64,000 bases of DNA from Halichondria panicea (taxonomy: Eukaryota; Porifera; Demospongiae; Suberitida; Halichondriidae). The position numbers and the translations under genes are program-made. Within the stretch, counting starts at the first letter, position 1; each line of letters starts with the position of its first letter. Below the pieces are notes generated by a model. It was not told the origin of the DNA. It worked only from the letters and a program-made list of their open reading frames with translations, and searched no databases. Where the stretch lies: positions 6,381,205 through 6,445,204 of the forward strand of contig NC_087378.1 in assembly GCF_963675165.1 (NCBI RefSeq), in the 5' to 3' direction. This document shows, in pieces, positions 1 through 64,000 of the stretch.

Positions 1-150
1 CACATGCAAAGTGTCTTTACTTTCAACATAACATTTTAATTTTGTGTACTGTATAATAGACCTCCTTATACAATTTTGACAGTTGTGGTAAATGCATTAT
101 GAGATTCATACAACGTGAATATTACAGCATGATTAATCGTACAATAGAAC

Positions 151-1642
151 TCATATTGCTAGAGTCAGTTTCAGCATGAATGCCAGCTCCGTTCCTTCAT
201 TGTGCTCCCAGCCTTCCCAACTGTCCTTCTTCCCCGCACGCAAACATCTCTGGAGTACCAATGTGCATGGTGTGTGTGGCAGGTAATTTTTGACAGACAA
301 CATTTTCAGGATGATGCAATGATACAACAAGCCATTAAATATAAGCTGCTACTCTGCAAAAAAAACACAAGCCAATTCGTGAAAATTTAGCCCTAGCTAG
401 TACAGAAGAAGTTGGTTTTATTGCCCCATTTTCCTATTAATTTTATGAAGGGATATATTAGTACAACCAGTAGGTTGTACATAGGATTGACAGTGCAGTA
501 GTGTGTGTTTTCAATTATTGCACAAATTTTGTAATTATAAGGTAGAGGGTTAATTAATTACCTTCAAGTTTGGATTTCTCATTGTAACAGCCTGGTTTAT
601 GTCATTGTCGATCAAAATGAAGAACAGAGCATGGAGGGACCACCTTCTCTGCAATGATAAAGAAACGCCGTGAGTACTATACGTACATGGACACTGATCG
701 CGTAATGCTAGAAATTCATGTATAATATACAAGCCTGCTATAAATACCCTACCATTTCTACATCCTCTTCTTGCGTACACATCTGGTTAATTAAGGAATC
801 AATTATTGAGAGGCTTCTTGCTAGGTTCTGATTAGTCTTGTTCCCGTAACAGAACTCAGCGATTGTCTTGACCACTTGCTGAATGGACATGGCTACAGTT
901 AATAAACAGAAGACACCAACAGCAACTCTTACTAGCTTCACCGCCAACGATTCCATATAATTTTCAAGGATAGCTGTCAGATCAGGGAGGTACAGTTTGC
1001 CTGCAAATTCAGCCACATCCGTTCCTCCTACAATTTCAAAATGTATGTCTACTCTCGCTGGCCCCACTAGATTGACAGACAACTGGCTCCCTTAATATCA
1101 AGAAAGCAATACACCGTGTATTGGATAATCGACTTACCAGTCCAGCACAGGTGTCCCATTTTGGCAATTGCTGCAATGAAAACCATAATTTCACACAGAC
1201 AAGTATCTTTTCTATACGAGACAAAATGGCTTCTAAGTTTCGCTATACACATGCTACGCCAGTTGATGTTACCACGTATCCTCTCATCATTGCTGTTGGT
1301 TGAGTTGGAGGAAAGGTTGTACTTGGCTAGTAGCTGCATCTCATAATTGTGAGGCTCTGTAGTTGTAGCACTACCTGTGTCCTGGTTTGCACTGGCAGGC
1401 GCAACAGTTGATGCTGAAGGACAAGAAACAATAAAGTATCTGGCTAGATCTACTTAGTATGGTCTCACCAAGGAAGGCATGAGAGTGTCTCCTTATAATG
1501 TCTGCAAATGCTCTCCACATAATACTAAATGATATCAGTAAAAAAATATGATACCCAAGAGATCCAAGGTAACTAGATCTTATCTTGCCTGCAAGAATTC
1601 CTCCCACACATTCTGCAGTTTCAGCTCCACCCCCTCACCCAT
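151..1642 (-). CDS. Unrecognised probable membrane protein, multi-exon
   Basis: Spliced gene assembled by phase continuity: exons at 1524-1469, 1413-1138, 1090-753, 648-562 and 249-151, all with GT donors and AG acceptors, ending at a stop at 151-153. The first exon is unresolved. An ATG at 1640-1642 opens MGEGVELKLQ but its phase does not join the next exon with a GT donor, although a GC donor lies at 1588. The 1090-753 exon codes for one strong hydrophobic segment (VAVGVFCLLTVAMSI) and 648-562 has another short one (ALFFILI). The stretch VDIHFEIVGGTDVAEFAGKL looks like a soluble beta-rich part before the membrane segment. I do not recognise the family. It is divergent from MGMT with almost no space between them. 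Confidence 0.5.
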
Positions 1643-1666
1643 TGACCTCAAGTCATTATAAGCTAC
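1643..1666. promoter_or_regulatory. Very short divergent promoter region
   Basis: The MGMT start (1667) and the possible start of the minus-strand gene (1642) face away from each other with only 24 bases between them. Any core promoter must therefore overlap the 5' parts of one or both transcripts. No TATA box is obvious. The placement depends on the uncertain first exon of the minus-strand gene. Confidence 0.3.
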
Positions 1667-2364
1667 ATGTATAAGATGGAGGAAACAGTTGTGTACAAAA
1701 CTCCTATTGGAGCATTGAAGCTTGTAGCTAATGATGAAGGAATGTGTGCTGTGAAATGGCTGTTTGGAAAGCACTCTGTTCTAACTCGGAATGAAAGCCC
1801 TGACACCGTTGGAAAGGCATCAGCTGACTCTTCAAAAGCTCAGGAGCATCTGAGAGCTTGTCGGAAATGGTTAGATGCTTACTTTGATGGATCTCTATTG
1901 GCTGTTAAGCCTGCTATCCCAAAACCTCCTTTGGTTCTTCCAGATAAAAGTATAACTGCTGCAGCTTACTGTATATTAATGGTTACTAGTGACATGTACT
2001 ACATGATCTATTAATTACACTAGTTTATCGCATCTACTCTCTCTATTCAGGTCCCTTCTTTCACAGTGTGTGGGAGACTCTACTGTCTAGTGGTGTAGGA
2101 GAGACACTCACTTATAAAGATTTGGCAGGACGCTCTGGGAAACCAACTGCTGCAAGGGCTGCTGGCAATGCAGTCAAGAGTCACAGTCTACCTATCCTGG
2201 TGCCCTGTCACCGGGTGGTGAAGAGTTCTGGTCAACGTGCTGCAAAGAAAAGTGTTGGAGTGTGTGCCCCATATGAAATAGGACAGTATAGTGGAGGAGA
2301 TGGGACAGAAACAAAGCAATGGCTGCTAGCTCATGAGCAAGCAATGATAAAACAGAAACTATGA
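1667..2364 (+). CDS. MGMT: Methylated-DNA--protein-cysteine methyltransferase (MGMT)
   Basis: Suicide DNA-repair enzyme that moves the methyl group of O6-methylguanine onto its own cysteine. Two exons, 1667-1949 and 2051-2364, join in phase 1 (codon AGT across the junction) and give 198 residues, close to the family length of about 200. Seen in the sequence: the active-site motif PCHRVV, the preceding asparagine-hinge region AAGNAVKSHSLPILV, the helix-turn-helix region TYKDLAGRSGKPTAARA, and the C-terminal YSGG...KQWLLAHE typical of eukaryotic MGMT. The stretch between PCHRVV and YSGG is about ten residues longer than I recall for vertebrates. A polyadenylation signal AATAAA lies at 2492-2497. 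The 3' end converges on the MRPS26 gene. Confidence 0.93.
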
Positions 2365-2491
2365 GCTACTTCACTGAGACCATAATTATCGTCATATTAT
2401 TCGCGTATACTGTCTTTTCTTTTGCTTATTATTGTTCACATTATCAAGTTCTCGTTCATCGTTAAACAAATTCTTGCAATAATCCTGCAAT

Positions 2492-2497
2492 AATAAA
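2492..2497 (+). terminator. Polyadenylation signal for MGMT
   Basis: AATAAA about 130 bases after the MGMT stop codon and before the 3' end of the convergent MRPS26 coding region. Confidence 0.5.
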
Positions 2498-2575
2498 CTG
2501 ATGATTTTCTAGTGAGGGTTATACTGGTACTCAATGCACTAGTACATAACAATAGAACGACAAATGAATCTAGGT

Positions 2576-3253
2576 TCACGAAATGATTATTTTGCCGGTT
2601 GTGGAGAGAGCAAAGTTGTACTCTATTTCATTGTCCACTATTTCTTGAATCTTCTCTTCCAAGTTCTCCATAGTGATGAAAGAAGAGCATGCGTTCTAGA
2701 TAATGAAAAGATGAACATGGAATTTTTTGAAAGCGATACTTTAATACCTGAACTTGAGCAACTTCTTCTTCCTTTCGCTCTGTTCGCTTTTCTTCCCAAG
2801 CGCCTCGAGCCCCAGTTCCTCTAATGAACTTCTCTTCACGTCTGTTCTTCCGTCTTTCAATCATTTCCTCCCTGGAAAATGAAACACGAATGATAAAATG
2901 ATTATGGGGTGATATTTTATAGGGAGTTACCTTTTACAGGCCATTCTTTCAAGCTCAACTCGATTTGTTTCTAACACTTTTTCCTCCGCTTCTCTCTCAA
3001 GTCTGCCTTCTTCTGCTGCCTGTGCGTTAAACTCCTCCATGCTCATCTCTTGATGGGCTCTGAGTTCCTTCTGGAATTGAAAACGACTTTCACTCAGCTC
3101 TTTCCTGAACTTGCTGTATGCAATGACATCTTCTTTGGCATGAGAATAGTGCTTTGGAGTACATTTTATTTTTGAGGTATGAAAGAGTCTTGTGGACAGC
3201 AAATTTCTACCAGACCTTCTCAAGAAGAGTGATCTATGAAGACAGTAGGCCAT
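2576..3253 (-). CDS. MRPS26: Mitochondrial small ribosomal subunit protein S26
   Basis: Protein of the mitochondrial small ribosomal subunit. Three exons: 3253-2931, 2871-2748 and 2695-2576, phases 2 and 0, giving 188 residues (human about 205). The start at 3251-3253 (MAYCLHRSLFLRRSGRNLL) gives an arginine-rich mitochondrial targeting sequence; an in-frame ATG ten codons upstream is also possible. The middle is a highly charged helical region (EEEFNAQ-type, then REEMIERRKNRREEKF). The last exon carries the family tail SSFITMENLEEKIQEIVDN followed by YNFALSTTGK, which matches the order FITxENLExx...NYNxAxTxxG of vertebrate MRPS26. It shares the strand with TMEM127, 218 bases upstream. Confidence 0.85.
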
Positions 3254-3471
3254 GCTTATAAAAGGTAATGGTCGTCCCAACAAAACTTATGATTTATTTC
3301 TGGTAATGTCATCATGGTAAAACGTTTTTAATTAAAACAGAGAGTCAAGATAAAACACACAAACAGAACACTGATGAAGAGATGAATGCAGTAAAAACCA
3401 ACAAACGAGGGCAAGCAAACGTTGTCCTCACATTGGTGCAAAACACATGTATTCACATACACAAACAAACA

Positions 3472-5141
3472 CTATGGTATATAAGCTGGTGGAGGTGACT
3501 CTGGTTCAGTCTCAGTGTATTCGGGCTCACTCATTGAGGTCTCTGCTTCACCATCTGTGTCACTGACATCAGTGGCTGAGTTCTCGAGGAGGTTGTATAA
3601 TGGAGGGGGCCCACTCCTTCGAGACGATCTCGACAGGGTGTTCATAGCTGATCGATTTGTCAGTTGTCGAGCTGAAATTTGTTCTTGCCTGAAAGATAAA
3701 AACACAAAAGTGAAAACTGAGCTCACAGCATATCAGAAAGACAAGCTTGTGAGGTGAAGGTTGTGTAGCCTAACTGTATTAGTTTTGCTAGTTAGGCCAG
3801 ATGTTTACTTCAGCACAACAATATTCCACGTAGGAGTTAGAATCCGCAACACTAAAATAACACGCCTTACCGTATACAGTATGAGGTACAGTATTTACTT
3901 GCATGATCTAACTCACTATTTCCCCCTTTCACTCTTAATCCACTTACCTGTATCTATTTCTCAGATTTCTTCTTCTCTCTGCAGCTGATCGTGCAAACAG
4001 CAAGTTGAAAGCAGCACCACCAAGAGAAAAGAGACCAGACACTAGGAGAATGTAGTAAGAGTACCCGAAATGAACCTCCACATTTGGTTGTGCTTTACAG
4101 AGCTTGTTTGTAGGGAGTGTTTCAACAACTGCTAGCCACAGACCAGCCACCAAGACAGTACACAGTACTGAGGGAAATGGGGCAGTATTATTATTAATGG
4201 CTAGTAATGAGAGACTGTACTATAAATTATGAGGGGAAGTTTGCACGACAATAATCAGGGAATTTTCATTAAATTATGTCACAAATATGTTCTCATGTTT
4301 CAATGAAATGGAAAGGTATAGGAGCTGGCTTCAAACCTCAATATATATATGGTGCTAGATCCAGGAAACTAATTATTATGTGCACACTAAATGACAGCAA
4401 ATATATTCAGGGTTAGGGATGACTAACATAATACATGTACAGGAACTCACGTGACACGATATTAAAGACAGCGAAGTGTCTGAGAAACTCCACCTTTTCC
4501 CTGGGGTAGCCGAGACTGATGACAGTGGCCACAATGGAGGAGACCAGAATGAGCACAGATACACTGAGTATACATGAGATCAGAATCTGCTGTGATGTGG
4601 TGTAGTACTCGGTCACTGCACAGAGAAGGGGAAACCAACATTTCCTTAGAGATATTAATTGAATGTACGATACATGTGGTAGAACAAGGAGAGAGATTTT
4701 TAGCTACATAAACAGGGAAACTCGATCAAGCAATACTAGAGCGACACCTTATTCACTCAACTTGGGAAATAACACCACAAGCACTCCTACACCAAACACC
4801 GTATCTCCCGTAACCACAATAATAACCGTCACCCCCACACTTTAATAAAGATCTCTGTGAAATAGTAACTCACTAGACGCAGAGGTTTGTGCGGTTCCAT
4901 AGATGCACGACACTTGTGTGAGACCAAAGCTAAAGACACATTGTCCGACTTGTCCAACAGAGTTAGTAGATTTATCAACAACCGCATTGGCCCATTCCTT
5001 GAGACACAGGCACACAATCAACAGTATACACGACAACACACTGCCTATTATCGACAAGTAGTGACGCTCTCTTTCAGGTTTGTCAACAATTCTAGGTGCT
5101 TGCTGTTGGTTCCTTCTTCTAAACCGGGTCAAGTTTACCAT
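3472..5141 (-). CDS. TMEM127: TMEM127-like four-pass membrane protein
   Basis: Four exons: 5141-4874, 4615-4451, 4167-3948 and 3688-3472. Phases 1, 1 and 2 join cleanly to 289 residues (human 238). TMEM127 is an endosome/lysosome membrane protein that dampens mTORC1 signalling. Seen: an N-terminal KPERERH followed by a membrane segment (IGSVLSCILLIVCLCL), an extracytoplasmic loop with cysteines, membrane segments ILISCILSVSVLILVSSIVA and ILLVSGLFSLGGAAFNLLF with another (VLVAGLWLAVV) between them, then an acidic Ser/Glu/Pro tail ending ESPPPAYIP. That tail resembles the PPPAYTP end of vertebrate TMEM127 and includes a PPxY WW-domain-binding motif. It is divergent from the FAM184A gene. The family call rests on topology and both termini. 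Confidence 0.72.
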
Positions 5142-5466
5142 TCTTTTTAAGTGACTTGACCAATACCATGTATCTTCACGTACCTACGTTCGAATTTCAA
5201 GCATAATGTTAGTTTTTCAGACGTTAGCACAAGATCTACGGCTCTAAAGCTCACCTGTGAGACGGACAAATGTCGATAAAGAGGTGTTTACAAAGCTCTA
5301 AACATGACAACTTCACAACTGATCGATCGTGAGCACACTTCCTGACCCTTTTTGTCCAGCCCCTCCCACTCACACAGTCATGGGACTGTCACATGAATAT
5401 TGCTGTAACCTAGGCAATAGTAATGCTTGTAAACAACTATCATGACATCATGTCAAAAGTCAGAAA
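5142..5466. promoter_or_regulatory. Bidirectional promoter between TMEM127 and FAM184A genes
   Basis: A 325-base gap separates the two divergent start codons, so both genes must start transcription here. I see no clear TATA box. The stretch includes GATCGATCGTGAGCAC (near 5321) and a locally C-rich segment (CCCCTCCCACTCACACAG). Confidence 0.5.
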
Positions 5467-8400
5467 ATGGCAGTGAGAGAGAAAGGCCTTGGGATTGGGA
5501 GCACCGTGTCTCTCCAGGGTGGAGAGTTCATACCCAGGGAGTACCACAGGAGAATACTCAAGAAAATTGCTCAGCTCACCAAGGTACATGCCGTGTGTGC
5601 TACAGTATTATACCGTGCAGTTAGCCTCGAGACCAGGCCATTCGTTGAACGCCTGGTCAAGTTCTGTAGAACTCGTTTAGCTGAGTCAGCGAGTGGTTAG
5701 GCTCGAGTAGTTGTGAACATGATTGCGGTAACCGCAAACACAACAATACTATAGCTAGCTGCATGTTACTGTAAGCTGGTATTCACGGGATGGTTATTGC
5801 GGGCAATTACCGGTCCAAAAAATTCTTGGACGAGTTCTACATTGGAAATTGATCAGGCGTTCTTTCAGACAACGAACGGCCTGGTCTCGAGGCTACCATG
5901 CAGTACGATCTTATACATGTAACTGCATGTCACATTCAAAATTCCACATGTACATGTAGCTACCGCAGTACCGGTGTACACAATTGCAATGGGAGAGCAA
6001 TAATGAAATTAGATCTAGCGACTGTATGATGATGAGTAGGAAGGGTCGTAACACTAGGCATTGAGTAATTTGAACAATTGTGCACTATACCTTTGAGAGG
6101 ATTATAACACATTCGGATTTTTCTGTAGGTGATTTACAGCCTAAACACAAAAATAGATGAAAATGATAGCTTTGTGGCTAGTTTGAGAGCCATTCACGAG
6201 ACTGAAAACAGACGTGTTCTGGAAGACAGCTCAACCCAGTTGAAGAGATGTGAGGAGGTGTTTGAGAGAAAACAAGAGTCGACACAGAGACAGTTGGAAA
6301 AGCTCAGTCAAGCTTTGGAGAATATCCGAGGAGAAAGAGATCAACTCTTCGATAAGCAAGTAAGATCCGAGTTTTATAGACAGCCTATTATTGATTCTGG
6401 CCCTACAGTAGATTTCCCTAGTGTTACATGATTGTTACATTAGACGGCCTAGTGACGAGGCTAAACATAGCACTGCTATTTGGTTAATGCGTTAAAAATT
6501 AACCTCGTGTAAGTAATGTACATGTATCTGTTCTCCAAAATGATAATACTGCAATTACATAATTTCATTGTTGTGGCACTGTAGGTATCATACCGGAAAG
6601 AAGTTGAAGGCCAACTCTCTACTCTAAAGTCTGAGCACACAACCAAGGTGCAGTCTCTCATTACTCAGCTGGAAAAGTTTCGAAGTGAGCAAACAAAACA
6701 ACTGAAACAGATTGGTGATTTGCGTACCAAGATGTTGAAGCAAGCATCTGAAGAGATGAAAGTATTGAGACTACAACATGAAGAAGAATTAGCTAAAGTT
6801 AGACAAGACGGTCAATTACTAACTCAAACACTTAATAATGAAATATCGTTTCTGAAATCACAACATGCTGCCGAGATTGACTCATTGACAAAGAAATTTC
6901 AATCCCAACTTGATGCACAAAGTAAATCTCTTACGAGTGCACAGAAAGATCTCATTTCTCATGAACGACAGGCATACAAAGAAAAGGAACGGCACCTAAA
7001 TGCTACCTGCATTGAAAAAGAGGAACTTCTGAAGCAGCAAATATCTAACCTTTCAAAAGAGTTGAGAACTTCTAACGACAAGCTTGCCTTGGCTGAGCAA
7101 AGGATACGAGATATGGAAGCACACTTTGAAGAAAGCAGAGCTGGTTCTGGTACTCTTAAAGCACTGCTAGAGAAGTCTGAGGCGGACATTGAGTGCTTGC
7201 GTGGGACAGTCAACAGTCTTCAAACCGATCTCGACATTGCTAGGGAGAAGTACAACCAACAGACCGTGGAACTTCAAACTACTTCAGGTGATCTCTCCTT
7301 AAATCTATTGAATTTTAGTACAGTATATATTTCATGGTGCATTTGCAACCGGCCCAAGTATGCAGATTTCAGCCAGGATATAATGCGGCAACTGAATGTA
7401 TAATGTATAGCCTTGTAAATTCAGAGCCACTGTGTTTCTTGTATTCATGTACATCCATGATGGCTTTTATCAATGCCTTTCTCCCTTTATAGGCACTATT
7501 GCCAAGCTTGAAGCTGCTCGTGTTTCCAACGAGAGTATCATTGCGACCTTGAGGTTTGAGTTGGCCAGTGTACAGGACAAGCTAAAAATATTGCAGGAAG
7601 AGAGGAAGGGAATGAAAAACTCTCAGCTGAGCCTCAACGAGAATCAAACAGCCAGGATTACAACATTAGAGAGGGTGAGGAACCACTGTTATTAATTATC
7701 TTATAGGGCCCTTGGCTTTAAATTACACTGTTCACGTGATCACTTCTGCCAGGGTAACGCTATCTAGAGAGACTATTCAACAAGCTGGTATACGTCAGGC
7801 TTAATGTTGATGCCCATTTTCCTTTCTGCAGGAGCTTGGTAAAGTAAGGGCTGAGAAGCAAGAGCTTCATGCTCAGTTTGCTCGAGAGATTGAGGCAGCC
7901 CACGCTCAGCTGAGTCACAGGGAGACAGAATTAGAGCAGCAGCACTTCACTGTACTGAGAGATCTCAGAGACAAGCATAGCAAAGGTACATATTATACAT
8001 ACAGTTTCGCTGTTCATGTTTTTAGCTAGCCAGACCCCTATATGCTTTAATCTACAGAACCTATAATTATGCTCGTACACATTATATCAAAGCTATAAGC
8101 AACAGCAATCACTATACATAAGAGTCCAGTAATTTTTGAATATTCAGTAATTGCATGTTTTGTTGTTGTTACAGTGCTTGGTGATGTTGAAGAGGACAAG
8201 AGATTGTCTCTGGATACTCTCAAACTGCATCTCCTCTCACAGAAAGATCAAGAGTTGCAACAACTCCACGATCTCCACTCATCCAAAATCTCCGAACTCA
8301 AAGCAGAGCTAGCGAACAAGAGCTCAGATTTGGAACAAGCACTTAAGGAACTCAATTCCCTCAAGGATAAGCTACGCCAAGAAGAACAAGGACTTGGCTC

Positions 8401-11400
8401 GGCTACTTCAACCATAGATGAACTTAGGTCAAACTTAACGCAATGTCAATCTACTCTCCTTGCCTCACAAAGAGAGTGTGCAGATGTGAAGACCGACAAT
8501 GCTCAACTCAAGTCGACCATAGAGTCCCTACAGAGGCAGCAGGTGGAGACTGAGAGAGCTCATTGGGAGGAACTGAGGAGGACTAGGACTGACCTCACTG
8601 CCCAACTAGAGGCTGCTTGGAAAGAGAGAGTCAAGTGAGTTCCCAAGTATGCAGTTTTAGTAGATGTCGAAATTCAAAGGAGCATCCATTTCCCAGCAGA
8701 CAGATCTTTAAATGTCCTTGTACCTGCTTACATGTTTAAGTACTACGTCGGTATACATGTACCACTACTGTATACTCTGAGTGTACATACATGTAACAGT
8801 GTTGTGTTATCTAACTATAATACACTCTCTCCCACCTCCACCTTTAGACATGAGACAACCAGCCTTCGCTCGGAATTGTCCCAGAGGCACAGCGAGGAGC
8901 AGAGAGTGGCCCTGAGGGAACTGGCTGGGCTCCAGGACACAGCTCTCAAGCAGGCACAAGAGAGATGGGAGGGAGAGAGAAGAAAACTATTCGATCAGGT
9001 TTCTATATATATTCTGATGTACAAAAATGATATAATATTATGCTGTACCCCTAGACCTCTATAGGCACTACAATGTAGTATAGTCTAGGTGTACGTCTTA
9101 TAGGGTATGTGTGTTCATGTACATGTACCTATACCTAAACCCATACGTATGATTAGATTATGAAACACACAAAAGTGTGATAGACAGTGCCATAAATATA
9201 GTGTTCAGTAAGAATGTTTGTACCCCCACAGATAGCGTCTCTGGAGTGTGAGTTGGAGCACCTCCAACGGAAAGCCAGCGCCTCATTAGAGGAAGCCAAA
9301 ACATCCTCTGACAGTCAGGTGACCTCACTAAGGTGGGCTAAACTGACTACTATCTAATTTTTAAAACGTTCATGTCTTGTGTGTTTCCTATTATTCATAA
9401 TTATGACACATACATGTATACTGTTCTTAGAAAAGAGCTGGAGAATGAGATTCTCAAGCACAAAGAAACTCTGGCCAGAGTACAGAAGAGCCACTTACAA
9501 CAAATTCAGTCACTTCAGTCTCAGTACAACCTAGAAAAAAGCGCTCTAACCTCGCAGCTCAGAGATCAGCACAGCCAAGAGTGTTTGGCACTACAACAGG
9601 CCAACCAGCTTGCTGTCAACTCACTCAGGGAGAAAATGGAGTCAGAGAAAAGGGATTTGTTAGCTCTAACAAATGATGATCATATGGAGCAGAGGAGACT
9701 GCTGGAGGAGAGGCTACGTGAGCAGTTTAGTGGGGATATGGCTCATGTACAGGGCGAGCATCTGGCTGAGATTGAGCAATTCAGGCAGCAGATTGGGAGT
9801 GTGGTGTCGCAGAGTCAACAGCAGGTGAGCAGCTTACAGTGTCGTATCATGTACATGTATTACACCCTGGCGCCATTTCTCATTGTTGGTTACATGTGTC
9901 TGCTAGAACTTCAGTTTGAGTTGGAACAGCATAATTGGCTAATTCGTAATTTAGCAGTAAAACTAGTCGACTTTGGACTGTTTCAAATGCTCTTTGTGAT
10001 GAGGCAGCAATACTATCTCTGGACAAAATAAATTACCCTTTTTGAAATTTTCGTTTTTTGAATGTTGTCAATGTTTGTATGATTGTTATGGCTACCATTG
10101 AAGTAAATATGTATCCTATGCTTGTTCACTGTATAGATGCAAACCCAGGAGAGGATTACTGACAGTCTCCGTAAAGAGATAGAGAGTCGAGCCTCGGAGC
10201 TGAGCGTGCTCAGAGAGAAGGGCAACTCTCTCACAGTGGCCATTGCTGATCTCAGGAAGCAGCTTACTGTGAGGGAACAAGAGCTGCAGCTGGCAAAGAG
10301 GGAAGCCAAGAGCACTCTAAGGTATAATTATAATTGTGTATACTTGTATACCTGTAGATAGCGACTCTTTTAACTGTATACGATAAATTATATGGTGTCC
10401 ATTTGAGCGTACAATGTAACATTTAATTTAAACTCATCTGTCCTTATACATCATTGCATGTACAGTGTAGAAGGGTATACCTTACTTCAGTGTCCTATGT
10501 TTTGATTGCGCTTTATATACATGTACGGGTACATAAAAGCCATGGCATTAATGTTTATGTCATTGTATACAGGATACGTGAGCAGCAATTGATAGCGACC
10601 TATCACGCTGAACTAGAGTCCATCAATGCCCAGCACAGACACAAAGCACAGCAACTGCTGACCGATTTTAACAAGGCCAAAACCCTACTGACCTCAAAGA
10701 TTCACGAGTTGGAGAGGCAGTGCGTTAAACACTATCATTATAGGAATCCATTATTGATACCACTATGATCAGTACATTTACTAATTTTAATGTATTGCAT
10801 GTGTACCAGGGCCGCTGATTAGTTTATTGTTGATAGTGTATATCAACAATAAACGGTTGTATGCGTATATGTAAGTAGTAACCTTTGTTCTACCAGTAGT
10901 TCTGGTAATAGCAAGTGCATGTACTGTACATGTGTCACTGTGTGTACTGCATGATGGCTCATCTGTGTGCACTCACTGACACTCACAGGTTGAGTGATTG
11001 GGAGCAGCGTTATAAGACGAGGGATTCAAAACCTGAGGACGTGGAGGCCATAATAGAGCTGAGAATGATTGTCGGACAACAGCAACAAAAAATGAAGGAC
11101 CTTGTGGTACGTCCATGCATCTTATCAGTGTAGTGTAGTGTAGTGGACATGATGAGCGCAGTGTTTGTCTTTCTAAATGGGTACCCTCTACAATAGTATA
11201 TAGTTTTCCGTAATTCCATTGTCCCGTTAACAGTACTGATGCTTCTTCACAGGCTGAGAAGAGAGTGTACCAGCTGGAATTGATGAACAGAGAAAAGAAC
11301 TATAACAAACTGTTCAACGTCAACCCTCAAGTTGGAGTACTGAATCCTCTACAGCTCAAGGTGTGTGGTAATGTGATAAGGTTGATTGGAGGAGTTGGCT

Positions 11401-12041
11401 AGTTTTACTTACTATTACTGGTATCCGGCTTCAATATTAGTACTGAATCCTCTACAGCTCAAGGTGTGTGGTAATGTGATAAGGTATGAGGAGTTGACTA
11501 GTTTTACTTATACTGATACCGGTATCCGGCTTCAATATTTACATACCAGTCACAATCTGAGCAGGTAAGGATCATTCAATCCTGCGTGCATGCTCATTAG
11601 CAATTCCAATGTTATGTCTATTAATCCAATGAAGGTATGATGTCTCTTTTCCTCATGCAGCAAAAGAAGACCAGTGTAGTTCGACCTGAGTCTCACAAGT
11701 ATGCGAGTGCCCCGTCCCTGCTAGCCCCCCTCAGTCCAGAGCCTCCTCAACTCAACCCCATCCCACACTCACTCAAACTGTCAGCCCTTCCTAGCGACAG
11801 CGGGCTTACCTCATCAGGCAGTCAACTCTCAAAGAAGACCCTTGCCTCTCAATCCTCATTGGAGGCAAAGCCACAGAAATTTGTCATGTTAAGAGATTCA
11901 CCGCTCACTCAGAAAAGAGAAAGTAAGCAAGCGAAGACTAGCCGGAAAATAATTAACAGTCACAGTGGACCATTGCAGCCAGTAGAAACTCAATCACAGA
12001 CAACTATTAGCTCTCAAAAACAAACAATGACTGTTCAGTAA
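5467..12041 (+). CDS. FAM184A: FAM184A-like long coiled-coil protein
   Basis: Fourteen exons: 5467-5583, 6129-6359, 6585-7287, 7493-7674, 7832-7985, 8175-8634, 8848-8998, 9232-9332, 9431-9824, 10137-10321, 10573-10719, 10989-11106, 11253-11360 and 11661-12041. All phases agree and give 1143 residues, close to the vertebrate protein (about 1140). Seen: the N-terminal signature KKIAQLTKVIYSLNTKIDEN spans the exon 1-2 junction; then roughly 900 residues of heptad-rich Leu/Glu/Gln/Lys coiled coil; then the family C-terminal block with SKPEDVEAIIELR, YQLELMNREKNYNKLFN and VGVLNPL, followed by a low-complexity Ser/Pro tail with a SAPSLLAPLSPEPPQLNPIP segment. Its cellular role is poorly known. The last part of exon 13 and its donor are duplicated in the following intron. 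Confidence 0.93.
5611..5905. repeat. Foldback element in FAM184A intron 1
   Basis: AGCCTCGAGACCAGGCCATT near 5620-5645 returns in reverse complement (GGCCTGGTCTCGAGGCT) near 5880-5900, with matching sequence continuing inward (GAACGCCTGGTCAA against a reverse-complement GAACGCCTGATCAA). This is the form of a MITE-type inverted repeat. No coding capacity is seen. Confidence 0.6.
11336..11541 (+). repeat. 103-bp tandem duplication over exon 13 end and donor
   Basis: The segment from 11336, which contains the end of FAM184A exon 13 and its GT donor, is repeated from 11439 with a few changes. Both copies have AGCTCAAG followed by GTGTGT. A third, more diverged relative lies 3' of the gene near 12205-12300. 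Confidence 0.8.
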
Positions 12042-12944
12042 TAGCATGCTCCATGATTTGATAAGCCATTGCTATGTTGTTGCTATGCAATTGCAAATGC
12101 ACACTAAACAAAGTCAAATTGCACCACAAAATGCTTGTAATAGCATACTCATGACTATGATTGTTGTCAACCCTCATTTTAATTCTAAATCCCAAAGACA
12201 TACAGACGCTCAGGTGTCTGGTAATGTGATCGTGAGTAGGTTGCGTTGGAGGAGTTGGCTATAGTTATTGTAACTCGTATTAGGTTTCTGTATTTGCATT
12301 CCACTTTTAAGGTGAGCACACATATCAATCCCTGTTACAGTGTACCACTAAAGCTATAACTGAAGTGCAAACCCTCGGGCGTTTATTCGAGGTATAGTGA
12401 GTCTACAGCCTCGAGTCAAAGCCGCGTGTACATATAGGCCAACGTGCTGCTTTAAAAGTGTGATACAAATAATAATAATAATTACAGCAAAGGTGACAGT
12501 GTCCCAGTAAACCCATGTGTTGTGCAGTGATCATGTCAACATTCCAATGTCAAAAAGGCACCATTAATTTTTAACCCATGAATGCACATAATTAATCTGG
12601 TCTCTAGACTCTATAGCTATATACATCTAGAGTAAGCATATATAGACAACCATGCATGCAATTTTCTCCTGCACCCCACCCCCTAATTTTGAGAGTCTTG
12701 CTATGCAGTGAATAACTCAGAGCAGTCATGCATTAGACTTATAGTCTACAGTAATGTTCTCATGTGATTGATGTGAACTGCTCTAAATTTATTCATGATT
12801 CATGTCAGCACATTTAAGACAAGCCAAGCTATCTGCACATGCACAAGTCCTCATGCATGGCTTGATTTGCCTGAGTGTATAGAGGGAGTTGATGGCTATA
12901 TTATAACACATAATTATAGTATATTTAGTGTTAGTCAGTATACC

Positions 12945-12972
12945 AGGAGTGTATGAATATTCATGCACTCCT
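12945..12972. repeat. 28-bp near-perfect palindrome
   Basis: AGGAGTG...CACTCCT around the centre ATGAATATTCAT, with one mismatched pair. It is kept unchanged in the flanks of units 2 and 3. Confidence 0.7.
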
Positions 12973-13587
12973 CCTGTCAGTACATATTCTATCTATTCAA
13001 GGTCATAATTATATCAATATTCTTACATGTATATAGTTATCAGATGATTGTCGTGAAGGGTATAAGATATTTCATACGAGTGAATCATTCCTGGTAATAC
13101 ATGTAATTTTAATTATAGTACACATAATTCAGCAGCAAATTCATTGACTACAATATTAAAATGCTCGTGCTCTATATATGAATATATGAACTGTACACTC
13201 CCATATTGTACGTATTATACAATGACGTATCAGCTTTCATTGCTAATAATCATTATTATGTTATCTGATGATTGTGTACTGACATCATGTATCATGTGAT
13301 TTTCTGTTCTCTCTGTGTTCTCAATAAATTATGTGTCGTGTTACATGCACTGTAACTATACTTTAATACTTGCATGGTGCAGTGTGCATGTACCCGGCTT
13401 TAACTAACTGTATATGCGTCACTCTATATACTACATGTATATACTGTTCAAAGCTGAAGCTAAGTAAAGGTCCAACAGAAGCTATAAAAGTGAGTCAGTC
13501 CAATAAAAACAATTTTTAGTTTTTGTACAAAGATCAAAGAAAAACTATGCTAACAAATGCCATATACTAGGATCTAAAATTGTAGTA

Positions 13588-13651
13588 ACCACAGACCGTG
13601 CTCTATTATTCTGTGGTTGGCATTTTTGGTAGTTAGAGCACGGTTGGTGGT
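13588..13651. repeat. Short foldback repeat upstream of unit 1
   Basis: ACCACAGACCGTGCTCT at 13588-13604 is matched in reverse complement, with two or three mismatches, by AGAGCACGGTTGGTGGT at 13635-13651. The loop is about 30 bases. Units 2 and 3 have the same structure. Confidence 0.65.
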
Positions 13652-13952
13652 CAAAATAATTCAGCCATAGAATTTTATAATAGCTATACAACTGCATGCT
13701 CCATGGTTGCAATACGAGTACAGCTAAGTGATTCTATAAGCTTCTAGCAATGCTATATATCTTGCAAACAAAGGCTTTATTATAGAGTAAAGGCTAGTTT
13801 TGCTTACCAGTACATTGAAGGTCATTGCAGTCTCTCCAGAATCAGGAATAGCAAAATCTGTTCGTAGAAGGTTGCTATTCTATTTAGTAGTTAGCTCTAT
13901 ACTGGAGCGATAGCTATTAATTGGTATAGCTGCAAGAAGCTGCAAACTACAA

Positions 13953-13992
13953 ACTAGTTAATGCACTGTTTTATGCTCGTGCATTAACTAGT
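13953..13992. repeat. Perfect 14-bp stem-loop 130 bp before the unit 1 start
   Basis: ACTAGTTAATGCAC at 13953-13966 and its exact reverse complement at 13979-13992, with a 12-base loop. It is present at the same place before units 2 and 3. It could be a promoter-proximal regulatory element or an old mobile-element remnant. Confidence 0.7.
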
Positions 13993-14123
13993 ACCCAAAG
14001 TATATAGATCTACAGTACATATAATAGCACATAAATAGAAATCAGTGCCCGCCCGGGCCCATATGCATGCATGCATGTCATCTCCATAATTACTTTACCC
14101 CATGAACACATGGCATTGCAGGT

Positions 14124-14479
14124 ATGGCAACGTTACCCGGCAAGTCTAGACTTGCGAGTCCCGGTACCAGTGCAGCTAATACCTTTCCCAGGCATGCTAT
14201 AACAGTGATAAAAGAAGGTCGCTTATACAAACGTCAAAGAGGCACAAAGGCAACTAATCTAAAGGGTTTGAAGTTTCAGAAGAGATACTGTGTGCTCTCA
14301 CCCCACTCACTCGAGTACTATGAGAATAAAAAGGTAACTATGCTGATATAATTATATACTATATTAACTGGCAAAACATCTTCCTCCCAAATTTAATCAA
14401 GCATATTGAGATGGGTCTTAACCCTTTCCTTGCCATTCGTGAAATCTGGAACAGGAGCGTCTTTAGGTCGATCAATTAG
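14124..14479 (+). pseudogene. Array unit 1, 5' part: PH-domain exon 1 and cut exon 2
   Basis: Exon 1 (14124-14333, 70 codons) begins MATLPGKSRLASPGTS and holds the first half of a PH domain (ITVIKEGRLYKRQ, GLKFQKRYCVLSPHSLEYYE). Exon 2 begins at 14402 in phase 0 (HIEMGL) but is cut at the TTAA of 14418-14421 by the piggyBac composite. Read through, it runs into element sequence and stops at TAG 14477-14479. The remainder of exon 2 and the other exons resume at 24202. Units 2-4 show the uninterrupted exon. Confidence 0.8.
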
Positions 14480-15353
14480 TGTGGATCCGGCCTCACCACG
14501 CCTCCAAGTCATTCTATTAGTCTAGATCCGGCTAGCAATTCTAGCTGGGACTCCCAGTTCTAGCTCCTTTTGTTTAGCGTGTCAGAGACTGGGAGAAGAT
14601 GATTGGCACTCCCTGGCTCCTTTGGATGTACAGCTGTCCAGATCCCTAGAACATACCCTCCATTCTGACGAGTTATCAGTGCATAGGGTGCTTACTAGAT
14701 TCTTGCCAGCCAGTACAGTTCAAGCTACACACAGCACCGCTCAACTATTCTCTACCCCATTATCTAGCTAAATCTGGTCCAACTAGACAGCAGACACAGC
14801 TAGTTAATTCAGTAAAGCCAGGGGTAGCCCTACTTCTACGGTTGTTCAGTACCCACGGTAACAATTCCTCTGGGCTGGGCTAACTAGTTGAGCCACGCCT
14901 CCCAATTCTCAAGGCTAGGTACATGTCTCTGTCTAGCTGCTTCTTCAGCTTCTTGCTCAGTTTTGTGGCTTAGAGAAAGGCCAGCTACTCAGGGGGAAGA
15001 GTCCAGATGAAAGTCTGGCAGCCAGGTGACGTCCAAACGGTCAGTTATTCTTTCCACCAACTTTTTAATCTAGTCTAGTCCTGCTTGCACTGCTACTACT
15101 ACTGCTGCCTACTGCTGCTACTCTTCCTAGCTAGTCAAAGGTTTCTTTTTTTTTTTTTATAACTACATATGCACAAAGAGACATCAAAGCTTACATCAAA
15201 GGACACAGATTTTTAGCCTACTTGACTGATAAGGCGGTTACCTAGACTACAGTTTGTTTGTCAGGGAGGAGCTCACATACAACTTCATCTAATTCATCAT
15301 AACGATTCCTTACCCATTGTTGTAATTTCTACAACAGATTGCCAAGGAAAGAG
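14422..15353. other. Left arm of the piggyBac composite, non-coding
   Basis: No convincing ORF. It includes inverted bits such as AGCTGGGACTCCCAGTT, a CTG/CTA-rich stretch near 15085-15125, and at 15338-15357 a degraded reverse complement of the left terminal repeat (TTGCCAAGGAAAGAGATAA). The last could be a relic right end, which would make this arm an independent MITE of about 940 bp. Confidence 0.5.
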
Positions 15354-15519
15354 ATAATTACAACAGAATTTACAACAGAGTGGGTTAGGGCCTCTCATAT
15401 ACAACTGAATTCTTTATCACAATTTTATTAATCATTGAAATAATACCCCTTTCCTCCCCTCTCCAAGGCCAATTTAGACCAGGAGAGTACCATCTAACAA
15501 AAATCAGTCACACAGCACA

Positions 15520-18500
15520 TTAGCTAGCACATGTGTGTCCGATAACAGAGTGTCCTTTGCATATTCTTATGCGACAGTGGGGACATGCCATTGCAGTGTG
15601 TTGCTGCTCTCTGCTAGGGATCTTCTCCCGAACACACACTTGACAGCGCCCACGAGACACTCCGACACTATTTGCACTCACACGTGCGCCCTGTGATGGG
15701 GGGAAAACGATATTTAGACTGGCCAGACCTGAGGCACTGCTACGAGTACGTGGCACACCCAATAGACTATGAATTAGTTCCAATCGAAACCCTTTCAAAG
15801 GCATGGCCTTTGAACCCACCCTGACACAGTTGTGCCTGTATAGAATGTATGCATTATTCACACTAACGTCAAGGAATTGAAAGAAAATCCTGAACCAATA
15901 CCGCCGACACTTTCTATCGTACCCATAGGTTTTCCTCATACGCCCTGTATTGTCAACTCCTCCCATGTACATGTTATATGCAGGGAGACAGGGGGGGACA
16001 CTCTGAGAGCGTAGGGTACCGTCTTTGTGCATTCGCATTACAGTGTGGGGCATATGGTCAGGGAACACATTTGTTGCAAAGGACACAACTCTACGGTCGT
16101 TAAACATAGAGTAAGAAATATCACCAACAGTCATGGACGTATAGTCACCTTTGTCGAGTACCACATCCTTAAGACTTGCTGGGAAACCAGCAGCATTCTT
16201 CAAAATTGTGCCGACAGTAAACACATTTTGCTTAGCCAACTCTTCTATCAATGGACCGGACGTGTAAAAGTTGTCCATGTACACAACATGCTGATGACCA
16301 TAAAAAGGAGTGAGTAAACGATGGACTACATTTTTCACAAGCCCTTTCACAGCTATCTTTTTCCCAGAGGAATCGGTGAGCTTACCACTGTATACATCAA
16401 ACACACAGAGATACCCACAGCATGAACATGAGCAGCACCATACCTTGAACCCCAGTTTAACAGGCTTCTTGGGCATATGAATTTTCCCGCTTTTACGACC
16501 CTTGTACTTTATCATCATCTCATCAACGGAAAGCTCCTGACTGGGATTATACCTCATGAAGTAGTTGGCTTTAAGAGTCTCTAAAACAGTTTTTAGCTTG
16601 CTAGTTACCTTACGTGCATCAGTGATGGACGTATTGTCCTCACAGTGCAGATACCGCCATAAACTTTGGAACCTTTTGAGCGACATTACATTGCTCACAC
16701 ATTGTACACCTAAAAGGGGATCCTTGGACCAGTAGTCCGTAATTTCAGGGAGCCTATGAATGCCCATCTCTAGTACAATCCCCAAAAACACCCACAATTC
16801 GGCACTGTTTGTAGCTGACCAACCCTTAGCACCACACTGCCTAGCGTACAGGTTGGTCTGTTCGGCTATGTACTCACACAAACTATCGGGCCAAAGTAAC
16901 TTAACAAAATCTAGGCATGGAGTTACAGACGGATCAAGTTGATCGACAGGACCGACCACACCGCCAAAGACGGGGTATCTTCCTGTGGACTTAGCTTTTT
17001 GGAGTCCATTGTCCCTCGCCAGCTTCCTCCGTTTGGGAGTCGGAGCCATGCCATCGACCATTTCGTCATCATCCTCCACTGCAGCATCTGCACGGAAACA
17101 AAGCATGAATATCATTAGAGTACCACAAGAGTGCTCGCCAGTGCAGGTGGGGGACAGGCTATGAATGTCATTATGTGGGCGTACCACACGCTAGTGGTGC
17201 TATGAATATCATTAACTACTGGGGGGGGTTAGGGCGCATAGGTACAGTACAGCAGAGGAAAAGGCTCGTCCACATCAAAGGCTCGTGGGAGGAGCCCAAC
17301 AAACCACAACAACCATGAATGTCATTACGTGGGCGTACCACACGCTAGTGGTGCTATGAATATCATTAACTACTGGGGGGGGTTAGGGCACATAGGTACA
17401 GTACAGCAGAGGAAAAGGCTCGTCCCCATCAAAGGCTCGTGGGAGGAGCCCAACAAACCACAACAACCATGAATGTCATTATGTGGGCGTACCACACGCT
17501 AGTGGTGCTATGAATATCATTAACTACTGGGGGGGGGGGGGGGGTTAGGGCACATAGGTACAGTACAGCAGAGGAAAAGGCTCGTCCACATCAAAGGCTC
17601 GTGGGAGGAGCCCAACAAACCACAACAACCATGAATGTCATTACGTGGGCGTACCGCACGCTAGTGGTGCTATGAATATCATTAACTACTGGGGGGGGGG
17701 TTAGGGCACATAGGTACAGTACAGCAGAGGAAAAGGCTCGTCCCCATCAAAGGCTCGTGGGAGGAGCCCAACAAACCACAACAACCATGAATGTCATTAC
17801 GTGGGCGTACAGCACGCTAGTGGTGCTATGAATATCATTAACTACTGGGGGGGAGGGGGTTAGGGCACATAGGTACAGTACAGCAGAGGAAAAGGCTCGT
17901 CCCCATCAAAGGCTCGTGGGAGGAGCCCAACAAACCACAACAACCATGAATGTCATTACGTGGGCGTACCACACGCTAGTGGTGCTATGAATATCATTAA
18001 CTACTGGGGGGGGGGGGTTTAGGGCACATAGGTACAGTACAGCAGAGGAAAAGGCTCGTCCCCATCAAAGGCTCGTGGGAGGAGCCCAACAAACCACAAC
18101 AACCATGAATGTCATTACGTGGGCGTACCACACGCTAGTGGTGCTATGAATATCATTAACTACTGGGGGGGGGGGGGGGTTAGGGCACATAGGTACAGTA
18201 CAGCAGAGGAAAAGGCTCGTCCCCATCAAAGGCTCGTGGGAGGAGCCCAACAAACCACAACAACCATGAATGTCATTACGTGGGCGTACCACATGCTAGT
18301 GGTGCTATGAATATCATTAACAACTGGGGGGGGGGGGGTTAGGGCACATAGGTACAGTACAGCAGAGGAAAAGGCTCGTCCACATCAAAGGCTCGTGGGA
18401 GGAGCCCAACAAACCACAACAACCATGAATGTCATTACATGGGCGTACCACACGCTAGTGGTGCTATGAATATCATTAACTACTGGGGGGGGGGGGTTAG

Positions 18501-19753
18501 GGCGCATAGGTACAGTACAGCAGAGGAAAAGGCTCGTCCACATCAAAGGCTCGTGGGAGGAGCCTAACAAACCACAACAACCATGAATGTCATTACGTGG
18601 GCGTACCACACGCTAGTGGTGCTATGAATATCATTAACTACTGGGGGGGGGGGGGGTTAGGGCACATAGGTACAGTACAGCAGAGGAAAAGGCTCGTCCA
18701 CATCAAAGGCTCGTGGGAGGAGCCCAACAAACCACAACAACCATGAATGTCATTACGTGGGTGTACCACACGCTAGTGGTGCTATGAATATCATTAACTA
18801 CTCGGGGGGGGGGGGGGGGGGGGGGGGTTAGGGCACATAGGTACAGTACAGCAGAGGAAAAGGCTCGTGGGAGGAGCCCAACAAACCACAACAACCATGA
18901 ATGTCATTACGTGGGCGTACCGCACGAGTGTGGTGCTATGAATATAATTAACTACTGGGGGGGGGGGTTAGGGCACACAGGTACAGTACAGCAGAGGAAA
19001 AGGCTCGTGGAAAAGGCTCGTCCCCATCAAAGGCTCGTGGGAGGAGCCCAACAAACCACAACAACCATGAATGTCATTATGTGGGCGTACCACACGCTAG
19101 TGGTGCTATGAATATCATTAACTACTGGGGGGGGGGTTAGGGCACATAGGTACAGTACAGCAGAGGAAAAGGCTCGTCCACATCAAAGGCTCGTGGGAGG
19201 AGCCCAACAAACCACAACAACCATGAATGTCATTACGTGGGCGTACCGCACGCTAGTGGTGCTATGAATATCATTAACTACTGGGGGGGGTTAGGGCACA
19301 TAGGTACAGTACAGCAGAGGAAAAGGCTCGTCCCCATCAAAGGCTCGTGGGAGGAGCCCAACAAACCACAACAACCATGAATATCAATATGTGGGCGTAA
19401 TGCACGCGTGTGGTGCTATGAATATCATTAACAACTGGGGGTTAGGGTACAGTACAGTACTGCAGTCAAGGCGACGCCAAAAAGAGGCTCACACAATGTA
19501 GGAGGAGCCACAAAAGGCATGCACATGACGCCTCCGCCAAAAAGAGGCCACATATCGTTAGGGCATCACAATGCTGCCTCCCCAACCACTATTTAATGGT
19601 GCAATGACACAAACCTGAATCACTCTCCAGATCTGTCTCAAAATCGTCATCACTGGGCTCGTCATGGTCATAACAGACTTCCTGGTCCTCCTCAAGCTCT
19701 CTGACAGTGTGCTCAAGCTCGCTGACAGTGTCAAGGAGTCCAATCAGCTCCAT
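15520..19753 (-). CDS. piggyBac-family transposase, module A (two exons)
   Basis: DDD transposase for cut-and-paste movement into TTAA sites. Exon 1, 19753-19615 (46 codons plus one base), starts MELIGLLDTVSELEHTVREL and is very acidic. Exon 2, 17087-15520, joins in phase 1 (GAT across the junction) for 568 residues in total. Catalytic aspartates sit in ELSVDEMMIKYKGRK (about D235), VVYMDNFYTS (about D318) and MYMGGVDNTGRM (about D425). The C-terminus is a cysteine/histidine-rich zinc domain (RCQVCVREK...ACPHCRIRICKGH...HTC). A basic PKRRK may be a nuclear signal. Without splicing, the exon 2 frame runs into the intron and gains a spurious N-terminus. A minus-strand AATAAA is at 15429-15424. 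No frame damage is seen. Confidence 0.88.
17088..19614 (-). repeat. Minisatellite filling the transposase intron, module A
   Basis: About 15 units from roughly 17155 to 19445, each about 154-172 bp. Markers repeated in every unit are GAATGTCATTACGTGGGCGT, GTGGTGCTATGAATATCATT, ACTACT followed by 7-24 G then TTAGGGC, GGTACAGTACAGCAGAGG, and AAAGGCTCGTGGGAGGAGCC. Length differences come mainly from the G-tract, plus shortened units near 18840 and 19000. The remaining flanks (19450-19614) are a related GCC/GAGG-rich stretch. The whole array is intronic relative to the transposase. Confidence 0.9.
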
Positions 19754-19941
19754 TTGGATTCAAAAGTTTTGAAAAATAATTACAACAGAATTTACAACAG
19801 AGTGGGTTAGGGCCTCTCATATACAACTGAATTCTTTATCACAATTTTATTAATCATTGAAATAATACCCCTTTCCTCCCCTCTCCAAGGCCAATTTAGA
19901 CCAGGAGAGTACCATCTAACAAAAATCAGTCACACAGCACA

Positions 19942-22900
19942 TTAGCTAGCACATGTGTGTCCGATAACAGAGTGTCCTTTGCATATTCTTATGCGACAGT
20001 GGGGACATGCCATTGCAGTGTGTTGCTGCTCTCTGCTAGGGATCTTCTCCCGAACACACACTTGACAGCGCCCACGAGACACTCCGACACTATTTGCACT
20101 CACACGTGCGCCCTGTGATGGGGGGAAAACGATATTTAGACTGGCCAGACCTGAGGCACTGCTACGAGTACGTGGCACACCCAATAGACTATGAATTAGT
20201 TCCAATCGAAACCCTTTCAAAGGCATGGCCTTTGAACCCACCCTGACACAGTTGTGCCTGTATAGAATGTATGCATTATTCACACTAACGTCAAGGAATT
20301 GAAAGAAAATCCTGAACCAATACCGCCGACACTTTCTATCGTACCCATAGGTTTTCCTCATACGCCCTGTATTGTCAACTCCTCCCATGTACATGTTATA
20401 TGCAGGGAGACAGGGGGGGACACTCTGAGAGCGTAGGGTACCGTCTTTGTGCATTCGCATTACAGTGTGGGGCATATGGTCAGGGAACACATTTGTTGCA
20501 AAGGACACAACTCTACGGTCGTTAAACATAGAGTAAGAAATATCACCAACAGTCATGGACGTATAGTCACCTTTGTCGAGTACCACATCCTTAAGACTTG
20601 CTGGGAAACCAGCAGCATTCTTCAAAATTGTGCCGACAGTAAACACATTTTGCTTAGCCAACTCTTCTATCAATGGACCGGACGTGTAAAAGTTGTCCAT
20701 GTACACAACATGCTGATGACCATAAAAAGGAGTGAGTAAACGATGGACTACATTTTTCACAAGCCCTTTCACAGCTATCTTTTTCCCAGAGGAATCGGTG
20801 AGCTTACCACTGTATACATCAAACACACAGAGATACCCACAGCATGAACATGAGCAGCACCATACCTTGAACCCCAGTTTAACAGGCTTCTTGGGCATAT
20901 GAATTTTCCCGCTTTTACGACCCTTGTACTTTATCATCATCTCATCAACGGAAAGCTCCTGACTGGGATTATACCTCATGAAGTAGTTGGCTTTAAGAGT
21001 CTCTAAAACAGTTTTTAGCTTGCTAGTTACCTTACGTGCATCAGTGATGGACGTATTGTCCTCACAGTGCAGATACCGCCATAAACTTTGGAACCTTTTG
21101 AGCGACATTACATTGCTCACACATTGTACACCTAAAAGGGGATCCTTGGACCAGTAGTCCGTAATTTCAGGGAGCCTATGAATGCCCATCTCTAGTACAA
21201 TCCCCAAAAACACCCACAATTCGGCACTGTTTGTAGCTGACCAACCCTTAGCACCACACTGCCTAGCGTACAGGTTGGTCTGTTCGGCTATGTACTCACA
21301 CAAACTATCGGGCCAAAGTAACTTAACAAAATCTAGGCATGGAGTTACAGACGGATCAAGTTGATCGACAGGACCGACCACACCGCCAAAGACGGGGTAT
21401 CTTCCTGTGGACTTAGCTTTTTGGAGTCCATTGTCCCTCGCCAGCTTCCTCCGTTTGGGAGTCGGAGCCATGCCATCGACCATTTCGTCATCATCCTCCA
21501 CTGCAGCATCTGCACGGAAACAAAGCATGAATATCATTAGAGTACCACAAGAGTGCTCGCCAGTGCAGGTGGGGGACAGGCTATGAATGTCATTATGTGG
21601 GCGTACCACACGCTAGTGGTGCTATGAATATCATTAACTACTGGGGGGGGTTAGGGCGCATAGGTACAGTACAGCAGAGGAAAAGGCTCGTCCACATCAA
21701 AGGCTCGTGGGAGGAGCCCAACAAACCACAACAACCATGAATGTCATTACGTGGGCGTACCACACGCTAGTGGTGCTATGAATATCATTAACTACTGGGG
21801 GGGGTTAGGGCACATAGGTACAGTACAGCAGAGGAAAAGGCTCGTCCCCATCAAAGGCTCGTGGGAGGAGCCCAACAAACCACAACAACCATGAATGTCA
21901 TTATGTGGGCGTACCACACGCTAGTGGTGCTATGAATATCATTAACTACTGGGGGGGGGGGGGGGGGGGTTAGGGCACATAGGTACAGTACAGCAGAGGA
22001 AAAGGCTCGTCCACATCAAAGGCTCGTGGGAGGAGCCCAACAAACCACAACAACCATGAATGTCATTACGTGGGCGTACCGCACGCTAGTGGTGCTATGA
22101 ATATCATTAACTACTGGGGGGGGTTAGGGCACATAGGTACAGTACAGCAGAGGAAAAGGCTCGTCCCCATCAAAGGCTCGTGGGAGGAGCCCAACAAACC
22201 ACAACAACCATGAATGTCATTACGTGGGCGTACAGCACGCTAGTGGTGCTATGAATATCATTAACTACTGGGGGGGAGGGGGTTAGGGCACATAGGTACA
22301 GTACAGCAGAGGAAAAGGCTCGTCCCCATCAAAGGCTCGTGGGAGGAGCCCAACAAACCACAACAACCATGAATGTCATTACGTGGGCGTACCACACGCT
22401 AGTGGTGCTATGAATATCATTAACTACTGGGGGGGGGGGGGTTTAGGGCACATAGGTACAGTACAGCAGAGGAAAAGGCTCGTCCCCATCAAAGGCTCGT
22501 GGGAGGAGCCCAACAAACCACAACAACCATGAATGTCATTACGTGGGCGTACCACACGCTAGTGGTGCTATGAATATCATTAACTACTGGGGGGGGGGGG
22601 GGGGTTAGGGCACATAGGTACAGTACAGCAGAGGAAAAGGCTCGTCCCCATCAAAGGCTCGTGGGAGGAGCCCAACAAACCACAACAACCATGAATGTCA
22701 TTACGTGGGCGTACCACATGCTAGTGGTGCTATGAATATCATTAACAACTGGGGGGGGGGGGGTTAGGGCACATAGGTACAGTACAGCAGAGGAAAAGGC
22801 TCGTCCACATCAAAGGCTCGTGGGAGGAGCCCAACAAACCACAACAACCATGAATGTCATTACATGGGCGTACCACACGCTAGTGGTGCTATGAATATCA

Positions 22901-24178
22901 TTAACTACTGGGGGGGGGGGGGGGTTAGGGCGCATAGGTACAGTACAGCAGAGGAAAAGGCTCGTCCACATCAAAGGCTCGTGGGAGGAGCCTAACAAAC
23001 CACAACAACCATGAATGTCATTACGTGGGCGTACCACACGCTAGTGGTGCTATGAATATCATTAACTACTGGGGGGGGGGGGGGTTAGGGCACATAGGTA
23101 CAGTACAGCAGAGGAAAAGGCTCGTCCACATCAAAGGCTCGTGGGAGGAGCCCAACAAACCACAACAACCATGAATGTCATTACGTGGGTGTACCACACG
23201 CTAGTGGTGCTATGAATATCATTAACTACTCGGGGGGGGGGGGGGGGGGGGGTTAGGGCACATAGGTACAGTACAGCAGAGGAAAAGGCTCGTGGGAGGA
23301 GCCCAACAAACCACAACAACCATGAATGTCATTACGTGGGCGTACCGCACGAGTGTGGTGCTATGAATATAATTAACTACTGGGGGGGGGGTTAGGGCAC
23401 ACAGGTACAGTACAGCAGAGGAAAAGGCTCGTGGAAAAGGCTCGTCCCCATCAAAGGCTCGTGGGAGGAGCCCAACAAACCACAACAACCATGAATGTCA
23501 TTATGTGGGCGTACCACACGCTAGTGGTGCTATGAATATCATTAACTACTGGGGGGGGGGGTTAGGGCACATAGGTACAGTACAGCAGAGGAAAAGGCTC
23601 GTCCACATCAAAGGCTCGTGGGAGGAGCCCAACAAACCACAACAACCATGAATGTCATTACGTGGGCGTACCGCACGCTAGTGGTGCTATGAATATCATT
23701 AACTACTGGGGGGGGTTAGGGCACATAGGTACAGTACAGCAGAGGAAAAGGCTCGTCCCCATCAAAGGCTCGTGGGAGGAGCCCAACAAACCACAACAAC
23801 CATGAATATCAATATGTGGGCGTAATGCACGCGTGTGGTGCTATGAATATCATTAACAACTGGGGGTTAGGGTACAGTACAGTACTGCAGTCAAGGCGAC
23901 GCCAAAAAGAGGCTCACACAATGTAGGAGGAGCCACAAAAGGCATGCACATGACGCCTCCGCCAAAAAGAGGCCACATATCGTTAGGGCATCACAATGCT
24001 GCCTCCCCAACCACTATTTAATGGTGCAATGACACAAACCTGAATCACTCTCCAGATCTGTCTCAAAATCGTCATCACTGGGCTCGTCATGGTCATAACA
24101 GACTTCCTGGTCCTCCTCAAGCTCTCTGACAGTGTGCTCAAGCTCGCTGACAGTGTCAAGGAGTCCAATCAGCTCCAT
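19942..24178 (-). CDS. piggyBac-family transposase, module B (two exons)
   Basis: Same structure as module A: exon 1 24178-24040 and exon 2 21509-19942, 568 residues with the same catalytic aspartates and zinc tail. The start codon lies only about 23 bases from the right junction of the insertion, so no native promoter remains. Any expression would have to start in host sequence, here the middle of array unit 1 exon 2. Module A is preceded by the 3' end of module B instead of a promoter. Confidence 0.87.
21510..24039 (-). repeat. Minisatellite filling the transposase intron, module B
   Basis: Second copy of the same array, units in the same order with the same marker changes (for example the unit ending in CTCGGGG and the shortened units). 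G-tract lengths differ from module A, for example about 16 G at 17529 against about 19-20 G at 21951. Confidence 0.9.
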
Positions 24179-24201
24179 TTGGATTCAAAAGTTTTGAAAA
24201 A

Positions 24202-27200
24202 TAAGCCCAACAATACATATTTGGTTGAAGACATCAAAATAGTGGAGAAAGTGCCTCATGAAACTTTCCGAAAACCACATTGCTTTCAGGTGATAAATGT
24301 GGGATACATGCATGCATGTATATAATTGTACATAACAGATCGGAAGTAAGGAAGAGGTCATGTACTTCTGTGCTGGGTCTGAGGAACATTGTCAACTCTG
24401 GATCAATGCATTTATTAAAGGTTGCATTTGATTTATATATACATACAGAATTAAAGATTATATATTCTAATGACTTAGCTGCTTTTGAAATGAGAGAGAA
24501 CAAACGAGAGCCATCATACCACAACGGTGCTTTTGGACACACTATGCACAACAGCTGGAGTTGTTGCAAACAGAAGGACAGAAATGCTGAAGGGTGTGAG
24601 AGCAGCACGGCTTGTTCTGCCCATGTGGAACTTCAAGATGAAGATGCCGTATCTCTAGAGAGGTGACGCAACAGCTAAGCAGTGTTGTACAAGACCACTA
24701 CACTTTTTGCATGCATTAATTTTATCTTCAACAAATGCAGCCTCGAGTTCAATAAAGGAATCAATTATAAGCCTGGTCTACTTGATGCCGCCACTGACCG
24801 ACACTATTCAATTCAGAGTGCAGGTATATATGGGAGGTGATTCCTGCCAAAATGTGATGAATATTTTTTATACTGTAATGACAACCATGCATGCATTAAC
24901 ACTGTCTTACATGCATTTACACACAATAGAAAGTGGGTATGGACAATCACCAGGTATGCTGTTGAGTTATCAATTATATATAGATACCCATGCAAAACAA
25001 GTGCACCTTTTATTGTATATATAATTATAGCTATTAGTCGCCGAGGCACTGCAGTCTCAGATAGTGGTGATCAAGTTTCTAAGAGGGTATCGACTAATCT
25101 ACAAATGGATTCCAGGGATTCTGGACTTCCAGTAAGCTGGCTGTGTACATGGACTTGCATGCAGTCATTACATCATGCACATTTGTTTTGCTCAGACTTC
25201 AGCTATAATTACTGAAGAGGACCTACCGATACGTGTGAGTTAAGCCCCAACACTCTATTGTACAGGTAGCCGATAGGGGTCACCCATGCACCTCTGCTTG
25301 CCGCCAACTAATATCGAGAGCGGTAAATCAGTTACCGCCCGCGGCAAAGGGTCACCGCTCCATTTAGCTGCGAGCGGTAAATGAGTTACCGCCCGCGGCG
25401 AGGTCCAACAAATCAGTTACTGCATAATCACTCGTGCACTCGTGCTCATGCAATAACTAATACATAGTGCACTAACATTTTTGGAGATGAGTGCTTTTCA
25501 TCAATTTTAGGCTGAATCTGATCCAATACTTATCTATACGCCAAAGAACATCTTACTGTCGGAAGGGGGTTTCTCATATGCCACCACTGTGTTGTACAGA
25601 GGAGCAGATTCTGTGATTGTAGCTACAAACACTGGCAAGGTATGATCATTGACAATCCCTATGTATACCGTATATTTGCATGCATGTTTAAATGCATTTT
25701 TCTCGCATTTTATTTGACAGGTGTTCACATCAAGTGTAAATGCAATTGACCTACCAAAGTACATCATATACGACACAGACAGACAAGAAGCAGTCTCAAT
25801 CAGTGTCTGGGGCAAGTACATTGCCATAGCTTCAACAGAAATTTACTTACACAATTTGGACGATAGCAAGGGAACACAGTGTGGACGGACTCAGGTATAA
25901 TATACCAGTATCACAAAGCACTGGTTGTTTTAAGTGCCAAATAATTATTGTTTAGGACTCTACCCAGCTAGTGGCATTTAGTCCTGATGGATCCCTCTTT
26001 TCTGCAAGTAAGGGAAGAAATGTTGTGAGAATGTGGAGCAAACCAAAAGACTGGGCACACGTGAACACCTCTACAAGACCAGTCAGCACTTTCAGTGTAG
26101 CTGAAGAGGGAGAGCAAATTTTCGGGTAATATAGGACAATTATGTTTTTGTGACTACAATCAGAATTATAATTTTACTCAGCATGACCGTGAGCCCTCAT
26201 CCAAAGAACCCATGGTTAGCTGTTGTGGTCACATCTCCAAGTTCATGTGATGGTGGACATGGATATTCTGTGCATATCTACAACTATAGTAACAAACACT
26301 CTTTTCAGAGGATCGGTGAGTTGTGCAGATTTTAATCCTTAATATGCATGTCATCATTGAGTCACTTTCCTTAATTTAACAGATGCAGGACTTCACACAA
26401 GTCTAGCTTTCACTCATGATGGGCGGTAAGTAAACAATACAAAATTGTTGGTTTACTAATATAACTATAGGCACCTATTTATTGGGAATAAGCTCACCAT
26501 TAAGTGCTTAGACTTGGACAATGGAAAAGAAGATGTGTACTATACCTTCAAACGAGGTAAGTACACTATAGTGGGGCCGGGGCATATGAATATGTTTTAA
26601 ATTATAGATGGTTCTATCACAAGTCTTACCTGTTCCTCTGTTCGTCACCACCTTGCTGTCGGCTTAAGCACTGGGGAGGTCAATGTCTTTACAGGACACC
26701 CATCTGAGCCAGCTGCTGTTCCACATAGTATCCCTAATATGAAGGTAATGAAACTATAAATTATAATAATTACGTGTGATTACTGTTGTGTCAATTGTGT
26801 GTAGAGCAATGGCGCTGTGACGTCGCTTTCATACAGTAGAGATGGGATAAACATAGCTGTTGCATCTAATGATGGGAATGCTACAAGTTGGAGAGGTGTG
26901 TTTCACTTTTGCATGCTACATCTGACAGGAAATTTATATAGTATACAATTTTATACTAGGATCAAAGCCGCTAAAAGAACCAGTCATGGTACGCAAACGC
27001 CCTCTACTAGTGACCAACAAGGGTCAAACGTTTCACTCAGATGAAGATGGTTACACCATAACAGTCCCAGAGGGGGCAGTGAAAGAAGGCATCGAGATTA
27101 CACTCCACCATGGTGTAGCACCCCACAGTCCGTATGGACCCTTTGAATTTGATGAAGGAGTTCAACCAGTGTCACCCATTCTCTTATTATGTCCTCAGCC

Positions 27201-29140
27201 AGCTAACACGGTTTTTCTCAAGCCAATAGAAGTCACTTTGCCTCACTTCATAGCGTGTGAAACTCTAGAAGATTGCAATAAAAGACTGTCGTTTTCAAAA
27301 GCAAGACATGATAATTTTCGAGTTAATAACAGCTGCAAAATTTACCAGTTCGAGACGGTAACAGATGGGAATGTTGTTCATACAGTTTCCCAGGAGGAGA
27401 CAATACGATATGATGCTGCAACATTGTACACACAACACTGTTGCTTCCTCTGTATTCAAGAAGAAGTCTCTGAAGAGGACACTAGAAACGCTTGTTTCTC
27501 ACTTCATCAAATAGTTCCTCGGTATCGAAATGGGTACAACTACGAAGTTTACTACTGCCTCTCATACCAACTGGAGACTTGTAACAAGGTATAATATACA
27601 TGATGACTGTAGATGCACAAGGATGTTCATGTAAATTATGTATATGGACATTTGAAATATGTAGCAGCTTTTTTAATGATTTATACACAGCATAATGCTT
27701 TCTTCACAGACAGTTGATGAGCAGTTTCCAAACAAGGACTACATCAAACGTAGGAAGGCTGTGCTATTCGAAGGGCATCAAAATGTGTTGAGGATACAAT
27801 TCAGCACTGCAAACTTACCTGGAAATTGGGGTCTTCAGTTAGCAAACACAAGGAACCAGGTTAGACAAATACAATTAGCCGGAAGTACACATTTTATGCC
27901 TCAAACCTAGTTATATAAGCGGAACTCAACCCTAGATGCTCACGTAGGTGAGCGTCCAAGGTTGAGCTTTGCCCATGCAACACACTATAGCCCCAAACCT
28001 TGATTTTATGGACTGGCTTTTGCTATAGCTATATACCCATCTCACTTACAGATTACAGAAGGAGAACTTTGTTTCTGGGGCGATCCTATTAAGAGAGATA
28101 TTAAAGAGCTCTGCAGAATAGGGGTTTATCCACCCAGAATTCCTGTTCGTGTTACTTGTGGGGAGTTTGTGAGAGGAGGGGTGTTTACCACAATCTCGTT
28201 CTCCGGAATCTGTGGAAGAGTAGAAAGCGTTAGCAGGGATTTCAACCTTGAATTGACCAAGCCTCAACCAGCACGTGAGCTTCCATTCAGTTTTTAATGA
28301 CCTAGTTGTATAGCATGATCATCACCATGCACCCATTGTACTGTAACCTGCAGATTGTTGCCAGGACGATTAATTCATATATACATGCCTGCATAATTAT
28401 ACACATTTTAGTTGCTTCTCTCGGACTTGATGAATATGAGATTTTAAAAGACGAGTTACAAGATAAACTTTATGAAAATGCAAATACTATCAGCTGTGAA
28501 CGACTGGCTTTAGCTTTGTATTCAGAATCGTCTATTCAAAAATGCCCATACTTGGCCCAGGACAGCACAACTAGAAAGAAAATTAAATCATTTGTTTCAA
28601 TTGCAAAACCAAATGGGTGTTGTATTTCATTGAGTGAAGATGAAAACTTTCGTGCTAACTATGCGATTCTCACAGAAGCTCTCGATATAGCAGATACTAT
28701 AGATCTTCACTACACAAAAGTGATAAAAAAAGCATTAGAACTATCAAAATCCAGAAAAGGTATGTGCCATTAGTGATTTCTGCATGACTTCTCTACTGCC
28801 TATAATTATATATATACTGCGTGTAGACAAATCTGGAACGTTGACAAGACAATCACTGTCTGTTTCAACACTATCAGGTATTAATAAGGTAATAATTTAT
28901 AGAGTTTCTTGTTAGATGTATGTGTGATTAATGCAGACCCTAATCACCAAACCAATGATGATGGATCACATACTGTGAAATTGGATAGTTATGTAAGTGT
29001 GCAATACTTTCACATAAAATTATACAGAACCCCCAAATAAAGGACAAGAAATTTCTCTATAAGTTCACACTGCATTTATACAAAAAAAATTGTTACAGGC
29101 TGCAAGTACTCGTTCAAGTGATTCATCTGATTCAACTTAG
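24202..29140 (+). pseudogene. Array unit 1, 3' part: PH/Btk, WD40-like, ZU5 exons
   Basis: Continuation of the gene cut at 14421. The rest of exon 2 is 24202-24289, then exons at 24339-24420, 24479-24662, 24741-24823, 24930-24953, 25031-25131, 25196-25234, 25511-25639, 25721-25894, 25956-26125, 26182-26315, 26383-26425, 26471-26556, 26608-26744, 26805-26895, 26960-27588, 27710-27859, 28052-28274, 28412-28759, 28827-28877, 28937-28992 and 29099-29140. Every exon is intact and equal to unit 2 minus 12,107. The frame is open throughout, so the damage is the insertion alone. It might still be transcribed from a cryptic start as an N-terminally shortened protein. Confidence 0.8.
25263..25412. repeat. 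Half of a foldback element in the intron before exon 9 (unit 1)
   Basis: The sequence from GTACAGGTAGCCGATAGGGG through GAGTTACCGCCCGCGGCGAGG is the left arm of the complete foldback element seen at 49503-50112 in unit 3. The right arm is missing here and in the copy at about 37370-37519 of unit 2. Confidence 0.65.
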
Positions 29141-30371
29141 TCAAAAGACTTCATAACTCAGCTCAATAACGTTTCAGCTACATGACTTGTAGAGCACTTA
29201 TGTATTATGCCAGTTTACGTTTCATATTTTAGCACCTTATGTAAGCACGTTTTTATACATCATAGTTGAGTCGCACTATCTGATTCATGCACACAAACGG
29301 ATTAAAAAACATAAAGACTATGTAAGATATCTTGTCCTTATAATTATCCTGCTTTTAAAGTTTTGTTCCAATCATAAATATTGTACAATGGAACCTCCCT
29401 CCAGAGAACAACCTCTCTCTATAAAATTATGTACATGTACCTATCAAAGCGGCCACCCCCCATGTATAGCCTATTTGCAGCTATGTCTAGGCGGGCTCCT
29501 TCTGTGATGTTTGCTGTGGTTCCCAGGAGGACTGCAGAATTCCAATTGGAGGTTGGCCGTTATGTCTCTGATCTCGTTGTGACGTAACGATGGGAATCAT
29601 CCCTTGGGGCATGATAATTGACATGTTCAACTGAGAAGTTGTTTCCACATTCACAACTAATGGGAGCCATTGAGTGTTGAAGGGTGTTGGGGAGTGTTGG
29701 TTTGAGGAGGCTGGCAGCACCGATTGTTGTCGCCTAAGGTGCATGCATGTGAATATACTTCTCTTATGTCATCACCCCAGAATTGGATTCGCCTTCTTAT
29801 ACAGTGCATGTATGTAACCAGGAATTAATAAAACTTGTTGCCCAGGGAATGGGCAGATCAAAGCAATCCAATTAAGGCTCTGTATAATTATTGCCACTGA
29901 TGTTGCATCACTACCATATCAACCATGTAGCTGACTGTGTAAATTCAGTGGATGAAATCTGCTTTTTGACTGATGGCCCAATCAAATGGTCTGTTTTATA
30001 GGCTCCTTAATTGCCTTTATATGTACACTATAGTGTGGAATTCAGCAAATTTACTCAAAACACATGTCTATTATTAGAAACCAGTTTGACGTCATTGTGT
30101 AACAAGCAGGCACCCTCCTGCAACATGCTATAAAATAGCACTGGATAACATAATCCCAATATTTGGCATGCATGTTGCACTTGTGCTGGGCAATATATAC
30201 AACTAATACCATGCATGCAGTGCCTTATACTGGAACCTTTTTGCAGTGCCTTAATTACTGAGAAACTTAGAACCTTTTTGCAGTGCCTTACTTGAGAACT
30301 AACTGTCTCATGCTTTAATGAACGGGAAGGCCTTGGCTACAAAGGGTTTAATATTGGTTTCAGTGAAGAAA

Positions 30372-31003
30372 TTGTAGGGACGACCTCATGATCAGGAACT
30401 CAGACGTGCTAAGACTGCTTCACACTCTTCCAGTGCTGGAGTAGATTCACCCTTTAGTGACAATAAGTATGTTTTTGTCTTGCTTTATAACGAACAAGTT
30501 ACATGCATGAGTAACCAATCTTTCTACAGCAAACCCACCATCACCATCTGTAACAACAATTCATCAGAAGTATGAGCCACCTGGCTGTGGAATGTGCCCC
30601 TACTAATTATTCTGGACACTTTGCGTGACATTTTTTGCTGTGCAATAAATTAGAACATTTACGATAAATTATGTATCGTGTGCAATGATGGTTTGAGCAC
30701 CATTCTACAGTGACTCCTCCTATACGTCACAACAAGAAAAACGTCTCGTCCCACATGCAGCCAAGGCGATCTCCCCCTCCCCATGCAACGAGGTATTCCT
30801 AAGAGTTGTGATGTTGATGTTTAGCTTTAAATTGTACGTAGCCACTCCTCCTTCTCCCGTTGTGTACCGAGAGGCAGATCAATACATGTGAGTAAATACT
30901 ATTTGCATGTCAATGCATGGCTAACATGTTTCCATTCCATACAGTCCCTCTAGACCAGCTTCCAGAATCAGTCTACTCCTCACATGCGCCAATGCAGGTA
31001 TTT
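30372..31003 (+). other. Cluster of exon-like segments, unassigned
   Basis: Short open segments are each bounded by an AG and a GT in the right sense. One near 30375-30466 reads RPHDQELRRAKTASHSSSAG. Others follow CTACAG near 30530 and 30711, GTAG near 30840 (TPPSPVVYREADQY in one frame) and ATACAG near 30943. They do not join in a single unbroken phase in my hands. They may be decayed C-terminal exons of a lost array unit. The copy is at 42479-43110. Confidence 0.25.
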
Positions 31004-31420
31004 ATTATTATAACTTTACAGCCTGTAATGTAATAAAACAGTTTGAAAGTAATGTTGTGACAATTTTAATGCTGGTTGACAGACTATATGCCGCATTGTG
31101 CAATACAGCATATTTATATTATGTAATACAATAATATAATTACATGTACATGTGGAGCTATTTCCAATGCAGATATACCGTATAGCTATAATAGCTGGTA
31201 ATTTTATAGGATAAAAACTTCGTTTAAATTTAGTGATTATTTTGTTGAGTACAAATTTTGTTTGCTTTATTGCATGCACTGTATTGCACGCATTCCAGTA
31301 AACGGCACTTAGGTTTTCCTGGGGAAATTTTTCATCCAGGGATGGTTGCTCACGAAAATAGCGACTTTTTTTACCCCACGAGAATTACCTGCTATACAGT
31401 AGTAGTAATAGAGTGTGCTG

Positions 31421-31618
31421 TACCGTATAGTGCGAAATCCGAGGCACTTAATTTATGTGGAAGTGCCTCTAAAAACACTTCGTTGAATAATTTTTGCGCT
31501 ACATGTATTTGGTCAATGACGTACGTTGTGTCTTCCGTTAGTTAATTATTTCGAGGATTTAATTTTTGTGGAGGATTGCTAACCCTTGAAAACAGTGAAC
31601 ATTAAACGCTATACGGTA
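31421..31618. mobile_element. MITE with TACCGTATAG ends
   Basis: TACCGTATAG at 31421-31430 and its reverse complement CTATACGGTA at 31609-31618 bound a 198-bp AT-rich non-coding stretch with the phrase TTTGTGG inside. The same ends bound the element at 56490-56681. A copy is at 43528-43725. Confidence 0.6.
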
Positions 31619-31703
31619 TTCTTTTCAGATTCCTCTAAAGTTTATTTTCTTCTCCCACAAGGGAGGTAGCATGTATCCACTGATGGTTCACCACTAACAA
31701 CTC

Positions 31704-32446
31704 TGAAGTGCAAACCCTCGGCAGTTGTACGTTTCACAACCAGATTGTTGCAGTTTTGTAAAAATCAGTAGTGCATACGTACATGAACATGGAAACCTAT
31801 AGCAGCAACTGCCAATGAACGCTATGCAGTGGTGCATGGTCAGACAGTCACATGCACTATAGGACTATAGGATCACAGCAGACTCAGCTATATACAAATA
31901 AGGCACCTGCAAGAGTCCCGAACCGTTAATACGATCATGCACAACAGAGCAGGCCTGGAGTGTTAAAGTACCGGTAGGATACCAGGCAGTGGGACCAGCT
32001 AGAGTAGGCTCACAGTAACATGTATAGCCAGCAAACAAGCTAGTAGTCTCTTCCCATGAAAAAACAAATATACTAGGTAGTGAATTATGTTCGCAGGTAT
32101 CGCAGTTGACACTATAGTCACACTTTGTTCTTGTACCTTAATAACAGCAGTAGACAACAGAAACAGCATAACACTCATAACCTACATTGCACAAAACTCA
32201 AGAACTTATATACGGAAACATACTCTAGAATGTTCTACCTATAGTTCTCTAATGTCAAAGTTCAGGCAGCAGCTACAGTTAAGTTCTAGAATAATCTAGA
32301 TTATACAGTCTAAGTGAAGAGTTCACTTAATCACTACACTTGTGGTTTACCATTTGACTTCTTCTAGGAAATTATGGACATAATGGAACACTATTATTAA
32401 CCCGAGGCGCGCCGCGGCACCACGGGTTATAGTAGTCAGTCAGTCA

Positions 32447-32496
<50 letters not shown>

Positions 32497-33463
32497 GTAT
32501 TCTGAGTCTACTCACCTGGATGCGATAGCACTGTGTTTATGCCATGGATCGCCTCAACACAACAAGGTAGATCTAGTAGTTTTAAATTTGGCAGATTTTG
32601 ATGTTAAAGCTTGGTTGTCCAATAAAAGCTAGCTATACTACACACGGCCTTTATTCGAGGCACCCTACGTATTAACAGCTGAAGTGATCCCGTACCAGGA
32701 ACAATGGAAAAGGGTCGCTAAAATAGAAAGCTAGAATTGTGTCTGGCTTGCTGTCTCTGTAGCAGACTGCTAGGAGCCATATTCTCTGAGACTCCAAGCT
32801 TCTTTGCTGTGATCCACAGTGCATATAACTCAGAGCCAGAGGAAGCAAATATGAAGTGGTCAGGCCGGACTCATAAAGGGGGGTCCGGGGGTCCTCCCCC
32901 GGGAAATTTTTTTGAATGGTGCTTGCTGGTGCATTCTGGTGCATTTTGAGTAATATTTAATGAATTTTAAAATTGACATTTTAATTGAGACAATCACAAA
33001 AATTAATATTGGTACAGGTATATGAGGTTGCACCTAAAATTTCTGAGACGGTGAATGATACCGGTTTGGAGAGGCACCAATGTGAGGACACTGAAAGGAA
33101 CTCAATTACAGTTTGGTGAGAGACATTTTGTTTTGGCTAGCAGCTAGATCTGACACTAGATAGTCTGTCCTGCGGTACTACTAGTTCTATTACAGTATCT
33201 AGCTATTACCAGCACCGTTGAGTAACGATTATTAACGACCGTTACCAAATAAATAAGTGAACGCAAGAAAAGTGGTCAGGTTTTGGCCTGACCAACCTGA
33301 CCGGTTCCGCCGGCCCTGGTTTAACTATAAATTCAGCATCTGTTTTATTGCTCCTGAGTTGCTGTGCATGCTAGACAGCTCAGTCATACATCACTACATG
33401 CACTGCATTATATATATCTGGTTTCTTAATCATGTCACCAGCCCGCCGAGGGTTTGCACTTTA
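31704..33463. mobile_element. Non-autonomous TIR element, about 1.76 kb
   Basis: AAGTGCAAACCCTCGGC at 31706-31722 has its exact reverse complement at 33445-33461; the match extends two or three bases outward with one change. No transposase is present inside. The interior carries the microsatellite and GC-rich hairpins. No clear target duplication was found. A copy is at 43811-45570. Confidence 0.5.
32427..32498 (+). repeat. Tetranucleotide microsatellite (AGTC/TGTC)n
   Basis: About four AGTC units run into about 14 CTGT units. An identical tract occurs at 44534-44605. Confidence 0.9.
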
Positions 33464-33540
33464 GTGCTCTAGTTGTTGTTATGAATAATAAGATAAGAAT
33501 ATTTTGCCCCACGAAAATTACCCTCTATACGGTAAAACAC

Positions 33541-33790
33541 AGGACTGGAGTAGGGGTTAGGTTTAGGGGGTTATGTTTGGGGTTAGTGGATAGGGTTAGC
33601 TTTATAATAGTGAGGATGTTTGGGGATGGGTTACGTTTAGGGGTTAGGGATAGGGTTAGCTTTGGGGTCAGTGTTATAGGGTGGGTTATAGGTTTAGCTT
33701 TTATATAGGGCGGGTTAGGTATATGTAGGAGGGTTATAAGGGTGGAGGAGAAAGAATAGGGTTAGCTTAAGTTTAGGGGGTGAGGGTGAC
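33541..33790 (+). repeat. Degenerate telomere-like GGGTTAG tract
   Basis: Many scattered GGGTTAG, GGGGTTAG and TTTAGGGG motifs on one strand over about 250 bp, without a strict period. The same tract is at 45648-45897. Confidence 0.6.
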
Positions 33791-34075
33791 GTTAAACACG
33801 ACTCTTTAGTAACAAAATTAATATTGCACAACATGAGACAAGAGACACTTATAATTATAGTTCTACACATACATGCAATGTATAGTATCATTATAACCAG
33901 GCTCCGGGGGAGGTTCTATCCGGTGCACTCGGATCAGTGATGCAATAATGCTCTCGGTTGAATAATATACACTCGCTATACGCTTGTACATTGGCTGCGT
34001 ACATATAACCTCTTGAGTATTATTACATTATATCCTTGTGCACACATTATAAAACACTTGCCTATAGCTACTGTA

Positions 34076-34258
34076 TATATAGACTAAATTTTTGTGGTTG
34101 AAAATCTGACCACGAATATTTTACCCACGAATAAAGTGACCATGCCTACTTTTACCTGCAGTGCAAGCAGCAACCACGAAAATATTATCCACAAAATGAC
34201 TAAATATTGCTCAAACGAATATTTTGCCCCCCAAAAGTTACCTGCTATATTGTATTAA
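34076..34258. mobile_element. Degenerate MITE of the TACCGTATAG group
   Basis: Contains TTTTTGTGGTTGAAAATC, ACCACGAATATTTTACCCA and a right end ATATTTTGCCCCCCAAAAGT plus TACCTGCTATATTGTA. These resemble the internal and terminal phrases of the element at 56490-56681, with mutated ends. Confidence 0.45.
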
Positions 34259-34282
34259 AAGTGTGATACAAATAATAATAGT

Positions 34283-34430
34283 AATTACTTAAAGCAAAGG
34301 TGACAGTGTCCCAGTAAACCCATGTGTTGTGCAGTGATCATGTCAACATTCCAAGGAATTACTTAAAGCAAAGGTGACAGTGTCCCAGTAAACCCATGTG
34401 TTGTGCAGTGATCATGTCAACATTCCAATG
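34283..34430. repeat. 74-bp tandem duplication in the 5' flank of unit 2
   Basis: The segment starting AATTACTTAAAGCAAAGGTG at 34283 is repeated from 34357. Unit 3 has the same duplication (from about 46390), whereas unit 1 has one copy (near 12480-12550). Confidence 0.85.
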
Positions 34431-36019
34431 TCAAAAAGGCACCATTAATTTTTAACCCATGAATGCACATAATTATTGCAGGTCAAAAAAACTGTTATAT
34501 TAGATCTGGTCTCTAGACTCTATAGCTATATACATCTAGAGCAAGCATATATAGACAACCATGCATGCAATTTTCTCCTGCACCCCACCCCCTAATTTTG
34601 AGAGTCTTGCTATGCAGTGAATAACTCAAAGCAGTCATGCATTAGACTTATAGTCTACAATAATGTTCTCATGTGATTGATGTGAACTGCTCTAAATTTA
34701 TTCATGATTCATGTCAGCACATTTAAGACAAGCCAAGCTATCTGCACATGCACAAGTCCTCATGCATGGCTTGATTTGCCTGAGTGTATAGAGGGAGTTG
34801 ATGGCTATATTATAACACATAATTATAGTATATTTAGTGTTAGTCAGTATACCAGGAGTGTATGAATATTCATGCACTCCTCCTGTCAGTACATATTCTA
34901 TCTATTCAAGGTCATAATTATATCAATATTCTTACATGTATATAGTTATCAGATGATTGTCGTGAAGGGTATAAGATATTTCATACGAGTGAATCATTCC
35001 TGGTAATACATGTAATTTTAATTATAGTACACATAATTCAGCAGCAAATTCATTGACTACAATATTAAAATGCTCGTGCTCTATATATGAATGTATTATA
35101 CAATGACGTATCAGCTTTCATTGCTAATAATCATTATTATGTTATCTGATGATTGTGTACTGACATCATGTATCATGTGATTTTCTGTTCTCTCTGTGTT
35201 CTCAACAAATTATGTGTCGTGTTACATGCACTGTAACTATACTTTAATACTTGCATGGTGCAGTGTGCATGTACCCGGCTTTAACTAACTGTATGTATAT
35301 GCGTCACTCTATATACTACATGTATATACTGTTCAAAGCTAAAGCTAAATAAAGGTCCAACAGAAGCTATAAAAGTGAATCAGTCCAATAAAAAAATTTT
35401 TTAGTTTTTTGTACAAAGATCAAAGGAAAACTATGCTAACAAATGCCATATACTAGGATCTAAAATTGTAGTAACCACAGACCGTGCTCTATTATTCTGT
35501 GGTTGGCATTTTTGGTAGTTAGAGCACGGTTGGTGGTCAAAATAATTCAGCCATAGAATTTTATAATAGCTATACAACCGCTCCATGATTGCAATACGAG
35601 TACAGCTAAGTGATTCTATAAGCTTCTAGCAATGCTATATATCTTGCAAACAAAGGCTTTATTATAGAGTAAAGGCTAGTTTTGCTTACCAGTACATTGA
35701 AGGTCATTGCAGTCTCTCCAGAATCAGGAATAGCAAAATCTGTTCGTAGAAGGTTGCTATTCTATTTAGTAGTTAGCTCTATCTATACTGGAGCGATAGC
35801 TATTAATTGGTATAGCTGCAAGAAGCTGCAAACTACAAACTAGTTAATGCACTGTTTTATGCTCGTGCATTAACTAGTACCCAAAGTATAGATCTACAGT
35901 ACATATAATAGCACATAAATAGAAATCAGTGCCCGCGCGGGCCCATATATGCATGCATGCATGCATATTATCCCCATAATTATTTTACCCCATGAACACA
36001 TGGCATTGCAGGTACGGCA

Positions 36020-39000
36020 ATGTTCCCCGGCAAGTCTAGACTTGTGAGTGCCGGTACCAGTGCAGCTAATACCTTTCCCAGGCATGCTATAACAGTGATA
36101 AAAGAAGGTCGCTTATACAAACGTCAAAGAGGCACAAAGGCAACTAATCTAAAGGGTTTGAAGTTTCAGAAGAGATACTGTGTGCTCTCACCCCACTCAC
36201 TCGAGTACTATGAGAATAAAAAGGTAACTATGCTGATATAATTATATACTATATTAACTGGCAAAACATCTTCCTCCCAAATTTAATCAAGCATATTGAG
36301 ATGGGTCTTAAGCCCAACAATACATATTTGGTTGAAGACATCAAAATAGTGGAGAAAGTGCCTCATGAAACTTTCCGAAAACCACATTGCTTTCAGGTGA
36401 TAAATGTGGGATACATGCATGCATGTATATAATTGTACATAACAGATCGGAAGTAAGGAAGAGGTCATGTACTTCTGTGCTGGGTCTGAGGAACATTGTC
36501 AACTCTGGATCAATGCATTTATTAAAGGTTGCATTTGATTTATATATACATACAGAATTAAAGATTATATATTCTAATGACTTAGCTGCTTTTGAAATGA
36601 GAGAGAACAAACGAGAGCCATCATACCACAACGGTGCTTTTGGACACACTATGCACAACAGCTGGAGTTGTTGCAAACAGAAGGACAGAAATGCTGAAGG
36701 GTGTGAGAGCAGCACGGCTTGTTCTGCCCATGTGGAACTTCAAGATGAAGATGCCGTATCTCTAGAGAGGTGACGCAACAGCTAAGCAGTGTTGTACAAG
36801 ACCACTACACTTTTTGCATGCATTAATTTTATCTTCAACAAATGCAGCCTCGAGTTCAATAAAGGAATCAATTATAAGCCTGGTCTACTTGATGCCGCCA
36901 CTGACCGACACTATTCAATTCAGAGTGCAGGTATATATGGGAGGTGATTCCTGCCAAAATGTGATGAATATTTTTTATACTGTAATGACAACCATGCATG
37001 CATTAACACTGTCTTACATGCATTTACACACAATAGAAAGTGGGTATGGACAATCACCAGGTATGCTGTTGAGTTATCAATTATATATAGATACCCATGC
37101 AAAACAAGTGCACCTTTTATTGTATATATAATTATAGCTATTAGTCGCCGAGGCACTGCAGTCTCAGATAGTGGTGATCAAGTTTCTAAGAGGGTATCGA
37201 CTAATCTACAAATGGATTCCAGGGATTCTGGACTTCCAGTAAGCTGGCTGTGTACATGGACTTGCATGCAGTCATTACATCATGCACATTTGTTTTGCTC
37301 AGACTTCAGCTATAATTACTGAAGAGGACCTACCGATACGTGTGAGTTAAGCCCCAACACTCTATTGTACAGGTAGCCGATAGGGGTCACCCATGCACCT
37401 CTGCTTGCCGCCAACTAATATCGAGAGCGGTAAATCAGTTACCGCCCGCGGCAAAGGGTCACCGCTCCATTTAGCTGCGAGCGGTAAATGAGTTACCGCC
37501 CGCGGCGAGGTCCAACAAATCAGTTACTGCATAATCACTCGTGCACTCGTGCTCATGCAATAACTAATACATAGTGCACTAACATTTTTGGAGATGAGTG
37601 CTTTTCATCAATTTTAGGCTGAATCTGATCCAATACTTATCTATACGCCAAAGAACATCTTACTGTCGGAAGGGGGTTTCTCATATGCCACCACTGTGTT
37701 GTACAGAGGAGCAGATTCTGTGATTGTAGCTACAAACACTGGCAAGGTATGATCATTGACAATCCCTATGTATACCGTATATTTGCATGCATGTTTAAAT
37801 GCATTTTTCTCGCATTTTATTTGACAGGTGTTCACATCAAGTGTAAATGCAATTGACCTACCAAAGTACATCATATACGACACAGACAGACAAGAAGCAG
37901 TCTCAATCAGTGTCTGGGGCAAGTACATTGCCATAGCTTCAACAGAAATTTACTTACACAATTTGGACGATAGCAAGGGAACACAGTGTGGACGGACTCA
38001 GGTATAATATACCAGTATCACAAAGCACTGGTTGTTTTAAGTGCCAAATAATTATTGTTTAGGACTCTACCCAGCTAGTGGCATTTAGTCCTGATGGATC
38101 CCTCTTTTCTGCAAGTAAGGGAAGAAATGTTGTGAGAATGTGGAGCAAACCAAAAGACTGGGCACACGTGAACACCTCTACAAGACCAGTCAGCACTTTC
38201 AGTGTAGCTGAAGAGGGAGAGCAAATTTTCGGGTAATATAGGACAATTATGTTTTTGTGACTACAATCAGAATTATAATTTTACTCAGCATGACCGTGAG
38301 CCCTCATCCAAAGAACCCATGGTTAGCTGTTGTGGTCACATCTCCAAGTTCATGTGATGGTGGACATGGATATTCTGTGCATATCTACAACTATAGTAAC
38401 AAACACTCTTTTCAGAGGATCGGTGAGTTGTGCAGATTTTAATCCTTAATATGCATGTCATCATTGAGTCACTTTCCTTAATTTAACAGATGCAGGACTT
38501 CACACAAGTCTAGCTTTCACTCATGATGGGCGGTAAGTAAACAATACAAAATTGTTGGTTTACTAATATAACTATAGGCACCTATTTATTGGGAATAAGC
38601 TCACCATTAAGTGCTTAGACTTGGACAATGGAAAAGAAGATGTGTACTATACCTTCAAACGAGGTAAGTACACTATAGTGGGGCCGGGGCATATGAATAT
38701 GTTTTAAATTATAGATGGTTCTATCACAAGTCTTACCTGTTCCTCTGTTCGTCACCACCTTGCTGTCGGCTTAAGCACTGGGGAGGTCAATGTCTTTACA
38801 GGACACCCATCTGAGCCAGCTGCTGTTCCACATAGTATCCCTAATATGAAGGTAATGAAACTATAAATTATAATAATTACGTGTGATTACTGTTGTGTCA
38901 ATTGTGTGTAGAGCAATGGCGCTGTGACGTCGCTTTCATACAGTAGAGATGGGATAAACATAGCTGTTGCATCTAATGATGGGAATGCTACAAGTTGGAG

Positions 39001-41247
39001 AGGTGTGTTTCACTTTTGCATGCTACATCTGACAGGAAATTTATATAGTATACAATTTTATACTAGGATCAAAGCCGCTAAAAGAACCAGTCATGGTACG
39101 CAAACGCCCTCTACTAGTGACCAACAAGGGTCAAACGTTTCACTCAGATGAAGATGGTTACACCATAACAGTCCCAGAGGGGGCAGTGAAAGAAGGCATC
39201 GAGATTACACTCCACCATGGTGTAGCACCCCACAGTCCGTATGGACCCTTTGAATTTGATGAAGGAGTTCAACCAGTGTCACCCATTCTCTTATTATGTC
39301 CTCAGCCAGCTAACACGGTTTTTCTCAAGCCAATAGAAGTCACTTTGCCTCACTTCATAGCGTGTGAAACTCTAGAAGATTGCAATAAAAGACTGTCGTT
39401 TTCAAAAGCAAGACATGATAATTTTCGAGTTAATAACAGCTGCAAAATTTACCAGTTCGAGACGGTAACAGATGGGAATGTTGTTCATACAGTTTCCCAG
39501 GAGGAGACAATACGATATGATGCTGCAACATTGTACACACAACACTGTTGCTTCCTCTGTATTCAAGAAGAAGTCTCTGAAGAGGACACTAGAAACGCTT
39601 GTTTCTCACTTCATCAAATAGTTCCTCGGTATCGAAATGGGTACAACTACGAAGTTTACTACTGCCTCTCATACCAACTGGAGACTTGTAACAAGGTATA
39701 ATATACATGATGACTGTAGATGCACAAGGATGTTCATGTAAATTATGTATATGGACATTTGAAATATGTAGCAGCTTTTTTAATGATTTATACACAGCAT
39801 AATGCTTTCTTCACAGACAGTTGATGAGCAGTTTCCAAACAAGGACTACATCAAACGTAGGAAGGCTGTGCTATTCGAAGGGCATCAAAATGTGTTGAGG
39901 ATACAATTCAGCACTGCAAACTTACCTGGAAATTGGGGTCTTCAGTTAGCAAACACAAGGAACCAGGTTAGACAAATACAATTAGCCGGAAGTACACATT
40001 TTATGCCTCAAACCTAGTTATATAAGCGGAACTCAACCCTAGATGCTCACGTAGGTGAGCGTCCAAGGTTGAGCTTTGCCCATGCAACACACTATAGCCC
40101 CAAACCTTGATTTTATGGACTGGCTTTTGCTATAGCTATATACCCATCTCACTTACAGATTACAGAAGGAGAACTTTGTTTCTGGGGCGATCCTATTAAG
40201 AGAGATATTAAAGAGCTCTGCAGAATAGGGGTTTATCCACCCAGAATTCCTGTTCGTGTTACTTGTGGGGAGTTTGTGAGAGGAGGGGTGTTTACCACAA
40301 TCTCGTTCTCCGGAATCTGTGGAAGAGTAGAAAGCGTTAGCAGGGATTTCAACCTTGAATTGACCAAGCCTCAACCAGCACGTGAGCTTCCATTCAGTTT
40401 TTAATGACCTAGTTGTATAGCATGATCATCACCATGCACCCATTGTACTGTAACCTGCAGATTGTTGCCAGGACGATTAATTCATATATACATGCCTGCA
40501 TAATTATACACATTTTAGTTGCTTCTCTCGGACTTGATGAATATGAGATTTTAAAAGACGAGTTACAAGATAAACTTTATGAAAATGCAAATACTATCAG
40601 CTGTGAACGACTGGCTTTAGCTTTGTATTCAGAATCGTCTATTCAAAAATGCCCATACTTGGCCCAGGACAGCACAACTAGAAAGAAAATTAAATCATTT
40701 GTTTCAATTGCAAAACCAAATGGGTGTTGTATTTCATTGAGTGAAGATGAAAACTTTCGTGCTAACTATGCGATTCTCACAGAAGCTCTCGATATAGCAG
40801 ATACTATAGATCTTCACTACACAAAAGTGATAAAAAAAGCATTAGAACTATCAAAATCCAGAAAAGGTATGTGCCATTAGTGATTTCTGCATGACTTCTC
40901 TACTGCCTATAATTATATATATACTGCGTGTAGACAAATCTGGAACGTTGACAAGACAATCACTGTCTGTTTCAACACTATCAGGTATTAATAAGGTAAT
41001 AATTTATAGAGTTTCTTGTTAGATGTATGTGTGATTAATGCAGACCCTAATCACCAAACCAATGATGATGGATCACATACTGTGAAATTGGATAGTTATG
41101 TAAGTGTGCAATACTTTCACATAAAATTATACAGAACCCCCAAATAAAGGACAAGAAATTTCTCTATAAGTTCACACTGCATTTATACAAAAAAAATTGT
41201 TACAGGCTGCAAGTACTCGTTCAAGTGATTCATCTGATTCAACTTAG
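36020..41247 (+). CDS. PH-Btk-WD40-ZU5 protein, array unit 2 (intact)
   Basis: Twenty-three exons: 36020-36223, 36292-36396, 36446-36527, 36586-36769, 36848-36930, 37037-37060, 37138-37238, 37303-37341, 37618-37746, 37828-38001, 38063-38232, 38289-38422, 38490-38532, 38578-38663, 38715-38851, 38912-39002, 39067-39695, 39817-39966, 40159-40381, 40519-40866, 40934-40984, 41044-41099 and 41206-41247; all phases agree, 1094 residues. PH domain at about 20-130 with the helix EEHCQLWINAFIK; Btk zinc motif YHNGAFGH...WSCC...AEGC at about 145-170; Ser-rich linker; WD40-like propeller at about 285-595 (LVAFSPDGSLFSASKG, SLAFTHDGRHLF, TSLSYSRDGINIAVAS); ZU5 at about 615-740 (DGYTITVPEGAVKEG, VFLKPIEVTLPHF); UPA-like region to about 930; helical domain at about 930-1045; Ser/Asp tail. 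Likely an intracellular lipid-binding adaptor (inference). The start is the first in-frame ATG. Confidence 0.82.
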
Positions 41248-44200
41248 TCAAAAGACTTCATAACTCAGCTCAATAACGTTTCAGCTACATGACTTGTAGA
41301 GCACTTATGTATTATGCCAGTTTACGTTTCATATTTTAGCACCTTATGTAAGCACGTTTTTATACATCATAGTTGAGTCGCACTATCTGATTCATGCACA
41401 CAAACGGATTAAAAAACATAAAGACTATGTAAGATATCTTGTCCTTATAATTATCCTGCTTTTAAAGTTTTGTTCCAATCATAAATATTGTACAATGGAA
41501 CCTCCCTCCAGAGAACAACCTCTCTCTATAAAATTATGTACATGTACCTATCAAAGCGGCCACCCCCCATGTATAGCCTATTTGCAGCTATGTCTAGGCG
41601 GGCTCCTTCTGTGATGTTTGCTGTGGTTCCCAGGAGGACTGCAGAATTCCAATTGGAGGTTGGCCGTTATGTCTCTGATCTCGTTGTGACGTAACGATGG
41701 GAATCATCCCTTGGGGCATGATAATTGACATGTTCAACTGAGAAGTTGTTTCCACATTCACAACTAATGGGAGCCATTGAGTGTTGAAGGGTGTTGGGGA
41801 GTGTTGGTTTGAGGAGGCTGGCAGCACCGATTGTTGTCGCCTAAGGTGCATGCATGTGAATATACTTCTCTTATGTCATCACCCCAGAATTGGATTCGCC
41901 TTCTTATACAGTGCATGTATGTAACCAGGAATTAATAAAACTTGTTGCCCAGGGAATGGGCAGATCAAAGCAATCCAATTAAGGCTCTGTATAATTATTG
42001 CCACTGATGTTGCATCACTACCATATCAACCATGTAGCTGACTGTGTAAATTCAGTGGATGAAATCTGCTTTTTGACTGATGGCCCAATCAAATGGTCTG
42101 TTTTATAGGCTCCTTAATTGCCTTTATATGTACACTATAGTGTGGAATTCAGCAAATTTACTCAAAACACATGTCTATTATTAGAAACCAGTTTGACGTC
42201 ATTGTGTAACAAGCAGGCACCCTCCTGCAACATGCTATAAAATAGCACTGGATAACATAATCCCAATATTTGGCATGCATGTTGCACTTGTGCTGGGCAA
42301 TATATACAACTAATACCATGCATGCAGTGCCTTATACTGGAACCTTTTTGCAGTGCCTTAATTACTGAGAAACTTAGAACCTTTTTGCAGTGCCTTACTT
42401 GAGAACTAACTGTCTCATGCTTTAATGAACGGGAAGGCCTTGGCTACAAAGGGTTTAATATTGGTTTCAGTGAAGAAATTGTAGGGACGACCTCATGATC
42501 AGGAACTCAGACGTGCTAAGACTGCTTCACACTCTTCCAGTGCTGGAGTAGATTCACCCTTTAGTGACAATAAGTATGTTTTTGTCTTGCTTTATAACGA
42601 ACAAGTTACATGCATGAGTAACCAATCTTTCTACAGCAAACCCACCATCACCATCTGTAACAACAATTCATCAGAAGTATGAGCCACCTGGCTGTGGAAT
42701 GTGCCCCTACTAATTATTCTGGACACTTTGCGTGACATTTTTTGCTGTGCAATAAATTAGAACATTTACGATAAATTATGTATCGTGTGCAATGATGGTT
42801 TGAGCACCATTCTACAGTGACTCCTCCTATACGTCACAACAAGAAAAACGTCTCGTCCCACATGCAGCCAAGGCGATCTCCCCCTCCCCATGCAACGAGG
42901 TATTCCTAAGAGTTGTGATGTTGATGTTTAGCTTTAAATTGTACGTAGCCACTCCTCCTTCTCCCGTTGTGTACCGAGAGGCAGATCAATACATGTGAGT
43001 AAATACTATTTGCATGTCAATGCATGGCTAACATGTTTCCATTCCATACAGTCCCTCTAGACCAGCTTCCAGAATCAGTCTACTCCTCACATGCGCCAAT
43101 GCAGGTATTTATTATTATAACTTTACAGCCTGTAATGTAATAAAACAGTTTGAAAGTAATGTTGTGACAATTTTAATGCTGGTTGACAGACTATATGCCG
43201 CATTGTGCAATACAGCATATTTATATTATGTAATACAATAATATAATTACATGTACATGTGGAGCTATTTCCAATGCAGATATACCGTATAGCTATAATA
43301 GCTGGTAATTTTATAGGATAAAAACTTCGTTTAAATTTAGTGATTATTTTGTTGAGTACAAATTTTGTTTGCTTTATTGCATGCACTGTATTGCACGCAT
43401 TCCAGTAAACGGCACTTAGGTTTTCCTGGGGAAATTTTTCATCCAGGGATGGTTGCTCACGAAAATAGCGACTTTTTTTACCCCACGAGAATTACCTGCT
43501 ATACAGTAGTAGTAATAGAGTGTGCTGTACCGTATAGTGCGAAATCCGAGGCACTTAATTTATGTGGAAGTGCCTCTAAAAACACTTCGTTGAATAATTT
43601 TTGCGCTACATGTATTTGGTCAATGACGTACGTTGTGTCTTCCGTTAGTTAATTATTTCGAGGATTTAATTTTTGTGGAGGATTGCTAACCCTTGAAAAC
43701 AGTGAACATTAAACGCTATACGGTATTCTTTTCAGATTCCTCTAAAGTTTATTTTCTTCTCCCACAAGGGAGGTAGCATGTATCCACTGATGGTTCACCA
43801 CTAACAACTCTGAAGTGCAAACCCTCGGCAGTTGTACGTTTCACAACCAGATTGTTGCAGTTTTGTAAAAATCAGTAGTGCATACGTACATGAACATGGA
43901 AACCTATAGCAGCAACTGCCAATGAACGCTATGCAGTGGTGCATGGTCAGACAGTCACATGCACTATAGGACTATAGGATCACAGCAGACTCAGCTATAT
44001 ACAAATAAGGCACCTGCAAGAGTCCCGAACCGTTAATACGATCATGCACAACAGAGCAGGCCTGGAGTGTTAAAGTACCGGTAGGATACCAGGCAGTGGG
44101 ACCAGCTAGAGTAGGCTCACAGTAACATGTATAGCCAGCAAACAAGCTAGTAGTCTCTTCCCATGAAAAAACAAATATACTAGGTAGTGAATTATGTTCG

Positions 44201-44553
44201 CAGGTATCGCAGTTGACACTATAGTCACACTTTGTTCTTGTACCTTAATAACAGCAGTAGACAACAGAAACAGCATAACACTCATAACCTACATTGCACA
44301 AAACTCAAGAACTTATATACGGAAACATACTCTAGAATGTTCTACCTATAGTTCTCTAATGTCAAAGTTCAGGCAGCAGCTACAGTTAAGTTCTAGAATA
44401 ATCTAGATTATACAGTCTAAGTGAAGAGTTCACTTAATCACTACACTTGTGGTTTACCATTTGACTTCTTCTAGGAAATTATGGACATAATGGAACACTA
44501 TTATTAACCCGAGGCGCGCCGCGGCACCACGGGTTATAGTAGTCAGTCAGTCA

Positions 44554-44603
<50 letters not shown>

Positions 44604-47600
44604 GTATTCTGAGTCTACTCACCTGGATGCGATAGCACTGTGTTTATGCCATGGATCGCCTCAACACAACAAGGTAGATCTAGTAGTTTTAAATTTGGCA
44701 GATTTTGATGTTAAAGCTTGGTTGTCCAATAAAAGCTAGCTATACTACACACGGCCTTTATTCGAGGCACCCTACGTATTAACAGCTGAAGTGATCCCGT
44801 ACCAGGAACAATGGAAAAGGGTCGCTAAAATAGAAAGCTAGAATTGTGTCTGGCTTGCTGTCTCTGTAGCAGACTGCTAGGAGCCATATTCTCTGAGACT
44901 CCAAGCTTCTTTGCTGTGATCCACAGTGCATATAACTCAGAGCCAGAGGAAGCAAATATGAAGTGGTCAGGCCGGACTCATAAAGGGGGGTCCGGGGGTC
45001 CTCCCCCGGGAAATTTTTTTGAATGGTGCTTGCTGGTGCATTCTGGTGCATTTTGAGTAATATTTAATGAATTTTAAAATTGACATTTTAATTGAGACAA
45101 TCACAAAAATTAATATTGGTACAGGTATATGAGGTTGCACCTAAAATTTCTGAGACGGTGAATGATACCGGTTTGGAGAGGCACCAATGTGAGGACACTG
45201 AAAGGAACTCAATTACAGTTTGGTGAGAGACATTTTGTTTTGGCTAGCAGCTAGATCTGACACTAGATAGTCTGTCCTGCGGTACTACTAGTTCTATTAC
45301 AGTATCTAGCTATTACCAGCACCGTTGAGTAACGATTATTAACGACCGTTACCAAATAAATAAGTGAACGCAAGAAAAGTGGTCAGGTTTTGGCCTGACC
45401 AACCTGACCGGTTCCGCCGGCCCTGGTTTAACTATAAATTCAGCATCTGTTTTATTGCTCCTGAGTTGCTGTGCATGCTAGACAGCTCAGTCATACATCA
45501 CTACATGCACTGCATTATATATATCTGGTTTCTTAATCATGTCACCAGCCCGCCGAGGGTTTGCACTTTAGTGCTCTAGTTGTTGTTATGAATAATAAGA
45601 TAAGAATATTTTGCCCCACGAAAATTACCCTCTATACGGTAAAACACAGGACTGGAGTAGGGGTTAGGTTTAGGGGGTTATGTTTGGGGTTAGTGGATAG
45701 GGTTAGCTTTATAATAGTGAGGATGTTTGGGGATGGGTTACGTTTAGGGGTTAGGGATAGGGTTAGCTTTGGGGTCAGTGTTATAGGGTGGGTTATAGGT
45801 TTAGCTTTTATATAGGGCGGGTTAGGTATATGTAGGAGGGTTATAAGGGTGGAGGAGAAAGAATAGGGTTAGCTTAAGTTTAGGGGGTGAGGGTGACGTT
45901 AAACACGACTCTTTAGTAACAAAATTAATATTGCACAACATGAGACAAGAGACACTTATAATTATAGTTCTACACATACATGCAATGTATAGTATCATTA
46001 TAACCAGGCTCCGGGGGAGGTTCTATCCGGTGCACTCGGATCAGTGATGCAATAATGCTCTCGGTTGAATAATATACACTCGCTATACGCTTGTACATTG
46101 GCTGCGTACATATAACCTCTTGAGTATTATTACATTATATCCTTGTGCACACATTATAAAACACTTGCCTATAGCTACTGTATATATAGACTAAATTTTT
46201 GTGGTTGAAAATCTGACCACGAATATTTTACCCACGAATAAAGTGACCATGCCTACTTTTACCTGCAGTGCAAGCAGCAACCACGAAAATATTATCCACA
46301 AAATGACTAAATATTGCTCAAACGAATATTTTGCCCCCCAAAAGTTACCTGCTATATTGTATTAAAAGTGTGATACAAATAATAATAGTAATTACTTAAA
46401 GCAAAGGTGACAGTGTCCCAGTAAACCCATGTGTTGTGCAGTGATCATGTCAACATTCCAAGGAATTACTTAAAGCAAAGGTGACAGTGTCCCAGTAAAC
46501 CCATGTGTTGTGCAGTGATCATGTCAACATTCCAATGTCAAAAAGGCACCATTAATTTTTAACCCATGAATGCACATAATTATTGCAGGTCAAAAAAACT
46601 GTTATATTAGATCTGGTCTCTAGACTCTATAGCTATATACATCTAGAGCAAGCATATATAGACAACCATGCATGCAATTTTCTCCTGCACCCCACCCCCT
46701 AATTTTGAGAGTCTTGCTATGCAGTGAATAACTCAAAGCAGTCATGCATTAGACTTATAGTCTACAATAATGTTCTCATGTGATTGATGTGAACTGCTCT
46801 AAATTTATTCATGATTCATGTCAGCACATTTAAGACAAGCCAAGCTATCTGCACATGCACAAGTCCTCATGCATGGCTTGATTTGCCTGAGTGTATAGAG
46901 GGAGTTGATGGCTATATTATAACACATAATTATAGTATATTTAGTGTTAGTCAGTATACCAGGAGTGTATGAATATTCATGCACTCCTCCTGTCAGTACA
47001 TATTCTATCTATTCAAGGTCATAATTATATCAATATTCTTACATGTATATAGTTATCAGATGATTGTCGTGAAGGGTATAAGATATTTCATACGAGTGAA
47101 TCATTCCTGGTAATACATGTAATTTTAATTATAGTACACATAATTCAGCAGCAAATTCATTGACTACAATATTAAAATGCTCGTGCTCTATATATGAATG
47201 TATTATACAATGACGTATCAGCTTTCATTGCTAATAATCATTATTATGTTATCTGATGATTGTGTACTGACATCATGTATCATGTGATTTTCTGTTCTCT
47301 CTGTGTTCTCAACAAATTATGTGTCGTGTTACATGCACTGTAACTATACTTTAATACTTGCATGGTGCAGTGTGCATGTACCCGGCTTTAACTAACTGTA
47401 TGTATATGCGTCACTCTATATACTACATGTATATACTGTTCAAAGCTAAAGCTAAATAAAGGTCCAACAGAAGCTATAAAAGTGAATCAGTCCAATAAAA
47501 AAAATTTTTAGTTTTTTGTACAAAGATCAAAGGAAAACTATGCTAACAAATGCCATATACTAGGATCTAAAATTGTAGTAACCACAGACCGTGCTCTATT

Positions 47601-48126
47601 ATTCTGTGGTTGGCATTTTTGGTAGTTAGAGCACGGTTGGTGGTCAAAATAATTCAGCCATAGAATTTTATAATAGCTATACAACCGCTCCATGATTGCA
47701 ATACGAGTACAGCTAAGTGATTCTATAAGCTTCTAGCAATGCTATATATCTTGCAAACAAAGGCTTTATTATAGAGTAAAGGCTAGTTTTGCTTACCAGT
47801 ACATTGAAGGTCATTGCAGTCTCTCCAGAATCAGGAATAGCAAAATCTGTTCGTAGAAGGTTGCTATTCTATTTAGTAGTTAGCTCTATCTATACTGGAG
47901 CGATAGCTATTAATTGGTATAGCTGCAAGAAGCTGCAAACTACAAACTAGTTAATGCACTGTTTTATGCTCGTGCATTAACTAGTACCCGAAGTATAGAT
48001 CTACAGTACATATAATAGCACATAAATAGAAATCAGTGCCCGCGCGGGCCCATATATGCATGCATGCATGCATATTATCCCCATAATTATTTTACCCCAT
48101 GAACACATGGCATTGCAGGTACGGCA
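41248..48126. other. Intergenic DNA 3' of unit 2 and 5' flank of unit 3
   Basis: Copy of 29141-36019 at offset 12,107, with the same exon-like cluster (42479-43110), MITEs, TIR element (43811-45570), microsatellite, telomere-like tract and 5' flank. From about 46370 it corresponds to the 5' flank of the next gene unit. No additional gene is seen. Confidence 0.8.
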
Positions 48127-49502
48127 ATGTTCCCCGGCAAGTCTAGACTTGTGAGTGCCGGTACCAGTGCAGCTAATACCTTTCCCAGGCTTGCTATAAC
48201 AGTGATAAAAGAAGGTCGCTTATACAAATTAACGTCAAAGAGGCAAAAAGGCAACTAATCTAAAGGGTTTGAAGTTTCAGAAGAGATACTGTGTGCTCTC
48301 ACCCCACTCACTCGAGTACTATGAGAGTAAAAAGGTAACTATGCTGATATAATTATATACTATATTTTGTGATTAACTGGCAAAACATCTTCCTCCCAAA
48401 GTTAATCAAGCATATTGAGATGGGTCTTAGGCCCAACAATACATATTTGGTTGAAGACATCAAAATAGTGGAGAAAGTGCCTTATGAAACTTTTCGAAAA
48501 CCACATTGCTTTCAGGTGATAAATGTGGGATACCTGCATGCATGTATATAATTATACATAACAGATCGGAAGTAAGGAAGAGGTCATGTACTTCTGTGCT
48601 GGGTCTGAGGAACATTGTCAACTCTGGATCAATGCATTTATTAAAGGTTGCATTTGATTTATATAACATACAGAATTAAAGATCATAATTATATTCTAAT
48701 AACTTAGCTGCTTTTGAAATGAGAGAGAACAAACGAGAGCCATCATACCACAACGGTGCTTTTGGACACACTATGCACAACCGCTGGAGCTGTTGCAAAC
48801 AGAAGGACAGAAATGCTGAAGGGTGTGAGAGCAGCACGGCTTGTTCTGCCCATGTGGAACTTCAAGATGAAGATACCGTATCTCTAGAGAGGTGACGCAA
48901 CAGCTAAGCAGTGTCGTACAAGACCACTACACTTTTTGCATGCATTAATTTTATCTTCAACAAATGCAGCCTCGAGTTCAATAAAGGAATCGATTATAAG
49001 CCTGGTCTACTTGATGCCGCCACTGACCGACACTATTCAATTCAGAGTGCAGGTATATATGGGAGGTGATTCCCACCAAAATATGATGAATATTTTTTAT
49101 ACTGTAATGACAACCATGCATGCATTAACACTGTCTTACATGCATTTACACACAATAGAAAGTGGGTATGGACAATCACCAGGTATGCTGTTGAGTTATC
49201 AATTATATATAGATATACCCATGCAAAACAAGTGCACCTTTTATTGTATATATAATTATAGCTATTAGTCGCCAAGGCACTGCAGTCTCAGATAGTGGTG
49301 ATCAAGTTTCTAAGAGGGTATCGACTAGTCTACAAATGGATTCCAGGGATTCTGGACTTCCAGTAAGCTGCCTGTGTACATGGACTTGCATGCAGTCATT
49401 ACATCACATTAGTTTTGCTCAGACTTCAGCCATCATGATAATTACTGAAGAGGACCTACCGATACGTGTGAGTTAAGCCCCAATTATTATAACACTCTAT
49501 TG

Positions 49503-50112
49503 TACGGGTGGCCGATAGGGGTCACCCGCCTCTGCTTGCCGCCAACTAATATCGAGAGCGGTAAATCAGTTACTGCCCGCGGCAAAGGGTCACCGCTCCA
49601 TTTAGCTGCGAGCGGTAAATGAGTTACCGCCCGCGGCGAGGTCCAAAAGTATCTGGTAAAGGTATGTGTTTCTAATAAGAGCACACCCATGATATTCTAA
49701 TAAGAGCGCATGGGGATTTCATCACTGTGACCCTGAGTACTATGCATGGTATAGTACTCCAGGACTTACAAATGAAATCCCTGTGCATAGTCTATGCTTT
49801 GTGAAGGTCCTCTGGGATGTGTAATAATTTAAAAGTTCTCCACACAGATGCTGCAAACACAAGGTGCGCTCTTCGAGATATCTTGCGATTTTTACCACTG
49901 GCGGCAAGGTTTTTAACCGCGGCGGTTCATGAAGGCGGCCACTCATTTACCGGTCGTGGATAAAGTCGCTCTTTACCGCTCGCGGTATTTTCGGATGGGT
50001 TAAGGAGTCAACATTCATTTACCATTCGCGGGTAGAGAAGGTGGCGACCCTTTATCGCGCGCGGCATAGGAGGGTGGCAAGCGGAGGCGGGTGACTTCTA
50101 TTGGCCACCATA
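49503..50112. mobile_element. Foldback MITE, complete copy (610 bp)
   Basis: The ends TACGGGTGGCC and GGCCACCATA are inverted repeats, and long inner arms match in reverse complement (GATAGGGGTCACCCGCCTC against GAGGCGGGTGACTTCTATT; repeated GAGTTACCGCCCGCGGCGAGG against related ACTCATTTACCGGTCGTGG). CTATTG flanks both sides (49497-49502 and 50113-50118), a probable target duplication. Non-coding. Confidence 0.7.
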
Positions 50113-50486
50113 CTATTGCCTTTTGACCTCTGAGATCAAAAGAATAGTTGGCAATATGATTATGACATATTGCACTGTGGTCAGTCCTGTATAATTATGA
50201 CCGGCAGAAAGTTGACCTTTTGGTGAGTTTCCCACCTCCCAACCCAAACTGTCAAATCATTGCTTTTTAGTGACTTATATTAAATGTCATTCCTACAAAA
50301 GATATAAGGTGTACAAAAAATTATACAAGTAAAGGACATGCAGTCTCTCTACTGTATACGTTTTTAATGATATTATTGCTCTTAAAAAACTTATATACAT
50401 TTTTAATGATATTATATTGCTCTTAAAAAACTTATTTACATGTGCATGAAGTTACTGAAAGGGTTCTGTATACTGATATCATGCAG

Positions 50487-50531
50487 GCTGCAAGCAAGCA
50501 CTCTCATTCAAGTGATTCGACTTCAAAGTAG
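50487..50531 (+). pseudogene. Stray terminal exon of another array unit
   Basis: After ATGCAG the frame reads AASKHSHSSDSTSK and stops at 50529-50531. This parallels the last exon of units 1 and 2 (AASTRSSDSSDST then stop), and following sequence (ATGACTCAGCCCAAATAAAC) also resembles their 3' UTR. It lies inside unit 3, between exons 8 and 16, so it belongs to a different, otherwise lost unit. Confidence 0.65.
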
Positions 50532-52008
50532 TGTTTCGAAGAATTTATGACTCAGCCCAAATAAACTTTTCGTATATATACTAGCTATAATTACGATCAT
50601 TTAAAACCTTATAATTATGCACATTGTATTTGATTTACACACTTTTATTACAATTATATAGTCGATAATTTGACTCGTTCACACAACCTGATCGACAAAA
50701 GAAGCAAAATCAAACTGGAACAGACTGTAGCGTAAAAATATTGTCCTTAAAAACAGCGACGAGAGACAAGAATATGTCAACAAATGCATGATGGAGGTGT
50801 GTGCAGTGTGCATGTGCATGCATGGGAGTCGGAGAGAGGTGTAAACCTGCATAATTATAATACTTATATAGGACTATATTCTTGCAGGATATTCTAATTA
50901 TGCTGCCTATAATTATATTACTCAAATTTACAGTCACTGCATGTACATGAGAGGTGATGATCATATAGAAAGAAAGAAGAACCGAAAGAAGGGTGGCTTG
51001 ACAAGTTGTATAACGTACTGACAGCTAGACATGCAGGTATAGTATATAGTGTTATGATGCCGTTGAGTTGGATAAAATACAATAATCGTATAATGGGACA
51101 AAGATATGAGTTTTGCATGGTATATATATATAAGTTCGTATGTTATACATTCGTTAAACTATACATGTGTTGTGTCAATTGTGTGTAGAGCAATGGCGCT
51201 GTGACGTCGCTTTCATACAGTAGAGGTGCATGTGTTTCACTTTTGCATGCTACATCTGACAGGAAATTTATGTAGCTATAATTTTATACTACGATCAAAG
51301 CCGCTAAAAGAACCATGCAGTCATGGTACGCAAACGCCCTCTACTAATGCACCATATGTACAGTATTTAACTATGGTCACAAGGGTATGCAGGAACTAGA
51401 GTGTATATGGTGACCAACAAGGGTCAAACGTTTCACTCAGATGAAGATGGTTACATCATAACAATTAATTCCAGAGCTAGATATAGGGGGCAGTGAAAGA
51501 AGACACTAAGATTACACTCCACCATGGTGTAGCACCCCACAGTCCGTATGGACCCTTTGAATTTGATGAAGGACTTCAACCAGTGTCACCCATTATCCTA
51601 CTATGTCCTGAACCAGCTAACACGATATTTCTCAAGCCAATAGAAGTCACTTTGCCTCACTTCATAGCGTGTGAAACTCTAGAAGATTGCAATAAAAGAC
51701 TGTCATTTTCAAAAGCAAGACATGATAATTTTCGAGTTGATAACAGCTGCAAAATTTACCAGTTCGAGACGGTAACAGATGGGAATGTTGTTCATACAGG
51801 AGGAGACAATACGATATGATGCTGCAACATTGTACACACAACACTGTTGCTTCCTCTGTATTCAAGAAGAAGTCTTTGAAGATGACACTATATAGAAACG
51901 CTTGTTTCTCACTTCATCAAATAATAGTTCCCTGGTATCGAAATGGGTACAACTACAAAGTTTACTACTGCCTCTCCTACCAACTGGAGACTTGTAACAA
52001 GGTACATG

Positions 52009-52718
52009 TTTTTTTTTTTTTATTTTTTTTTTTATAATAATTCAGCATATATAGCATAGGATAACACAATTAGCTAGTATAGCTAGATGTAAAGTGCATC
52101 CTAAACAGAAAATATTTAAATACACTGACAGTAACAATATCTTCTATATTGTACTTACTAACAAGTTTATTCCATAAAGTTACAGCGTGTGGGAAGAATG
52201 AGTATTGGTACATTGATGTTCGAGATCTAATTGGTACCAGGGAGAGACCATTAACTGAGCGGCTATTGTAGACAATCTCTCTTCTTTCAACCGGTGGGTT
52301 GGGAAAGTCTATCATGTCATGAAAAATTTTGTACAAGTGGCACATTTTTGCAACTACTCTTCTTGTCTCCAGACTTGTAAGGCCAGATGCTGACAGCAGT
52401 TCTTCCTGCTTTAGATCCCACTGACCCAGACACACTCTCATGGCAAATCTCTGTACTTTTTCCAGGTTTTCTATATCACTTTTATAGTGGGGACTCCATA
52501 CTTCTGAAGCATATTCCATATGTGGCCTCACAAAGCTTTTATATAGTTTTAAGAGAGTGGATGGAGATGCATTGGTTGAGAACCTTCGATAAAGTAGACC
52601 AATTAGTTTTCTTGTTTTGTTACAAATGGTAGTAATATGAGGGTGCCAGGAGAGATCATCAGATAATGTGAGACCCAGATATTTGTAATTTGGAACTTGT
52701 TGCAGCAAGTTTTAAATA
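52009..52718 (-). mobile_element. 5'-truncated non-LTR retrotransposon (RT C-terminal part)
   Basis: A minus-strand ORF at 52708-52070 codes for the thumb/C-terminal region of a Jockey/CR1-like reverse transcriptase: YKYLGLTLSDDLSWHPHI, LYKSFVRPHMEYASEVWSP and SFFPHAVTLWNKL. The plus-strand T-run at 52009-52033 is the poly(A) tail. Both flanks match the intron after the ZU5 exon in units 1 and 2, so it inserted after that unit formed. The catalytic YxDD part is absent. Confidence 0.85.
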
Positions 52719-54070
52719 ATGACTGATACAGGGTGCACATGTAAATTATGTATAATTATGGACAGCTTAGAAATATGTATATATACATGTAGCAGCTTTT
52801 TAATGATTTATATAGCATAATACTTTTTTCACAGACAGTTTATGAGCAGTTCCCAAACAAGAACTACATCAAACGTAGGAAGGCTGTGCTATTCGAAGGG
52901 CATCAAAATGTGTTGAGGATACAATTCAGTACTGCAAACTTACCTGGAAATTGGGGTCTTCAGTTAAGCAAACACAAGGAACCAGGTTAGACAAATACAA
53001 TTAGCCGGAAGTACACATTTTATGCCTCAAACCTAGTTATATAGGCGGAACTCAACCCTAGACGCTCACGTAGGTGAGCGTCCAAGGTTGAGCTTTGCCC
53101 ATGCAACACTATAGCCCCAAACCTTGATTTTATGGACTGGCTTTTGCTATAGCTATCACTTACAGATTACAGAAGGAGAACTTTGTTTCTGGGGCGATCC
53201 TATTAAGAGAGATATTAAAGAGCTCTGCAGAATAGGGGTTTATCCACCCAGAATTCCTGTTCGTGTTACTTGTGGGGAGTTTGTGAGAGGAGGGGTGTTT
53301 ACCACAATCTCGTTCTCCGGAATCTGTGGAAGAGTAGAAAGCGTTAGCAGGGATTTCAACCTTGAATTGACCAAGCCTCAACCAGCACGTGAGCTTCCAT
53401 TCAGTTTTTAATGACCTGGTTGTATAGCATGATCATCACCATGCACCCATTGTACTGTAACCTGCAGATTGTTGCCAGGACGATTAATTCATATATACAT
53501 GCCTGCATAATTATACACATTTTAGTTGCTTCTCTCGGACTTGATGAATATGAGATTTTGAAAGACGAGTTACAAGATAAACTTTATGAAAATGCAAATA
53601 GTATCAGCTGTGAACGACTGGCTTTAGCTTTGTATTCAGAATCGTCTATTCAAAAATGCCCATACTTGGCCCAGGACAGCACAACTAGAAAGAAAATTAA
53701 ATCATTTGTTTCAATTGCAAAACCAAATGGGTGTTGTATTTCATTGAGTGAAGATGAAAACTTTCGTGCTAACTATGCGATTCTCACAGAAGCTCTCGAT
53801 ATAGCAGATACTATAGATCTTCACTACACAGAAGTGATAAAGAAAGCATTAGAACTATCAAAATCCAGAAAAGGTATGTGCCATTAGTGATTTCTGCACG
53901 ATTTCTCTACATGATGTTATGCATCCTATATATACTGCGTGTAGACAAATCTGGAACATTGACAAGACAATCACTGTCTGTTTCAACGCTATCTAAATCA
54001 CCTTACTTTAAATAAAGATACTATAAATATGCAAGCATTCATTCAAGTGATTCAAGTGATTCAACTTAGT

Positions 54071-55170
54071 CATAACTCAGCTCAGTAACGTTTCAGCTAT
54101 AGGTAGTCTAATAGTGAGCTAGAGTACTTATAAATGTATTGTGCAAGTTTACGTTTCATTTTTTAGCATCTCATGCGAGCACATTTTTATACAGTGTCAT
54201 ATAATTATTCTATAGTTGCATCATTATCGTGTTGCATGTGATGAGAAGGGAGAGAATGTAAGGAATGCCAAGTGATCTGTCACGGCAAAAAGAGCAGAAT
54301 CTGCTAAGGGGATGCTGCTACATGCAGTATAATCATAATTATAGACTATAATTATATATATATATATACATTCATGCATGCATTTAATTAATAATGCCAA
54401 ATCGAGTAATCATGGGCTATGCACTATACAGTGGAACCTCCCATAACGGACCCTTCTACTAGAGGACAACCTCTCTGACACTAGCCGCTATGGCACAGAC
54501 TGAAATCACTATCAGTTATTCTTATTCTAAGCCTACACAGAAGCATCAATTATACAGTTATTATACAGTTATATTAAAGTGGTAAAATTATGCAATAATT
54601 ATATTAAATAATTATACTGAATATAGTATAGAACTCTGTATAGTTATACGTGCACGCAATGTATAACATCAATATATATAGGACCCTGCACAGAAGTGGA
54701 CTTAAACCTATAGTGAACTTCGAACTAATAATTATAGCCTATATGGACCTACATATTAGTCTAATAACTATTATTTGCTTTTTTTCTACTACTAAACTGA
54801 ACAGTAAGGTATGTGTGTATAAAAAAGTAGCCTCGACTCCAGCCCCTTTCAACCTTTCCCGGCTCTTCCTGAAATGGAGGCCCAAATTTAAGCCTTGTTG
54901 CGGCTATGTCTCGAGGCATAATTAATTGCAGCCGCACGATAATAATTATATTCATTAGTACTAATTAAAGTTGGGTATCAGATATGGTGTGGTGCCGTGA
55001 CACAAAGAATAGTACAACAAGACTTATGCGAACGGTAAGCTTAGACAAGTCCTATATTTTATATAAACTAGATCTAGATCTACCATATACCACTAGCACT
55101 ATACTACCAGCTCTCTCTGCATGCATGCATGTGTGATACAGTCTGAATTTGCTGCCCAATTTCTCAAGAC
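54071..55170. other. Intergenic, AT-rich, between units 3 and 4
   Basis: No gene is seen. At 54429 CAGTGGAACCTCCCATAACG preceded by TA resembles the end of a pogo/Tigger-type element. A run of TA repeats lies near 54355-54370. The last part is the promoter region of unit 4. Confidence 0.6.
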
Positions 55171-58100
55171 ATGGCTACTAAGAAAACGAGAGGCTCTCAG
55201 TCTTTCCCCAGATACGCCACTAAAGGGCTGAAAGAGGGCATTCTGCACAAGCGACAAAGAGGACGAAAGACTAATGATCTGAGTGGACTGAAATTTCAAT
55301 CAAGATACTGCGTTCTCAATTTGAATCTGTTGTCATATTACAAAAGCAAAAGCAAAAAGGTAGAACTATAGCATCAGATCCTACTAAAGAGGTACTAATG
55401 TATTACTTTTCAAATAATGAAACCAATGCCACCGGTTCAGTAACCGCAGCATATACTAGTTGTAAATAGCAAGCTATCATAGTTATTTAACATACTGGTT
55501 CACTAGGTGATTTCCAGTGAATATGAGGCATATTTTACTTCCAGGGAATAATGATGGCTCATATTTTACTTCCTACAGGCACTACCGTCTTATAATTACA
55601 GCACCAGTTTTCACAAAATAATTTTATTTTACTCCAATTGAGCGCCAAGTAAATTCTGGAATTATTTTTTGCTGGTGTATAGGTAATTACTATAACACGG
55701 CCTTTAATCGAGGCTCTATACATACAACTAGTGATCTATGATAGCCTCGTGGAAACAGCTACTTTAGTACTCTACGTTCTATTGCTAAGCGCCAAACTAG
55801 AATTCTTATTCTACTTGATTCGTGCCACTGTAATTAGTGGCGCTATAATTTTAGAAGAAGATGGTTTTCAAGATTTGAATCATATTGAAAATTTGTAAAA
55901 GTAAAAGTAACAGCAATACATACAGTACAGACTGTGTATAGACTTTGTTTTGTACTGGAACTATAGCTAGGCCTAGCAGTCCTAACTAAGCTAGCTACTT
56001 ATTACATGTTCATGAGGGCAGTCAAATTCTTGTTCTGGTCAAGGCTGCACATGTGGCTCGAGCTCAGAGGTAGAGGGAGTACAAGTAGTATTATTGAACA
56101 TTGACGGCGTGACAGCAGTGCAAAACGGCAGCTGCTGATATTGGTGGGCAGGTCTGGTCAAATGTTATGACTTCCAGCAGAAAAACCCAGCTTGGGAAGT
56201 AGCTATAGCTCTCATATCAGTAACCTGACACTGTAACTTGAGTCCAACTGCATATTCTAAGGCAAGTTTGACTGTCTTCATTAACGTTCAAATGACGTTT
56301 TGCAAATCAGGTTGCCTAGTAATTACGATAATTACTAGTCAACCATAACATATTTGATACTGATTCTGCAGGATTTTGGCCACAGACCCAGCGGATCGTA
56401 TCATACTTCCAAGATCAAAATAGTGGAAACTGTACCTGATTTGACTTTTCGAAGACCGCACTGTTTCCAGGTGATTAATCCTATGTAACTACCGTATAGC
56501 GGGTAATTTTCGGGGAACAAAATATTCGTGGTTCAGCAATATTGAGACATTTCGTGGGTAATATTTTTGTGGTTGGAGCTAGCACTGGTAAGCAAGGTCG
56601 TTTCATTCGTGGGTAAAATATCGTCTTTAACCACGAAAATCATGAATATATTGCCCCACGAAAATTACCCTCTATACGGTAATTGCATTGTAGGAATGAC
56701 TTAATTATGTGTGCATGCGGTCATGCACGATTGCAAATTGATAACTTTTTTGACAGATAGGAAACGAGAAAGAAGTGATGTACTTCAGTGCAAGCTCTAA
56801 AAGAGATAGAGATGCTTGGATAGAAACTTTCAGAATTGGTAATAAAAATAACTCTATGTATAAACATAATTGTTGTTATGTCTTAATTATACAGCTGCCT
56901 TTGGACTGGGAAAGAACCAACCATTGCTGGTCTGTCATATGGGAGCTTATGGTCAAACTGGGAAAAACCAATGGAGTTGTTGCAACAAGGAGGGAAGAGA
57001 AGCTAAAGGATGTTGGGACAGCAATCCCCCTTCTGTTGACCAGAAAATGCCAGTTAAAAGAATTACATCTCCTTCTAGGGAAGATAGTTTACAGAGCATG
57101 TCTGTCCCTTTGTCTTCGCCCTACCTGTCTACTTCCCCTCAGAAGTGAGAAATTATTATTGTATGCCATTCTTGAATATAGATGCTCAATATAAAATATT
57201 TTGCTGCAACCCTTACAGTCAATATAGTGACAGTGACTCTGAGGATGACGACGAGGAAGAACAGCCTGCAACTTGTCCCGAGGAAACCTGGAATTCGAAT
57301 CAGAGCAGGCAGAGTATTGGTACGTTTCAAACTCAGAGAACTTTTATTGTATGTGGTTTACATGCATAGACAGTGGAAAGGGAGGCAGTACAAGTACACT
57401 TAATACAGTCGCTTCATCATCACCAGGTATAAAGACACTAATTCATATATTATGCTATAGACGTGTGCATGTGCCTACAGCTCCCAGTCGACAGAAGAAA
57501 GCATGGGATAAAGCACTTGTAAGCCATGCATGCGTGTTTACGTGTATATACCACAAACATGCATAATACAATGTACATTGTGTTTTTGCAGGGATCAGCC
57601 ACTATCGTGGAAGAAGACCCTTCACATGTGAGTACTCACTATTCTTATCATGCATTATTCAGTCATATAACACACATGCAGGCTCATTCTTTGACTGACA
57701 AAGTAATTCCGTTTGTCTACACGCACAAGACGACCCTACAGCCAGAGGAAGACTCCTCATACGCCACCACTGTACTATACAGAGGGGTAGATTCTGTGAT
57801 TGAAGCTACAAGTACTGGAAAGGTAAGCTGATCTGCTATATAACATGTAGTCAATTTGGTTACGATTGTAGGTATCTACATCAACTGTTAATACTGGCGG
57901 GTCACAAAAGCAAACCATTTTTGCTGGGAAAGGTGAAATTGCTGTTTCAGTTAGCATCTGGAGAAATCACATTGCTTTCGGATCTGAAGCCATTTATTTG
58001 GGGAACATCGACAGCACTGGAGTGAAGATATTGGGATCACTTAGTGTTCATAATGAGGTACTGCAACTTAAGTTATGGTATGTGTCTATTTCATTTACTT

Positions 58101-61100
58101 TTATTTTTGGAAGGTCTCACCTCAACTAGTGGCCTTCTGTCCTGATCGGTCCTTTTTCTCTGCTAGTAAGGGAGGACACCATGTGAGCATGTGGAGCAAA
58201 CGTGAAGACGGTTCACATGTGGAAGCCACAGAAAAACCAAACTGTACTCTCAAAGTCGCTGAGGATGATGATCAAATATTCAGGTATTATGGTAATAATT
58301 ATGTTTGCCATAATGTTATGAATACTTTTGCAGCTTAACTGTGAGCCCAAAGAGGTCGTGGTTAGCCATTGGTGTCACATCTTCCAACAGTGACTTTGTG
58401 TACATCTACCGTTTCAAGGATAGGTTCGTTTTCCACGGTAGGACAGAGATTGGTCAAGAATCTGGTGTGTGTCTTGCATTCACACACGACGGAGAGTAAG
58501 TTGTCTAATAATTAATCTGATTAACAAAAGCATTTTCCAATAGGTACTTGTTTGTGGGTAGTGACCTAAGGATTCAGTGTTTTAATGTAAGTGATGATCA
58601 AGCCACTAGCAGATTGGCTGACAGTGTGTTCAATCACACATTCAAGCAAGGTGACTAGTATTTCTGCCTGCATTGTTGATCATTAAAACTGTGATATACT
58701 TGTGTCATTAGATAGTTCTATCAAAAGTCTTGCCTGTTCCCCTGTTCGTCACCACCTTGCTGTTGGCTTAAGCACCGGGGAGGTCAAAGTTTTTACTGGA
58801 CACCCAAGGTTCTTGAATCATATGCCGAGTACTATGACTATTCAAGATTCAAAGGTATAATTATTGTTATTATAATAGTACTAAACTACTACTGTTGTAT
58901 TTATTGTTACTAGACACAAAGTAGCGGAGCAGTGACATCACTTTCATATAGTAGGGACGGTATGAAGACAGCTGTTGCATTCGACAAGGGGACAGTGCAA
59001 ATTTGGAAAGGTACAACTTGTGTTGTTATTAAATGGATGATAATTGCATAGTAAACGCATGATTAGCGGTAACTTTGGGGTGGGAGGTAGCCATGAATAC
59101 TGGGGTATGCATGTGCAGCATTTATCTGTTATTATTGCTTTGAATGCACTTACGTTTACTGTAAACATGCATGCTAGGTTCGAGGCCACCAGAAGAACCA
59201 AAGTTGATAAAACACAGTGTCACAGTGACAAGTAAAAGCCAGACTGTTGATGAGGATGGTTACAGCATTTTTATCCCAGAGGGGGCAGTGAAAGAAGGCA
59301 CTAAGATTACACTCCACCATGGTGTAGCACCTCACAGTCCGTATGGACCCTTTGATTTTGATGAAGGAGCTCAACCCGTGTCACCCATTATCCTACTATG
59401 TCCTGAGCCAGCTAACACGGTATTTCTCAAGCCAATAGAAGTCACTTTGCCTCACTTCATAGCGTGTGAAACGCAAGAAGATTGCAATAAACTGTCCTTT
59501 TCAAAAGCACGACACGACAATTTTCGAGTTGATAACAGCAGAAAAATTTACAAATTTGAGAAGGTAACTGATGGGAAAATGGTTCATCTTTGCCAGTATG
59601 ATCGGAAAAGCAAGATTCCACAAGGTGCAGCTACACTGTACACACAGCACTGCTGCTACATATGTATTCAAGAAAACATCTCAGAGGAGGAAACCAACAG
59701 CAAGAAAGTTTTTTCGCTAGCACAAATAGTTCCCAAACATCGAGACTATTCGAAGGAGAGTCGAGTTTACTACTGTCTCTCATACCATCTCAAGACTTGC
59801 CTCAAGGTAACTATAGTTGCTATATGGGGTTGAGCTTCCATAGCTTTTGGCTGCATGCATGTGCCTAGTCAGTAAACAGATTACCGTTGTACATAGACTG
59901 ACTCCCATTTATTACATTTAGAGTTACGAATGTCAGATGGTATACTGTCTACCTTTTTACAGTCACAAACTTTATGTAAATTAATGTGATTCTTTTATTC
60001 TAGGTACTTGAAGAACAATTCCCTGATGACTTGTATATAAAGAGTATGAAGACGGTATCATTTGAAGATGTGGGAGCCTCACAGAAAAGGGTGTTAAAAA
60101 TACAACTTCATTCGGAAAGCGGGTTAAGCCTACCTGGTGGTTGGGCTCTTCAAATGATAAATGGTGGTCAGGTTTGTGAAGCATAACCCCTTCATGTTAA
60201 ATGTCATGACTGTGTGCTGTGTATATTATAGATTGCAGAGCAAAATCTGTGCTTCTGGGATGATGAGATTCGAAGCAATATCGAAGAGTTGTGCCAAACT
60301 AAAGAATATCCACCCAAGATTCCCCTTCACGTTGTACCAGGCCAAGACCTTGTGACAGAAGGAGTCTCTACTATGGTTTCTTTCACTGGTGTTCGGATGT
60401 ATCAAAGTGAGGACACTAACGTCAAATTCATGCTGGAATTGACCTTGCGTCAGATGCCGCCACGTAATTGTAAGTTCTATACGTATAATTATATTAGGCA
60501 GTTGGGTGTACCAGTTGTTTTGAGGATGGTTTAAAATAATTATACACAACCATGCAAGTGTGCACATGCAGCACAGTGATGCCTAATCTATTGTATATAT
60601 ACATGTATGTTCTTTTTTCGTAGCCGTATCTTCTGGAAGACGTCTGTCTTCTCTCTCCTCTTCCTATACCTCCCACGAGTCTGCTTCTCCATTAATAACA
60701 ACATCTGTCAAAATCACGCCGGACTCGGTGGAAGATCTAGACCTTCAAGATCAATTTGACGACATTGCTAAGACTGTAGACTGCAAGAGACTAGCTTCGG
60801 CTTTGTTTACTGAATCCTCACCAAAAAAATGCCCATACCTGAGCGATGATTCGAAGAAAACGATCAGATCATTTCTCACAAGATCAAGGACAAAGTGCGA
60901 TACTCCAGATGAAAAATTCTGGGCAAATTACGACATACTAGTTGATGCTAATGAAATTGCTACTAAACATCCACAATACATAACAGCCGTGCAAGCTGCC
61001 TTAAATAGGGCAAGGCTAGAACTACAAAAAGGTATAATTGAATAATGTAAAATCGGTTTTGCATGGTTGTTGTCTAAGTCTAGTATTTGCAAGTTTTTTT

Positions 61101-61555
61101 TATCTGCTAGGAGACCAACAAATTATATGCTATGAATTTCACACACCCACAGATGGACTTGGAGTAAACCGATCAAAAAGAGAATCTGTTGGTACAGCTT
61201 CCGTGGTACACAAATTAGCCCCAGATAGTACGCTACATTTATCAAGTGTTTATTATCTGTAGTTGAGCTTCACTGCTGAGGATAATAGTCCACCCGTACA
61301 GGAAGCTAACCTTACACCACCACCAAGTAAGAGAAATATCAAGTCATAACAATGATAATAATGCATTTTCCACCCATTCCCAATTTAAGTGCCGCGAAGC
61401 ACCTTCCCTACAGAATATTCACAGTCTACGCCCAATGATAATCACTCCTCATTTGTAAGTTACAACTGTACATGTTTTGTGTTAAATGATGCCGTACCTG
61501 ACATTTACAGATTTTACCCTTTAAGGAACCACCAATTGCAAACCCCATATTATAA
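55171..61555 (+). CDS. PH-Btk-WD40-ZU5 protein, array unit 4 (diverged paralogue)
   Basis: Twenty-three exons: 55171-55359, 56372-56470, 56757-56838, 56895-57144, 57219-57319, 57370-57426, 57481-57518, 57592-57627, 57682-57822, 57872-58057, 58114-58283, 58334-58495, 58544-58650, 58712-58854, 58914-59010, 59178-59806, 60004-60171, 60232-60469, 60624-61031, 61153-61205, 61263-61326, 61414-61454 and 61511-61555; all phases agree, 1167 residues. PH domain (KEGILHKRQRG, KFQSRYCVLN, RDAWIETF), Btk zinc motif (CHMGAYG...WSCC...AKGC), acidic linker (SDSDSEDDDEEE), WD40-like propeller with a canonical last strand VQIWKG, ZU5 (DGYSIFIPEGAVKEG), UPA-like part, helical domain and a Pro-rich tail. Two unit 2 exons are fused here (exon 12). 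The last four exons are less certain. Confidence 0.82.
56490..56681. mobile_element. MITE with TACCGTATAG ends inside unit 4 intron 2
   Basis: TACCGTATAGCGGGTAATTT at the left and AAATTACCCTCTATACGGTA at the right are inverted repeats. The interior repeats CGTGGGTAA-type and ACCACGAAAAT-type phrases. It is 192 bp, non-coding. Confidence 0.75.
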
Positions 61556-61691
61556 TTTTGAACTGAGATGTTTATGTAGCCTTAACTGCACATAATTATT
61601 TTTTTATTGATGTAAAAGTTTTTTTTATTGCTATAATAATTCACACAAACACAAAAAATCAATCGATACAAAAAAATATGGAAAATAATGG

Positions 61692-62468
61692 CTATACTGG
61701 AATAGTTCTCATTTTGTCTTTGTATCTAAAAACAGCGTCTTTGCTCCAATCCATACCGTCGCTAGTGGGCTTGTGCCATGAGGGGAGGAGAATGTGACGA
61801 AAGAATGATCTGTGTGTATATGTAGGGGGAGGGTGTATATAATAGCATGAAAGTGCAAAGAGCCAGGAGGCTACAAATGTACATAGTAGTGTGAAACTAT
61901 ACAATGCACGTAAATAGAGCACCTAACAGGGTAGGAATCCCCTGGAGTATATTTTACAGTGTACACACACAACAGGGGCAATGCATGCACAAGCAAAAGA
62001 TTCAACAGAAGCCCTAAAACATGCTACATCTGAACACAATGATAAATCACCTTCCTTCCAGCAATCCAAGGAACACGACCCAGTTAGTGACAACGCCGTA
62101 ATAGTAAGGGTTCACAAACACCTGAAAACAATGTGTGTGTGTGTGTGCACAGCATGGTTACCCACATTGGAAAGTAAATTGTGATACTTTCATGTCTCAA
62201 CTGCTAGTTAATTGACATGTACACATGCAAAAATATAGTGATGTGTTCGTGGAACACTGAGCATACCCTTCCTTCCTTCTTCATTTCCCTGGCATCCCTC
62301 TTATTGGTATAGAACTCTATCGTATTGACCCCTATGGATATGAGGAACATGTTCCAGCCCCCCAGAATGGAGAGTGCAACTATAACCCCCAGACACACAA
62401 ACCACTGTAAACACAGCATTGTGGCTTCTCCAGAGGTGCCGCGAGGGTACTCTGATGCCAATATGACA
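61692..62468 (-). CDS. ZDHHC16: ZDHHC16-like palmitoyltransferase, last three exons (partial)
   Basis: Exons 62468-62267, 62121-62051 and 61809-61692, phases 0 and 2, ending at a TAG at 61692-61694. The encoded part has a transmembrane segment (FVCLGVIVALSILGGW), then FLISIGVNTIEFYTNKRD and KEGR, then VFVNPYYYGVVTNW, then SFFRHILLPSWHKP and GMDW. This order (TSIE..., KGRVF.NPYNYG..NW, GR...LLPS...GMSW) is the C-terminal part of ZDHHC16/Aph2. The DHHC zinc domain is not in these exons and must lie upstream, in or beyond the repeat-rich DNA to the right. Converges on unit 4 with 136 bases between stops. Confidence 0.72.
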
Positions 62469-62595
62469 CTGGAACGCTGTATGAGGGGTGGGATTAAATA
62501 CTGCGTTAATTCATAATTAGACTACATTACATCATCTGTAATTGATCTGATTGGCTAAAAACAGTAGATTACATGGAAGCATAGGTAGTTATTCT

Positions 62596-62672
62596 ACAGG
62601 AAATGGGCGCATATTCTACAGGAAGTGGACACATATTCTACAGGAAATGGACGTATATTCTACAGGAAGTGA
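62596..62672 (+). repeat. Four short tandem repeats
   Basis: TATTCTACAGGAAATGG-type units of about 22 bp occur four times, alternating GGAAATGG and GGAAGTGG. Confidence 0.8.
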
Positions 62673-62929
62673 CAAATAATTTGCAGGAAGTTCTCAAAAG
62701 TTGGAATGAAATTTTTAGTGAAAGTGACAAGAAGATGACAAAAACATTATAAAAAACACAGAATGCAATAGTTTTTTCAGTCAATATCCATTCTTTCCAT
62801 GTCCACTGTTGCTTTGTATTGCTTTTTCCAGTTGGGCATGGGCAGGGGGGCCAGGAAGCATCAAAAACACTTTAGTAGTCGCTTGACACTTTCTATTGAG
62901 GTTCTATGGCGCTCCATTTGTTTCATTAT

Positions 62930-63813
62930 TCAATAGTGAATAATATTGTCAATGGCGAAATATGTTGACAATGATGTAATGTGATTGTCAATAATTGTGT
63001 TACCTATTGTCAATGATTATCCGATTCATTGTCAATAACTATCGTCATGTTTGTCAATAATTGGGTGCCTATTGTCAATAAACTATCGTGATGTTGTCAA
63101 TAATTGGGTTGCCTGTTGTCAATGATTATCTGATTCATTGTCAATAATATCGTCATGTTTGTCAATAATTGTTGGAATTATTGTCAATAATTATCATCAT
63201 TATTGTCAATGATTGTTCAAAGTATTGCCAATAATTATTCACCCGTTTTTATTCGATGTCCCTGCTCCATTCCGGAATGGGTCACCATATTTTACTGCGC
63301 ATGCGCATGAACTACCAAGAGCCACGTGGCAGGAGTTGACTCACTGTACACGTACACAAAAAGACCAGAGATTAAAGACTTACTGCAATTAACTCACGAC
63401 CTCCCCAGAACACGTACTGCAGGAAGCTTTAGCAAGGGTCTTGAAGTCGAATGGCAGCCAACGAGCAGGAAGCTTACTATGTACATAGCTAGCTGGCCTA
63501 GTGTAGTATAATTTAATTTATATATATCAGAGTTATTTTACCTGAGCTTCCTGCTCGTTGGCTGCCATTCGACTTCAAGACCCTTGCTAAAGCTTCCTGC
63601 AGTACGTGTTCTGGGGAGGTCGTGAGTTAATTGCGGTAAGTCTTTAAAGTTCATGCGCATGCGCAGTAAAATATGGTGACCCATTCCGGAATGGAGCAGG
63701 GACATCGAATAAAAACGGGTGAATAATTATTGGCAATACTTTGAACAATCATTGACAATAAATGATGATAATTATTGACAATAAAATTGAGCAATCATTG
63801 ACAATAATGATGA
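62930..63813. repeat. Large foldback inverted repeat with TTGTCAATAA arms
   Basis: The left arm (about 63170-63474) and the right arm (63545-63813) are reverse complements over stretches such as GCTCCATTCCGGAATGGGTC, CTGCGCATGCGCATGAAC and TCTTGAAGTCGAATGGCAGC. The spacer is about 70 bp. The left arm has an extra segment of about 63 bp after GCGCATGAAC that the right lacks. Outward, the left side continues as many TTGTCAATAATT-type repeats from about 62945. No protein is coded. Confidence 0.85.
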
Positions 63814-63815
63814 TA

Positions 63816-64000
63816 CAGTTGAGCCTCGGTTATCCGAATCCCGGTTATCCGAATCCTCGATTATCCGAATGCTAGAGCATAGTGCAATCTGAGCATGCGC
63901 AGTAGGAAATTGCCCACGTGGCTGGCAAAAAGAAGGGTTTGATTATCCGAATATTTCACTTACCCGAATGGGCCCGGGGACAAAGGTGTTCGGATAACCG
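63816..64000. mobile_element. pogo/Tigger-like MITE, cut by the window end
   Basis: Begins CAGTTGAGCCTCGGTTATCC after a TA (63814-63815), with GGTTATCCGAAT and GATTATCCGAAT repeated, and ends at the window edge in GTGTTCGGATAACCG, the start of the opposite terminal repeat. The ends are typical of Tc1/mariner pogo-Tigger derivatives. Confidence 0.75.

Follow-up and report, generated by a model that had tools for sequence, protein, structure and literature searches.

A tandem array of four units in the genome of the demosponge Halichondria panicea encodes proteins in which a PH domain and a Btk-type Cys/His motif are followed by a WD40-type propeller and a ZU5 domain. We consider it probable that these proteins are lipid-recruited scaffolds with a ZU5-UPA-type signalling module, and that the gene arose by exon shuffling. 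The array lies in a stretch of 64,000 nucleotides of contig NC_087378.1 (the window). The initial annotation of the window had proposed four units of one domain plan, two of them intact and two broken. The four units are found where it placed them, Pfam recognizes PH, the Btk motif, a WD40-type propeller and ZU5, units 2 and 4 are open, and units 1 and 3 are disrupted. PH-Btk, propeller and ZU5 were seen together in this array only. The features, in window coordinates, are as follows.

14124..14333, plus strand: unit 1, exon 1 (start of the PH domain)
14422..24201, no strand: insertion inside unit 1 exon 2, beginning directly after TTAA
24202..29140, plus strand: remainder of unit 1, exon 2 onward, base-identical to unit 2
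36020..41247, plus strand: unit 2, open model, 23 exons, 1091 aa
36020..36769, plus strand: unit 2 exons 1-4, PH (aa 26-128) and Btk motif (aa 141-169), from Pfam and a solved relative
36848..37341, plus strand: unit 2 exons 5-8, Ser-rich linker (aa 189-271), fast-evolving
37618..39002, plus strand: unit 2 exons 9-16, propeller of WD40-like type (aa 272-592), with seven blades by visual count
39067..39695, plus strand: unit 2 exon 17, ZU5 domain, with a phase-1 intron before it and a phase-0 donor at its end
39817..40381, plus strand: unit 2 exons 18-19, UPA-like stretch, tentative, from weak similarity to sister genes
40519..40866, plus strand: unit 2 exon 20, helical C-terminal domain
48127..53994, plus strand: unit 3, broken copy, with a frameshift in exon 1, propeller exons mostly absent and a broken ZU5 exon
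52070..52711, minus strand: reverse-transcriptase-like ORF within unit 3, identified by visual inspection and without a Pfam match at E 0.1
55171..61555, plus strand: unit 4, open model, 22 exons, 1141 aa, final three exons tentative

All junctions of the final models of units 2 and 4 carry GT-AG, and exon 2 of unit 2 starts at 36301, at an acceptor seen in the sequence. The 23 exons counted in the initial annotation hold for unit 2 but not for unit 4, where the 3'-terminal exons were picked by comparison with unit 2 and the 3' end is uncertain. A model of unit 4 with one additional 3' exon was dropped because it has stops in frame. Intron phases of the two units are equal at 21 of 21 shared introns, and 512 of their 1055 aligned residues agree. 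By codon position, the differences number 385, 320 and 530 of 1055, the pattern expected for coding sequence. Rough NG86 estimates, near saturation, are dN 0.43 and dS 1.25; in the ZU5 core dS is 0.33, against 1.1-2.6 in the remaining segments, and gene conversion there is possible.

We propose a single-gene family whose product, translated from one transcript, would be a cytosolic signalling scaffold. At its head, PH (PF00169) scores 64.2 bits in unit 2 and 63.7 in unit 4 (E 1.8e-17 and 2.6e-17; curated cut-off 25.1), and the Btk motif (PF00779) scores 28.4 bits in unit 2 (E 1.5e-6; cut-off 24). In the genome search, the Btk exons of units 1, 2 and 3 all exceed this cut-off; in unit 4 Pfam reports no Btk motif at E 1, yet its His/Cys residues are conserved. 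The closest solved relative is the PH-Btk part of Tec (2lul, E 9.8e-11), the match spanning both PH and Btk. Other Btk matches in the genome belong to a gene with SH2 and kinase exons (L006, a separate Btk-SH2-kinase gene), to one that by eye resembles a RasGAP with PH-Btk (L032), and to L005, in which the motif is present; L033, a match under the cut-off, has no similarity to the array proteins at E 0.05. The head would dock onto a membrane phosphoinositide, and the earlier suggestion of a membrane-recruited adaptor is retained. A long Ser-rich linker, of which only 18% is identical between units 2 and 4 (aa 173-271), would join the head to the propeller, and the propeller would bind a partner. 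Several Pfam propeller models match the latter, with E between 1e-12 and 1e-8 and mostly under their own cut-offs; WD40 itself (PF00400, cut-off 27) scores 34.2 bits in unit 4, above the cut-off, and 21.7 in unit 2, below it.

The ZU5 domain (PF00791) is above its curated cut-off of 21 in both intact units, with 36.3 bits in unit 2 and 33.2 in unit 4 (E 6.9e-9 and 6.4e-8). ZU5 otherwise occurs in cell-death and junction proteins. A profile of 13 rows, chosen by hand out of the alignment of the genome's ZU5 domains, found ZO-1 (E 3.8e-10) and ankyrin-3 (E 9.1e-7) as solved relatives. The structure predicted for the exon from two rows was unusable (pLDDT 37), and comparison of the exon with plasmids gave no match. 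All 13 matched ZU5 exons, four in the array and nine at eight other loci, have a phase-0 GT donor in the same position. They were located with ten peptides taken from rows that share one extension and not from all 29 readable rows; the unit 2 peptide hit three copies in the array and that of L003 hit two genes. Peptide ends were set by the alignment, in which the next codon is Val (GTN).

Beyond ZU5, the initial annotation had named a UPA-like part. Exon 19 weakly resembles the post-ZU5 stretch of the sister genes L003 and L002 (best E 3e-4, four loci searched), and on this similarity the UPA-like assignment is tentative. UPA (PF17217) matches neither the spliced proteins at E 1 nor the genome, but 14 controls were equally silent, so this search carries little weight. 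The sister genes, of which L003 reads by eye as a candidate membrane receptor, continue either to a Pfam CARD (2.4e-7, above cut-off) or to a Death match below it (18.5 bits against 22.6). The C-terminal exon of the array matches no Pfam family at E 10 and gives no sequence match to these CARD and Death exons (probability <=0.1). No convincing match was obtained among PDB sequences, and Foldseek gave 17 matches at E <=10 and none at 0.001. The best structural neighbour of its predicted model is RIG-I CARD2 (Z 5.9, rmsd 3.2, 87 aligned), where Z below about 13 for helical bundles may reflect merely a common arrangement; the 50 neighbours listed include one CARD and no death domain, a tally that speaks against neither fold. 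The model weakly suggests that the exon may be CARD-like. In the proposed scaffold, the ZU5-UPA-type module would pack against this helical domain, perhaps in a switchable manner, and the helical domain would recruit the next protein as output.

An unlinked paralogue in the same genome (C2:1067910-1076718) suggests how the combination arose. It has 20 exons in the order PH-Btk-linker-ankyrin-WD40, its WD40 match reaches 71.7 bits and its Btk motif 22.8, just under the cut-off of 24. The intron phases of its PH exons (0,0,1) and of its propeller (2,1,2,1,0,1) are those of unit 2. It possesses ankyrin repeats and no ZU5 block, whereas the array genes show the opposite, and blade seven is its last, the gene ending behind the phase-1 intron that in the array leads into ZU5. 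Since the paralogue ends at this intron and the 3' splice position of ZU5 is common to eight other loci, the array gene looks exon-shuffled. A PH-Btk-(ankyrin)-WD40 gene would have gained a block of exons from ZU5 to the C-terminus via the phase-1 intron after the last blade, a block that elsewhere in this genome is paired with CARD or death-type exons; that the change was a gain is our inference.

The two broken units differ in their damage. In unit 1, exon 2 is split after GGGTC-TTAA by the insertion of about 9.8 kb, which holds two tandem 4.4-kb copies (15347-19779 and 19771-24204) with piggyBac-type transposase ORFs; the 18-mer at its left end occurs once within the window with up to three mismatches allowed. 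The remainder of the unit has 0 differences from unit 2 across 4,942 bp. In unit 3, exon 1 carries a 4-nt insertion, exons 9-15 give no tblastn match at E 1, exon 16 is a fragment and the ZU5 region has frame breaks, with the reverse-transcriptase-like ORF sitting between the ZU5 exon and the following one. The segments 24202-36308 and 36309-48415 differ at 3 positions ahead of an indel at about 36120, and these 12.1-kb copies may be an assembly duplication. With the full plan at one array, two of four units broken and a near-identical copy among them, the earlier term "expanding family" is too strong.

The same observations could be read as a functionless decaying array that is in part an assembly artefact, a reading to which the broken units, the near-identical copies and the possible gene conversion lend themselves. 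Against this, each of units 2 and 4 has an open frame longer than 1,090 codons, their identity is 49%, and dN and dS are as roughly estimated above; we consider decay very improbable. Scarcely more credible is an erroneous fusion, in our models, of two adjacent genes, PH-Btk-WD40 and ZU5-UPA. The paralogue indeed ends where ZU5 starts in the array, and an in-frame ATG lies directly upstream of the ZU5 acceptor of unit 4; but unit 2 has no such ATG in that frame, the phase-1 intron is identical in both intact units, and in unit 2 the ZU5 exon follows the last propeller exon after 64 nt, which leaves hardly any space for the end of one gene and the start of another.

A different kind of alternative accepts the gene and changes its action. 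In PIDD, NLRP1 and CARD8, according to the relevant passages of PMC3210808, a sensor is followed by ZU5, UPA and a helical end, an order like that of the array; ZU5 would cleave itself, and the UPA-helical fragment would be inactive until the N-terminal sensor is removed. At the site of the HFS/SFS motif that marks self-cleavage in PIDD and FIIND proteins, 22 of 29 readable ZU5 rows of the genome have xF[S/C], 13 of them HF[S/C]. The alignment was built from 30 rows, namely 25 ZU5 places of the genome, three ZU5 exons from L002 and L003, and one row each from units 2 and 4; the truncated L011 was left out. Units 1 and 3 are not represented in it, and the motif column was read by eye. HFS and SFS are absent from units 2 and 4, which by sequence alignment read H-C-C and so retain the His and a possible Cys nucleophile. 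Pfam FIIND matched one of 13 ZU5 rows, non-significantly (E 0.077), and the RIG-I CARD2 neighbour also fits such a switch, within the limits of Z for helical bundles. Against it, the anchoring Phe is replaced by Cys in both intact units, and in CARD8 a change of Phe to His severely impaired cleavage (same passages of PMC3210808); moreover, the motif equivalence comes from alignment by eye, the PDB profile alignments ending before the motif. We regard the switch as unlikely. Less likely again is its fuller form, a lipid-gated relative of NLRP1/PIDD in plan, with PH-Btk and WD40 as sensor and a ZU5-UPA lock that would process itself via the Cys of H-C-C, in place of the Ser of HFS/SFS, and release a UPA and CARD-like fragment; if it were true, the many xF[S/C] ZU5 genes would give this early-branching animal a large repertoire of switches of this type.

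The scaffold that we favour shares parts with several known systems. As in Tec kinases and RASA-type RasGAPs, PH is directly followed by the Btk motif, but the array proteins have no SH2, SH3, kinase or RasGAP match at E 1. UNC5, ankyrins and PIDD are described as ZU5-UPA-death domain proteins in the pertinent parts of PMC5135030 and PMC3210808; the array proteins likewise have ZU5, a further stretch and a helical end, yet with one ZU5, a putative UPA and death fold and an unrelated N-terminal half, and no ankyrin repeats precede ZU5 in units 2 and 4 at E 1. In NLRP1 and CARD8 the FIIND (ZU5-UPA) is followed by CARD; the order in the array is alike, but the motif is altered to H-C-C and no NACHT, FIIND or CARD match was found in its proteins. 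NACHT-Zu5 and NACHT-WD40 proteins appear in the matching passages of PMC12909245 as expanded cytosolic families of unknown function in early-branching animals. They too use ZU5 or WD40 as a module, whereas the array lacks NACHT and unites ZU5, WD40 and PH-Btk in one protein. No description of this union was found in the term-matched passages of PMC12909245, PMC8195603, PMC9573974, PMC8260672, PMC5135030 and PMC3210808, and within this literature the combination is as unfamiliar as the initial annotation had held.

What is new here is the ZU5-less paralogue with ankyrin repeats, not noted in the initial annotation, and the same phase-1 intron at the ZU5 junction. A signalling module for lipid-directed recruitment and another from death and junction proteins have apparently been joined at an identifiable intron, and the genome still contains an unfused relative. 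Should the scaffold interpretation be correct, phosphoinositide signals would be tied to ZU5-type complexes within one polypeptide. The ZU5 genes with PIDD-like motifs, in turn, make the age of ZU5 self-cleavage testable.

Self-comparison of the window (G000:C2:6381205-6445204, in a genome of 131 Mb on 39 contigs) revealed repeated copies of a single locus, together with an extended stretch of 12,107 bp that is present twice in tandem. When the unit 4 translation was compared with the rest of the window, its exons were recovered in order in units 1 and 2 and incompletely in unit 3. The gene model of unit 2 has 23 exons and encodes 1091 aa, that of unit 4 has 22 exons and encodes 1141 aa, and neither contains an internal stop; the 23 exons proposed earlier are matched by the unit 2 model, against 22 in the unit 4 model. 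Intron phases are equal at all 21 shared introns, an agreement that is partly non-independent as both models were built by hand, each guiding the other, while that of an unlinked paralogue (L001/L004) is independent. One propeller intron of unit 2 is missing from unit 4; it is also found in the paralogue, so the loss took place in unit 4. Of 1055 residues aligned between the two proteins, 512 are identical. Third codon positions carry the most differences (530 vs 385 and 320). Identity is lowest in the linker (18%), the C-terminal exon (44%) and the UPA-like stretch (46%), and higher in PH-Btk and propeller (50%), ZU5 extension (60%) and ZU5 core (83%).

Pfam searches of the spliced units 2 and 4 recovered PH, propeller models and ZU5, with BTK in unit 2. 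Against PDB, a two-row PH-Btk profile matched Tec PH-Btk best (E 9.8e-11), the alignment spanning PH and the Cys/His motif. ZU5 profiles ranked ZO-1 first; the 13-row profile also matched ankyrins, at E 9.1e-7 or less significant values, as well as UNC5B at E 0.19. The PH and ZU5 assignments made from sequence inspection are borne out by Pfam in both units, the Btk assignment in unit 2. Basic residues in the first PH strands appear similar to the lipid-contacting ones of Btk.

Given a three-row alignment, AlphaFold predicted six helices for the C-terminal exon (mean pLDDT 78.3, pTM 0.72), with three of five models near 47. In VIA structural comparison the top listed row was RIG-I CARD2 (Z 5.9), the next listed being unrelated proteins (Z 4.8 and 4.7). 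Comparisons with Pfam, the sister CARD/Death exons and PDB sequences yielded no sequence relationship to death-fold proteins.

PMC3210808 describes self-cutting of PIDD, NLRP1 and CARD8 at HFS or SFS close to the ZU5 end, and severely impaired cleavage upon Phe to His replacement in CARD8. Among the 29 ZU5 rows of this genome that are readable at the aligned position, xF[S/C] occurs in 22, including 13 with HF[S/C]. Unlike those three proteins, the array genes have H-C-C here. Among other ZU5 loci, L007 has H-C-G and L002 H-T-C, and no such motif is present at this position in L021, L026 and L029. Cys often replaces Ser in the motif across L007-L031, L002 and L003. The motif is no proof of cleavage and may reflect the structure of the strand; self-cleavage of the array ZU5 is the less likely reading.

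In agreement with the two intact and two broken units of the initial annotation, units 2 and 4 are open, unit 1 is split by an insertion and unit 3 lacks exons 9-15. Exon 16 of unit 3 is partial and its ZU5 exon broken; its exon 1 carries, relative to unit 2, a 4-nt insertion alignable as TTAA. The following intron has an 8-nt insertion relative to unit 2. Unit 1 retains exon 1 and then reads into GGGTC-TTAA, after which come what is presumably a piggyBac-like end and an insertion of about 9.8 kb. A transposase frame within it matches DDE_Tnp_1_7 (E 8.8e-69). No further occurrence of the left-end 18-mer was found at the right junction.

Features of the unit 1 insertion and neighbouring genes (window positions)
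15347-24204: two tandem 4.4-kb copies, 99.6% alike, within the insertion
15520-17190 and 19942-21612, minus strand: piggyBac-type transposase ORFs, one per 4.4-kb copy
17161-19441 and 21583-23866: 154-159-bp tandem repeat with G run, about 14 copies per 4.4-kb copy
1646-2361: exons of an O6-methylguanine-DNA methyltransferase, with matches above cut-off to two Pfam domains
6588-10028: coiled-coil ORFs, weak FAM184 and filament model matches under cut-off

The copies of the 12,107-bp tandem duplication (24202-48415) differ at 3 positions over their initial 11.9 kb, which makes the duplication either very recent or an assembly duplicate. Most of the differences between the copies lie in a 300-bp stretch (48108-48427; unit 3 exon 1 and the next intron).

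At synonymous sites, units 2 and 4 have diverged by 0.33 in the ZU5 core and by 1.1-2.6 in the other segments. Strong local codon constraint may account for this low value. Units 3 and 4 are, in addition, 91% identical in the core; the two observations together suggest gene conversion, by which a ZU5-core tract would have been copied from unit to unit.

Among the best-scoring candidates of a whole-genome search with unit 2, matches along the protein occurred only in the array. Outside it, ZU5 exons (27-43% identity) and a single PH exon at C2:1067928 were found, the latter surrounded by the paralogue:

C2:1067910-1076718: paralogue L001/L004, 20 exons, 1061 aa

Its protein begins with PH (4.1e-12) and a Btk motif slightly under the Pfam cut-off; a linker rich in Ser and acidic residues separates these from ankyrin repeats (E 6.7e-31), and a WD40 propeller follows. 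By eye, ORFs lying 3' of the gene look macro-domain-like and RING/TRAF-type-like. The propeller intron phases of the paralogue (2,1,2,1,0,1) are identical to those found in unit 2 exons 11-16. The paralogue terminates in a short exon after the phase-1 intron that follows blade seven, and the array ZU5 exon is placed after this same intron. At their 3' end, all 13 matched ZU5 exons (four in the array, nine at eight other loci) have a phase-0 GT donor. In the sister ZU5 genes L002 and L003, ZU5 is followed by a stretch weakly similar to unit 2 exon 19; next comes a CARD exon over the Pfam cut-off in L002 and a Death-like exon under it in L003. L003 comprises two tandem genes of membrane-receptor look, as judged by eye. 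The simplest reading of these gene structures, of which the reverse may instead hold, is that the array lineage gained the ZU5 block and lost the ankyrin repeats.
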